From Taxillus chinensis (Eukaryota; Streptophyta; Magnoliopsida; Santalales; Loranthaceae), in assembly GCA_023512835.1 (NCBI GenBank), contig CM042088.1, positions 1,550,001 through 1,614,000 on the forward strand: a stretch of 64,000 nucleotides of DNA, read 5' to 3'. The translations under genes and the position numbers were made by a program. Below the pieces are notes generated by a model. That model ran no database searches. It had not been told where the DNA came from and worked only from the letters and a program-made list of their open reading frames with translations. Shown here piece by piece: positions 1 through 64,000 of this stretch (position 1 is the stretch's first letter; each line of letters starts with the position of its first letter).

Positions 1-756
1 TATTTTGGAAAACCACTGGGCCCCACTCAACTGGTCAAACAGGTCATCTATCCGAGGCAATGGGTACTTGTTCTTCACGATCCACGACTCGACTTCCTGT
101 AGTCGATGCAGAGACGAAGCGTGCCATCAGCCTTCTTAGCAAAGAGCACCGGGGCACCCCAAGGTGAGGTACTCGGTCTGATATACCCCTGACCCACCAA
201 CTCCTCGATTTGCCGTTGCAGCTCCCTCAGCTCGGCCGGCCCCATACGATATGCTACTTGGGAAATCGGACCCGTTCCCGGCACCAACTCAATGGTAAAC
301 TCCACACTCCTCTTAGGTGGCAAACTCCTCGTTGCTCGGGAAAAACATCCCGAAATTGGTCCACAACAACGGGCCACACCCTCTTTTCCACCTTACCCTC
401 CTCGGCAAAGGTCAGGCTGCTAACCTGTGGGTAATGGCACCCCACTGGTCCAACACTGGCCCGGCCCGACTCGCCTCACAATCCCACTCCCCCTGCAGGG
501 TGCAAGAGGTCCCTGCAGGTGTCACGAAGGTCACACGCCGCCGATAACAATCTATCTTGGCCTGGAAAGCCATAAGCCAATCCATACCCAAGATCAGGTC
601 AAACGTTTTCAAAGGCATCACATGCAAGTCAAAACTCAGCTCCACCTCGCCTATGGTTAACACACAGCCACGACACACTCGCCGTACCTCAATCATGCCT
701 CCCACCGGAGACTCCACAACTAGGGGCCTCGCGGCCTCCACACAAGCTAACCCCAA
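1..756 (-). pseudogene. Ty3/gypsy protease and N-terminal reverse transcriptase (element 1)
   Basis: The upstream part (about 756-412) reads as the tail of a retroviral-type aspartic protease, including LILGMDWLMAFQAKIDC, a strongly conserved protease-RT linker in plant chromoviruses. The downstream part (445-75, another frame) holds [10 protein letters not shown], then a [20 protein letters not shown] block and the start of IDYRK. After a further frame change, bases 75-1 continue with [16 protein letters not shown] and WFSKI. The RT is therefore present but needs at least two frame corrections. The YVDD/FIDD catalytic box, RNase H and integrase would lie to the left of base 1. It is closely similar to the RT at 16211-17035, so both belong to one lineage. 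Confidence 0.85.
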
Positions 757-846
757 GCCGTCTATTACAAGCTCGAGAACAAACGAACATGATGCACCCG
801 TATCGAAAAGAACGAAGCTAATGTACGGGAGATCAAGAGGGTACCT

Positions 847-2247
847 CTAACCACCGATGGTCTGCTCCACCCTCACTGGTGGGGGCGGTAGCTCGGCCTC
901 CTCCTGGTATGTCGCCTCCAGCGTAAACACCCTTCCTTGGCCCGTGCCACTTGTCGGCTCACTCACTGGACGCTTCCCGCTAAGGTTGCCTCCAGCCTCG
1001 GTCTGCTGCCGCTCCGGCCTCCCCTGGGGTCGGGTCTGACTAGATCCTGCCTGGATGGCCTGCCACTGACGAGCTGGTCTCTCAGCTGGTGCACGGAAGC
1101 TAGCATCACTCCTCACGCTGGATGCCGCGCCCCCTGTTCCCCTGTTGCCACTCCTGCAAACCCGGCGCAAATGTCCCTCTCGTCCACAGTTGTTGCATCG
1201 CCAGTCCTTCTTGGGGCACTCCCCTTTGAAGTGACCCTGCTCTCCACAACGATGGCATCTACTCGGTAGACTCCCAGGATGGACCACCCGTCTTCCGCCG
1301 CCAAAGGTGAACCTCCCAGGGTTCACGGATGTCCGACCCGATCGCGAAAAGAAGCTGCTATCCCTCTCCTCCGTCTTGAGCCTCTTGGACCCTGCATCTC
1401 GATCGGGCCCACTCTGCAACCGGCGCCCCTGATGGGCCTGCCTCCCACCTTCCGGCTCTCTCTCGGCTATACGGGCCGTCTCCACGACCTCGAGCATAGG
1501 TCCTCGAGCGTAGAATCGCCACCCTCTCCCTAAGGGCTGGCCTAAGACCCAGAGTGAACTTGTGGGCCTTCAGGTCCTCCTTTTCCACGATCTCGGGGAG
1601 CAAACCTACTCAATCTCCGGAACTCCCGCTCATACTCAGGTACCGTCTTGGATCCCTGCTTCAAGCTGCCAAATTCTTCCCTCTTCTGCCATCTCACTGA
1701 TTCCGGGAAGAACTCATCATGGAAGAGTTGCAAGAATTCCTCCCAAAACATGAGTTGCACCGCACGGCTCCCCACTACACTCGTCCACCACTCCAAAGCA
1801 TCCCCCTCCAGCTGCCGAATTGCCAGTCGCACCTTATCCTCCTCCCTGGGCAGGGAGAAAGGAGAACACATGCTCAATCCGCCTCAACCACCGCTCGCCT
1901 ACCACAGGATCTTCCCCCCCCCCCTTAAATCGCGGAGGTTGTTCCTTTCGGAACCGTGTCACCACGTCATCCTCTGCACGGGTCGGTACACCACCCAGCG
2001 AACTCTCACGCTCACGAGGCAGCTCTCCTACTGGTGGTGGTGGTGGTGGCGGCACCACCTGCTGGGCTGCCATCTCACGGCGCACCTCCCCCCGAACGTC
2101 CTGCCGGAGCCCCTCCCGTAGCTCTCGTACCTCCAGCCGGATGCCTTCTTGTAGCTGTGCCAGTAACAACACATGCCCCCCAACGGATGGCCCCGCACCC
2201 GGACCCTCATGGGCGAGATGACTCATCGGCCACTGCCCCGGACGCAC
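847..2247 (-). pseudogene. Ty3/gypsy gag with two CCHC zinc knuckles (element 1)
   Basis: The capsid-like core is read at 1877-1542 (LAIRQLEGDALEWWTSV, then a FPESVRWQKREEF segment). The C-terminal nucleocapsid part is at 1497-847, with two CX2CX4HX4C knuckles in tandem: CHRCGEQGHFKGEC and CNNCGREGHLRRVC. A polyproline run lies in the N-terminal part (about 2030-2053) and comes from a GGT/GGC-rich stretch on the plus strand. The first in-frame ATG is probably near 2226. Coding capacity is spread over three or four overlapping frames, so this is a decayed gag. Gag packages element RNA into virus-like particles in the cytoplasm; no function is expected from this copy. Confidence 0.85.
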
Positions 2248-2671
2248 GTGTCACTCTTCTCGGCGGCATTCTTACTACACGAAGTAAGAAGCACAACGTC
2301 AAAACAAATTTTTATAATCTATCGCGTCACTACCTCTACCCCACTGATCAATTTCACTAACACATGACATTACACACATACATTGCATCAATCACATTTC
2401 ACAGTTCACAGTCCAGTACACATTGCCAAACAAATCAGAGTTGCACATTTCACTTAATCATGTGATCTTATCCACAGTTTAGCATACATTCACAAGAAAT
2501 GCAACTAGTGCCCTAATGCCAATGCATGCAAATCCTATCACAAGACTGGACTACCCTAAGTACACCTTGGAGGCTCAAAGAGGACCATGTTGATCAGGCA
2601 TGTCCCTCCAGGCTCCTCCAAAGGACTTAGGATAACCAAGTCCGCCCACTACCCTAGGCCAACTAGACCAT

Positions 2672-2683
2672 GCTCTGATACCA
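2672..2683 (-). other. Primer-binding site, initiator tRNA-Met type (element 1)
   Basis: The minus strand reads TGGTATCAGAGC, the standard match to the 3' end of plant initiator tRNA-Met that primes reverse transcription. It lies 3' of where the 5' LTR should end and upstream of gag, so it fixes the orientation of element 1. Confidence 0.85.
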
Positions 2684-3219
2684 TATAGTCACGTACCGGT
2701 TTCCTCGGGTTGGAAATCCGGGGCGTGACAATATAGCTTGCCATTATATTTGTTGAAATAATTGTATCACGACACTACACTTGTACACATGGCATGTAGA
2801 TGCTAGGAGCATGGGATGGGTTGAGGAGACATGATCCCTACTGAGCTGTGGTTGCTCACCCCTCCTACTGTGTTTGGTTTTTCTACAGGGACCTACAAGC
2901 GTTAGGCGGGAACACCCAAGTTGGAGGCAGTTCTGTTTTGTGGCTTTGTTTATTATTATTTGAGTTTCGCTGTTTTTGTGTGAGCTTTGTAACCCCAGTG
3001 GGAGGATATTGTAATGAGGAGTTTTATGTAATAAAAGCATGTTTGGGCACTCTTGTATGTTTGGACTTAATAAAAATATGGTTTCTGTCTCTCTAAATAT
3101 AAAATGTGAAGTGTATGGTATCCTGTGTGAGCATGTTGTATTCTATCCCCTTTATCCAAACTCGGGTAAAGGGAAGGTCACATTCCGGTCTCCTCGGGTT
3201 GGAAATCCGGGGCGTGATA
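2684..3219 (+). repeat. Two tandem truncated LTR ends (family B)
   Basis: Bases 2731-3219 resemble bases of about 25236-25668 of the solo LTR at 23859-25668, including a CGGCATGTAGATGCTAGGAG-like block, and end in GGCGTGATA where the solo LTR ends in GGCGTGACA. Immediately before it, 2696-2730 is another copy of just the last 35 bases of the same LTR, ending in GTGACA and abutting the element 1 primer site through a 12-base join. Two LTR ends of one family in the same orientation, one only tens of bases long, point to recombination or a truncated nested insertion. I see no gene here. Confidence 0.7.
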
Positions 3220-4820
3220 GTATTGCCCCTCGGGCACAACATTGCCTCTCAGACACAATATTTTATTACCTCTAAGGTACATTACCTCTCAGGTACAGTA
3301 TTACCTCAGGTCCCAACCTTAACTCTCAGGTACAGTATTACCTCCCTGGTACATTAATGTATTACCTCTCAGGTACATTATTGTATTACCTCTCAGGTAC
3401 ATTACCTCTCAGGCAGTATTACCTCTCAGGCACAGTAGCCTTTTAGGCTTTGAACACCTCTTACCTCCCAGGCCCTCAATAGTAGCCTCCTAGGCTTAAC
3501 AAGGTAGCCTTGCAGGCCTACATGACCACTAGGGTTCATATACTCTCTTTGTAACAGAGGCCAATCTTCACAACTCTATCCTCAAGTCTTGACTCATAGA
3601 GAGAATTTTCGTAGAACTTGTTTTCTTCAAACAAAAAGTCCCGGCATTGGCTCCCCATATCTTAACTAAGATAATCTGATTTTTGGGGATTTTTCTGAGA
3701 GGTCTCACCTAGGTACGCAAATGGTCACCTTGGACCAAAAAGTGGATTTTTCCGGAATTCAGTACTAATTCCCAAAAATCACATTTTGAAATAGTGGGAA
3801 TTTAATTTTCTAGTATTTTTCTTTGAATCCAAATGGGGGGTATTTCGTTATTTACATTGTAACTTATGTATACTTGAGCATAATGGTTACAATGTAAATG
3901 ATCTAGTCTAGTGAAACTGGAACTACACCAGAACTGCACTACCCAACTGCTCAAGATACCCTGCTCGAGACTGCTCGAAACTATGCTCAACACTACACTT
4001 TTGCTTGAAGCTCTCTACTCTTTGCTCTGCTCGACACTCTGCTCGAAGCTAGCCTCGAGCAGTTCCCCAGTCGCGAACCGCCGACTGCGTTCTTCCCGAT
4101 TTCATCCCAAAACTCAATTATACTCGTTAAATCTCCATTTTTAAGCATTAATTTATCCCCCAAATGTCTTTCTAACTCATCCTAGCCATCTTAGGCTACC
4201 AAAACAACATCAATTCATACCAAAACAACATAAATTGGGTTTTTCAAACTCTAGGGTTCATACTTCCAATTCCACGAATTGGGAGTTAATTCACATGTTT
4301 TAGCTATTCTAGCAAGCATAATCAACGATATAAGAGTGAGAAGAACGAATCCCTACCTCGACTTTGGTCGATTTGAGCTCCGGATCGTCAATTTCGCTTT
4401 CTCCCTTTCCTTTCTCTCTCCTCTCCTCTTTCTCTCTCTAGAAAGGCAAGCACGTATGACAATTAGGGATTTGAGTTCTTCACTGCCCTATTTATACTTT
4501 CCCACATTTATTTCGTTAAAATATCAAAATTACCCTCACATGGTCCCGACTCCAAATCAAGCCCAATTACTATCAAAACGCTCCATTTGATGAGTACATC
4601 ACTGTACTGAGGTTTGTTTTTCCAGATAAGGCCTCGAATACAAAGTCACCCGACCACACCACAACCAAAATTAGCCTTTCGGGGCTCCGACTCCGAATCG
4701 GGCCCACTCACAATCAAAATGCTCTATTCGATGCATACGTCATTGTACTGATATTCACATCCCTCGATGTGCACTCCATCACATGGTTAACCACCGAAAC
4801 CCAAAACACGGGCCATTACA
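3220..4820 (-). repeat. Truncated Tekay-like LTR variant with internal minisatellite
   Basis: From about 3640 the sequence follows the LTRs at 4843-11169 and 11459-13670: the 'TCCCGGCATTGG' block, the 'TTTTTGGGGATTTTTCTGAG' block, and the segment with many CTGCTCGA-type repeats. On the minus strand its sense start would be TGTAATGGCCCGTG at 4820, which is TG-initiated like the related LTRs. The other end is lost at the junction with the plus-strand LTR fragment at 3219. The region holds no protein-coding gene; short open frames here are not supported by any domain. Confidence 0.7.
3221..3440. repeat. Minisatellite of ATTACCTCTCAGGTACAGT-like units
   Basis: About ten imperfect copies of a roughly 19-25 bp unit built on TACCTCTCAGGTACA occur in a row, with variable spacers. 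The related LTRs lack this array and have other sequence at the same place, so it is a family-specific expansion inside an LTR. Confidence 0.75.
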
Positions 4821-4842
4821 TCAACTTGCTTTGATACCAACT
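4821..4842 (-). other. Primer-site-like spacer between two LTRs
   Basis: The minus strand reads TTGGTATCAAAGC between the sense 3' end of the LTR at 4843-11169 and the sense start of the LTR at 3220-4820. It matches the Met primer site with one substitution. Only 22 bases separate the two LTRs, so the whole internal region between them is absent. Confidence 0.6.
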
Positions 4843-5230
4843 TGTCAAGCCCCCAAATTCCAGGGAACCTAAAACCAGGAACATGACTTCCCCTTGCCCG
4901 AACCCGAAAGGTCAAGGGGATGGTGACTAGCAACAATAGAGACTACACCGCGGGTGCTGTCTCAATCATGCAACCCTGTACAGTCATACATCAAGGGTAA
5001 TCCTGTACTTTCCCATATATCATCATGCATACAATAAGTCAAATAGTCATACAGACATCACATCACAAATAGTATCCAACTACAACTGTCCACGGACCCA
5101 TGTCCGGGTATCATATAAAACAATACAGAATACAATACTGTATCATACATTAGAGTAGTGGGCACGTCCACCTGGAAGAAAGTCCTCCACTAGTCTCGGG
5201 TCACACTTGAAAAAGGTAAACAACAAGTGT

Positions 5231-7016
5231 TGACCTGAATAAATTGTGTCTATAGGTTTTGCAGCAAGTGCACTGGTCAAGTAATAAAATGGAGTATTAA
5301 GACTCCGGTTGTCGAACCCATAGGGAGGTAGCTAATGCCGTTAAGCAGCAAGCACTAAGCGACAAGTTGAATTTATGTCTGGACAATTGATTTTTGAGTT
5401 TTTAAATTAAAGCATGAGTCTTAAACATGCAAAATGCAGAAACTATTGAGATTGTAACGCAATTCGAAGATAGCAATGAATTAAAGGATCTAGGGTCACA
5501 ATTTCACCACCCAATGCCTGATAATATTCTAGTTATGGTACTTGCTTAAAAACATTTGATTAATTCCAAGTTTATAATGGTCATCACCCACTGCCCTAAC
5601 ACTTGGTCCATGAAAAGGGAAGTTTAAGTCTTTTAAACCACTTGGTCCGTGAGAATAAAAGTTTTCGAAGTTAAACAACCAATTCGACAAATACAAACTT
5701 GATCCATCATGTAATGTCAAATCTAGTTCATCACATTCCGCCCTAGACGAGGGCTAAAATAGCCTAACCATGCATACATCAGACTTTGCATTAAACCCAA
5801 ATGAACTAATTAAAAGCCCAGAATTTCATATATTAGCAAGCAGAATACCAAAACATTACAAGACCTTGGGGGCTACATTGCTCCCCTAGAAATAAGGTTT
5901 TACCCCATAATCAACTTTACAAACCCAAAAAGTTCAGAATAACACATGATTATAGTACCAGTAGAGAAAGAGAGGAATAGAGATGATTAACAGCCCCAAT
6001 ACTTCTCCTTCTCTGACAGCAACCCCTTGCAATCAAACTCAAGCACTGCTTCTAACTCTAAGAACGTCTCTCTCTATCTTCTGTCTGCGTCTCAGCCTCG
6101 AATAATTGATGTGTTGCTGCCTCCAAGATCTCCCTTTTTATAGGGCTGCAGGTGTTGTATAAAGTGTGCCCTAATGCCAGCTGTTGTCGCTATCAAAATG
6201 ACGTAGTTTTGGTAAGTGACCCTTATTCTTCATTCAAACCTTAAAAACACCTTAAACAAAGCAGAATTGGATTAAGCTCTAGAAGAGAAAAATCATCAGC
6301 ATAATAAAACGAAGGTGACTGTGTAAAAACAATCTTGCCCGTGACAAAGGTCATTGTCACGGGCACCTCCATTTTCTCTGAAACTTCACCCAAGACTTAT
6401 CACATCATATCAAAGCTTTCCACGCAAAAATATCTTTGCCCGTGACAAAGGTCATTATCACGGGCACCTCCAAATGGTCTGAAAGTTTTATGAGAGATAG
6501 ATGACATCATTTGGAGCAACTTTTGTTCTGCATGTGAAGCCTCCTACTAGGTCAAAAAAAATCAAATCCCAATATCACGTGCAAAATATTTTGTTGTCCT
6601 TTTGCTCTCAAATTTTGATGGGAGGTAAAGGGCATCATTTGAAGTAACTTTCCCTTTTGCACATGATATTATTAAGGCCATCTTCATGGTCAAATAAATC
6701 AAAATGTTTGTTCAGCACTGATAGTGTGAAGAGACCTCTTGCAGCCTTATCACTTGTAGCCTTCAAAATGCCTCCTTTTGAGCTCATAAGTTGCCACAAG
6801 CTCCCTCTTTAGGAGATAGAGTAGTCTAGCTGATGACTAAAGAAGAAATCATCCAAAAACCTGCGCAAAACAGCTCAAAAACACATATACAACACAAGCA
6901 GTGTCTTTCTTGGGGTTAGAGCAAATATATATGAAATATGGTACTAAAAAGACTCTAAACATGCTCTTTGACACCCTAAATAGGCTATAAAATAATGGCA
7001 TAAATGCACGTTATCA
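5231..7016 (-). repeat. Complete 3' LTR of the Athila derivative
   Basis: This 1786 bp LTR has TG and CA termini. On the minus strand a TATA-like motif lies at 6135-6142 and a degenerate ACGT palindrome at 6191-6214. Two hairpins with the arms GCCCGTGACAA and TTGTCACGGGC (second copy with one change) lie at 6337-6364 and 6438-6465. No gene is present. Confidence 0.8.
6135..6465 (-). promoter_or_regulatory. LTR promoter cassette: TATA plus paired palindromes (Athila derivative)
   Basis: In sense order the cassette has two palindromes (6438-6465, 6337-6364), a decayed ACGT palindrome (6191-6214) and a TATA-like box (6135-6142). The first-listed palindromes have 11-base arms GCCCGTGACAA and TTGTCACGGGC around a six-base centre. 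The second LTR copy repeats the intact one at 8630-8657. Promoter function is inferred from the TATA motif and position in U3. Confidence 0.6.
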
Positions 7017-8257
7017 AATACACCACACTTGAACCATTGCTTGTCCTCAAGCAAAAACACAATCAGGAAAAAAAAACAAACACTAATTCAAGCATGAAGA
7101 AAAATAAAATAACAAACAAAAAAGTCATGTTTCCTAAGTATGCAACCTTATCATGCTAAAATGGGCATTTCAGTAAGCAAAACGAATTATAATTTAGCTC
7201 ATTCATGTTCACACCTCTAAGTCCAGCAACCATGCAGTCTCATTACTGAAAGTCGGATATCAATAAGCATTCCTTGCTAAAATAGAACTTAGCTACCCTT
7301 AAAGTCCTTACCAAGGTTAGAACTGCCTCACTCAGGTATAATGTTTCTTCTCTCTCATGCTCAAGCCCAAGATCAATACCTAACAAAAATAGGGGTAGAA
7401 AAACCCCTCACTACATTTTCCATTAGCTATTGCTTAAGTTCTTGCCAAGCTACATGAGAGTTCCAAACCGTGCTCATCAACAAAAACGCACACTCTATTC
7501 TACTTATTGATAAACACTTGGAGCTAAAGATTTAAGCTCACACTTTCGAAACAAATTGTAAAACAAAACAACTTAGCCATTATGGCTGCAACACGAAAAC
7601 AAAAACACATATAAACAGTAAGCCATTGTGGCTTTTATTTTGGCAAACACTTTTTTTTTCTGTTTCTCTTTTTTTTTTCACACTTCTTTTTAATAATAAC
7701 CTTACAAGGTTGCATTTTTTGCTCTCCCTTGATGGATTATTCACTCTTTTTTTTCTTTTTTATATACTCACCTTTTATTTATTTATTTTTATTTGCCTTT
7801 TTCTTCGCTAGAAGGATAGAAAAATGTATCTCAATCCCTTTATTACATGACACAAAAGGCTCTTTGGCCTCTTTATTACAATGACAACAACACCAAGCAC
7901 TGGGCACAAATAAATAGTCATCATGCATACTTAACTCCTACCATTAAATAACTAATGTTGAATGCAAAGAGGAGCAAAGCAAACTATTACCCATACCCAA
8001 AAATGTCACTCAAGGGCTAGAAAGAGGCTGCTGATCTTAGTTTTTTTTTTTTTTGTATTTTCTTTCTCCCTCAACTTTAAAGGCCACTAAGGTCTATCAT
8101 AATATGTCATGCTCATTTAATATTCAAATGCCAGCTCCACTAACATGGTGATCTCATTCACAAGGTACAGACATGAATAAACCAAAGCATAATACACTTT
8201 AATTACTTAAATTAAATATCAACCAAAAGTGCATACTTTATTAAAAGAGAGGAATAG
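7017..8257 (-). other. Athila 3' internal non-coding region (deletion derivative)
   Basis: The region starts next to the LTR with an AAGTGTGGTGTATT tract (minus strand), probably the polypurine-like primer for plus-strand synthesis. It is rich in T and A runs (7640-7810, 8038-8060) and resembles 20417-22085 and the reverse of 51806-53155. I see no protein domain in either strand. Confidence 0.7.
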
Positions 8258-9318
8258 AGAAAGAGAGGAATAGAGATGATTAACAGCCCCAATACTTCTC
8301 CTTCTCTGACAGCAACCCCTTGCAATCAAACTCAAGCACTGCTTCTAACTCCAAGAACATCTCTCTCTATCTTCTGTCTGCGTCTCAGCCTTGAATAATT
8401 GATGCGTTGCTGCCTCCAAGATCTCCCTTTTTATAGGGCTGCAGGTGTTGTATAAAGTGTGCCCTAATGCCAGCTGTTGTCGCTATCAGAACGATGTAGT
8501 TTTGGTAAGTGACCCTTATTCTTCATTCAAACCTTAAAAACACCTTAAACAAAACAGAATTAGATCAAGCTCCAGAAGAGAAAAATCATCAGCATAATAA
8601 AACGAAGGTGACTGTGCAAAAACAATCTTGCCCGTGACAAAGGTCATTGTCACGGGCACCTCCATTTGCTCTGAAACTTCACCAAGACTTTATCACATCA
8701 TATCAAAGCTTTCCATGCAAAAATATCCTTGCCCACGACAAAGGTCATTATCACGGGAACCTCCAAATGGTCTAAACGTTTTATGAGAGATAGATGACAT
8801 CATTTGGAGCAACTTTTGTTCTGCACGTGAGATCATCTGAAGCCTCTTACTAGGTCAAAAAAAATCAAATCCCAATATCACGTGTAAAATATTTTGTTGT
8901 CCTTTTGCTCTGAAATTTTTATGGGAGGTAAAGGGCATCATTTGAAGCAACTTTCCCTTCTGCACATGATATTGTTAAGGCTATCTTCATGGTCAAATAA
9001 ATCAAAACGTATGTTCAGCACTGATAGTGTGAAGAGACCTCTTGCAGTCTTGTCGCTTGTAGCCTTCAAAATGCCTCCTTGTGAGCTCATAAGTTGCCAC
9101 GACCTCCCTCTTTAGGAGATAGAGTAGTCTAGTTGATGACTAGAGAAGAAATCATCCAAAAACCTTCCCGAAACAGCTCAAAAACACATATACAGCACAA
9201 GCAGTGTCGTTCTTGGGGTTAGAGCAAATATATATAAAATATGGTAGTAAAAGGCTCTAAACATGCTCTTTGACACCCTAAATAGGCTATAAAATAATGG
9301 CATAAATGCACGTTATCA
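8258..9318 (-). repeat. Partial 5' LTR of the Athila derivative
   Basis: It repeats 5963-7016 closely, including the leader-like block starting AGATGATTAACAGCC and the palindrome at 8630-8657. It lacks the LTR portion downstream of the promoter in sense orientation. The junction near 8246-8258 lies in a duplicated AGAGAGGAATAGAG motif, which suggests deletion between short repeats. Confidence 0.75.
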
Positions 9319-10741
9319 AGTATGGGAGAGCGACAAGCTTAGTAGGTGACCCCAACACTCCTCATCATGCAGACATACAAGTCTATACTACATGCTCTGT
9401 GTACTCGTGCACAGTGTAGTATGCACAATCATCAGGACTCAGCCTGCAAACAAATGTCAGGACCTAGCCTACCCACACAGGACAGCTTGTCCACGATCCT
9501 CAATAGGATCCCAGCTTAGGGCACTTAGCCCAAGCTCCACGAGCTCAACGGCTCAACACGATCCTCAATATGATCCCAGCTCAGGGCACATACCCCTACC
9601 ACGACGCTATATGCCCGGACACACTGCCACACAGGCCTGCCATAGGCGAATATGCCTGCCGCGGCCACAGCGCAATATGCCCGGCCACAGTACCACATAG
9701 GCCTCCCATCGGCGTATATGCCTGCCCCGTCAACCACATAGCATCATCTGTGCTTCACGGTGAGAACCAAACAAGCCCCACTTCCTCAAACCAACATACC
9801 AACACCAATATGGCATTAAGGTTCCATACTCCCTTTATAACTGAAGCTAGTCTTCACAAATCGATCATCATTCCTTAACCGAGGAAGGAGATACCCATAG
9901 GAGTTGTTTTCTTGAAATAAAAAGTCCCGGCATTGGGTCTCCATATCATAAGTATGATAGTCTGATTTTTGGGGATTTTTCTGAGATGTCTAACCCTACT
10001 TTCCAAAAATCCACCTCTACGAAAAATTGGATTTTTCCGAGATTTTACACTAAATCCCAATTTTCACATTTTGAAGGAGTGAGAATTTATTTTTCTAGTA
10101 TTTTTCTTTGAATCCAAATGGGAGGTATTTTGTTATTTGCATTGTAATTTAAGTAATACTTAAATGTGGAGAGGCATAATGGTTACAATGTAAATGGTCC
10201 AGTCCAGTCAAACTAGAACTGCACTGTCCAACTGCTCAAGACACTGCGCAGAACTGCCTGCTTGAGACTGCTCGATGCTACATTTTGCTCGATGCTCCTT
10301 GCTTGAAAGCCTCTACTCGAGACACTTGCTCGAGGCTACATTCTGCTCGACGCTCCCTGCTTGAGACTGCTCGAAGCTAGCCTCGAGTAGTTCTCCAGTC
10401 ACGAACTGCCGACTGCGTTCTTCCCCAATTCGTCCCAAAACCCAATTATACTCATTAAATCTCAATTTTCAAGCAACAATTCATCCCTATTAAGGGTTTC
10501 TAACATCATCTAGCCACATTATGCTACCAAACAACCTAAATCATCTAGGTTTCATGCTCAATTTCCATTTTCCCCAATTTCTAGGATTCATCACGAATTT
10601 TCATGATTTCATCTAATTCTTACATGTTAATCCAATGAAACAGCAAAGAAAGGGTGAAGAATCAATGGAACACCTACTTGGAATGATTCTTGATGATTGA
10701 ACGAGCTCAAAATGCCCCAAATCGAAGGCTCCAAGCTTCCT

Positions 10742-10783
<42 letters not shown>

Positions 10784-11169
10784 AGCTCTCCAACGCAGAA
10801 ATGCTGAAACGTAACGTGGAACCTCTCTTTCCCCCTATTTATATTTCTGCATTTTCTTTTATTAATAAATCCCAAAAATATTAATTGACCTCTCGAGCTC
10901 ACGAACTCCAAATTGAGCCCAAGTAAAGTCAAAATGCTCAAAATGACGAGCACATCACTATCCAGATATTTTTCAACCCAATTGACCGCTTAAATGCAAG
11001 GTCAACCAATAAACCCCAAAAAGTCAACAATCAGGCCACTCGTGGCCCCGACCTGGAATTGGGCCCAATTACAGTCAAAATGCTCACATTGACGAACACA
11101 ATATTGTCCAGATGTTTTTAGAAACATAGAAAGACTATCTCTCAGCCCTACTAAATACGGGTCTTTACA

Positions 11170-11458
11170 TCCTCCCCACCTTAGGACTTTTCGTCCTCAA
11201 AAATAAAACACATGCCTAAAGGACATAGCAAAATTCAAGCTCAAGCACCGCACAACAACAAGACATAAACACATGATCATCAACATGATCACCAACCACA
11301 CATGTGCAATGCAACTCATAACAAGCTAAAACGGCTCACAAGATTTAACAACAACAAGCTAAACCAAGCTTAACCACATCTCAAGCATAACCATATAAGG
11401 GTACAAAACATATGCAAAACGAATGCATCAAATATAACTCATACCTCAGGGAAGGCCC
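11170..11458 (-). mobile_element. 3' internal end of the Tekay-like host element
   Basis: This segment matches 13671-13920 of element 2: a purine-rich tract on the minus strand, the GACGAAAAGTCCTAAGG block, then untranslated sequence ending ACCTCAGGGAAGGCCC. The element 2 insertion begins at 11459, and the host element continues at 39081. No gene is present. Confidence 0.8.
11454..11458. other. Target site duplication GGCCC, left copy (element 2)
   Basis: GGCCC immediately precedes the TG of the left LTR and recurs at 39076-39080 immediately after the CA of the right LTR. Confidence 0.9.
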
Positions 11459-13243
11459 TGTCATGCTCTCAAATTCCAGGGAACCCGGAACCAGGAACAT
11501 GACTTCCCCTTGCCCGCACCCAAAAGGTCAAGGGGTTGGTGAGTAGCACCAATAGAGACTACACCACGGGTGCTGTCTCAATCATGCAACCATGTACAGT
11601 CATACATCAAGGGTAATCCTGTACTTTCCCATATATCATCATGCATACAATAAGTCAAACAGTCATACAGACATCACATCACAAACAGTATGCAAATACA
11701 ACTGTCCACGGACCCACGTTCGGGATACAATACAAAATACATTACTCATACATCAGAGTAATGGGCACGTCCTCCTGGAAAAAAGTCCTCTACTAGTCTC
11801 GGGTCATACCTGAAAAAGGTAAACAACAAGTAGGAGTGAGCGACAAGCTCAGCAGGTGACCCCAATACTCCACATCATACAAATATACAAGTATATGCTA
11901 CATGCTCTGTGTACTCATGCACTGTGTAGTGTGCACAATCATCAGGATTCACCCTGCAAACAAACATCAGGACCCAGCCTGCCCACACAGGACATCCTGT
12001 CCACGATCCTCCATGAGATCCCAGCTCAGGGCACTCAGCCCTAGCTCCACGAGCTCAATGGCTCACTTAGGCCTTAGCCTGTCCACAACACAATATGCCC
12101 GGCCATAGTCGCCACACAGGCCTGCCATTGACGCATATGCCTGCCACGTCAACCACATAGCACCATCGGTGCATCACGATGAGAACCCAACAAGTCATGG
12201 AACCTAAGTCCCAAATCCACAAACTAATCATATCAACATCAATATGGTCTTAAGGTGTACAACACTCCCTTTAGAACTGTAGTTAGTTTTCATAAGTCGA
12301 TCCTCATTCCTTGACTAAAGAAGGAGATACCCATAGTAGCTATTTTCATGCAATAAAAAGTCCTGGCATTAGGTCTCCATATTATAACTAAGATAATCTG
12401 ATTTTTGGGGATTTTTCTGAGATGTCTAACCCCACTTTCCAAAAATTCACCTCTACGAAAAACTGGATTTTTCTGAGATTTTACACTAAATCCTAATTTT
12501 CACATTTTGAAGGAGTGGAATTAATTTTTCTAGTATTTTTCTTTGAATCCAAATGGGGGGTATTTCGTTATTTACATTGTAACTTAAGTATAGTACTTAG
12601 GCATAATGGTTTACAATGTAAATGTCCAGTGCAGTGCAATTGCACTGCTGTGGAACACTACTGCGGATTGATGCTGCGGAAGCCCTACTATGGAGCGATG
12701 CTACGGAAACATTGCTGCGGAGCGATGCTACGGATCACTGCTGCTGATCCGGACTAACTGATCCGGACTACTGATCCAGACTAACGAAGCTGCTGACTCC
12801 ACAGCGGCTGACTACGAAGCTGTTGACTCCACAGCTGCTGACTATGAAGCTACTGACTCCATAGCTGCTGACTACGAACTTCGACCCTACAGCTCGCCCA
12901 AGGTACTGTTTATCATCGATTTTGGCCTATTTTTCGTCTGGAATCAACCCAGCAACCCCCAAGCACTCACAAACACGCATTTTACTAAACAGAGTACAAA
13001 ATTACATACCCAAACTAATATAAATCAGTTCTTACCCACAAATCTTATGCTAAAACATTAAATCTAACCCAAAAATTGGGTTTTCCCCAAAACCTAGGGT
13101 TCATACTCAATTTCATAAATCATGATAAATTCATGCATATTCAAAGACCGAATCGAGATAAGAGGTTCAAGGACACCTATCTGGAAAGATTATTTGCGAT
13201 CCACGAACTCCAATCACCCCAAATCGCCGAGGGAAGCTCTTCA

Positions 13244-13301
<58 letters not shown>

Positions 13302-13670
13302 CACGCACGCACCAAGCAAATTAAACGGATAAGGCAGTTTCTTAATTATTTATACTGCTGCCAATAATTGGCCTCCCAGCAATACTTGACCTCCCGAGGT
13401 CACAAACTCCAAATTGAGTCAAATTACTGTCAAAACGCTAGAAATGACGAGCACAATACTAAGCAGATATTATCACACTCAAATGACCGCCCAAACGCAA
13501 AGTCAACCAATAAACCACGAAAAGTCAACAATCGGGTCAAATGGGGCCCCAACTCGGAATCAGGCCCAGGTACAGTCAAAATGCTCACATCGACGACTAC
13601 ACTACCGTCCAGATAGTTGCATTCCCATAAATGGCTATCTCTCAAAACTACCCAAATACGAGTCTTTACA
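11459..13670 (-). repeat. 3' LTR of element 2
   Basis: This 2212 bp LTR reads TGTCATGC...GTCTTTACA on the plus strand. A TATA-like motif for minus-strand transcription lies at 13347-13354. A (TC)n run (13247-13298) follows it in sense direction, so it would lie in the transcribed leader. The partner at 36914-39075 lacks about 30 bp (near 13044-13074) and has a shorter TC run. Confidence 0.9.
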
Positions 13671-13954
13671 TCTTCCCCACCTTAGGACTTTTCGTCCTTG
13701 AAAATAAAACACATGCCCATTGGACATAGCAAAATTCAAGCCCAATGTCCCAGCAACAAAACATAAAACATGGTCACTGATCACACATGTGCAATACAAC
13801 TCACAACAAGCCAAAAGGGCTGATAAAATCCAACAACAACATGCTAAACCGCATCTCAAACAACATATGCAAAACAAATGCATAAAACATAACTCATACC
13901 TCAGGGAAGGTCCTCACATCCTCCCCACCTCAGGACTGATCGTCCTCGAACAGC
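13671..13954 (-). other. 3' internal end and polypurine tract of element 2
   Basis: On the minus strand GGTGGGGAAGA lies directly against the LTR start and is the probable polypurine tract. The rest is untranslated and AT-rich. It contains the GACGAAAAGTCCTAAGG block shared with the other Tekay-like copies. Confidence 0.65.
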
Positions 13955-14359
13955 TCAGGATGAAGAACCCGCATCTAGCTCTCTTTCTCCCAAGTCTGCT
14001 CCTCCATGCCTCGGTGTCGCCATAACACAGACTAGTGGGATCGTCTTGCCCCGCAAGAACTGCTCCCGCCTGTCCAAAATCTGTGCCGGCATCTCAACAA
14101 CGGCACCATCATCAGCCAAGTCTATCTCGCGATAGTCCAACACATGAGAAGGATCTGGGTGATACCGTCGCAACTGAGACACATGGAACACATCATGTAC
14201 TCGCGCCAACTCCGATGGTAAAGCTAATCGGTAAGCCACTGCGCCTACGGTGGCAATAATCTCAAATGGTCCCACAAAATGAGGGGAGAGTTTGGATCCA
14301 CGTCCAAACCTCTGATGCCCTCGACGCGGCAAAACCCGCAAAAATACACGGTCCCCCAC
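13955..14359 (-). pseudogene. Integrase C-terminal region with decayed chromodomain (element 2)
   Basis: The start matches the integrase C-terminal GPY/F-type region: [10 protein letters not shown], then [13 protein letters not shown] and [18 protein letters not shown]. The lineage-specific chromodomain segment begins at [20 protein letters not shown]. The frame then shifts at VCVMATP, where the host copy at 39081-39360 still reads [19 protein letters not shown]. In chromoviruses this domain binds modified histones and targets integration to heterochromatin, which fits the nesting of these elements in one another. Confidence 0.85.
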
Positions 14360-15246
14360 CTAAAACCGCAAAGGTCGACGCCTCTGGTCCACGTAGGACT
14401 TCTGCCTACTCTGTGCTGTCAGCATACGCTGTCGAATCAACTGCACTATCTCCGTGGTCTCTCGAACCATATCGGGACCGAAAACCGCTGTCTCTCCCGT
14501 CTGTGCCCAACATAAAGGTGACCTACAAGGCCGCCCATACGACGCCTCATATGGAGCCATCCCAATCATGGCCTGATAACTGTTGTTGTAAGAGAACTCC
14601 CCCAAAGGAAGGTGAGTCTCCCAACAACCTCCAAAATCTAGGACACAGGCATGCAAGATATCCTCGAGCGTCTGAATCGTCCGCTCCGACTGACCATCCG
14701 TCTTCGGATGAAAGGCTGTACTCAGGTTCACCCTAGTACCCAAAGCTCGCTGCAACTGTCTCCAAAACTGAGAGGTGAACCTCGCATCCCGATCAGATAC
14801 AACAGACAATGGGACTCCATGCAACCACACAATAACATCAAGATACCTCTGTCCCAAAGTCCTCACTGGGTCTGTCTCCCGAATTGGAAGAAAATGCGCC
14901 GATTTGGCCATCAATCCACAATAGCCCATATAGTGTCGTGTCCCCTGGAACGAGGAAGTCCAGTGACAAAATCCATGGTTACGTGGTCCCATTTCCACTC
15001 TGGCACTGGCAATGACTGCAACTCACCAGCTGATCTCAAGTGCTTTGCCTTGACCTGCTGACAGGTCAAACACGTCTTCACATCATCAGTAATGGCCTTC
15101 TTTAGGCATGGCCACCAATACTGCTTCCTCACGGCATGGTACATCTTGGTCCCACCAGGATGTACAGCTAACCGTGACTGGTGAAATTCCCGAAGAGCCT
15201 CCTCCTGAAGAGAAGTGGGAACTATCAGTCGACCCTTATACCACAA
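14360..15246 (-). pseudogene. Integrase zinc-binding and catalytic core (element 2)
   Basis: The zinc-binding HHCC region is at the upstream end (EFHQSRLAVHPGGTKMYHAV, then CLTCQQVKA). Catalytic residues of the DDE core are visible: D in HVTMDFVTGLP, D in VVSDRDARFTSQF and E in DGQSERTIQTLEDIL. The two parts are in different frames around 14911-14998, so at least one frameshift separates them. Integrase inserts the cDNA into the host genome; this copy cannot make an intact enzyme. Confidence 0.9.
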
Positions 15247-16138
15247 TATATGCTCTACATCTTCAGTCCAATTAGAAGATGTTTGCCCAGTCTGAATTCT
15301 GTCCCTGATGACCTCACAATAAACGTCTCCCAGCTGATCCTCTATGATCCTACACTGTAACTCAGGGACTGCGACAACAACACTGAGGGTCCCTCGCCCC
15401 CTCGCTGGTCACCATCTGCAACCTCATTACTGCCAACTGACCCATCATCTCTCATTCCTTAATGGCACAATGGGCCACCACGGCCCTGCTCTTCCTACTC
15501 AGAGTATCTGTCACCACATTACTCTTCCCAGGGGTATACATCATATCAAACTGAAACTGTTGCAGGTACTCCACCCACAGCCTCTGCCTAAAGTTCAGGT
15601 CTCACTAAGAAAAGATATACTGCAAGCTCTTGTGGTCCGTATACACCACAAATTTCTCCCCAAGGAGATAATGTTGCCAGCTCGTTAAAGCAAATATCAC
15701 TACAGCCAACTCCAAATCATGCGTGGGATAGTTCTGCTCATGTGGTGTCAACTGCCTAGATCCATAAGCAATCACCTGCCGAGCCTGCATCAACACACAA
15801 CCAAGTCCCACCCTGGAAGCATCACAATACACCTCGAAAGGCACACCCTCCTGTGGGAGAATCAAGATTGGTGCTGAGGTCAATTGTGCCTTCAGCTCTA
15901 AGAAAGCACTCTCACACGCATCAGACCAAACGAAAGGAACTCCCTTCCTCGTCAGGTTCATCATTGGAGCTGCCAACCTGGAAAAATCCTCCACAAACCT
16001 CCGATAGTAACCTGCTAAACCAAGGAAGCTATGAATCTTAAACACATTCGTGGGCCTCTTCCATGACACAACCGCCTCGATCTTCTCAAGATCCACTGTG
16101 ATACCCTCCGAAGATACCACATGCCCCAAGAAGTGCAC
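15247..16138 (-). pseudogene. RNase H domain and tether (element 2)
   Basis: The segment starts at the RT thumb ([12 protein letters not shown], then [20 protein letters not shown]). It continues through the RNase H motifs [29 protein letters not shown] and [15 protein letters not shown] stop at about 15605-15607 follows YIFS. Downstream, the same region still encodes the conserved 'MMYTPGKSNVVTDTLSRK' tether before another stop. Confidence 0.85.
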
Positions 16139-16210
16139 CTATTGCAACTAGAAGTCACATTTTGTGAACTTCACGTACAACCGGTGCTCCTGCAAGGTCT
16201 GCAACATAAC

Positions 16211-17035
16211 CTACAAATGCTCCTCATGCTCCCTCTTGGTCGCTGAATAGACCAAAATATCGTCGATGAACACCAAAATAAACATATCTACATATGGGGC
16301 AAACACCTGGTTCATCAATCCCATAAACACTGCTGGAGCATTCGTGAGCCCAAACGGCATCACAAGCCACTCATAATGCCCATAACAACAACTGAACGCG
16401 GTCTTAGGGATATCTGCCTCCCTAACCCTCAACTGATGGTATCCAGACCTCAAGTCTATCTTGGAAAACCACCTCGCACTGCGAAACTGATCAAACAGGT
16501 CATCGATCCTCGGCAATGGGTACCTGTTCTTCACAGTCACCTGGTTCAGCTTCTGGTAGTCGATACATAGCCGAAGCGAACCATCCGCCTTCTTGGCAAA
16601 CAACACTGGAATGCCCCACGGTGAGCTACTCCGCCTGATAAAGCCTCGTGCCAGGAGATCATCTATTTGTCTCTTGAGCTCTCTAAGCTCTGTCGGTGCC
16701 ATCCTGTAGGCCGCTAACCTGATCGGTGTTGTCCCTGGCAACAACTCGATCGAAAACTCTACCTCCCTCACGGGTGGCAAACTGACCAAGTCCTCGTGAA
16801 ACACATCCGGGAACTGATCTACAATGGGTGGCAAAATAGCCTTCCCCTCTCTCCTCCTGTCAACCAACGTAAAGCTGGCTAACTGCTGGGTCACATCACC
16901 CCACCCATGGCTCAAAGGTCCCAACTTGCATGCCTCCTCAGTCCACTCGCCCACAAAGACACCCCACGTGCCCTTTGGCATGAGGAACGTCATGTGTTGT
17001 TGAAAACAATCAATCTTGGCCTCCATAGAGACCAA
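16211..17035 (-). pseudogene. Ty3/gypsy reverse transcriptase (element 2)
   Basis: The RT is nearly complete: [72 protein letters not shown], and [10 protein letters not shown]. The catalytic box is FIDDILVYS, with both aspartates kept. It is joined in frame to the protease at 17036-17509 except for one nonsense codon, and it ends in a stop before the thumb. It makes element cDNA inside virus-like particles; decay elsewhere makes function unlikely. Confidence 0.9.
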
Positions 17036-17509
17036 CTAATCCATACCCAGGATAATATCAAAATCATCTAACTCCATTATATGCAAATCACACAACAGCT
17101 TAACACCCCCAAGTGTTACCTGACAAGCACAACAAATACTCTCAAGTACCACAATTCCACCCAAAGGTGAAGCAACCATCAGAGGCTGACTAACTATCTC
17201 TTGGTCTAACTCCAATCCAACCACCGTAGCATACAAAATAAAAGAATGGGTAGCACCAGTATCAATCAAAACTGAATAGATAGTATGAGAAATGATAATG
17301 GTACCTCTCACCACGGAAGGTCCTACTCCTGCCTTGTCCACTGGAGGAACCTCTGCCTCTCTGCTGGTAAGGGCAAAAGTCTTCCCTCGTGGCCCACTGC
17401 CACTAGCCTGGCCCATTGGGGCCTTGCCCCGCTGATCAACATGACCCTGTGCCTCCCGCTGATGCTGTTGCACCGCAAGTCGCGTCTGCGTGCTCTGTGC
17501 CAGTGGCAC
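17036..17509 (-). pseudogene. Aspartic protease (element 2)
   Basis: The active-site motif is VLIDTGATHSFI, with the catalytic D-T-G-A. The family-typical DDFDIILGMD follows. The next codon is TAG (17036-17038) where relatives have TGG for Trp (element 1 reads LGMDWL), so a single G-to-A change separates protease and RT in an otherwise continuous frame. Confidence 0.85.
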
Positions 17510-17546
17510 CGACCTCTGAGATGGAGCCCCACTCCCATGTCCCTAC

Positions 17547-18680
17547 TCTCTCAGATGAGGACCTACACTGCTGGTCGAGCTAAGGGTAACACATTCCCTA
17601 GCTCCATGTCCTACCTTCCCGCATCGGAAGCATGTCATCTTTTTCCTTGGGCAGTCTCTTGACAAACATCCGGTCAAACCACAACTCTAACAAGTACCTG
17701 ACCTCCGACTGGCTAAACTCTCACAGGGTCCCACCGCCTGGCTGGAAACCCTCTGCACCTGCCTCCTCTCAGACTGAGTGGCACTGCTCTCCCCACTCTG
17801 CCTCTTCTTGCTCGGACCTGCCGAACTGCTCGGCCTCTGGGCTCTCGCTTGATCCTGACCTCGCTCAATAATGAGTGCCTTGTCGACTGCCTCCCGGTAG
17901 CTGGTCAACTGCATCGGTTCCAGCTGTTTCATCAAAGATGGCCTCAAGCCCTGAATAAAATCCTACGTCTTACAGGCTTCCTTTTCCCAAGCCTCAAGAG
18001 CAAACCGCCCTAAATCTGTGAAGGCTTGCACATACTCACCCACCGTTTGGCTACCCTACTGAAGCTCATAATACTCTCTCCGTCGTGCATACTGCAATGA
18101 GCTGGGAAATACTCCCCAAAGAAGTGCTCAACAAACTCTCGCCAACTTATTTGACTGCCATGGACAGCTCTAGTGGACTCCCACCACCTACGTGGGATAC
18201 CCAATAAATAGTGCATCGCCACGCGCACTCTCTCCTCATCAGGCACCCCGAACATCTCAAAGATGTCCTCTGTTCACCTAATCCAATCCTCGGCTGCCTC
18301 TGGCCGCGAACCATCCTCAAAAGTCTTGGGTGCATGTTTCAAAAACTATGCAGCCCAGTCAACTCCTTGTCGTGCTGGCTCTATCACGACCTCCTGCTGG
18401 TGCACATCCTGCACCACCCTCACCTCCTACTGCTGAGGCTGTGGCGGCTGCTGAGGCTGCTGCTTCCTCTTCAGCTCATCCACCTCTCTAGCCATATCCT
18501 TCATCGAGCCTTGCATACCTTCATGGCCTCCTACAACAGAATCAACACCTGAGCCAAATCAGGTCCCACAACAGGAGCTGATGACTTCTGCTGCGGGCTT
18601 TGCTGCCCCTGGTGTCCCGACTCTATCGTGGGCTCCTCTGTCGAGCCTTGGCCTCGGACAACACTCCTCGATGGTGCCAT
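17547..18680 (-). pseudogene. Ty3/gypsy gag with damaged first zinc knuckle (element 2)
   Basis: The ATG at 18680-18678 starts MAPSRSVVRGQG. The capsid core is at 18255-18010 (VRVAMHYLLGIPRRWWEST, then FVEHFFGEYFP). The stretch at 17947-17687 is a basic linker (MRPSLMKQLEPMQL, then EAVDKALIIERGQDQARAQR). In the nucleocapsid (17700-17580) the first knuckle has lost two residues: a TAG replaces the residue after its first Cys and Cys replaces the zinc-binding His. The second knuckle (CFRCGKVGHG...) looks normal. Several frameshifts separate the parts. Confidence 0.8.
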
Positions 18681-18902
18681 CGCACTGGCCACAACAACAA
18701 ACAACAAACGATCAATACTAGCACTGCTAGCACAAACAACCATCAAAGGCATAAATCAACTCGTAGGTTCTCACCACACGACCCGTAGGTCCACAACCAT
18801 GCACATAGCATCTTGTCCCCCACAGGGTACACCACACGACCCGTAGGTCCACAACTATGCATATAGCATCGTGTCACCCATTAGGGTACACCACAATCAT
18901 GT
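18681..18902 (-). other. Leader of element 2, proximal part
   Basis: This is untranslated sequence between gag and the Athila insertion. A 60-base unit with ACCACACGACCCGTAGGTCC is repeated twice at about 18771-18857. The leader continues at 36641-36898 on the other side of the nested Athila. Confidence 0.65.
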
Positions 18903-18907
18903 CCTGG
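18903..18907. other. Target site duplication CCTGG, left copy (Athila)
   Basis: CCTGG precedes the TG of the left Athila LTR and recurs at 36636-36640 after the right LTR. Confidence 0.9.
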
Positions 18908-20416
18908 TGATAGACAGATTTTTAGCCTTCCAAAAAGAGTTAGCTAACGTCGTTAAACCTCACTTCAAGATATTTAATTCCCTTAGTTTGCACTAAACGG
19001 AATAGTAGAAAGTAAGGGGTCGAACCCATAAGGATTAGTCTAGTTCTCTAGTTTTTAAACCAAACCACTCAATTATTCTTGCTCTATGAAATGTCTTGGC
19101 AAAAATGAATTCTTTTCATAACTGAAGATCTAATTTTTATTTGGTTTTTTGAATAAACAAAGAAAGCAAATTGATTTTAGGATTAAGATTCAAGGATTAA
19201 AGGCATCTAGGGTCACAATTTCACCTCCCTATGTTGTTTCTACTAATTTTAAGGTTCTTGAGATTATTTAATTGATAACATGCTATAACTAAGCCAAGGT
19301 ACTGCAATTGGTTATTGCCAGCCATTCTAAGTGCTGTCTGCCTAAATGGTCATCATAACATCAACATGCAAAGCCTAATTATCATACTCATGACAGGATA
19401 ATGGTCACACCAATCACAAATATGTTATGAATCAAAGATCAGCCTCAGACTAAGGCTAAAAAAACCCAGGTGTACAGCCCAGATGTTAAAAGATAAGAAT
19501 AGATCCATAAAACATGCAATCTCAATTAAACAAACCCAATATTCAATCAATCAGTTTAACAACATAGGGGGCTACATTGCTCCCCTAGATAAAGGAAACT
19601 ACTCACACATGTTCTTGGATAAATAATAAGAAATAAAGAACATCATCCTCAAGCAGGTGCAGCAAAACTCCAACTTTAGGTCTTCTCCAGCCGTTAGACC
19701 TCCTAGGGTCGGCTGCTTCCAGGATCAGAACCCTAGCCTCCAAAACCGTCAGCCTCTCTCTCTCTCTCTAAAAAAGGTGCCCCCTCTCTACATGCTCCAA
19801 AAGGGCTATTGCCTCCTCTATTTATAGAGAAAACTGCTGTGCAATGAGTGCCCTAGCCGTCAGCAATTGCCACTTATCAAAACGACATAGTTTTGATAAG
19901 TAGTTTCCATTTTTCTTCCAACTTGAGTACAACTCGAACCAAGTATAATTTGGACTAGGTGCTTTAGAGAAAAGTGCTTAAAATAACAAAACAAAGCAAT
20001 CGATGCAAAAATCTGGCTACACGGCACATCGCACGTCATATGGCCATATGACGTGCACCTCTAAATGGTCTAGAATTTTGCTGCAAGCTTCCTTGACATG
20101 TGTAGAAGGCAGGACTGCAATAAAATCCTTGCACGTCATAAAAGTCCATATGGCGTGCACTCTTGTTTTGCCTCCTCAAGCTGCCCTATTTTGCCACAAG
20201 TTCCTTCTTTGATAAATGAAGTGATTTGGCTGGTGTCCATAAGATGAAATTGCCTAAAAACCTGCCATAGCAGCTCAAAAACACATTTATATAGGCCAAG
20301 CAATCTTCCTAGGGTGTTAGAGCAAATATTTAAGAAATATGGATGAATTAAGCTCCAATCATGCTCTTTAATACCCTAAATCTGCACTAGAATAACGGCA
20401 TAAATGCACGTTATCA
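18908..20416 (-). repeat. 3' LTR of Athila
   Basis: 1509 bp, beginning TGATAGACAG and ending GCACGTTATCA on the plus strand; the partner at 35125-36635 is 1511 bp and very similar by eye. It contains the promoter cassette described separately. No protein-coding gene. Confidence 0.93.
19818..20158 (-). promoter_or_regulatory. Athila LTR promoter cassette (3' LTR)
   Basis: In minus-strand order: an imperfect palindrome (20131-20158); a perfect 26 bp palindrome with arms GCACGTCATATGG and CCATATGACGTGC (20031-20056); an ACGT-type palindrome with arms CTTATCAAAAC and GTTTTGATAAG (19873-19900); and a TATA box (19818-19826). The arms contain TGACGT/ACGTCA cores, known binding half-sites of plant bZIP factors. 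Binding by any factor is inference. Confidence 0.65.
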
Positions 20417-22085
20417 AATACACCACACTTGAAACATTGCTTGTCCTCAAGCAAAAACACACAAACATACAAAAATAAAATAAACATACAGTCACACTGG
20501 AATGAAAATAAGATAAATAAAAAAAAATCAAAGAGAGTCATGGTTTCCTAGGCATACAACTCTATCATGATGAAGTGGGCAATCAAGTAACTCAAAATGA
20601 ATTATAATTAAGCTCAATCATGTCCATACCCCTAAGTTCAACAACCATGCAATCTCATCACTGAAAATTCAGACATTAGCAAGCATACCATGATAAAACA
20701 GCACCTAATTTCCCTTAAAGTTCTCACCTAGGATAAAGCTGCCTCACTCAAATATAAACTCTCATTTCTCTCCACACAAGCCCAAGTACCATACTTAACA
20801 GAAAATCAATGGGTGGAAAGCTCCTCCTACATTCTCCACTAGTTATTAATTAAGTACTTGCCAAGCAAACATGAGAGTTCCCTATTGTGCTCATCAAAGG
20901 AAACACACTCTCTATTCTACTTTGTTTGAAAACTCACACACTATTCTAATGACTGATAAAACACACCTTGAGCCAAACAAATGAGCTCAACACTCTAAAT
21001 AAACACAACTCAGCCAGTATGGCTTTTATTCTGAAAACTTTTTGCTTTTTTGTTTTTATTTTTTTTGTTTTTTTTTCACATTTCTTTTAAATAATAACCT
21101 TACAAGGTTGCATTTTATGCTCTCCCTTGATGGATTATTCACTCTTTTTTTTACTCACATAACATATAAATAAGACTGATTTTTCTAATGCATACCCTTT
21201 GCCATTTTACTAAGTAGGGAGAGACAAAAATTCATTGATGTCTCACATCCCATTATCAAATTAAGTGACGGCATTTTCACATTCTATATCACAGCCTTTT
21301 ACATATATAACACAACAAAACAGAAACTTGGATGCATATGAAGTCAAAGTGACTTAAATGACCTTGTATCACTAGCAACACACCAAGCACTGAGCACTAA
21401 TAAGTAATCATCACGCCTACTTAACTCCTACCATTAAATAGCTAATGTTAAACGCAGAGAGGAGCATCAAATCAAACTATTACCCAAAAACCATAAATGT
21501 CACTCAAGAGCTAGAAAGAGGTTTTTCTCATTTTCCTTTTGGATTTTCTTTCACTCAACTCTGAGGGTCACTAAGTGTTATCCGAACATGTCATGCTCAG
21601 CTAATATTCAAATTTCAGCACCAAAAACATGGTGATATCATTCAAGAAGTAAAGACATGCTTAAACCAAATCATAACACACTTTAATTACTTTAACACCC
21701 TTATCACAACATGATACTAATGTGGCATAAAAATTAAAATTAAAAGTTAAGCCAAAATTGCATACCTAGCATCCATGCCTCTCCACATATCCACATGCAA
21801 ATCACACAATCAAGCAACTCAAACAATCACACAAAATAAAAAGAACATTATAACTACTAAACAAACCAAAACAAACCAACACATACAATCAAGCAAAATA
21901 AAGGACAAACAAGTGGCTTGAGCCACTCCCCACACCACACTAAAAATATGCTATGCCCTCATGGCATGGTAGAGAGGTTAAGAAAAACTTGACCTATCTG
22001 CTGGTAAGCAATAATAGTAGATCACTTGGGTCACCAATCTCCGCACCCGAGCCACAAAATCGGCTGAAGTTTCACCGCGTATGGT
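20417..22085 (-). other. Athila 3' internal non-coding region
   Basis: It begins beside the LTR with AAGTGTGGTGTATT on the minus strand (likely the plus-strand primer tract). It is AT-rich and matches the reverse of 51806-53155 and 7017-8257. I see no gene. Confidence 0.75.
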
Positions 22086-24041
22086 TCATGTATCGCACTG
22101 CTGCAAAATAGCCAGCATATAATAACAAACGAAAATCGCCCAACTGAATTGATCAGGTTGCTGAGGGAATTCCATTTCCATGAGATGAATAAGAGGCAAT
22201 TTGTCCTGCAGCAACCACTCTTTCTTCATTGCATCCTTGATTCGTTTCAGGAGGCCATGGACTAGCTGCCGCTTCCTTTTGCTGAATCCATGTCCTTGAC
22301 TGGGATCATAAAGCACCGCGTGCCCTACACTCAAATCCAAACGCAATAATACAAAGTGGTGGTCAATGTGTACAGGTATTAGTACCTCATGCATGGTGTG
22401 CCAGGGTCGGCGACCTTCATTCGCACCATTCATGCGCTGTCACAGAATAGTTTTAGACAAGGGGTGCTAGTATAATTCACACAGCATAATAGACGTGTAC
22501 TGGGCCAATAGATAATCATGAGGCTCAGCCTCCACAATGAATCGCATGGTCCTGCAAAACAAATCCACATCATCAGTGAATAAAAATTCATTACCTGAGA
22601 TGCGCCGGAGGAAGTCGGAGGTGAAGACATCCATGTCTCGTGTAAAATGAGCTACCAGCATCGTAGGGTCAATAAAACTTGCAAACGCCTCTTGAGCTGC
22701 CGCAGAAGAGATAGCCGGATTAATCCGCAGATGCACCGGTGCACCAAGGAGATCTTGAGTTTCTGCTGGCATGTAAGGTCCCCATGAAATAGGTTGCATA
22801 ATGGGCACGATGGTCTGAGAATAGGAAGGATCCACAAAGGGATCAAATGATGAGTATTGTGGTTCCGGCGCAGCATCCTGCTGAAATGGATGATAATCAG
22901 TGTACTCCGCAAATGGCCCTGGTGGAGGGTACTCTTCTTGGGCAGGGTAGGAATTGTCGTATGCTGCAGGTACTGGAGCAGAGTCCTCATGTGCAGGAGG
23001 TACATCCTCATCAGATATCTCCACCACTGGAGATTTTTTTGACTTTTGTTTGTTGCTCAAGGCCCTCCAAATTTTTCCCAAAACTCTTTCTATTTCCCTG
23101 TTGTCTCTCTTTAGCCCTTCTACTGCACGCTTTGTTCCAATTTGATCTCTTCTCAGCTCTTCAGTTTCTTGCCTCCATGCATCATGAGGGGCAGCAGTAG
23201 GAGCTGCTGGAGCTTCCCATGCCCTTGCTGACGGTCTAGAATGGGACTGCTGATCTTGTGAAATAAGTGCCATTAACTCAGTAAATTGGGCACCATTGAT
23301 GTGATCATTTGTGAATGCCCAATTTATAACTTCCACCTCCACCTCACTAACCACTTGGCCACTGATACCTTGAAAGAAGTTGAAAACATCTTCCTTATGC
23401 ACATTAAAGTACATGTACATGGCAGTGAGCCTGAAGAGGGTCTGCTTTCTTTCATCTAAAGGTGTGGAGGTGTCTCGCGCAGCAAACCCAGTGGGTCTCT
23501 CCATATGAACACTGTGGTTCAGCTTGGGGAACATTCCCCCAGTTGCCTCTAGAGCTTACTCCTAAACCTCCTTCTGGTTGCAATACTCTCAAAAGTTGCT
23601 GAGATGGAAAGGGGGTGCTATCTAAAGTGGTAAAGTGCTGGGCATATTGGTTTTGAAAAATGACACATAGCATTCTTCCATATACTCTCTTTGTCAAGTT
23701 TTTCGTCCACCATTTGAAAATGGTGGCAACCGAGTCCACATCTAACATATGGTCAATGCTATACATGAATTCAAGATGGGTTATAGGCACACCATCCTTT
23801 CCACTAGTTTGCAACAGCAAACACTTTCCTACCAGATGAGCTAAACATCTAAATTTACTGTAATGACCCGCATTTTGGGATGTGAGGAGTTAGTCTCAGT
23901 TTTGCCTTTTTGGGTGGAAATTGTTGGGTTTTAGGGAGTTTTCTTCCCACACACTTGAGCTAAAACACCTTGGATGTTGGTGCACAAGTTTGAGGCAAGA
24001 GATGGGCCCAAGAGGGGACTTTTGGGAGGTGCACATGATAA

Positions 24042-24327
24042 TGCACGCCAATTGGGGATATGGCGTGCAAGGGGATTTTGGTTTTCCTGTCTTCTACATG
24101 ATGCAAAGAAGCTTGGGGTAGAATTTCAGGGTATTTGGACCTGCACGCCAATTGGGGATATGGCGTGCAGCCATATTTTTGTACAGTCACCTTGGTTTTG
24201 TTATTCTAATCATCTTTTCCCAAAGGACCATGTTGGAATTATGGATATTTTGTCGTGTTTAGATGCGAAAAGGTTGTAGCTTGTGCAATCAAAACTACGT
24301 CGTTTTGATGTTGTGATGCCTATATAA
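24042..24327 (+). promoter_or_regulatory. Family B LTR promoter cassette
   Basis: Two palindromes share the arms TGCACGCCA and TGGCGTGCA around the same ten-base centre (24042-24069 and 24141-24170). A third palindrome has arms ATCAAAAC and GTTTTGAT around TACGTC (24288-24309). TATATAAAG follows at 24321-24329. The order and spacing match the Athila LTRs. Confidence 0.7.
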
Positions 24328-24383
24328 AGAAGTGAAGACTCCTTGTTCTAGGGTTAGGGTTCTCTTCAGCCACTACAGCCGTC

Positions 24384-24419
<36 letters not shown>

Positions 24420-24679
24420 AGAGAGAGAGAAAGAAGGAGAGCTACCGGTTGCTGCCGGAGTGTCTTGAGTGGGAAGAATGGCGTCTAGCATAGGAACAAG
24501 GAGGATCTTCTTTAAGGTAGGGGTTCTGTCTTTCTTGGTTTGACCCGGGGTTAGGCCCGGTGTAGATGATTTACAGAGTTTCTATGGCTATGTTATAATA
24601 TTTATATGTAAATTCATATAGGTGTGACCTCCTATATGAATGTTGGCCTTCAATGGCGTGTTGTTTGGATATATTTATA

Positions 24680-24930
24680 TATGCATGCCAAGTGTTTGAA
24701 ATTATGCCTGTGAGGCTGTGCATATTATGTGTTTGAGATTATGCCTGTGAGTCCACGCATGTTAAGTGTTTGAAATGCCTGTGAGGCTGTGAATATTATG
24801 TGTTGAGATTATACCTGTGTGGCTGGGTTGTGAGCCTGTGAATATATGCATGCTAAGTGTTCGATGTTATTCCTATGTGACTAAGCATACTAAGTGTTTT
24901 ATGTTATGTCTGTATGGCCATGTGTGCTGT
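24680..24930 (+). repeat. Degenerate GTGTTTGA...GCCTGTGAGGCTGTG repeats
   Basis: Four to six imperfect copies of a roughly 45-55 bp unit containing ATGCCTGTGAGGCTGTG occur in succession. They lie downstream of the TATA box, so they would be transcribed. Confidence 0.65.
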
Positions 24931-24944
24931 GTGTTTGCGTGTAC

Positions 24945-25197
24945 ACCCGGTGGCTATGAAAGCCCGGGACTGTTTTGTGAAACCAGGTGGCTGTGGAAGC
25001 CCGGGACTGTTCTTGGAACCCGGTGGCTGTGGAAGCCCGGGACTATTTTGTGAAACCCGGTGGCTGTGGAAGTCCGGGGCTATTCTTGGAACCCAGTGGC
25101 TGTGGAAGCCCGGGACTATTTTGTGAAGCCCGGTGGCTGTGGAAGCCTAGGACTGTCTTGGAACCCGGTGGCTGTGGAAGCCCGGGACTGCCCATGT
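24945..25197 (+). repeat. Minisatellite with 36-37 bp GTGGCTGTGGAAGCCCGGGA units
   Basis: Seven copies alternate between two end variants, one ending TTCTTGGAA and the other TTTTGTGAAA. The units read through in all three frames, producing open frames such as GGCGSPGL repeats, which I take as by-products of the repeat. Confidence 0.85.
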
Positions 25198-26112
25198 GTT
25201 AGCCTGTGTGGCTGTTTGAAATATTTGTTTTTGCTGATGGCTTACTGTTATATTTGCTGAAATAATTATATCACGACACTGCACTTGTACACACGGCATG
25301 TAGATGCTAGGAGCATGGGATGGATTGGGGAGACATGATCCCTACTGAGCCATGGTTGCTCACCCCTCCTACCGTGTTGTTTTCTTACAGGAACCCACAG
25401 GCGTTAGGTGGGAACCAAGGAAGACCTACTTGTGGCTTGCTTATAGTTCTTGAATTTTGTTGTTTTTATGAACTTTGTAACCCAGTGGGGAGATCTTGTA
25501 ATGTGGAGTTTAATGTAATAAATGTAATGTTTGAACTTAATAAATATTTGGTTTTGTCTCTGAATATATAATGTGATGCGTATCTTGTGTTCTAACCCCT
25601 TTATCCAAACCCGGGTAAAGGGAGGGTCACGTTCCGGTCTCCTCGGGTTGGAAATCCGGGGCGTGACATTTACCCACAAAGCCATTTTTAGTAAACTGCC
25701 TCCTCCTCTCAGATCATTTTGCATAGTTAAAGGCAGTACCATACTCCCCTAAGGTCAGGTGAGGGAATCGATCAGTAGGTAAAGGAAGGTTAAAGGTTTT
25801 CCTAATTGTCTCTAGTGTGATACGGATATACACCCCCTGCACCTGCCCTATAACTGCACCCTCTACCTCATTAAAGTAAATGGAATGATAAAATTCATGC
25901 AAGGCGGGATAATAAATAGCACATCTGGCTGAAACCAATCTTACTAACCCAAGATTTTGAAGCTTTAAGGCCACCTCACTTGACCATCCCAGGTTGGATT
26001 CCTCTAAGGCATTCAGATCCAGAGCATACCCTAGGAAGATCTCCCCATCCTCACTGCTTGAAGAACTTGAGAAATGGACTTCTTCCTTGCCTGATCGCCT
26101 TGTGGGCACCAT

Positions 26113-26544
26113 CTTGCTATAGGAATTGAAGGAGAGGAAGGATAAAATTTAGCTACAACAGCAAGAACCAGAGCTTTTCAAATTTCAAATCTAGAAATCG
26201 TTTCTGGTGTATTTGACCTAGCTCCCGGCCTCAGTATTTATAGCGTGCAAAAGGAGATGTGCTTCAAATTCCATCATACACGTGTCCTCCAATTTTCAGG
26301 CTGATCGAACGAAAATACCCCTATGCAAGTCATATCATCATTGTGGCGTGCACGTTAAAATAAGCTCATATTCGGATGGTGGGTCCCTCATGAGCTGTAT
26401 AGCACATTTCTCTTCTGCACGGCATATCACGGAAGGCTCTAGAAGGCTGAAAAGTGGTATTTTTGACTTTTAACCACCAAATAGACAGATAAGATATGGC
26501 GTGCAGAAGACATTATGATTTCCCATGATGATAGCTGTCTTCCT
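26113..26544 (-). promoter_or_regulatory. Region between Athila integrase and the extra ORF, with TATA-like box
   Basis: A minus-strand TATA motif (CTATAAATA, at 26235-26243) lies 123 bases upstream of the ATG of the extra ORF. Further upstream (26325-26505) are GC-rich half-sites such as GGCGTGCACG, CTGCACGGCATA and GATATGGCGTGCAG, resembling the palindrome arms of the LTR cassettes. No protein domain is seen. It may be a separate promoter for the extra ORF; this is inferred from sequence only. Confidence 0.45.
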
Positions 26545-27640
26545 TTAAAATTTCAGAGAAATCCAAGTTCTTTCCTTATAAGTTTTAGCACTCTCATAGG
26601 CATCCATTCTAAACTCATCTAACTCAATTAATTGAGTCATCCTCAGTTCCTTGGTTTCTTGTGGATCAAAGTTTAATTTCCTCAAGGCCCATTGAGCCTT
26701 GTGTTTTAATTTCACAGGTAAATGATAAGACTTCCCATATAGGATTCTGTAAGGGGACATTCCAATGGGAGTCTTGTAGGCTGTCCTATAAGCCCATAAG
26801 GCTTCATTAAGCCTCTGAGACCAATCCTTTCGATTTCCTCCAACAGTTTTCTCAAGGATAGCTTTGATTTCCATGTTGGACACCTCAGCTTGTCCATTAG
26901 CTTGTGGGTGATAAGCTAAGGACTTCCTATGGTTGACTCCATACTTTGTCAATAACTTGTCAACAATTTGTTACAAAAATGACTACCCTCATCACTAATG
27001 ATAGCCCTTGGTGTCCCAAAACGGCTAAAGATGTTTCTGGTAAGGAATTTAGTCACCACTCTAGCATCATTCACTCTCGTTGGTATGGCCTCAACCCACT
27101 TGGACACATAATCTACAGCCAACAAAATGTATGAATACCCATCAGAAATAGGAAATGGCCCCATAAAGTCTATGCCCCAAACATCAAAGATTTCAACTGG
27201 AAGGATTCTAGTTAAAGGCATCTCATTCTTCCTAGACAGACCACCTACCCTTTGACATCTATCACAGGTTTTAATGAAGACATAGGTGTCTTTAACCATG
27301 TTGGGCCAATAAAACCCACATTGCATTATCTTAGCCACTGTTCTTTGCACTCCAAAGTGGCCCCCATAATGTGATACATGACACTGATGCATGATAGCAT
27401 CCATCTCCTCTTCAGGCACACACCTCCTAATGATTTGATCAGCACACCGCCTATAGAGGATAGGATCATCCCAAATATATTTCTTTGCATTCACTATGAA
27501 CCGCTTCCGCTGGTGGTAATCAAATCCCTTAGGTACAAACTCAGTGGTTAAATAGTTTGCTATATCAGCAAACCAAGGAAGCTGGCTTACTTGAAACACT
27601 GCTTCATCAGGGAAGTCATCAAAGATAGGTAGAGACTTAG
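26545..27640 (-). pseudogene. Athila integrase
   Basis: The zinc-binding part has H...H ([18 protein letters not shown]) and CXXC (CDRCQRVG). The core has D in [15 protein letters not shown] in [15 protein letters not shown] and E in [17 protein letters not shown]. The frame breaks after NKLLTSY (26949), and a second frame continues [19 protein letters not shown] glycine of the usual SDGGSHF box is Glu here. The C-terminus ends at about 26545. Confidence 0.88.
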
Positions 27641-28842
27641 ATGCATTCTCAAGTCTAGAAAGGTGATCTGCAACAATGTTTAAAGCTCCCTTAGTGTCTC
27701 TAATCTCTAGATCAAACTCCTGTAAGAGGAGTACCCATCTCAGCAAATGTGGCTTAGCTTCCTTCTTAGCTAACAAATACTTAAGGGCTGCATGATCAGT
27801 ATAAACAACAACCTTAGACCCCAACAGGTAAGATCTAAACTTGTTGCAGCCATACACTACAGCTAACAACTCTTTTTCAGTAGTGGTGTAGTTCTATTGG
27901 GCATTATCTAGAGTCTTACTAGCATAGTAAATCACCCTAAAAATTTTCTCTCTCCTTTGCCCTAGAACTACCCCTACAGCATAATCACTCACATCACACA
28001 TAAGCTCAAATGGTTGTTCCCAATCAGGAGTAACTATGATAGGGGCTGTAACTAGCTTGTGCTTAAGGACCTCAAAAGCTTTTAAACACTCTTCATTAAA
28101 TTCAAAGGTTGTGTCCTTCTCCAACAACACACTTAGGGGTTTAGCTATTTTGGAGAAGTCCTTAATAAACCTTCTATAGAACCCAACATGTCCTAAGAAA
28201 CTTCTCACCCCTTTCACATTAGTTGGAGGTGGTAGGGTTTCAATTGTGGATATCTTAGCTTTATCCACCTCCAAACCTTTTGCGGACACTTTGTGTCCTA
28301 GGACTATGCCCTCACTTACCATAAAATGGCATTTCTCCCAATTGAGGACAAGTTCTTTCTCTTCACATCTCTCTAGGACAGTATCTAGGTTCTTTAAGCA
28401 ATGTTGGTAAGAATTACCAAACACAGAGAAATCATCCATAAATATTTCTATTATTTCTTCCACCAGACCCTGAAAAATGGCCATCATGCACCTTTGAAAG
28501 GTCGCAGGTGCATTACACAGCCCAAATGGCATCCTCCTAAATGCAAAGGTGCCAAAAGGGCAAGTGAACATTGTTTTCTCCCGGTCCTCGGGTTTAATCA
28601 TGATCTGATTGTACTCAGAATACCCATCTAAGAAATAGTAATAACTATACCCAGCCAACCTATCAAGCATCTGATCAATAAAAGGAAGGGAAAATGGTCC
28701 TTCCTAGTGGCCTTATTTAGCTTCCTATAGTCCACACAGACTCTCCACCCCGTCACAATTCGGGATGGAATTAAATCATTCTTTTCATTCCTAATCACCG
28801 TCATGTCCCCTTTCTTGGGCACAACATGTAAGGGACTAACCC
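27641..28842 (-). pseudogene. Athila reverse transcriptase and RNase H
   Basis: 28822-28628 gives GWRVCVDYRKLNKATRKDHF, then a frameshift. 28670-27894 gives the RT core with YFLDGYSEYNQI, MPFGLCNAPATFQRCMMAIF and the catalytic FMDDFSVFG. A TAG (27894-27896) follows LDNAQ. The RNase H then reads [34 protein letters not shown] and ADHLSRL. The two catalytic aspartates are kept. Confidence 0.9.
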
Positions 28843-29586
28843 ACTAACTATCAGATATAGCATAAATTATCCCAACATTTTTCCATTTTAGAACTTCTTT
28901 CCTAACTACTTCTTTCATTACTGGGTTCAATCTTCGTTGTCTTTCAACAGTGGGGTGAAAATCATCATTCATTAAAATTTTATGCATGCAAAGCCCTGGA
29001 CTAATGCCCCTAATATCTTCAATATTCCACCCAAGGGCCTTTTTATGTTTCCTTAGAATTTCTAGCAATTGTTCACATTCTAAAGCATTTAAATTTGAAG
29101 CAACAATTACTGGAAATCTATTTGTGGAATCTAGAAATTCATACCTCAAGTGTCCAGGCAACTCCTTCAGTTCTGGCGCTGGAGTTGTTTGCTCGTCATG
29201 CTCCTCCTTAGCTTGCTCCAATGGACTTGATTTTAGTTCCTCCTCGTCAGTGATCAAGTCCTCTGCCTCTTGCTGCTGGATTGCTGATGTGTGAAGCACT
29301 TCATCTTCTTGTTCGATTTGCTCGCTCAAGTAATCTTCAACTAATTCCTCGAAATCTTCGATCCAGAGACAACTTTCCTTTGCTTGCCCTTGTAGAGACC
29401 ATTCCATGTGGAAGACTAAGTTATCATCGTTTATGCTCAAGGTTAATTTACCTTGAGCTACATCAATCAAAGCACACCCTGTCCTCAGGAAGGGTCTTCC
29501 TAGGAGTAACTGAACTCCTGTGGCTTCTTCCATCTCTAATACCACAAAATAAGCTGGAAAAATAAATGATCCTACTTTTACTAACA
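28843..29586 (-). pseudogene. Athila protease C-terminal half and RT N-terminal linker
   Basis: The protease half reads VKVGSFIFPAYFVVLEMEEA and LLLGRPFLRTGCALIDV. It continues through an acidic linker (EDLITDEEELKSSP...) to LRYEFLDSTNRFPVIVASNL and FHPTVERQRRLNPVMKEVVR, the usual entry into the Athila RT. The N-terminal half of the protease lies at 32794-32960, beyond the solo LTR. Confidence 0.85.
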
Positions 29587-30094
29587 TGTTGGACCCCATT
29601 TTGTCCGGGTTGGACATACTAACCCCATTTGATATACCTTTCTGCCCATGCCATATACCATGTTGAACAGGTCCACAATGATCCCATACTTCCAAGGAAT
29701 GGTTTACCCCAATTTGCACGAGATGGATACAATTGACACGGACGGGGGAGTCCAAAATTAATGACTTCTGCTACAAGTCTTTGAAGCACCCCAAGACCAA
29801 CACCAGGTGATAAAGGATGAAAATTGGAGACGAACGCACTTGACCGAGCTCAAATCGGACTTAAAATGAAGAAGTTATGGCCAAAACAACTTTTGTTGGA
29901 AAAAGTCAAATTTGCCAAAAGACGGTCAATGCCCCTGGTCAAACTGCCTGAAAAAGTGATCATGCGAAATTCTTCAAAGCGTCAATTTAGGCGAATACGG
30001 ATCTCCCCAAACAATCCCTGGAAAGTTATCCATTTTTGCATTTTAAGTGAAGGGTAAAAAGGTAATTAAAAGTTAAAAAAAAAACTTCGAGGTT

Positions 30095-30690
30095 GACCGT
30101 TGACCGTTGACCTGCCGACACTTCGACCCATTGACCTTCAAAGCCTCGAAGCCCCGAAGCGTCGAAGCCTCGAAGCCTCAAAGCCCCGAAGCCTCGAAGC
30201 ATCGAAGCATCGAAGCCTCGAAGCCCCGCTACCGACACTCCGACCTTCGACTCGCCCTTCGGCCCTTCAACCCCCTAACTCTCGAAGCCTCGAAGCCCCG
30301 CTGCCGACACTCCGACCTTCGACCCTTCGACCCTGGACACGCGAAACCTATAAACCTTTGACCTACCGACACTCCGACCTTCGACTCGCCCTTTCGACCC
30401 TCCGACCCTTGACCCTCGAAGCCTATAAACCTTCGACCCGCGACTTATGAACCTTGACACGCAACCTACGACGCTTTGACCTGCGGCGCCTTGACCTTCG
30501 AACCTTGACCTACGACCCACGGACCCTCGAAGCCTGTCAACCTCTGACCTTCGACCCTTCGACCCGTTGACCGTTGACCTTCGACCTGCCGACACTTCGA
30601 CGCATTGACCATTGACTTTCGCCCTACCGAAATTTCAACCCATTGCAGCTTCAACCCTGCCGACACTTCGACCCTGCCGACATTCTGACC
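30095..30690 (+). repeat. CG-rich minisatellite of TCGAAGCC and CTTCGACCC units
   Basis: Short units built on the palindrome TCGA recur dozens of times: CGAAGCCTCGAAGCC in the first part and CTTCGACCCTTGACC and CCTGCCGACACTTCGACC in the rest. The stretch is open in several frames on both strands, which follows from the repeat and not from coding. Confidence 0.85.
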
Positions 30691-31029
30691 CTTAACGTCT
30701 GACTTTCGCTGTTTGGCTCCTCTCGCTGGCTTTTCTTGCTGGCTGCTCACAGGATGTGTTTTTATTTGCTGGCAATTGTCAAAGATGCCTTTCAACGCCT
30801 GTCAAATGCATGTGCTCACAAAAGAACGAAACGGCAATCATGAGCTGCCCCATTTTACGCATAGGCTGTCCAACCACCAGACAAAGCACAAAATCTGCAA
30901 TTAAAAAATGCTGGCCTTCATAATAGAGCATTAAATGCAGCAATTAATGACAATCCAGCCAAAAATTCTGCCAGCCTTTAAATCCAGGCTCCTTTCCATG
31001 CGAGAAAGGGGGACACACCGAGAGACCCA

Positions 31030-32360
31030 TCGATACATCAAAAAAAATGCCCCACTTCCTCCCCCACCCCCCCCCTCAAAAAAAAAAAAAAAAAAAAGCT
31101 CGAAAAAAAACACAGAGCCATCATCGTTGAAAAAACCTGCTACCATTATTACACCCCAGCCTCGTCCTAGCGCAAAAGAGAGAGAGAAAAAAGGAAAAAA
31201 CAGAGAGTTGAGCAGAGAAAAAAAAAAGACAGAAAAAGAGAGAGATAACACCCAGAAAAAAGAGAGAAAAAAAAAAGCCTCCCTGACTGCCATCCTCTCT
31301 TAGATTCATCCTAAAAATAAAAACGCTCAGTCTTTCTGCTATTCTGCAATCAAACATCGCCCCTTTATCCTCTTCCCTTCCTATCTCGTTCCAGTTCCTT
31401 TTTTCCAGCAAAAGAAAAACACAAAAACAACTCCAACTTCAGCCCTCTCTTTCTGCATGTTCAGCAAAACAAAAAAACAGGAAAACCAGTTTCCAAGTTC
31501 TTTTTCATGCCCTTATTTCTCACGCTCACCCTCCTTATTTCCAGTCACCAAAAAATCTCATACCCAAAAAATACATCACTCCAATCTTCAAATACCAAGA
31601 AATCCTCCTCACAAATCTCGCCGTCAGATTTGTTGGTTCTAAGCAAGTGATTATCAGCGCCGACAAGAGCTCAAACGGAAGATTGGTGTTGCAAGCCCCA
31701 AAGCCGGTTCAATCTTTATTTACTCATTATTTTTCAGCTTACTTACATTAATATTTGATGTAATTCTTAATATTTCCTTGTATTTCTTTTTCTTTCACTT
31801 GTTGCATTGTGTTTTTCCTTGTATTTCCCTTTCCTTTGTATATGTGTATGTTGTAATATGTAAAGTATAGCAAAAAAAAAACAAAGAAAGAAAAAGAGAG
31901 AGAGCAAAGGGAGGCATGAAGAAAAAGAAAAGAAAGAAAAAGAGTGGGTCATTTTGATTTATGGATGTCACAATCACACACATCACTTTATATGTTATTG
32001 TGTCAGTTTCAAAGTTTTATCCTTCCAAAAAAAACAAAAAAAGAAAACGTTTTCAAAACCACAAAAAAATGCACTTCAAGTCAAAAAAAGAAAAAAGAAA
32101 AAAGAAAGCATCTAAAAAAATGCACGTTTCCATATTTAGGAGTTCCAATTCTATTTAAAACACAAAGCAAAAAAAAACATGTTTTACCTTCCAAAAACAA
32201 AAAAACAGAAAAAAAAAAGAAAAAAAGAAAAAAAAGAGACAAAAGAAAGCAAAACCAAAACAAAACGTTTTTTACAAAACATAAAAAAGAAAAAAAATGT
32301 ATGTTTTCTAACCCAAAAAACCAAAAAAAGGGAAAATAAAAACCATTTTTAGGACTTAAA
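31030..32360 (+). repeat. A-rich low-complexity tract inside the 3.2 kb solo LTR
   Basis: Runs of AAAAAAG and AAAAAC dominate 31075-31275 and 31870-32350, separated by a more mixed segment. Lysine-rich open frames here arise from composition. A TATA-like site or transcript end cannot be set from this sequence. Confidence 0.7.
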
Positions 32361-32793
32361 TTTCCAAAAGAAAAAACCAAAACCAACCCATAGGATCTCA
32401 TTCTTCACTTCGAACAAAAACCCAAAACTTTTAGGATTCCCTTTAGGGATTTAGGGTAAATCAATTTTAACCATAACTTTGACAAATAACTTAGCCAAAT
32501 AAAAATCACAGACTCTTTAGGAAACTTAACCTAGTCATGGCGGTACAAATAAAATAAAAACCTCCTCCTCCTAAATTAGATACCAAAAGGGCGCTGTAGG
32601 AGTGCTAATCCTTCCCTACACGTAACCAACTCCCGAACCTTTCTCTGATAACGCAGACCACACATTTAAACTACTCAAAGTAGAGGGTATCCAACTGTAC
32701 CCCAAAAATAGTTGGTGGCGACTCTAAAATTTCTCACCATTGGTCTAGTTTGAGCTCACCCCAAAAGGGCCCGGACGAAAACTAGTGATGACA

Positions 32794-33360
32794 TAACACA
32801 TCTTCTATGATTCCCTCAGGCCTTCCAGTGGACCAAATAGCGAACTGAAGTGATATAGAAGTGGGCTTCATTGCTGTTAACCCAAGCTGCTTGTATAGGG
32901 CAAAGGAGATTAAATTTATACTGGCCCCCAAATCACATAAAGCCTGTTGTTGTGGTGCGTCTCATATTACACACGGTAAAGTGAAGCTACCCGGATCTTT
33001 ATGCTTTGTGGGTAACTTTCTCTGAACCACATTGTTCACCTCATTAGCGACAGCAACAATTTCGTGATCGCCGTATTTCCACTTCTTCAGCATGAAATCC
33101 TTTAAAACCTTTTTGCATCTGGGCATTTGCTCAAGAGCTTCAATAAATGGAATATTGATTTCCAGCTTCTTGAATATCTGCATGAAGCGTTCATTCTCTT
33201 CTTCCATCTTTTGATTCCTCATCCGCTGAGGAAATGGCATTATAGGCCTAAGCTCTCTTAGCCTTTGTTCGTCAACTGGTTGAGTCTTAGTTGGTTATTG
33301 CTCCTGGTTATCTCCCATCTGTTGCTCTTCCTCAACAACTCTTTCCTGATTGTCAGCTGT
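32794..33360 (-). pseudogene. Athila protease N-terminal half and gag-PR linker
   Basis: The linker reads MPFPQRMRNQKMEEENERFM, FKKLEINIPFIEALEQMPRC and KKVLKDFMLKKWKYGDHEI. After a frame change the protease active site D-L-G-A-S is encoded at 32920-32934. The solo LTR at 29587 separates this half from the rest of the enzyme. Confidence 0.85.
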
Positions 33361-34916
33361 TAAAGGCTAAATTGGTGCATCTGGTATGGCCTTTGTCTTG
33401 GGCTCTCCAGCTTCCTTAAGTGCCTTACCACTTCTCAAAGTGATAGCCTTGCAGCTCTCCTTGGGATTAACCTCTGTGTCATTGGGAAAAGCTTTGGAGA
33501 AGACTCCTTGGTTGGCATTCTGTGCCACACTCACTAATAACTTTTCCAAGTTCTTTATGGCAGACTCCATACTGCTTAGTCTCTCATCCATATTACCACC
33601 TACCCTCTTTGCTACCTCATTCTCAGTCTGATAATTTCTTCTCTGTTGCTGAGGGTGAGGCTGCTATTGCTGCTCAAAACTTGGAGGTGGTTGTAAATAA
33701 TTATCTGTAGCATATGGATTCCGCTTCATGCCTGGAGGTATATATTTATACTGATTTGAAGCTTCACCTCCTCTATTCTGAGTCTGAGTAAAGACATTCT
33801 TCTGATAGCCTTGGTTTTGTTGTTGCAGATAACCTTGACCTTGGTAAAAAGGTTGCTTCTGATATATCCCCTTTCCGCCAACAAAATGTGTGTCTTCCGC
33901 TCCACTCCATCCTTGATGAACCCCTGGTTGAGCTTGCTGTGGTCCTTCAACCTTAAGAGATAATACTTCAATATTTTTAGCTAGAGCCCGAATCTGCTCT
34001 TGCATATCATTGGAAGAATTATCAACTGAAGCTATCTTCTCCTTTGGCCTAGAGGTTCGAATATTTGACCATTGTCAATCAGCTAATGATAGTCTCTCTA
34101 AGAGGTCTGCAACTACGTTAGGTTCCAAGTTCATCAAACATCCTCCTGCAGTTGCATTCACTTTGTCTTGTGAGTGAGACTGAAGACCAGTGTAGAAGGA
34201 TTCAATTTGAATCCATTGGGGTCTTCCATGATCAGGACATCTTCGGATCAAATCTTTAAATCTCTCCCAAGTCTCATGGAGAGTCTCCATCTCGTCTTGC
34301 CTAAATCTGCTGATTTCCCCTCGAAGTTGGATCACCTTGGCAGGAGGGAAATACTTGGACATGAACTTGGTCTGCATCTCCTCCCAAGTATTTATGGAAC
34401 CAGCAGGTAGGCTGTTGAACCATCCAAGAGCTCTGTCCTTTAAAGACAAGGGAAAAAGCCTTAACTTCATTGCTTCCTCCGACACATTGTTGAGCTTTAT
34501 TGTGTCGCACATCTGAAAGAACCTCATCAAGTGCTGATGCGGATCATCCATTGCTGTTCCGCCAAATACATTGTTGCTCACCATGTTGATTAGTGCCGGT
34601 TTCAGCTCGAAACTGTTTGCTTGGACTCTTGCTTGCCTAATCCCTGAATAGGATCTGACATAGTTGGCCTTGCAAAATCCAAGAAAGTCCTGGGCCTAAA
34701 TCTGTTACCATCTTCATCTGGGTATTGGCCATTATAATTGGCCCCTCCTTGTACACTGCCATCAGGTCTTGTATCCTCCATAATTTCAAGAACTGTATTC
34801 TCCAAACCTTGCAGTGCTTCTTCAGCTTCCCTTGCGGCTTCTCTAGTTGCCCTACGACAATCTCTAATTATCCGTTCAGGTTCTTGATTAAATGGCACAA
34901 GTTCCCTTCGTCGCAT
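33361..34916 (-). pseudogene. Athila gag
   Basis: The ATG at 34916-34914 starts MRRRELVPFNQEPERI. The core at 34584-34075 includes GGTAMDDPHQHLMRFFQMCD, FPLSLKDRALGWFNSLPAGS and MQTKFMSKYFPPAKVIQLRG. A one-base deletion near 34660 and a TGA (34077-34075) interrupt it. A Gln-rich tail (34005-33664, YQKQPFYQGQGYLQQQNQGY) and a Leu/Lys segment (33591-33367) follow, with a TAG between. The copy at 55950-57840 on the plus strand is nearly the same protein. Confidence 0.9.
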
Positions 34917-35103
34917 ACACAGCTGAGAATTTTCTTAAACACTTGGTGAACGTTCTTATAAAACAACAAGAACACACCCAGCAGCTCCGAACAAGACATA
35001 ATAAATAAATAAAACACAAAATAAAAGACAAAATTAAACACCAAGATCAGAATTCAAACAATTTCACTCAATGTTAATTTTGAAAAACTAGTTAACCGTA
35101 CAA

Positions 35104-35121
35104 TCCCCAACAACGGCCCCA
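35104..35121 (-). other. Primer-binding site, tRNA-Asp type (Athila)
   Basis: The minus strand reads TGGGGCCGTTGTTGGGGA, a version with two changes of TGGCGCCGTTGTCGGGGA seen in Athila Y at 55730-55747. That sequence is complementary to the 3' end of plant tRNA-Asp. It is separated by three bases from the LTR. Confidence 0.8.
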
Positions 35122-35124
35122 ATT

Positions 35125-36635
35125 TGATAGACAGATTTTTAGCCAACTAAAAATAGTTAGCTAATGTCATTAAACCTCTCTTCAAGATATTTAATTCCCT
35201 TAGTTTACACTAAACAAAATAGTAAAAAGTAAGGGGTCGAACCCGCAGGGATTAGTCTAGTTCTCTAGTTTTTAAACCAAACCACTCAACTACTCTTGCT
35301 CTATAAAATGTCTTGGCAAAAATGAATTCTTTTTATAACTAAAGATCTAATTTTTATTTGGTTTTCTGAATGAACAAAGAAAGCAAATTGATTTTAGGAT
35401 TAAGATTCAAGGATTAAAGGCATCTAGGGTCACAATTTCACCTCCCTATGTTGTTTCTACTGATTTTAAGGTTCTTGAGATTATTTAATTGATAACATGC
35501 TATAATTAAGCCAAGGTACTGCAATTGGTCATTGCTAGCCCTTCTAAGTGCTGTCTGCCTGAATGGTCATCATGACATCAACATGCAAAGCCTAATTATC
35601 ATACTCGTGACAGGATAATGGTCACACCAATCACAAATATGTTATGAATCAAAGATCAACCTCAGACTAAGGCTAAGAAAACCCAGGTGTACAGCCCAGA
35701 TATTAAAAGATATGAACAGATCCATGAAACATGCAATCTCAATTAAACAAACTTAATATTCAATCAATTAGTTTGATAACATAGGGGGCTACATTGCTCC
35801 CCTAGATAAAGGAAACTACTCACACATGTTCTTGGATAAATAATAAGAAATAAAGAACATCATCCTCAAGCAGGTGCAGCAAAACTCCAACTTTAGGTCT
35901 TCTCCAGCCGTTAGACCTCCTAGGCCGGTAGCTTCCAGGATTAGAACCCTAGCCTCCAAAACCGTCAGCCTCTCTCTCTCTCTCTCTAAAAAACGTGCCA
36001 CCCTCTCTACATGCTCCAAAAGGGCTGCTGCCTCCTCTATTTATAGAGAAAACTGCTGTGCAATGAGTGCCCTAGCCGTCAGTAGTTGTCACTTATCAAA
36101 ACGACGTAGTTTTGATAAGTAGTTTCCATTTTTCTTCCAACTTGTACAACTCGAACCAAGTATAATTTGGACTAGGTGCTTTTGAGAAAAGTGCTTAAAA
36201 TAGCAAAACAAAGCAATCGATGCAAAAATCTGGCTGCACGGCACATTGCACGTCATATGGCCATATGACGTGCACCTCTAAATGGTCTAGAATTTTGCTC
36301 CAAGCTTCCTTGACATGTGTAGAAGGTAGGGCTGCAATAAAATCCTTGCACATCGTAAAAGTCCATATGGCGTGCACTCTTGTTTTGCCTCCTCAAGCTG
36401 CCCTATTTTGCCACAAGTTCCTTCTTTGATAAATGAAGTGATTTGGCTGGTGTCCATAAGATAAAATTGCCTAAAAACCTGCCAAAATAGCTCAAAAACA
36501 CATATATATATAGGCCAAGCAGTCTTCCTAGGGTGTTAGAGCAAATATTTAAGAAATATGAATGAATTAAGCTCTAATCATGCTCTCTAATAAACTAAAT
36601 CTGCACTAGAATAACGGCATAAATGCACGTTATCA
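35125..36635 (-). repeat. 5' LTR of Athila
   Basis: 1511 bp with the same termini as the 3' LTR. The promoter cassette is at 36037-36375: TATA 36037-36045, ACGT palindrome with 11-base arms 36092-36119, perfect 28 bp palindrome 36247-36274 and a decayed one at 36348-36375. No gene. Confidence 0.93.
36037..36375 (-). promoter_or_regulatory. Athila LTR promoter cassette (5' LTR)
   Basis: Same order as in the 3' LTR. The main palindrome here extends to arms TGCACGTCATATGG and CCATATGACGTGCA (28 bp, perfect). The ACGT palindrome has arms CTTATCAAAAC and GTTTTGATAAG around GACGTA. This would be the copy driving transcription of the element. Confidence 0.65.
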
Positions 36636-36640
36636 CCTGG
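36636..36640. other. Target site duplication CCTGG, right copy (Athila)
   Basis: Identical to 18903-18907; marks the end of the nested Athila. Confidence 0.9.
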
Positions 36641-36898
36641 CTCTCACAGCCACGTGCCATCCTGGCACCAAATGCAATCATTTCAAACACACAGGGACAA
36701 ACTAGTGCCCTACATGGACACAAGCATAGCACTAGCAATGCACCTCATCCCCATGTATGCTCCTAGGATGATCCAACTGACACTAAAATAACCTAGAACA
36801 CATGTAAAGACTGCGTTGATCAGGCGCCCTCCCTACAGTTTTCCAAGTCACATAGAATCAATTAACCACCCCTCACTAACCTAGGTCCGCTAGACCAT
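36641..36898 (-). other. Leader of element 2, distal part
   Basis: Untranslated sequence between primer site and Athila insertion. It resembles the element 1 leader at about 2500-2670 (for example the ...GACCATGCTCTGATACC end). No gene. Confidence 0.7.
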
Positions 36899-36910
36899 GC
36901 TCTGATACCA
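36899..36910 (-). other. Primer-binding site, initiator tRNA-Met type (element 2)
   Basis: The minus strand reads TGGTATCAGAGC three bases from the LTR end, identical to the element 1 and copia sites. Confidence 0.9.
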
Positions 36911-36913
36911 ACT

Positions 36914-39075
36914 TGTCACGCTACCAAATTCCAGGGAACCCGGAACTAGGAACATGACTTCCCCTTGCCCGCACCCGAAAGGTCAAGGGGTTGGTGACTA
37001 GCACCAATAGGGACTACACCGTGGGTGCTGTCTCAATCATGCAACCCTGTATAGTCATACATCAAGGGTAATCTTGTACTTTCCCATATATCATCATGCA
37101 TACAATGAGTCAAACAGTCTTACGGACATCACATCACAAATAGTATGCAAATACAACTGTCCACGAACCCATGTCTGAGATACAACACAGAATACAATAT
37201 GAAATACAGTACTCATACATCAGAGTAGTGGGCACGTCCTCCTGGAAGAAAGTCCTCCACTAGTCTCGGGTCACACCTAGAAAAGGTAAACAACAAGTAG
37301 GAGTGAGCGACAAGCTCAGTAGGTGACCCCAATACTCCACATCATGCAAACATACAAGTCTATACTATATGCTCTGTGTACTCGTGCACTGTGTAGTCTA
37401 CACAATCATCAGGACTCAGCCTGCAAACAAACATCAGGACCCAGCCTGCCCACACAGGACAGCCTATCCACGATCCTCCACGGGATCCCAGATCAGGGCA
37501 CTCAGCCCTAGCTCCACGAGCTCAACGGCTCACTTAGGCCTTAGCCTGTCCACAATGCAATATGCTCGGCCATAGTCGCCACACAGGCCTACCATCGGCG
37601 CATATGCCTGCCACGTCAACCACATAGCTCCATCGGTGCATCATGGTGAGAACCCAACAAGTCATGGAACCTAAGTCGCAAATCCAAAAACCAATCATAT
37701 CAACATCAATATGGTCTTAAGGTGTACAACACTCCCTTTAGAACTGTAGTCAGTCTTCACAAGTCGATCCTCATTCCTTGACTAAGGAAGGAGATACCCA
37801 TAGCAGCTATTTTCTTGCAATAAAAAGTCCCAGCATTGGGTCTCCATATCATAACTAAGATAATCTGATTTTTGGGGATTTTTTTGAGATGTCTAACCCC
37901 ACTTTTCAAAAATTCACCTCTACGAAAAACTGGATTTTTTCGATATTTTACACTAAATCCTAATTTTCACATTTTGAAGGAGTGAGAATTATATTTTTTA
38001 GTATTTTTCTTTGAATCCAAATGGGGGGTATTTCGTTATTAACATTGTAACTTAAGTATAGTACTTGAGGCATAATGGTTTACAATATAAATGTCCCGTG
38101 CAGTGCAGTTACATTGCTGCGGAACACTGTTGCGAATTGAAGTTGCGGACTGATGCTGCGGAAACACTGCTGCGGAGCGATGCTACAAAAACAATGCTGT
38201 GGGGCGATGCTATGGATCACTACTGCTGATCCGGACTAACTGATCTGGACTACTGATCTAGACTAACGAAGCTGCTGACTCCACAGCTGATGACTACGAA
38301 GCTACTGGCTCCATAGCTGCTGACTACGAACTTTGACCCTACAGCTCGCCCAGGGTACTATTCATCATCATTTTTGGCCTATTTTTCATCTGGAATCAAC
38401 CCAGCAACCCCCAGGCACTCACAAACACGTGTTTTACTAAACAAAGTACAAAATTACATACCCAAACTGATATAAATTAGTTCTTACCCACAGAAAATTG
38501 GGTTTTCCCCAAAACCTAGGGTTCATACTCAATTTCATAAATCATGATAAATTCATGCATATTCAAAGAACGAATCGAGATAAGAGGTTCAAGGACACCT
38601 ACCTAGAAAGATTATTTGCGATCCACGAACTCCAATCGCCCCAAATCACCAACGGAAGCTCTTCACTTTCTTTCTCTCTCTCTCTGTCTCTCTCTCTCTC
38701 TCAAACACGCATGCACCAAGCAAATTAAAGGGATAAGGCAGTTTCTTAATTATTTATACTACTGCCAATAATTGGCCTCCCAGCAATAATTGACCTCTCG
38801 AGGTCACGAACTCTAAATTGAGTCAAATTACTATCAAAACGCTCGAAATAACGAGCACAACACTAAGCAGATATTATCACACTCAAATGACCGCCCAAAT
38901 GCAAAGTCAACCAATAAACCCCAAAAAGTCAACAATCGGGTCAAATGGGGCCCCGACTCAGAATCAGGACCAGGTACAGTCAAAATGCTCACATCGACGA
39001 CTACACCACCGTCCAGATAGTTACATTCCCATAGTATGGCTATCTCTCAAAACTACCCAAATACGAGTCTTTACA
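36914..39075 (-). repeat. 5' LTR of element 2
   Basis: 2162 bp from TGTCACGC to GTCTTTACA, followed by GGCCC at 39076-39080. A TC-rich run (38673-38702) is shorter than in the partner. No gene. Confidence 0.9.
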
Positions 39076-39522
39076 GGCCCTCATATCCTCCCTACCTCTG
39101 GACTGATCGTCCTCGAACAGCTCAGGATGAAGAACCCGCATCTGGCTCTCTTTCTCCCAAGTCTGCTCCTCCATGCCTCGGTGTCGCCATAACACCCGGA
39201 CCAGTGGGATCGTCTTGCCCTGCAAGACCTGCTCCCGCCTATCCAAAATCTGTGCCAGCATCTCAATAACGGCACCATCATCAGCCAAGTCTATCTCGTG
39301 ATAGTCCAGCACATGAGAAGGATCTGGGTGATACCGTCTCAACTGAGACACATGGAACACATCATGTACTCAAGCCAACTCCGGTGGCAAAGCTAATCGG
39401 TAAGCCACTGCGCCTACGGTGGCAATAATCTCAAATGGCCCAACAAAATGAGGGGAGACTTTGGATCCACGCCCAAACCTTCGATGCCCTCGACGAGGTG
39501 AAACCCATAAAAATACGCGAGA
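39076..39522 (-). pseudogene. Host element internal region resumes: integrase C-terminus and chromodomain
   Basis: After the second GGCCC the sequence continues the host element left at 11458. The minus strand encodes [40 protein letters not shown] and [15 protein letters not shown]. This is a better-preserved chromodomain than that of element 2. Homology stops at about 39522, where plus-strand sequence of another element begins. Confidence 0.85.
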
Positions 39523-40043
39523 TGTGTGTAGTGTATGATCCATTTGTGTGTTGTGGCTTGCGGTTTTGCATAATGAGATACATGTGTTTGTTATTCCTTG
39601 CAGTTCTAGTGGTATGTTGTTTCTTTTTTAGGACAAAAAGTCTTAAGCGGGAGAGGATATAATGACCCGTGTTTTGGGATGTGAGGAGTTAGTCATAGTT
39701 ATGCCTTTTGGGTGGAAATTGTCAGGTCTTTAGGAGATTTCTTCTCATACACATTGGCTAGAACACTTTGCATATATATGAGCAAGCTTAAGGCAAGAGA
39801 TAAGCTCAAGAGGGGGCATCTAGAGGCTGCACGTGACAATGGCCTTTGTCACGTGCAGTATTATTTTTACATGGGAGCTTTCCAGACCAAGTTCTAAAGC
39901 TAGTGGCAAAATCCTAGGCCATTTGGAGGTTGCACGTGACAATGGCCTTTGTCACGTGCAGCCATGTTTTTGCACTGTCACCTTTGTTTTGTTATGTTGA
40001 TAATCATTTACCAAAGGGCCATGTTCGAATTATGGGTATTTTG
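39523..40043 (+). mobile_element. 3' end of a plus-strand family B element with truncated LTR
   Basis: Bases 39523-39657 are internal sequence ending with GGACAAAAAGTCTTAAGCGG and a purine tract, the mark of Tekay-like 3' ends. The LTR then starts TATAATGACCCG (39658) and follows the solo LTR at 23859 until about 40043, where copia LTR sequence begins within a shared TTGTC. Two palindromes with arms of 12-13 bases are kept (39827-39858, 39931-39960). No gene. Confidence 0.8.
39827..39960 (+). promoter_or_regulatory. Paired hairpins in truncated family B LTR
   Basis: The first hairpin has arms CTGCACGTGACAA and TTGTCACGTGCAG, the second TGCACGTGACAA and TTGTCACGTGCA, each around TGGCCT. The arms contain CACGTG (G-box). 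They differ from the arms in the solo LTR of the same family. Confidence 0.7.
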
Positions 40044-40398
40044 TCAAACCTTTTACTTCGTGCGACCTTGTAGACCAAGACTCTTACTCCGCATCAGTTT
40101 GACTTAGTCCGTTTGAGGCATTAGGAACAGATTCTGTAATCCGTAGCTTTTAAGTTCTTAGTCCGCACGAATGTTCCTTATTCCGTATGTATTGGTGACT
40201 TGGTTATTTACCAAGTGTTTGACGACACTCACTCTTGTCCGGATCAGGATTATGTATCCTGTCCTTAGCATTGCTCTCACGAGTGTATCTCTGGATTAAT
40301 AACATATCTTCTGTAACGATTAAAGAAACACAAAAGATCTCAGATCAAATTACATAAGGCTTTATCAGCATTATCCAAATTCTGGGCTTGATCCAACA
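40044..40398 (-). repeat. Truncated 3' LTR of the copia element
   Basis: It matches 51450-51805 closely, ending TGATCCAACA. The remaining 1050 bases are lost at the junction with the family B LTR. On the minus strand the tract GGCGAGAT adjoins the LTR and may be the polypurine tract. Confidence 0.88.
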
Positions 40399-40541
40399 AT
40401 CTCGCCAAATTATGGATATGCCCAAACCCTTTGTAATCTGATCTGGTAAGCAATGCAAAAAGATAACATACAAAATACGCATCACAACCAATTTCATTCA
40501 TCCGTAACAGAATACAATTCATCCTTTATACAAGATTTTCA

Positions 40542-43268
40542 TCAAGGTACATAAGGCTTACTATACTTGAAGATCATAGTTGCTGCTTTCTCTCTAAGCT
40601 CCATTGTCTGCTTCATCGTATAAGTGGTGTGTTGGCTCCAAGATTTGTCCACAGTTAAGAATGACTTGATGAAGTAACAGACAAAGGCCCCGCAGCTATC
40701 TCCATCCGGCTGTTGTGGCACTTGCTTTTTGCCCCGGAATGTCGCCTTCAGCTTCTCAGTTGGACTCAAGGGTGTGATGCCCAACTCTTCATATAATCTA
40801 GCTTTCTTCACAGCTTCAGTCAGCCTGAGACACAGTGGTTCCCATTGATTCTTTCTTACATAATGCTCCACAATCTGATGAGAATCAATCAGAATCATTT
40901 GTTTGGACTGAATCATGAAGACAGCCATCATGAAATGTGGCGACATGATCCGGTACGGAATGAGGATAGTTGAGAGAGTTTTCCATGGCTTGCTATCCTC
41001 AGCAGTTCCATCAATAAAGGACTGAATAAGATCTACACTGGGAAGATAGCCTTCATTCCAGCACGGCAGAACTTCAAACAAGTGCCCATCCTTGTATAGA
41101 GATGGAAACAGCCTCATCCCCATTTTAGCAGCCCTAGAGAAGTTATCAATGTCTTCCGTTGTAAAGAGTCCTCTCTCCGAACAAAGAGTCTGAATGTCGG
41201 CCGGGGAGAAAGGGTACAGGTCAGAGAGACATCTTCTCTCAGCAGAAGACGCAGTATAGGACTTCATTGCCTTACGCACGCTTCCATCCACATCAGAAGG
41301 GTCACACGCCGCGTATGATGGGAGGAAGGTGTCAGCTGCGGGTGGAGAGGATGGAGGAGGAGTTGCAGTCGAGGAGCTTGGCTGAGAGAAGCGGCTACGT
41401 TTGGGAATTTGAACTCCCTGAAGCAATGAAGAGGCAGGCCGCTTCTCAGCACGAGTGGATGATTGTGGTGCAGGAGGAGCAGAAGGATCAGATGACACTC
41501 TCTCCCCCGGTTTGGCAGATCGCCGGGAAGCAACGGGAGGGCGAGCCATCGTGTGCGCCAGGTCCGTGAAGGAGGTAGACAAGGAATGGACGGACGAGGC
41601 GACGAGATCCATCTTCTGTTCCATGGAAGTGGAGGAATCAGTGAGAGCGGAGAGGAGTTGGGCGCGAAGTGCATCAACCTTGGCGGCGATGGCGGATATT
41701 TGGGCGCTATGAGCTTGAGCGTGTCGGTCTAGCTGGGCGGAGAGCATAGCGTCGGAGTGGACCGTGCCAAAAGAAGCACGCCCAAGGACCAACTCCGGAG
41801 CTTTGGAGGACTCCCCCGCATGAACAGGAGCAGCAGTGCGCTGGGCAGAGGAGTCCGTAGGAGTATCAACAGCAGCAGCAGAAGGGGCATCCGGAGCATC
41901 AGAGGCATTCGGAGCAGCTGACCCGCTTTGACCAGATAGGTCAACCACGGGAATCGCGGCAGCAGGAGAAGAGGGGCCAGCCTTAGCAGGGGAAGGACTC
42001 CGGGCGGCATGGACCGGGCTGGAGGGGGTAGGAAATGGCACATCTGGAATGGAGGCCGGCGTAAGAAAGTCGTGGTCCAAGTTCCAGATGATCATGGTCT
42101 CTGGGGATTGGGTATGGCACGTGTAAAACACCCGGAGATCGGTGTCAGGAATGGAGGCAGTGTGGGCAAGGCTGAAACGGAGCCATAGGTCCGTTAAGGT
42201 GTCAGTGGATAGATGGTCAAGATAATCTCGGGGTTAAGGTAGGGGAGGCAAAGGAGCTTCCGGAGTAGATGCCAGGACATCAGCAGTGACGACAGCAATA
42301 GCGGTATCAACCGCAGTAGCAATGGCGGAAGTGGAGGGAGTGGGGACATCCGCAGCAGAAGGGGCTGAGGAAACAGCTTTAGGGACACTGCGCTGAGAGG
42401 GCCCCGCAACCTCGGAAGGGTCAGCATGGATGCTGTGCTGGGAAGCCCGAGAAACGGAGGGTGCAGTAACGGACCGAATCCAGGAGGACCGGTGAGTAGA
42501 GCTGACCTCTGGGGCATGGCTGGCAGAGGGATCACCAACAGAACTGCCTTGTTGTTCCGCGGAAGGGAGGGGGCGAAGAGCTACAGAGGGACGACGGGCT
42601 GTCATATTCCCATAAGGCGTAAGATAGCGAAGGTAATAAGCCGGAGGGAATGAAACAGCATCAGAGCGGGCGAAATGGTCCAGATGAAGATGCCGGAAGA
42701 CAATGCTGAGTATGCACCCAAAAGAACGGTTCTTGGGTCCAGTCTGCAGCAGTCGGAACAAAAATGTCCTCCAGTCCATTGGAAGACCTTCGAAAATGCC
42801 GTACATGGCCAGAAGAAGGTCGTACGGAATGGAGTCCAGGGCGGATGTGCGAGCCAGTAAACATCGACTCAAGATGGTCGCCATACAGCGATAGCGACCT
42901 TGGAAGGACTTCACCTTGTATTCCTTGCCTTTGTAGGTGCAACCCATTGAAGCTGCCATGGGATCGGCATCGGGGCGCTATGGTTCACCTGGGGGTAGAT
43001 GGAGAGCAGCGCGGAGAACGACGGGGGTAAGGAGGATGGATTCACCGTGAACATAGGAGATGATGGAGTCGGTGGTACAGCGAATCCGTTGGTAAAACTC
43101 GAGAATGTCGTCTATAAGCAGATCGACAGGATTGGAGATCAGGTCGAGTAGGTGAGAGGCTTCTAGAAGAGGGCGAATATCGAAAAACCGGTCTAGAGGG
43201 TTGGAGATAGCGCTCCAATCAACCAGATGGCCGGGATTAACGCTGGAAAGAGAGGTTCTGGGTGCCAT
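40542..43268 (-). pseudogene. Extra post-pol ORF of the copia element with C48/Ulp1-like protease domain
   Basis: The ATG at 43268-43266 starts MAPRTSLSSVNPGHLVDWSA. One frame runs 909 codons with only two in-frame stops (TAG 42978-42980, TAA 42234-42236). The N-terminal third (LLTPVVLRAALHLPPGEP; YDLLLAMYGIFEGLPMDWRT) resembles proteins often labelled 'putative plant transposon protein'; this is from memory. A Ser/Ala/Pro-rich middle follows, and a C-terminal domain with H in MSPHFMMAVFMIQ, D in MILIDSHQIV, and Gln-Cys in PQQPDGDSCGAFVCYF. This is the H-D-Q-C order of C48 (Ulp1-type, SUMO-protease-like) peptidases. It lies in the env position. Activity is not shown. Confidence 0.75.
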
Positions 43269-43400
43269 TGTAGATGAAAGTTGAAGGGCGAGAGGAAAGG
43301 TAAGGTCTTGGGGATTGAAGGAGCAACGAGAGGTTTAGGGATTTGAAACGGGTAACGCTCGTGCTTCGCAGGAATGACCAGAATATATAAGACCGAGTCT
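43269..43400 (-). promoter_or_regulatory. Possible promoter of the copia extra ORF
   Basis: A minus-strand TTATATATTC motif (43382-43391) lies about 115 bases upstream of the ATG at 43268, a spacing close to that of the Athila extra ORF (123 bases). No transcription evidence exists. Confidence 0.4.
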
Positions 43401-44962
43401 GTAAATGTCGGAAGGTCTAGGAATTTGGCAAGTGAAACAGTGAACCGCTTGACAGGCTAATGTCATTAGTCTTGATATCGATGCGCCTCCGAATTAAAAG
43501 ATGACGTGGAGGCGGCATGACCAAATAAGGGTAACAGCTGTTCGCCTTCCGGAGAAGTGTGTGCATCCCGAGATATGCATTTAATGAATCATCATGATTC
43601 CTCCTCAAAAGCACACGATATAAAAGAATACATGGATTATCGCAATTTGACAGTGTTAGGAGTCCGGAGGAATGAACCGACAATCATCCGGAATCAACGA
43701 TAGTCGAGTGAAGAGTATCCGGATGAAAAGTAGACCGTGTCCGTAGTAACAAAGTGTGGTGAGAGAGAAGTAGATTCCTTTGCTGTCAATAAGTCGAAGA
43801 GAAGAGAAGTACCACAACACTTCAAATCCAAGACTATGGACTAGATTTACCGATAAGGTTGCAAAGAAAAACTGAACCTGTAGCCTAAAAAAAAATAAAC
43901 TAAAAATACAAAAGCTGAACAGGCACGGAATAGTACGGATAGGAGAAAATAGTCAGTGAAGAGCTACATAATCCGAACTAAAGAGAAGCAAAACTCATGC
44001 ATTACAAAGAATAAAATAGACATATACAGACGAGAGAATGATCAATGTGACTGAATCAGGACATATATCAGATAATAAATACACAAGTTCATATAGGTCA
44101 ACATAGCGAAACCGTCCTGCTGAACGACGTAGCTAAGATTAATCAAAGATCATATGATTTGGCCAAATTAGGATTCATGAGTGAAAAATGAGGAAGCGGA
44201 CACATGTCAAAAGTAAGCTGTTGATTACCCGATTAAAATGCATGGTTGAAGAAAAAAAATACATCCAAGCATGCCACTATTCTGTTCCAAAACCACATGT
44301 CCAGTCAGATCCGGAGGTAAAGGTTTAGAGGAGAGAGTATCCAAGACATATTAGGGGGTCATTACTGAGGTAATAGATAAAGCTTAAGCTCCCTCGAAGA
44401 TCATTTGATCCTCTCAATGAAAGGCTCCCCCTCAAATAGACAGCCAGGAAAGAGTTCATGAGACATATACGGGGGGTATTACTCGAATAATTTATAAAGC
44501 ATTTTCTCCCCCATAGATTGTGCAATCCTTTCGGTAGACCTTTCCGGCTTATAGAAATTCAGCACTGTCTATCTTTTTAGGAAACTATACTTGGAGTCAT
44601 GATCAGATCATGAGTATTTATCCACCAGGCATTCCAAGCTAACCCATTTCATTTCTTCAACTATACATGTTAATAGAGTAATCTAAATGAACAGGCTTTT
44701 GTCATGTGGTGATCAGTGGAAATTAAGATCATGAAACCAGAATAAGGTTAATCATATAAACTTTAATCATGTTTGCTTAAACGACTTCAGTCGGGAAACG
44801 CAAGCATCCTCCCACTATGAAGTTGATATTAATATCAGAAGCATGAAGCCGTTAATCAGTAAGTATGATCAGCATTAAAATCAGTATGTATCTTCTACTT
44901 TCACTAAAAGCACAATGCATGTTCTGATAGTAAGTATACTGTTGGGTAATTTACATGTGAAA
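43401..44962 (-). other. Spacer between copia pol and extra ORF
   Basis: No protein domain is seen on either strand. Local short repeats occur (about 44325-44525, AGGCTCCCCCTC and GGGGGT/ATTACT motifs in two copies). Confidence 0.6.
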
Positions 44963-45619
44963 CTATGTAGAGAAGTCAAGCATACCTAATCGGATGAGTA
45001 GTTCAGAGAATCTTGCATCAGGTAGGGGCTTTGTAAGTATGTCTGCCAGTTGATCTTCAGTAGCAACATGTTCCATAGAAATGTGATTTTTGAGAACATG
45101 GTCGTGTATGAAGTGATACCTGACCTCAATATGCTTCGTCTTAGGGTGCATGACAGGATTGTTGCTGATAGCAATTGCACTAGTGTTGTTGCAGTAGAGT
45201 GGAATAGTTGACATGTTCAAACCGTAGTCAGTAAGTTGACTTTGCATCCAAGTAGTAGGTGTGCGCGGCAACTCCCAAAGAGCCTATATATTCCGCCTCG
45301 GCGAGTAGAGGTTGATACGGAATTCGCTTTCTTCGAACCATGAAATTAATCTATTTCCAAGAAACTGACACGTACCACTTGTGCTCTTCCTGTCGATGCG
45401 ACATCCAGCGAAGTCGGCAACAGAGTATCCGGATAAGGTGAAGTTGGACTCTTTTGGGTACCAGAGTCCCAAATTCATCGTTCCCTTGAGATACCTTAAT
45501 ATCCGTTTAACATGAAGCATATGTGACTCCTTGGGATTCGCCTGATATCGTGCACAGATGCAAGTTGCAAACATAATGTCTGGGCGACTTGCAGTAAGAT
45601 ACAGCAAGGATCCTATCAT
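44963..45619 (-). pseudogene. Copia RNase H region
   Basis: The start is [20 protein letters not shown], with RILRYLKGTMNLGLWYP, then VADFAGCRIDRKSTSGTCQF. After a TAG the same frame continues LYCNNTSAIAISNNPVMHPK, HIEVRYHFIHDHV and LADILTKPLPDARF. These are all typical of plant copia RNase H. A stop at about 45284 splits it. Confidence 0.88.
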
Positions 45620-46164
45620 CCACGTATATCTGTACGATTAGAGTGTGTCCTTTCTCTTTTCGTAGAAATAAGGTGGTGTCTATCTTCCCTTTTTGGAAGT
45701 TGTGAGCAAGTAGGAATTCTGACAGTGTGTCGTACCAGGCTCTTGGAGCTTGCTTCAAACCATATAAAGCTTTCCAAAGTTTGTAGACTAGATGTCCTGC
45801 TTCAGGTTCAATGAAACCGGGAGGTTGTTCTACGTAAACCTCCTCTTGAAGATCTCCATTCAGGAATGCGCTCTTGACGTCCATTTGATAAACTATGAAG
45901 TTTTCATATGAAGCATACACCAGAAACATTCGGATTGCCTCAAGTCTTGCTACTGGAGCAAAGGTCTCATCATAGTCTATTCCTTTTTCTTGACGATATC
46001 CTTTGGCTACCAATCTGGCTTTATTCCGGATTACTATTCCATCCGTATCAAGCTTGTTCCGGAACACCCATTTAACTCCAATGACTTGCTGAGACTTAGG
46101 CCTTGGTACTAAAGTCCACACATTATTTCTCTTAAATTGATTCAGCTCTTCTTGGATGGCTTCT
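45620..46164 (-). pseudogene. Copia reverse transcriptase with internal deletion after YVDD
   Basis: The RT reads [74 protein letters not shown] and [11 protein letters not shown]. The catalytic box is VQIYVDD. The next residues should be an IIFGST-type block, but the sequence jumps straight into the RNase H start (GATAGGATCC). About 100 residues are missing. A short ATGAT is shared at the join. Confidence 0.9.
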
Positions 46165-46166
46165 AT

Positions 46167-48059
46167 CTAATTCGAATCCTGAAGAGCTTCATCTACCACC
46201 TTTGGTTCTATTTGAGATAGAAAACACGAGTAAAGACTCATTTTGGAGGTGGCAACTCTTGTTCTTACACCAATAGTAGGATCACCAATCACTTGATCTG
46301 TGGGATGATTTCGAGTCCATCTGTAATTCTGTGCATGTGATGGATGATCTTGAACAATTTGAAGCTCTGCCAGATTAGGTGGTTCAGGTGTATCTGCTGG
46401 TTGAGCTTCGTTCGGACTAGATGTTTCCGTATTGGAAGGTACGGTAGAACTAGGTGGTTCTTCAACACTGTTTCTTTCAGTGTTAACTGGTCCGGACGGA
46501 CTTGAAGGTGCTCCGGAATTTTGGGTATCCGTAGGAGTATGTCCGGAGCTTAATGGTAGTCCTGAGTTCGAGTCATCCATAGCATTATCCATATAATTTC
46601 TTTGTGCCTCGCTGATGCCATGTGGTTGGTTAGAATGTGTAACAGGAACATTCATAAACTTCGAATAATCGATGTTAGTGTCCAGGACCTGCACATTAGA
46701 ACTTGAAGAAGCAACTTTTGACCAATCAAGATTAGCTTCATCAAAAGTCACATGGATAGATTCTTCAACTTTAAAAAGTTTTCTATTGAAGACCCGATAA
46801 GCCTAGCTATGTAATGAGTACCCGACAAAAATCCCATCATCAGATTTTGGTTCAAATTTATTCCGGGTTTCTTTGCCATTTATCAATATATAGCACGTAC
46901 ACCCAAAAGCTCTGAAATGTGAAATTGAGGGTTTTCGTCCTCTCCACATCTCATAGGGTGTTTTCATGGTAGATTTATTTACTAGAGTTCTGTTCTGAAC
47001 ATAGCAGGCAGTGGACACATCTTCAGCCCATAGACTGAGAGGAAGCGTTGCCCCTGCTAACATAGATCTACCAGCCTCAACTAAGGTATGATTCTTGCGC
47101 TCAGCTACCCCATTTTGTTGTGGAGTTCTGGGCGCAGAGAAGTCATGCTGTATGCCCTGTTCAGAACAATATGATCTAATTTCTAAAAAATCAAATTTTG
47201 TACCATGATCACTCCTGATGTACTTTATGCTCAGTCCTTGTGAGTTGCTTATCCAGTTGAAAAGATCTACAAGATGCTCAAAAGTTTGATCCTTTGATTT
47301 CAGGAACATCACCCATGTGTATTTGGTGAAATCATCGATAACCACAAGGGTATATCTCGCACCAGGCAGAGAAGGAACAGAAATAGGACCACAGAGGTCC
47401 ATATGAAGAAGTTGTAGAGGAGCAGTTATTGAATTAACTGATTTGCTCTTAAAGCTATGTTTGGTCTGTTTGCCCAGTTGGCATTCTCGATAGAGAGTGT
47501 CTCTGGAGAATTTGAGTTTAGGTAGACCAGTGACAAGATCAAGTGATGCTAATTTAGACAATGTCTTAAAGTTTAAATGTGCGCATCGCTTGTGCCATAA
47601 CCAACTATCTTCATCTGAAGCTTTAGTGAGGAAGCATACAGGGTCAGAAGAATTATTTCTTAAGACCACTACGTATATGTCCCCATCTCTTGATCTGGAT
47701 AACTTAACATCTACGGATAAGTTTTCTCTTACTGTACAAGTGTTGGACATAAAAGAAACAGTAAATCCTTTGTCACATAAATTACTGACACTTAGCAAAT
47801 TATGCTTTAAACCTTCGACTAGTGCAACTCTAGTGATTGATACACATCCGTTAGTTAAAGTGCCATACCCGACAGTCTTACCTTTGCTGTTGTCACCATA
47901 TGAAACGGATGGACCTCGTTTTACATTAACTTCTACAAGCAGAGTCTGATCACCTGTCATATGTCCGGAGCATCCACTATCGAGGATCCACTTGCTTTGA
48001 TTGATCTTTAACTTCAAGTGATCCGGCAATGCATTCCAGAGATGCTCCTGAAAGCCCAA
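46167..48059 (-). pseudogene. Copia protease end, integrase and linker
   Basis: The aspartic protease motif is WILDSGCSGHMTGDQTLL (about 47990-47935). The pre-integrase region has LWHKRCAHLNFKTLSKLASL. The integrase core has D in LLHMDLCGPISVPSLPGARY, D in YIRSDHGTKFDF and E in QQNGVAERKNHTLVEA. A TAG after GYSLHS (46803) and another after DSN (46167) interrupt the single frame that leads to the RT. Confidence 0.9.
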
Positions 48060-50339
48060 ACTTGTTTCGGGCGGTTAGAGAGAGCAGCAGTAATGTCAAC
48101 GGTTCTAGATTTGATTTTGCTAGGACTTTTAGCTCTCCAGGTTGACTTTAACTTGTTCGTTTCAGCTGCCTCTTTTATTTGGGTTTTCTTGGGAGAGACA
48201 CTCCTTTGTGGTTTAGATTTTGTTTTGCTCAAAGAAACCTTTTTATTAAACTGATCTTTATTGGTACGAATTTGATTACAAAGCCAATTATCAGATAAAC
48301 TCCAACATTCATAGTGATAATGACCCATTTCCCTACAAATGGAACAGACACTATAATGTGAAGTACAAACAGGGGATACAGGTCTCTTAGATTTTACAGA
48401 CTTTTTACTCTGTTCCCTGTGGCCTAATCCATTGCGTTTGGGTGACGCGCTCTTGGCCCTAGATGCGTCAGCCTTAGCCTTTCCTTTCTTTTTGGGTGCT
48501 ACAGTTTTGGCTTTAACTGCATCAGCCTTCCCTTCATCATTAGTTATGGGTGCTACTACTTTGGGAAGTGCAGTAACAGCCTCCACTCCACAGTCATAAA
48601 CTATGGTGCCACCTGAAATGAAACCATCCAACGGTTTAGATGTACTAACAGGATATAAGTTGGTTAGTTTTGGAGTGAAATCGGGAGGACACTCAGTAGC
48701 TTGAGCATTGGAGGTTGATGATTCGGAGCCTAGGCCAGGTTTGACTCGAATATTATCCGGATCAGTCCTAAATGTAGAGGCTATTTCCCCAGATTTAAGC
48801 CACTTACGATTTATTTCCCTTTCCTGTTCAAGTTCATTCTCGAGTCTTTTTACTATAACTTTTAGGCCTGAAAGATTGGTATTTAGCAGATGATTTTCAG
48901 CTCTTAGATCGTGATACCAAGCTTCTTTTCCTCTGAAGTCAGCTATGTCCTTTTCAAGTCTAGTAATAGTAAATTCAAGACGTTTATTCTGACTTTCCAT
49001 ATCTTTGTACATTTGAGTAATTATTAGTCTCTCATTCTTTTCGTGATCACATACAGTAGTAAGAGATTCTAATTTACTCATGAGCTCAGAGATAGAAGGT
49101 ACCTCAGTATTTGCCATGAGGCAGACGTTCGGCTTAGGAGTTGGCTCATCATCCGAGGATTCCTCCTCTTCTTCCAAGCCACTGATGTACTTTGTCACGA
49201 ACGCCTTCCTCTTGTTCTTGCTGTTGTCTGAGGTGGTACGTCGAAGAGTAACCTTGTCACTTTTCTCTGCCGTCTTAGATTTGGATCTGCATTCCTTGGC
49301 CCAGTGACCGGGTTTCCCACAATTAAAGCATTCTTGGGAGCTCGACTCCGATCGTTCCTTCCTTCTGGACGACGAGGAGCCTCTTCTGAATCCTTTTCTA
49401 CTTTTCCAAAGGAATTGTTCAAAGGATTTGACAAGAAGAGCTATTTCCTCTTCTGCGTCTGAGTCAGAATTCTCTGACTCATCCGTATCATCCTCTTAAT
49501 GATTACTGGAGCAATCCGTAGCTTTGAGAGCTACCCCTTTTTCTTTCCGAGCTATTTTCTCATCATGGTCAGTGTATCTGAATCTGACCTCATGAGTCCG
49601 AAGCTCTCCATATATTTCCTCAAGGGCAGTAAATGGCCGGTTTTTGTCAGCTTGCATCTGGAGCTGCTTGGAGTAGTAGCAATCCGGCAAGGATCGAAAG
49701 AACTTGTCATTGATTTGAGACTGAGTGTAGTGCTCATTGACAGTTTTTAGCTCTAGAATGAGCTTGCCGAATCTCCGATAGATGCTTTCAGGGATTCGCC
49801 AGGTTTGTGATTGAAACTCTCAAAATTCTGTCTGAGAGCACATATCACATTTTGCATCTGGGACTGACTCCCCTCATAGAGGATTGTCAGTTTATCCCCA
49901 GGCTTTTTGCTAGCGTGCAGCCCTGGACGTCCGTGAAAGCCTCGGAATCCAAAGACGATGTAACATAAGCCAGAGCCTTTTCACTAGCGCACTGCCAGGC
50001 TCTTTCATCGTTGGTAAGTTCGACATCTGTCTTTGGCCTCCTAATTCCATGTTCTCCGATAGTCATTGGAATTGGAATCTCCTGATGAAGACATGGCCAC
50101 ATGAGATGATCATGGCATACCATAAACATCTTCATGCGAGATTTCCACTGGGACAAAAGCTCAGGTGTGAATTTGGGCGGTTTTGTCAGAGTAAAACCAG
50201 AACTCCGTGGTAGAGGAGCGGCGGCAATAGCAGGTTGAGGTGGGTCGACGTTTTCACTGCTGCTTCGATTCGGGATGGGCTCTTGTGCACCTCCGGAGTT
50301 AAGGCGAGTGTTGAATAGCATACTGCTTTCTTCGGCCAT
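48060..50339 (-). pseudogene. Copia gag and long gag-protease linker with CCHC knuckle
   Basis: The ATG at 50339-50337 starts MAEESSMLFNTRLNSGG. The capsid part reads FTLTKPPKFTPELLSQWKSR and ERAWQCASEKALAYVTSSL, as in UBN2-type gags, then LQMQADKNRPFTALEEIYGE. The knuckle CFNCGKPGHWAKEC is at about 49331-49290. A second cysteine cluster (CSICREMGHYHYEC) occurs at about 48360-48310. Between them is a coiled-coil-like stretch (ISELMSKLESLTTVCDHEKN, then EFTITRLEKDIADFRG). Frameshifts and a TAA at 49496 break it. Confidence 0.85.
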
Positions 50340-50386
50340 TGCTTAGAGTAAAAGAGTGGGATCTATACTTTTGAACAAATAAACTT

Positions 50387-50398
50387 GCTCTGATACCA
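50387..50398 (-). other. Primer-binding site, initiator tRNA-Met type (copia)
   Basis: The minus strand reads TGGTATCAGAGC two bases from the 5' LTR. Confidence 0.9.
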
Positions 50399-50400
50399 CT

Positions 50401-51805
50401 TGATGGTCCCTTGGAGCCTAGAGGGGGGTGAATAGGCTCGTATCAAAACTCTTTCTAATCTCTTAAGACACCACACTTATCTAGTTAAGTGATAGAATTA
50501 CTGCGGAAGATAACCAGATAGTGGAAGTTTTTTGTTTTATTATCAAGAGATAATTACAACAAAATAGAAGCAAGACTCTCTTACACTCTGTTTACAAAAG
50601 GATTCACATACTAGCCTAGATTATATCTTTGAGCTCTTGTGCATACACAGGGTTAATTCAGGATCATTCGCTCTCGCTCACAAATGTACAAGTATGAATA
50701 TTTATACAAATATTCCTAAGAGACAACCTTGGAACATGTAGTTCCGGAAGGCGTTCAGCACTAACTATTCCTTGGTAATCTCTCTGCCTTGACTGTTGCG
50801 GTTTGTGGAGCTCAAGAACTTGGGTTTGAAGAGCATAAGTGCCTTTGTGAGTTCCCAAATATAACTAAGGTTGTGTCCACATATCCGGGTGATCCACGTG
50901 TAAGATTCTTTAGGTTTTCAACGAGTTTGTCTTACATCGGGACATCACGAGCTGATAACTTTAAATGCGGTAGTTTGAAGTAACATCTTCTTGATCTGGT
51001 GTAATTTTCCTTACTCCGTTGCTAATGAAGCTCGGAACCTTACTCTGTGTCAGTGGTTGCTTACTCCGTATCTATTTGGTACTGGAATCCTTAGTCCGGT
51101 GTCGTGGCTTCCTTACTCCGTGTGAATGAGAAGGTCGGAGTGCTTATTCCGTATCAGCGCTTCCTTATTCCGCATGTAAGTTCCTTACTCCGTATGTACG
51201 TTCCTTACTCCGTATGAGTTTAAAGGACCGGATGGCTTACTCCGTACTAGCCATCCTTACTCCGTATGAGTGAGTGGCCTGGATTCCTTACTCCGCATCT
51301 AGTTTCCTTACTCCGTGCGAATAAAGACTCGGGTCCTTATTCCGCATCAATACTTCCTTACTCCGTATGTATGAAAGACTCGGATGCCTTACTCCGTGTC
51401 TTCCTTACTTTAGTTCGCTTGAGGGGAAAACTTAACTTTTTAACTCCATGTCAAACCTTTTACTTCGTGCGACCTTGTAGACCAAGACTCTTACTCCGCA
51501 TCAGTTTGACTTAGTCCGTTTGAGGCATTAGGAACAGATTCCGTAATCCATAGCTTTTAAGTTCTTAGTCCGCATGAATGTTCCTTATTCCGTATGTATT
51601 GGTGACTTGGTTATTTACCAAGCGTTTGACGACACTCACTCTTGTCCGGATCAGGATTATGTATCATGTCCTTAGCTTTGCTCTCACGAGTGTATCTCCG
51701 GATTAATAACATATCTTCTGCAACGATCAAAGAAACACAAAAGATCTCAGATCAAATTACATAAGGCTTTATCATCATTATCCAAATTCTGGGCTTGATC
51801 CAACA
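50401..51805 (-). repeat. 5' LTR of the copia element
   Basis: 1405 bp, TGATGGTCCC to TGATCCAACA on the plus strand. A minus-strand TATA motif (TATAAATA) lies at 50699-50706. Upstream of it (sense) lies the CTTACTCCGTAT repeat region. No gene. Confidence 0.9.
51005..51600 (-). repeat. CTTACTCCGTAT-type dispersed repeats in copia U3
   Basis: About twenty copies of TTACTCCGTAT (with TTATTCCGCAT-type variants) occur at irregular 15-45 bp spacings. In sense orientation they read ATACGGAGTAA and lie upstream of the TATA box. Confidence 0.85.
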
Positions 51806-53155
51806 GGCTTAAATTTTAATTTTTATGCCACATTAGTATCATGTTGTGATAAGGGTGTTAAAGTAATTAAGGTGTGTTATGATTTGGTTTAATCATGTCT
51901 CTATCTCTTGAATGATATCACCATGTTTTTGGAGCTGAAGTTTGAATATTAGCTGAGCATGACATGCTAGAATAACACTTAGTGACCCTTAGAGTTGAGT
52001 GAAAGAAAATCCAAAAGGAAAATGAGAAAAACCTCTTTCTAGCCCTTGAGTGACATTCATGGTTTTTGGGGTAATAGTTTTCTTTGATCCTCTTAACTTT
52101 TAACATTGGTTATTTAATGGTAAGAGTTAAGTAAGCATGATGATTACTTATTAGTGCTCAGTGTTTGGTGTGTTGCTAGTGATACAAGGCCTATTTAAGT
52201 CACTTTAATTTCCTATGTATCCTAGTTTTTGTTTTGTTGTGTTGTAAATGTAGAAGGCTGTGATGCACAATGTGAAAAAAAAGCCCATCACTTAATTGAA
52301 CAATGGGATGTGAGACATTATTGCACTTTTGTCTCTCCTTACTTAGCAAATTGGTAAGGGGTATGCATTAAAAAAAACAAAAATATCAGTCTTATTTATG
52401 TGTTATGTGAGTAAAAAAAAGTGAATAATCCATCAAGGGAGAGCATAAAATGCAACCTTGTAAGGTTATTATTTAAAAGAAGTATGAAAAAAAAACAAAA
52501 AAAAAGTTTTTCAGAATAAAAGCCATAATGGCTGAGTTGTGTTTATTTAGAGTGTTGAGCTCAATTCTTTGGCTCAAGGTGTGTTTATTCAGTCATTAGA
52601 GTAGAGTATGAGTTCATTGAGAATAGAATAGTGTGTGAGTTTTCAAACAAAGTAGAATAGAGAGTGTGTTTCCTTTGATGAGCACAATAGGGAACTCTCA
52701 TGTTTGCTTGGCAAGTACTTAATTAATAACTAGTGGAGAATATAGGAGGAGATTTCCACCCATTGATTTTCTATTAGGTATGGTACTTGGGCTTGTGTGG
52801 AGAGAAATGAGAATTTATATTTAAGTGAGGCAGCTTTATCCTAGGTGAGAACTTTAAGGGAAACTAGGTTCTCTTTTATAATGGTATGCTTGCTAATGTC
52901 TGCATTTTCAGTAATGAGACTGCATGGTTGTTGGACTTAGGGGTATGGACATGATTGAGCTTAATTATAATTCATTTTGGTTACTTGATTGCCCACTTCA
53001 TCATGATAGAGTTGCAAGCTTAGGAAATCATGACTCTCTTTGATTGTTAGATATTTATTTTTGTTTTTGTTCCAGTGTGATTGTTTGTTTAATTTATTTT
53101 TGTATGTTTGTGTGTTTTTGCTTGAGGACAAGCAATGGTTCAAGTGTGGTGTATT
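51806..53155 (+). mobile_element. Athila X, 3' internal non-coding remnant
   Basis: It matches the reverse complement of about 20417-21750 of the minus-strand Athila, ending with AAGTGTGGTGTATT next to the LTR. gag, pol and the extra ORF are absent; the left edge is the copia LTR. No gene seen. Confidence 0.8.
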
Positions 53156-54225
53156 TGATAACGTGCATTTATGCCATTATTTTAGTGCATATTTAGGGTA
53201 TTAAGGAGCATGATTAGAGCTTAATTCATCCATATTTCTTAGATATTTGTTTTAACACCCTAGGAAGATTGCTTGGCCTATATATATGTGTTTTTGAGCT
53301 GTTTTGGCAGGTTTTTAGGCAATTTCATCTCATGGACACCAGCCAAATCACTTCATTTATCGAAGAAGGGACTTACGGCAAAATGGGGCAGCCTGAGGAG
53401 GCAAAATAAGGGTGCACGTCATATGGACCCTTATGATGTGCAAGGATTTTATTGCAGCCCTTCCTTCTACATGTTTCAAGGAATCATCGAGCAAAATTTC
53501 AAACCATTTGGAGGTGCACGTCATATGGCCATATGACGTGCAACATGCCATGCAGCCGGATTTTTACATGGATCGCTTTGCTTTGTTATTTTAAACACTT
53601 TTCTCTAAAGCACCTAGTCCAAATTATGTTTGGTTCGAGTTGTATTCAAGCTGGAAGAAGAATGGAAACTACTTATTAAAACTATATCGTTTTGATAAGT
53701 GGCAACTGCTGGCGGCTAGCGCACCCATTATACTCCATGTTTCTCTATAAATAGAGGGTGCAGCAGCCGTTTTCAAAAGAAGAAGAAAGGAGCACATTTT
53801 TTAGAGAGAGGAGAGAGAGAGTCTCACGATTTTGGAGGCTAGGTTCTGATCCTGGAGCTGCCGGCCCTAGGTCTGATGGCTGGAGAAGACCTAAAGTTAG
53901 AGTTCTGCTGCACCTTTTTGAGGATGATGTTCTTTATTTCTTATTGTTTATTCAAGAACATGTGTGAGTAGTTTCATTTATCTAGGGGAGCAATGTAGCC
54001 CCCTAAGTTGTTAAACTTATTATTTGAATATTGGGTTTGTTTAATGGAGATTGCATGTTTTATGAATCTGTTCTTCATCTTTTAATATCTAGGTTGTACA
54101 CCTGGGTTTTCTTAGCCTTAGTCTGAGGCTGATCTTTGATTCATAACATATTTGTGATTGGTGTGACCATTATCCTGTCATGAGTATGATAATTAGGCTT
54201 TGCATATTGATGTCATGATGACCAT
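53156..54225 (+). repeat. 3' LTR of Athila X, interrupted by Athila Y
   Basis: It starts TGATAACGTG and follows the Y LTR until GATGACCAT, where Y begins. In the intact LTR this position reads GACCATTCAGG (55288). ACCAT before the Y start is the likely target sequence. Confidence 0.8.
53413..53753 (+). promoter_or_regulatory. Athila X LTR promoter cassette
   Basis: Palindromes lie at 53413-53441 (imperfect) and 53515-53542 (perfect 28 bp). An ACGT-type palindrome with one mismatch lies at 53672-53699, and TATAAATA at 53746-53753. Confidence 0.6.
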
Positions 54226-55726
54226 TGATAACGTGCATTTATGCCGTTATTCTAGTGCAGATTTAGGGTATTAAAGAGCATGATTAGAGCTTAATTCATC
54301 CATATTTCTTAGATATTTGCTCTAACACCCTAGGAAGACTGCTTGGCCTATATATATGTGTTTTTGAGCTGTTTTGGCAGGTTTTAGGCAATTTCATTTC
54401 ATGGACATCAGCCAAATCACTTCATTTACTAAAGAAGGAACTTTTGGCAAAAATAGGGCAGCCTGAGGAGGCAAAACAAGAGTGCACACCATATGGACCA
54501 TTATAACGTGCAAGGATTTTATTGCAGCCCTACTTTCTACACATTTCAAGGAAGCTTGGAGAAAAATTTCAGACCATTTAGAGGTGCACGTCATATGGCC
54601 ATATGACGTGCAATGTGCCGTGCATCCGGATTTTTGCATCAATTGCTTTGTTTGATTATTTTAAGCACTTTTCTCTAAAGCACCTAGTCCAAATTATGTT
54701 TGGTTCGAGTTGTACTCATGTTGGAAGAAGAATGGAAACTATTTATCAAAACTACGTCGTTTTGATAAGTGGCAACTGCTGACGGCTAGGGCACTCATTG
54801 TACAGCAATTTTCTCTATAAATAGAGGAGGCAGCAGCCCTTTTGGAGCATGTAGAGAGGGGGGCACGTTTTTTAGAGAGAGAGGCCAACGGTTTGGGAGG
54901 CTAGGGTTCTAATCCTGGAGCTACCGGCCCTAGGAGATCTAACGGCTGGAAAAGACATAAAGTTGGAGTTTTGCTGCACCTGCTTGAGGATGATGTTCTT
55001 TATTTCTTATTATTTATCCAAGAACATGTGTGAGTAGTTTCCTTTATCTAGGGGAGCAATGTAGCCCCCTAAGTTGTTAAACTGATTAATTGAATATTGA
55101 GTTTGTTTAATTGAGATTGCATGTTTTATTGATTTGTTCTTATCTTTTAATATCTGGGCTGTACACCTGGGTTTCCTTAGCCTTAGTCTGAGGCTGATCT
55201 TTGATTCATAACATATTTGTGATTGGTGTGACCATTATCCTATTATGAGTATGATAATTAGGCTTTGCATGTTGATGTCATGATGACCATTCAGGAAGAC
55301 AGCACTTAGAAGGGCTGGCAATGACCAATTGCAGTACCTTGGCTTAGTTATAGCATGTTATCAAGTAAATAATCTCAATAACCTTAAATCAGTAGAAACA
55401 ACATAGGGAGGTGAAGTTGTGACCCTAGATGCCTTTAATCCTTAAATCTTAATCCTAAAATCAATTTGCTTTCTTTGTTTATTCAGAAAACCAAATAAAA
55501 ATTAGATCTTTAGTTATAAAAAGAATTCATTTTTGCCAAGATATTTTATAGAGTAAGAGTAATTGAGTGGTTTGGTTTAAAAACTAGAGAACTAGGCTAA
55601 TCCTTGTGGTTCAATCCCTTACTTTCTACTATTCTGTTTAGTGCAAACTAAGAGAATTAATTATCTTGAAGAGAGGTTTAATAACGTTAGCTAACTCTTT
55701 TAGGGAGGCTAAAAATCTGTCTATCA
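54226..55726 (+). repeat. 5' LTR of Athila Y
   Basis: 1501 bp from TGATAACGTG to TCTGTCTATCA. Followed by a primer site and gag in the same orientation. The cassette: palindromes 54482-54511 and 54585-54612, ACGT palindrome 54743-54768, TATA 54816-54823. No gene inside. Confidence 0.92.
54482..54823 (+). promoter_or_regulatory. Athila Y LTR promoter cassette
   Basis: The perfect palindrome has arms TGCACGTCATATGG and CCATATGACGTGCA. The ACGT palindrome has arms TTATCAAAAC and GTTTTGATAA around TACGTC. TATAAATA follows 48 bases later. Confidence 0.65.
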
Positions 55727-55949
55727 AATTGGCGCCGTTGTCGGGGATTGTACGGTTAACTAGTTTTTCAAAATCAACATTGAGTGAAATTGTTTGAATT
55801 CTAATCTTGGTGTTTAATTTTGTCTTTTATTTTCTGTTATTTTGTGTTTTATTTATTTATTTTGTCTTGTTCGGAGCTGCTGGGTATGTTCTTGTTGTTT
55901 TATAGGAACGTTCACCAGGTGTTTGAAAAAATTCTCAGCTGTGTATACA
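55727..55949 (+). other. Primer site and leader of Athila Y
   Basis: TGGCGCCGTTGTCGGGGA at 55730-55747 is complementary to the 3' end of plant tRNA-Asp. The following leader is untranslated. Confidence 0.88.
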
Positions 55950-57887
55950 ACGAAGGGAACTTGTGCCATTTAATCCAGAAACTGAACGGATAATTAGAGA
56001 TCGCCGTAGGGCAGCTAGAGAAGCCGCAAGGGAAGCTGAAGAAGCACTGCAAGGTTTAGAGGATACAGTTCTTGAAATTATGGAGGATACAAGACCCGAT
56101 GGCAGTGTACAAGGAGGGGCCAATTATAATGGCCAATACCCAGATGAAGATGGTAACAGATTTAGGCCCAGGACTTTCTTGGATTTTGCAAGGCCAACTA
56201 TGTCAGATCACTATTCATGGATTAGGCAAGCAAGAGTCCAAGCAAACAGTTTCGAGTTGAAACCGGCACTGATCAACATGGTGAGCAATAATACATTTGG
56301 CGGAACAGCAATGGATGATCCGCATCAACACTTGATGAGGTTCTTTCAGATGTGCGACACAATAAAGCTCAACAATGTGTCGGAGGAAGCGATAAAGTTA
56401 AGGCTTTTTCCCTTCTCTTTAAAGGATAGAGCTCTTGCATGGTTCAACAGCCTACCTGCTGGTTCAATAAACACTTGGGAGGAGATGCAGACCAAGTTCA
56501 TGTCCAAGTATTTCCCTCCTACCAAGGTGATCCAACTTCGAGGGGAAATCAGCAGATTTAGGCAAGACGAGGTGGAGACTCTCCATGAGGCTTGGGAGAG
56601 ATTTAAAGATTTGATCTGAAGATGTCCTGATCATGGAAGACCCCAATGGATTCAAATTGAGTCCTTCTACACTGGTCTTCAGTCTCACTCACAAGACAAA
56701 GTGAATGCAGCTGCAGGAGGATGTTTAATGAACTTGGAACCTGACGTAGCTGCTGACCTCTTAGAGAGACTATCATTAGCTGATTAGCAATGGTCAAATA
56801 TTCAAACCTCAAGGCCAAAGGAGAAGATAGCTTTAGTTGATAATTCTTCCAATGATATGCAAGAGCAGATTCGGGCTCTAGCTAAAAATATTGAAGTATT
56901 ATCTCTTAAGGTTGAAGGACCACAAGAAGCTCTACAAGGGGTTGATCAAGGATGGAGTGGAGCAGAAGATGCACATTTTGTTGGCGGAAAGGGGATGTAT
57001 CAGAAGCAACCTTTTTACCAAGGTCAAGGCTATCCGCAACAACAAAACCAAGGCTATCAGAAGAATGCCTTTACTCAGAATCAGAATAGAGGAGGTGAAG
57101 TTTCAAATCGGTATAAATATATACCTCCAGGAATGAAGCAAGAATCCATATGCTACGATAATTATTTACAACCACCTCCAGGTTTTGAGCAGCAATAACA
57201 ACAGCCTCACCCTCAGCAACAGAGAAGAAATTATCAGACTGAGAATGAGGTAGCAAAGAGGGAAGGTGGTAATGTGGATGAGAGACTAAGCAGTATGGAG
57301 TTTGCCATAAAGAACTTGGAAAAGTTACTAGTGAGTGTGGCACAGAATGCCAACCAAGGAGTCTCCTCCAAAGCTTTTCCCAGTGACACGAGGTTAATCC
57401 CAAGGAGAGCTGCAAGGCTGTCACTTTGAGAAGTGGTAAGGCAATTAAGGAAGCTGGAGAGCCCAAGACGAAGGCCATACCAGATGCACCAATTCAGCCT
57501 TTAGCAGGTGACAATCCGGAAAGAGCTGTTGAGGAAGAGCAATAAATGGGAGATAACCAGGAGCAACAACCAACTAAGACTCAACCAGTTGAAGAACAAA
57601 GGCCAAGAGAGCTTAGGCCTACAATGCCATTTCCTCAGCGGATGAGGAATCAAAAGATGGAAGAAGAGAATGAATGCTTTATGCAGATATTCAAGAAGCT
57701 GGAAATCAATATTCCATTTATTGAAGCTCTTGAGCAGATGCCCAGATGCAAAAAGGTTTTAAAGGACTTCATGCTGAAGAAGAGGAAATACAGCGATCAC
57801 GAAATTGTTGCTATCACTAATGAGGTGAGCAATGTGGTTTAGAGGAAGTTAACCACAAAGCATAAAGATCCGGCTAGCTTCACTCTA
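55950..57887 (+). pseudogene. Athila Y gag and gag-PR linker
   Basis: The protein matches the minus-strand Athila gag. Where that copy starts ATG CGA CGA AGG, Y has ATA CAA CGA AGG (55946-55957), so the start codon is lost by G-to-A change. Core motifs are DDPHQHLMRFFQMCD, FPFSLKDRALAWFNSLPAGS and MSKYFPPTKVIQLRGEISRF. In-frame stops occur at the DLI*RCPD position (TGA for CGA), 56785-56787 (TAG) and about 57197 (TAA). The linker (57546-57840) reads KKLEINIPFIEALEQMPRCK. The frame is cut by the CACTA insertion and resumes at 63992. Confidence 0.9.
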
Positions 57888-57979
57888 CACTACAAGAAAT
57901 CAGCTCTACCGTAACATTAAAGCATAACACTATTAAAAAAGTATTACCATAAGTTGAAAGAAAAAACGCGGAAGCAAGC

Positions 57980-58103
57980 TCGGTCGAGCGCGGGATATTT
58001 TAATGAAAGTAAAGTGTTACCGCCCACCATAATTCACATCGCGTGGAGCACGAGATATTTTAATGAAGGTAAAGTGTTACCGCCCACCATAATTCACATC
58101 GCG
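57980..58103 (+). repeat. 60 bp direct repeat near the left end of the CACTA element
   Basis: A unit of about 60 bases containing GATATTTTAATGAA, GTAAAGTGTTACCGCCCACC and ATAATTCACATCGCG occurs twice in tandem with few changes. It carries the GTGTTAC subterminal motif and may be a transposase-binding array; this is inferred. Confidence 0.8.
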
Positions 58104-58249
58104 CCTGGTGCGTTTTTTGGGTGCGCACCAACGCTTTTGGTTTTTTGTTTTTTTTTTTTGCCCTACTTTACTCCATACTCTAACTTTCCTCTTCTCTCTC
58201 TCTTGGTCATTTCTATCACCTATCAGGAGACCTAAATGGATCGATCGTC

Positions 58250-58699
58250 TTCTTCCCCTTTCTCTAGACCCTAAATGGAAGACGATCGCCATGAAATCGG
58301 AGGAGTCAAGACTCAGACCGATGCTCTCCGATCCTTATCCACTATGAACCCTGGCAAATCTCCCCCTCCTGATTCCTATCCACAAATCCGATCAGCAGCA
58401 ACCTAGCCCAAGACATGCTACTCCTCTTCGAACCCAACTCTGAAAATCAAAGACAAGGCTAAGGTGGATAACAGGGTCACTCTTGATCTCCCAGTCGCCA
58501 ACGATGGGACTTTGGTGTCCGTGCATGACGAGGTTGTCTGAGATGAGTCAGGTGCGGTGAGGCTATGGAATTTAAGGACAGCAAGGGCAGCATGCACTGA
58601 GCCACCATAGCAGCCACTGGCCACGACGAGAGGAGAGAAGAAAAGGAATGAATCGCCTTCGACGAGCAAGAAGCGCAAGAAACCCAAGTTCTCAGTTCA
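58250..58699 (+). pseudogene. Possible captured first-exon fragment, unidentified
   Basis: The stretch is GC-richer than its surroundings and could encode KDKAKVDNRVTLDLPVANDG, then a stop, then ESGAVRLWNLRTARAAC, ending in a basic KKRKKPKFSVH followed by GTGAGT, a good 5' splice site. I do not recognise the protein. It may belong to the same donor gene as the La-motif exon downstream. Confidence 0.35.
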
Positions 58700-59315
58700 T
58701 GTGAGTTATTTACACTTATCTTTCTTGCAATTTTTACATTATGCTTTATGTAGAAACAATATGTGATATTAAAAGAAACATTCAGTTAAACATAAAATTA
58801 ATATTTGTTATTTCTCATGATTATTGTATAGCCTAATGGGTATTTAATTAGACATTCTCTAGTTATTACAGACTGGTAAATTAGCAAGGTGTTTTGACAA
58901 ACCCTAATATGATACCATTGACTTGTGTGGAGGCTGATTTGATGCCCAGATTTGTTCTCACAAATTTCAATAATTAATAAGTTTTGTACAACATCTGTTT
59001 TGGAAACTAATTTGAAGGCTGCTTGGTGTTAAACTCTACATCACCTTGGGTTTGAGGGAGGAAGGGCTGGGTATGCTTTTGGGTGTAATGATTCAATAAA
59101 GAGCTATAAGTTGAGGTGTGGTTGTCGCCTGTGATTTTAAAGTTGGGGTAGATGAGGTGAATCTAAGGGTCCTTGCAGGGAAGGTTTTGTTGCGATAATT
59201 GAAGAGAGAGAGAGAGAGATGTATAGAATTATTACAATTGGTTGTAGTCATTTTTTTTACTGTTCTATGTTTCTTTATCTTTTTCATGTATTTTTTCTGA
59301 TCCTTTTGTACTTAG

Positions 59316-59393
59316 AATATTATTTTAGTGATGCAAACCTGGCTACTACTAATCAACTGATAAGGTTCGTCAATAAAGATCTTGAAGGATATG
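59316..59393 (+). pseudogene. Captured exon fragment encoding part of a La motif
   Basis: After a splice acceptor (TTAG at 59312-59315) the sequence encodes EYYFSDANLATTNQLIRFVN and KDLEGY, then a GTAATT donor at 59394. YYFSDxNL...RF is the RNA-binding core of the La motif as in La and LARP6-type proteins. Exon-intron layout is kept, so capture was from DNA, not a retrocopy. The neighbouring exons needed for a La module are not seen. Confidence 0.75.
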
Positions 59394-60125
59394 GTAATTC
59401 ACACTATTACTTTATGCCCTACTATTTGTTAGCATGCTTTATATAATTATTTTCGTGGAAAAGGGGCTCTACTGTGGTGGCATAGACTTGGAGTAGCAAG
59501 TATTTTAATATAGTGTAGAAATTATGTAGTGGCTAATTTTTGTTCCTTTTAGTACTAAAGATAATTCTTTGCCTTCTATTCATTTATTTTGTTAAGGGTA
59601 AAGGGTCTTTGAGCATTGGGAGTAAGAGACCTTTCCTATCTCCTTGCTTTTATAGCCAATTCAGTACAAGTTAGTGGTTGAAATTGCCTAGCACCATTAA
59701 ACACTTTGAATATGACTGCCTAAATTTTGTTATTTCTTTCCTGCTTTTTCAGATATCTCATGGCTAAAGAGATGTTGACATTAGAAATAGAAGACACGAA
59801 GCTGATGATAAAGGCGGTAGCATGGAGTTCATAGTTGGGCTTTAACCATAGCTACACTAACTGAGCTGATAAAACATCTGTAATATATATCTTTGCTTGT
59901 TCTCTTTGTTTTTTCTAATTGTGTCCTTGAAAATGTTGTTAAGTCATTCAATGCCAGTGATAATTCAACACTTTCTTTTGAGTTGCTTGAAAATTTTCTG
60001 GCTTGCAAGATCATTTGTAGTTGGTGTAGTTGATTGTTAATGTGCTCATCATGCAGGCCATAGTAAATATATCACGTGTCTTGTATAAGTAAATGGTATT
60101 GTACTTTCATGAATTGTCTTGTTAG

Positions 60126-60595
60126 GTGGACAAGGCTCAAATGGTGCCTTCACTCATAACTTTCAATCTGAAGGGGACTCTACAAATACAACGGTGGGTC
60201 ATTGAGCTCATTAGAGCTATTATCCACCTAGTACTTTCTCCTCTCTAATTTATGTTTGGTTGTAGATATTTGTTGGAGGGCTTGATTCTAGCATCACTGA
60301 TGATGATGATCTCAGACAACCATTTTTCCAGCATGGTGATATAATCTTTGTAAAAATACTAGTTGGGAAAGGATGTGGGTTTGTGTAGTTTGCTAACAGG
60401 TAATCAAGCCTTAACTTTGTTCATATCATGGAATTGTGTAGGTTTTATGCTCAGTTGTTTATTATCTTTTCATTGAATACTTTCCTAAATTTTCCTTGAC
60501 AGAAATAATGTGAGACTGCCCTGCAGCAATTCAATGGAACTGTGATTGGAAAGCAAATAGTGCGGCTTTCTTAGGGTTGCAACCTAGCAAATAAG
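60126..60595 (+). pseudogene. Captured three-exon fragment of an RBP45/47-type RNA-binding protein
   Basis: Exon pieces lie at about 60126-60194, 60266-60399 and 60503-60595 with GT/AG introns between. The middle exon encodes IFVGGLDSSITD, DLRQPFFQHGDII and KILVGKGCGFV, the start of the third RRM of plant RBP45/RBP47 proteins. A TAG (60386-60388) follows CGFV where relatives have Gln. One extra Asp codon is present. In the third exon (...LQQFNGTVIGKQIVRLS...) a one-base loss shifts the frame and a TAG (60572-60574) replaces Trp. It is not functional but clearly derived from this gene. Confidence 0.85.
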
Positions 60596-61562
60596 TAGGT
60601 ATGACACCAAAACCCCCTCCTTCCCCCTGTAATCTTCCCCACTTTTGGCATTTCTATTCACATTTTGAATATGTATGTCCCGAGCCTCTAGATCTGAAGT
60701 TTTTTTTTTTTTTGATTCTTGGATATGGTTCAAAAGACTCTAAAATTATATTTGTTTTAAATTTTCTTTCATGGAAGTAATCTTGACTTTAACTGCATTT
60801 GTATATGGATGCACATACACAAGAATCGGTGCGTGTTTGCACAGACATGTGCACTTTCATTCACACACGTCAAAAACATCCTTGTTTTTACCAAAGGTTG
60901 CATTTCTAAAGGAATGTAGTTCAGTGTTCTAAAGTACAAGTATATGAAATTAAATTCATAGGCCTGAAATATAAAATCATGTTTGCATATCCCACCCATA
61001 GCCTGTCATATCATGAATTTTGAGTATGGGAAGGTGCTTCATCGAATAAATGCTTTGTAATTGCTACTTCAGAGCTCATAATGTGATTTGGTTAGGTGAA
61101 ACCATGTCAGAACTGGGGCAGGGAAATATTTGTCTGAAGGATGGTAACTTTTATCAGCAAGACAGTGTATCCATCTTGATTGGACCTCCTATACAGCAGG
61201 TGTTGTTGCCTACTCTTCGGTACCAAAATCTATCTTGTGACCAATGATATTCTTCAGGGAAATTCCTCATCTCGGAGACTACAGTTGTGTCTGCCCTTCT
61301 GTGAAATGAGGACTTGAAATTAAAAATTTCTTGCATCCATCATTGCCCATATTATACCTTTCATGTAAATTATGTTTGTTAGATTTATTTTGTTATAATA
61401 AATATACATATAGTGTCTTTATGTGTTAGAATGAAGTCATTCTACTACTAATGAAATACCAAAGAAATCAAAGTTTTAAGTTTGCAACTTGAAATTCTTC
61501 TTGGTGTCCTTATATGTGTGTGAATTAATCATTTTTGTTATTATATTTTTGCTTTTGTTTAT
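60596..61562 (+). other. CACTA internal sequence, possibly 3' flank of the captured RBP gene
   Basis: There is no clear domain. The RBP-like exon is followed by AT-rich sequence with poly-T; 61095-61320 is less AT-rich and could be old exon or 3'-UTR sequence. I cannot assign it. Confidence 0.3.
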
Positions 61563-63066
61563 TGACAGACAGATTTTTAGCCTCTCTAAAAGAGCTAGCT
61601 AATGTCGTTAAATCTCTCTTCAAGATAATAAATTCCCTAAGTTTGCAATAAAAGAATAGCAGCAAGAAAGGGGTCGATCCCACAGAGATTACCAAGTTAT
61701 CTAGCTTTAACTCAAATCACCAAATCAATCTTGCTTAAAACAATGTCTTGGCAAAAACAAATTCTTTTTATAACTAAAGATCTAATTTTTTATGTGGTTT
61801 TCTGAATAAACAAAGAAAACAAACTGGTTTTAGGATTAAGATTCAAGGATTAAAAGCATCTAGGGTCACAATTTCACCTCCCTATGTTATCTCTACTGGT
61901 TCATGATATTAGGGTTGTCTGATTGAAAACATGCTAAACATAAGCCAAGGACAACAAATGGTCATTGAGGTCCTTTTAAGAGTTGTATGCCAGAATGGTC
62001 ATCAAAACACACAAACATGCAAAGCCAATAAATCATACTTGCAAAAGGATAATGATCACACCAATTACAAATAAGTTATGAATCTCAATCTGCCCCAGAC
62101 TAGGGCTAAAAATACCAAGGTGTACATCCAAAGATAGAACTTAAGAACAGATTTATAAAACATGCAAAACTCAATCATCCAAACCCAATATTCATAAACA
62201 CAGCAAAGCAACAAGGGGGCTACATTGCTCCCCTAGATTATAAGAACTACTCATGCATGATTACAAGCAAAACCATAGCAGAAAAGCTAAACATCTTCTT
62301 CTTAACCACGCGCACAGCAAAGCTTCAAATCCAGGCTCCAAAATCTGCGACGGCTGCGACAGCTGCGACGGCTGCTCTCCTAGGTCAAGGAGCAACCTCC
62401 AAGTCATGGAGCCTCTCTCTCTCTCTAAAAACGTGTAGGGGGTCTAGGATGCATAGCAGAGGCGTGGAGGCTTGTATTTATAGAGTTTGGATGGGCTTTG
62501 AGGTGTGTACCCTAGCCCATTTATCAAAACGGCGTAGTTTTGATAAGTAACACTCAAAACTTTAAAAACTCTATCTTCCATCCACAATTTGGACTTGGGC
62601 CTTCAGAAACAAATGATCAGCATGGAAAAACGATAGGATCGGTCCAAAAATATCTCTGCACGCTAATTCGCACGTGATATGGTGAATTCACGTGCAACTC
62701 CAAATCAGCTCAAACTTCTCCCCAAGCTTCCTTGAATCCTGTAGAGGCCTGAGAGGCAAAAATAGGCTTGCACGTGAAATGGGTGAATTCACGTGCAGCT
62801 CCAAATGCTCTAAAATTTCTGTGGTAGGTAGAGGACATCATTCTAAGCAACTTTTGTTCTTGCATGCCAATTGTTTGAGGCCATCTACTATGTCAAAAGT
62901 GAGCTCCAAAATCTGTCAAAACAGCTTAAAAACGCATGTATTTGCAAATAGCATCTTCCTAGGGGTTAGAGCAAATATATATGATATATGAGGCAATAAG
63001 GCTCTAATCATGCTCTTAAACATCCTAAATAAACACTAGAATAACGGCATAAAATGCACGTTATCA
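61563..63066 (-). mobile_element. Athila-type solo LTR inserted in the CACTA element
   Basis: 1504 bp from TGACAGACAG to GCACGTTATCA on the plus strand, so minus orientation. TTTAT flanks both sides (61558-61562 and 63067-63071). A TATA-like box lies at 62475-62482, an ACGT-type palindrome with 10-base arms at 62521-62546, and palindromes at 62670-62695 and 62769-62797. No gene. Confidence 0.93.
62475..62797 (-). promoter_or_regulatory. Promoter cassette in the Athila solo LTR
   Basis: The far palindrome has arms TGCACGTGAA and TTCACGTGCA, the near one GCACGTGA and TCACGTGC. The third has TTATCAAAAC and GTTTTGATAA around GGCGTA. Layout as in the other LTRs but with different arm sequence. 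Confidence 0.65.
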
Positions 63067-63650
63067 TTTATAATTCTTTAATTTAAAAGAGCACTGTAAT
63101 TTTATTTCATAGTTTACAATTAATAATATATTCAACTTAGAACATCATAAAATATGTGGACTTGATTAAAAAACAACTTTGGACTTTTGATCTTGTATTT
63201 TTATAGCTATTTTGTTGACAAGTATATAGTTATAATTTTTTTTTTTGCTCCTCTTTAATAAGTTATATGATTTGCTCATGTTATTTATTTTTTGTTTTAA
63301 TGTATTTTTGGTAACTGATAATTATTTGTTTTTTCTTGCAGAATGGTGGAGTGCTTGCAATTTATTTTGGCATGGAATGAAGATGGCATTAGGGGTTTTA
63401 TTTTAAGACATTTTAAATTTCATATTATAGTATGTAAAATATTTTGAACACGGCTGGTTATTTTGGATTGTAACACTTTAGAATACTATTTCTCGATGTG
63501 AAAATATATTAATTATATTTTTGATGGTTTGTTTATTTGAATATTGTAGTTTTTGAACTGTAATGGTATTTATGAAATTGAATCAATAATTGCAAGCATT
63601 TGAGAAGGCTTGTCATATTTTTGTGTTATATATTGTAAGCCTTTGTAGTG

Positions 63651-63917
63651 TGTTAGGTCTGCTTGGCTTATGGTATATCGTCTACTTTTCATAACACAAA
63701 AAAGATCATATTGTATAATTTTTGACAACATATAATTGTAACAAAATTAAAAGTGTTATGTAGAGAGTTCTATGGTAAGCTTAAAAAAAGCTTAACTAAA
63801 TGTTTTATAAGACAATAATATGTGTTACTATATGATCTATCATAACAGAAAATCGTAACACACCAAAAAGTGTTACTGAAAGATGAGGGACTTTCCATAA
63901 GCCAAGCAGACCTAACA
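63651..63917. repeat. 23 bp inverted repeat in the right subterminal part of the CACTA element
   Basis: TGTTAGGTCTGCTTGGCTTA plus TGG (63651-63673) recurs as its exact reverse complement at 63895-63917, separated by 221 bases. The spacer holds several GTGTTAC/GTAACAC motifs. Confidence 0.85.
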
Positions 63918-63991
63918 CCCCAAAAAGTGTTACGGTATCCTACGGTAACGCATTTTATGTCTTACTAAAGGCCTGATTTCTTGTAGTGCTA

Positions 63992-64000
63992 CCGTATGTA
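63992..64000 (+). pseudogene. Athila Y coding region resumes
   Basis: After the CTA duplication the nine bases CCGTATGTA continue the gag-PR linker, matching the minus-strand copy at 32969-32980. The rest of Athila Y lies outside the window. Confidence 0.7.

What the first reader, a model, noticed from the sequence alone, without database searches (positions are those of the whole stretch)
18908..63066. Paired palindromes in U3 whose arms change between LTR families but stay self-complementary
At least seven LTRs in the window carry two palindromes 70-110 bp apart. Within one LTR the two copies tend to share the same arms; between families the arms differ. Athila LTRs: GCACGTCATATGG and CCATATGACGTGC (20031-20056, 36247-36274, 53515-53542, 54585-54612). 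Athila derivative: GCCCGTGACAA and TTGTCACGGGC (6337, 6438, 8630). Family B solo LTR: TGCACGCCA and TGGCGTGCA (24042, 24141). Truncated family B: CTGCACGTGACAA and TTGTCACGTGCAG (39827, 39931). Athila solo LTR: TGCACGTGAA and TTCACGTGCA (62769). Changes on one arm are matched on the other, and both palindromes in an LTR change together. This suggests selection on a dyad (a dimeric DNA-binding protein with evolving specificity) or on an RNA/DNA hairpin, plus concerted change of the two sites.
Basis: seen in the sequence. Interest (0 to 1): 0.85.

Follow-up and report, generated by a model that had tools for sequence, protein, structure and literature searches.

The report
Twin palindromes in plant retrotransposon promoters
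The control regions of several jumping genes in this plant sequence carry two matching palindromes about 100 letters apart; the palindrome's letters differ between families of jumping gene, yet its two halves keep matching each other, much like palindromes already known from an unrelated group of plant jumping genes.

Summary
Nine LTR copies carry two 28-30 bp dyads (V1, V2), starts 100-103 bp apart, upstream of a TATA box where that part is present. Arms covary (0/500 shuffles reach the score). V1 and V2 of one LTR are 95% identical against 73% between families; their flanks show no such pairing. Between families V diverges as much as the spacer (0.69-0.71 vs 0.67) while C stays at 0.93. New: the module is shared by LTR families with different ends, and in LTR B1 the V1-spacer-V2 block looks swapped in from an Athila-like LTR, with an old arm left behind. 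Half-sites also cluster at a putative internal promoter after pol. Closest known: Sirevirus palindromic repeat motifs; this is a Ty3/Athila variant of that kind. Most likely these are promoter-proximal protein-binding dyads renewed by cassette recombination. Binding was not shown; no genome-wide set could be searched.

The parts
36347..36376 (-). V1 dyad, 5' LTR of Athila-type element Aa
36247..36274 (-). V2 dyad (perfect 28 bp), 5' LTR of Aa
36091..36120 (-). C dyad, 5' LTR of Aa
20130..20159 (-). V1 dyad, 3' LTR of Aa
20030..20057 (-). V2 dyad, 3' LTR of Aa
19872..19901 (-). C dyad, 3' LTR of Aa
54483..54512 (+). V1 dyad, LTR Ab
54585..54612 (+). V2 dyad, LTR Ab
54613..54624 (+). extra 12-bp right arm (vestigial third arm) after V2 in Ab; counterparts in Aa5 36235-36246, Aa3 20018-20029, Ac 53543-53554, S 62657-62668
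   Evidence: read in the alignment; half-sites at 36235 and 54616
54743..54768 (+). C dyad, LTR Ab
54816..54823 (+). TATA box of LTR Ab
53413..53442 (+). V1 dyad, truncated LTR Ac
53515..53542 (+). V2 dyad, LTR Ac
53671..53700 (+). C dyad (decayed), LTR Ac
62769..62797 (-). V1 dyad, LTR S (61563-63066)
62669..62696 (-). V2 dyad, LTR S
62521..62546 (-). C dyad, LTR S
6437..6466 (-). V1 dyad, copy D1
6336..6365 (-). V2 dyad, copy D1
6192..6213 (-). C dyad core, copy D1
6741..6758 (-). decayed extra dyad arm upstream of V1 in D1 (read by eye)
   Evidence: sequence; nhmmer hit 6835-6745
8730..8759 (-). V1 dyad (broken), copy D2
8629..8658 (-). V2 dyad, copy D2
23859..25668 (+). LTR B1: solo LTR, TGTAATGACCC...GGCGTGACA, flanked by TTTAC on both sides (ends read by eye)
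   Evidence: sequence
24030..24041 (+). vestigial left arm of an older, B2/D-type V1 in B1 (10 of 12 letters as in B2, both differences transitions)
   Evidence: read in the alignment
24042..24069 (+). V1 dyad, LTR B1
24142..24169 (+). V2 dyad, LTR B1 (identical to V1, 28/28)
24288..24309 (+). C dyad core, LTR B1
39828..39857 (+). V1 dyad, truncated LTR B2
39931..39960 (+). V2 dyad, LTR B2 (identical to V1, 30/30)
26324..26352 (-). internal imperfect V-like dyad in Aa between pol and the next ORF (read by eye around the half-site)
26416..26505 (-). internal pair of V-type half-sites (26493-26505 and 26416-26428)
26235..26242 (-). TATA box-like sequence downstream of the internal dyads
25714..26112 (-). 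ORF of 132 aa starting about 120 bp downstream of the internal TATA; no Pfam match

Best explanation
The paired V dyads and the C dyad are promoter-proximal cis-regulatory elements of LTR retrotransposons (Athila-type Ty3 elements and at least one other LTR family). The V dyads are most likely bound as DNA by a symmetric, probably dimeric, sequence-specific protein; the outer TGC(A/C)CG half-site is the shared core and the inner arm sets family specificity. New specificities spread by recombination of the V1-spacer-V2 cassette between LTR families, most likely template switching during reverse transcription, with joints in the dyads, whose shared outer letters give microhomology; arm-to-arm copying helps keep each dyad symmetric. 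Shown here: position, symmetry, concerted change, mosaic blocks. Inferred: binding, dimer, template switching as the route, effect on transcription.
For: Position: V1, V2, C, TATA in the same order in A, S, D and B1; V1-V2 spacing 100-103 bp in 9 of 9. Strict half-site: 32 in the window vs 1.58 per shuffle; the only 2 outside LTR U3 lie upstream of a TATA and an ORF inside Aa. Symmetry: 89.7% of cells paired, 17 cells changed on both sides, 0 of 500 shuffles reach either; slid controls 12-52% paired (13 distinct of 18 rows). Concert: true V1-V2 pairing ranks 1 of 120, flanks 43 and 84 of 120 (31 and 112 with another A copy). Contrast: C 0.93 identical between four families, V 0.69-0.71, spacer 0.67. 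Cassette exchange: B1-B2 similarity z 14.8 before V1, 3.3 between V1 and V2, 19.3 after V2, while in the middle B1-S is 13.0 and B1-A 9.9; informative sites B2-only:S-only 48:15 in the flanks, 5:17 in the spacer, Fisher p 1.8e-5. An old-type arm remains left of B1-V1. Extra upstream sites in D are decayed while the two proximal ones of D1 are kept.
Against: No binding, expression or small-RNA data. Half-site distance differs by 2 bp between V1 and V2 in A and 1 bp in S, and by 2 bp between families. The inner arms do not share one known factor core (G-box only in B2 and S; recalled). In family A, V1 is imperfect in 4 of 4 copies with 10 minority letters in 30 columns; V2 (1 in 28) is not exceptional and C (5 in 30) is average. 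Two of the five covariation measures are not exceptional (174 and 47 of 500 shuffles as high). The mosaic is not a clean two-parent case: B2 also resembles A and D before V1 over a longer stretch (z 10.1 Ac, 7.1 Aa3, 11.5 D1) and Aa3 in the spacer (8.3; Ac 3.2); S is not alignable to B1 before V1 (z -0.7), so S-only sites there are chance agreement. The sample is 9 copies, about 5 lineages, from one window.
Confidence: 0.5

Rival explanations
1. The dyads act as hairpins: in RNA (U3 lies in the 3' end of the genomic transcript, and the internal cluster lies inside it) or as cruciforms. Selection keeps the stem, not the letters; hairpin RNA may serve export, packaging or dimerisation, or be diced into small RNAs.
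For: All nine sequences folded (8 V, 1 C) form hairpins, V at -12.1 to -21.7 kcal/mol and C at -9.4 (no shuffled control was run for these folds). Letters diverge like the spacer while pairing is kept; loop length varies by 1-2 nt, which hairpins tolerate. Sirevirus palindromes are small-RNA hotspots (statements in PMC10760457 and PMC5311732, passages seen).
Against: C is a dyad of similar size in the same LTRs yet keeps its letters. The outer half-site core is conserved, which a pure stem would not need. V sits upstream of TATA, so only the 3' LTR copy would be transcribed.
Confidence: 0.2
2. Symmetry is kept by mutation bias alone: template switching at imperfect palindromes copies one arm onto the other, and recombination spreads whole modules; no selection on the dyad.
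For: Arm homogenisation and spacer inversion by template switching are documented (PMC8604942, abstract and passages). The perfect zero-loop dyad A-V2 with an extra third arm, and the old arm beside B1-V1, look like products of such switches.
Against: Does not explain fixed place and ~101 bp spacing in all five lineages, the half-site cluster at a second TATA, decay of extra upstream sites in D while the two proximal ones of D1 persist, or why C in the same LTRs keeps its letters.
Confidence: 0.18
3. Ordinary host transcription-factor sites (bZIP/bHLH-type ACGT cores in inverted repeat) inherited from a common ancestral U3, with no special co-evolution.
For: B2 and S arms hold CACGTG and A arms hold TGACGTG (sequence; identification recalled, no binding database searched).
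Against: D (CCCGTG) and B1 (CACGCC) have no ACGT core, yet keep full outer symmetry and matching paired sites. Inherited orthologous sites should be more alike between LTRs than V1 and V2 within one; the reverse is found.
Confidence: 0.12

Closest known systems
Sirevirus repeated motif (RM) boxes, Ty1/copia (Bousios et al. 2010, PMC2829016; section 9 read, other passages seen)
   Same: Palindromes with dyad symmetry upstream of the TATA box in the LTR; further copies just upstream of the env-like gene; letters differ between elements around a conserved core; copies within one element commonly over 85% identical; some elements of low overall homology share nearly the same motif.
   Different: Here Ty3/Athila-type LTRs and a second, unclassified LTR family; 2 long dyads (28-30 bp) at 100-103 bp instead of 8-32 short ones; core TGC(A/C)CG...CG(T/G)GCA instead of CGG-CCG; a separate near-invariant dyad C; signs of cassette exchange. 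The paper calls RM a Sirevirus-specific feature, by comparison with classic Ty1/copia elements.
Palindrome clusters of maize Sirevirus LTRs as small-RNA hotspots (Bousios et al. 2016; the paper itself was not held, known from statements in PMC10760457 and PMC5311732)
   Same: Rapidly evolving palindromes in the LTR cis-region.
   Different: Small-RNA link untested here; [quoted passage not shown]
VANDAL/VANC anti-silencing motifs of Arabidopsis (Hosaka et al. 2017, PMC5735166; passages seen)
   Same: Family-specific short motifs in noncoding DNA that change together within an element, matched by a protein of changing specificity.
   Different: VANC21 motifs are arrayed densely in one orientation, not as dyads; they belong to DNA transposons, and the protein is element-encoded. 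No partner protein is known here.
Template-switch homogenisation of inverted repeats (PMC8604942; abstract and passages seen)
   Same: Keeps two arms matched and can invert the spacer.
   Different: A mutational process, not a cis-element; does not set position or spacing.

Membership tests
Sirevirus RM boxes | Carrier is a Ty1/copia Sirevirus | tested here: not met
   Aa has Retrotrans_gag, RVT_1, RT_RNaseH, H2C2 and rve in Ty3 order with LTRs TGATAACG...; the copia domains found (45507-48074) are in another element
Sirevirus RM boxes | Palindromic motif upstream of the LTR TATA box | tested here: met
Sirevirus RM boxes | CGG-CCG core (12 of the 13 published motifs) | tested here: not met
   core is TGC(A/C)CG
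Sirevirus RM boxes | At least eight copies per element | tested here: not met
   two V dyads per LTR, plus decayed extras in D
Sirevirus RM boxes | Extra copies just upstream of the env-like gene | tested here: inconclusive
   half-site cluster 26324-26505 upstream of a TATA and an ORF after pol in one element; the ORF has no Pfam match
Sirevirus RM boxes | High identity of copies within an element | tested here: met
   V1-V2 identity at least 0.85 in 6 of 9 copies, 0.77-0.83 in 3
Athila lineage of Ty3 (for the A LTRs) | Ty3 domain order, extra ORF after pol, tRNA-Asp primer site after the LTR | tested here: inconclusive
VANC-type recognition | Element-encoded protein that binds the motif | not testable with these tools
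   no candidate protein; no binding data

The most novel reading that the evidence does not exclude
The V dyads are an exchangeable address code of plant Ty3 LTRs: both sites and the DNA between them are traded as one cassette between different LTR families, the dyads themselves being the recombination joints, so that elements switch as a unit to a new recognition specificity at the LTR promoter and at an internal promoter.
Probability: 0.27. Interest if true: 0.8.

Novelty: new variant of a known kind. Interest (0 to 1): 0.6.

Why it matters
If general, palindromes around promoters would be a recurrent solution in both great groups of plant LTR retrotransposons, with letters free to change and symmetry kept. 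That makes a testable case of co-evolution between elements and a host or element factor (or the silencing machinery), and of cassette exchange between different families. The near-invariant dyad C in the same LTRs is a built-in control for such tests.

Tried and rejected
Relatives elsewhere: no match in viral contigs for the LTR start, the A dyad or the C dyad; a pol piece matched patterns in 11 stretches but none encoded a relative; the C dyad pattern hit two bacterial contigs, taken as chance. Literature: sequence-letter searches gave no plant retrotransposon paper among those listed (3 of 3 listed; 20 of 28 listed). Word searches (several list only the best of many) gave no paper, among titles listed and passages read, that describes these dyads in Athila; most listed papers were not opened. 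PMC6911290 and PMC1142308 (passages) concern insertion sites and a soybean relative and do not mention such dyads in the passages seen.

Selection inside family A: tested and not significant. RNAalifold and covariance models were not run; the pair count was used. The chromovirus-like pol at 14-17 kb as owner of LTR B was considered but not shown. The wider half-site pattern (36 vs 2.73 per shuffle) was widened after I had seen the site at 26416, and it also hits 38094; the strict pattern keeps 2 sites in the cluster, and 2 of 200 shuffles show any such pair. With the bare TGCACG, 17 of 52 sites lie outside LTR U3, 5 of them in the cluster; 2 of 200 shuffles show three within 170 bp.
Full report
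What is there. The window is full of nested LTR retrotransposons of plant type. Nine copies matter here: Athila-type A LTRs at 35125-36635 and 18908-20416 (ends of one element on the minus strand, Aa), 54226-55726 (Ab) and 53156-54225 (Ac, cut off where Ab begins); LTR S at 61563-63066, with TTTAT on both sides; two copies D at 5962-7016 and 8255-9318, whose low end is not a CA end and may not be a complete LTR; LTR B1 at 23859-25668; and a truncated LTR B2 from about 39658 to 40041. The A, S and D copies start with TGATAACGTGCAT. B1 starts TGTAATGACCC, ends GGCGTGACA and has TTTAC on both sides, read by eye, so I take it as a solo LTR.

The dyads. Scanning the whole window for perfect dyads with arms of 10 or more and gaps up to 12 gave 15: ten are V sites, four are copies of a second motif C, and one (24612) lies further down LTR B1. 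Four shuffles gave 0, 0, 1 and 3. With mismatches allowed, 41 dyads score 8.5 or more against 5-16 in 20 shuffles, and each of the 7 scores above the shuffle maximum of 12.0 is a V or C site. Each of the nine copies has V1 and V2 with starts 100-103 bp apart. In LTR coordinates the order is V1, V2, C, TATA in A, S, D and B1; B2 is cut off before C.

Arms change in pairs. On an alignment of 18 sites (13 distinct rows), 89.7% of cells are standard pairs, 17 cells are changed on both sides and the covariation score is 0.327; none of 500 shuffles reaches any of these, and slid structures pair in 12-52% of cells. Two weaker measures are not exceptional: pairs with a change on both sides (174 of 500 shuffles as high) and further pair types (47 of 500). 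Relatedness of rows inflates such tests, so I rely more on the family-level tests.

Both sites change together. With one representative per family (5 families), V1-V2 identity within an LTR is 0.946 against 0.734 between LTRs and the true pairing is the best of 120 permutations; for the 30-bp flanks the true pairing ranks 43rd and 84th. With another A copy the dyad result is again rank 1 (0.933 vs 0.729), flanks rank 31 and 112, and two of the six arm-level tests rank 2 instead of 1. B1 and B2 have exact copies, loop included (28/28, 30/30), which points to copying rather than independent parallel change.

Letters free, symmetry kept. Among A (Ab), S, D and B1, mean identity is 0.93 for the C core, 0.69 for V1, 0.71 for V2 and 0.67 for the spacer between them. 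V therefore diverges like its surroundings, apart from the outer TGC(A/C)CG, but stays a dyad, while C keeps its letters. C is thus a control inside the same LTRs.

A shared, mosaic module. B1 shows no clear similarity to A or S in its first 80-170 bp or after TATA (z 0.4-3.5), yet the stretch around the dyads aligns (z 7.7-12.7 for B1 after V2; alignment). The similarity is not confined to V1-C: B2 also resembles Ac, Aa3 and D1 before V1 (z 10.1, 7.1, 11.5). B1 and B2 agree in the 60-74 bp before V1 (z 14.8) and after V2 (19.3) but hardly between (3.3), where B1 agrees with S (13.0) and A (9.9). Informative sites, B1 with B2 only versus S only: 48:15 in the flanks and 5:17 in the spacer, Fisher p 1.8e-5; with the three A copies tested (of four), p 1.7e-4 to 5.2e-4. 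Before V1, S and B1 are not alignable (z -0.7), so the fair comparison there is after V2 alone, 24:9. B2's spacer is itself partly like A (z 8.3 with Aa3, 3.2 with Ac; 5.4 with Ab), so the history has more than two parents. S and D agree before V1 (z 19.6) but weakly between V1 and V2 (3.6). At the left joint of B1, twelve letters (24030-24041) match the left arm of B2 in 10 positions, both differences being transitions: an apparent remnant of the dyad that was replaced. In A and S an extra 12-bp right arm follows V2. In D, two decayed sites, read by eye with nhmmer support, lie upstream of V1. The spacer may simply evolve fast in some lineages, but that would not make B1 match S and A there.

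Internal cluster. The strict half-site TGC(A/C)CG(T/C)(G/C)A occurs 32 times (1.58 per shuffle); the only two outside LTR U3 regions lie at 26344 and 26497, on the minus strand of Aa between the end of pol and an ORF, upstream of a TATA-like box. A wider pattern finds a third there and one stray site at 38094. Two of 200 shuffles contain any pair of strict sites within 170 bp. The ORF has no Pfam match. This resembles the Sirevirus arrangement, where motif copies lie upstream of env (PMC2829016 section 9), but it is one copy in one element.

Mechanism. I favour DNA-bound dyads of the U3 enhancer, renewed by cassette recombination, at 0.5. A hairpin function (0.2) and mutation bias alone (0.18) remain open; template switching probably contributes under any model. 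The 1-2 bp difference in half-site spacing between V1 and V2 of some LTRs speaks against a rigid dimer. The test of constraint among the four A copies was not significant.

Known or new. Sirevirus repeated motifs are the same kind of thing in Ty1/copia elements and share position, symmetry, element-specific letters and the env-side copies. The carrier, core, number and length differ, so this is not a member but a variant. That the searches listed found no description in Athila says little, since most subscription papers are not in the library.

Added or mended: B2's similarity to A and D before V1 and in the spacer, the stray half-site, the bare-core count, the uncertain end of D, the start of B2 and the list of translations.

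Noticed in passing
window 40042-51805: A copia element (LTRs 40042-40398 and 51449-51805, 97% identical) on the minus strand carries, downstream of pol, a 563-aa ORF (40542-42233) with a C-terminal Ulp1/C48 peptidase match (E 1.2e-5).
   Followed up: no
window 53156-55726: LTR Ac stops where LTR Ab begins (54225/54226), as if an Athila-type element had inserted into the LTR of a relative.
   Followed up: partly
window 24945-25189: Head-to-tail repeated units (CCCGGTGGCTGTGGAAGCCCGGGACT...) inside LTR B1 downstream of its TATA.
   Followed up: no
window 24288-24309, 54743-54768, 62521-62546: Near-invariant dyad C (ATCAAAACTACGTCGTTTTGAT) shared by LTR families with different ends; a letter search of papers gave nothing relevant.
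   Followed up: partly
window 11459-14350 and 36914-39519: Repeated blocks (88-93% identical) beside minus-strand pieces that read like an integrase C-terminus (13958-14359, 39043-39627; read by eye), possibly long LTRs of another Ty3 element.
   Followed up: no
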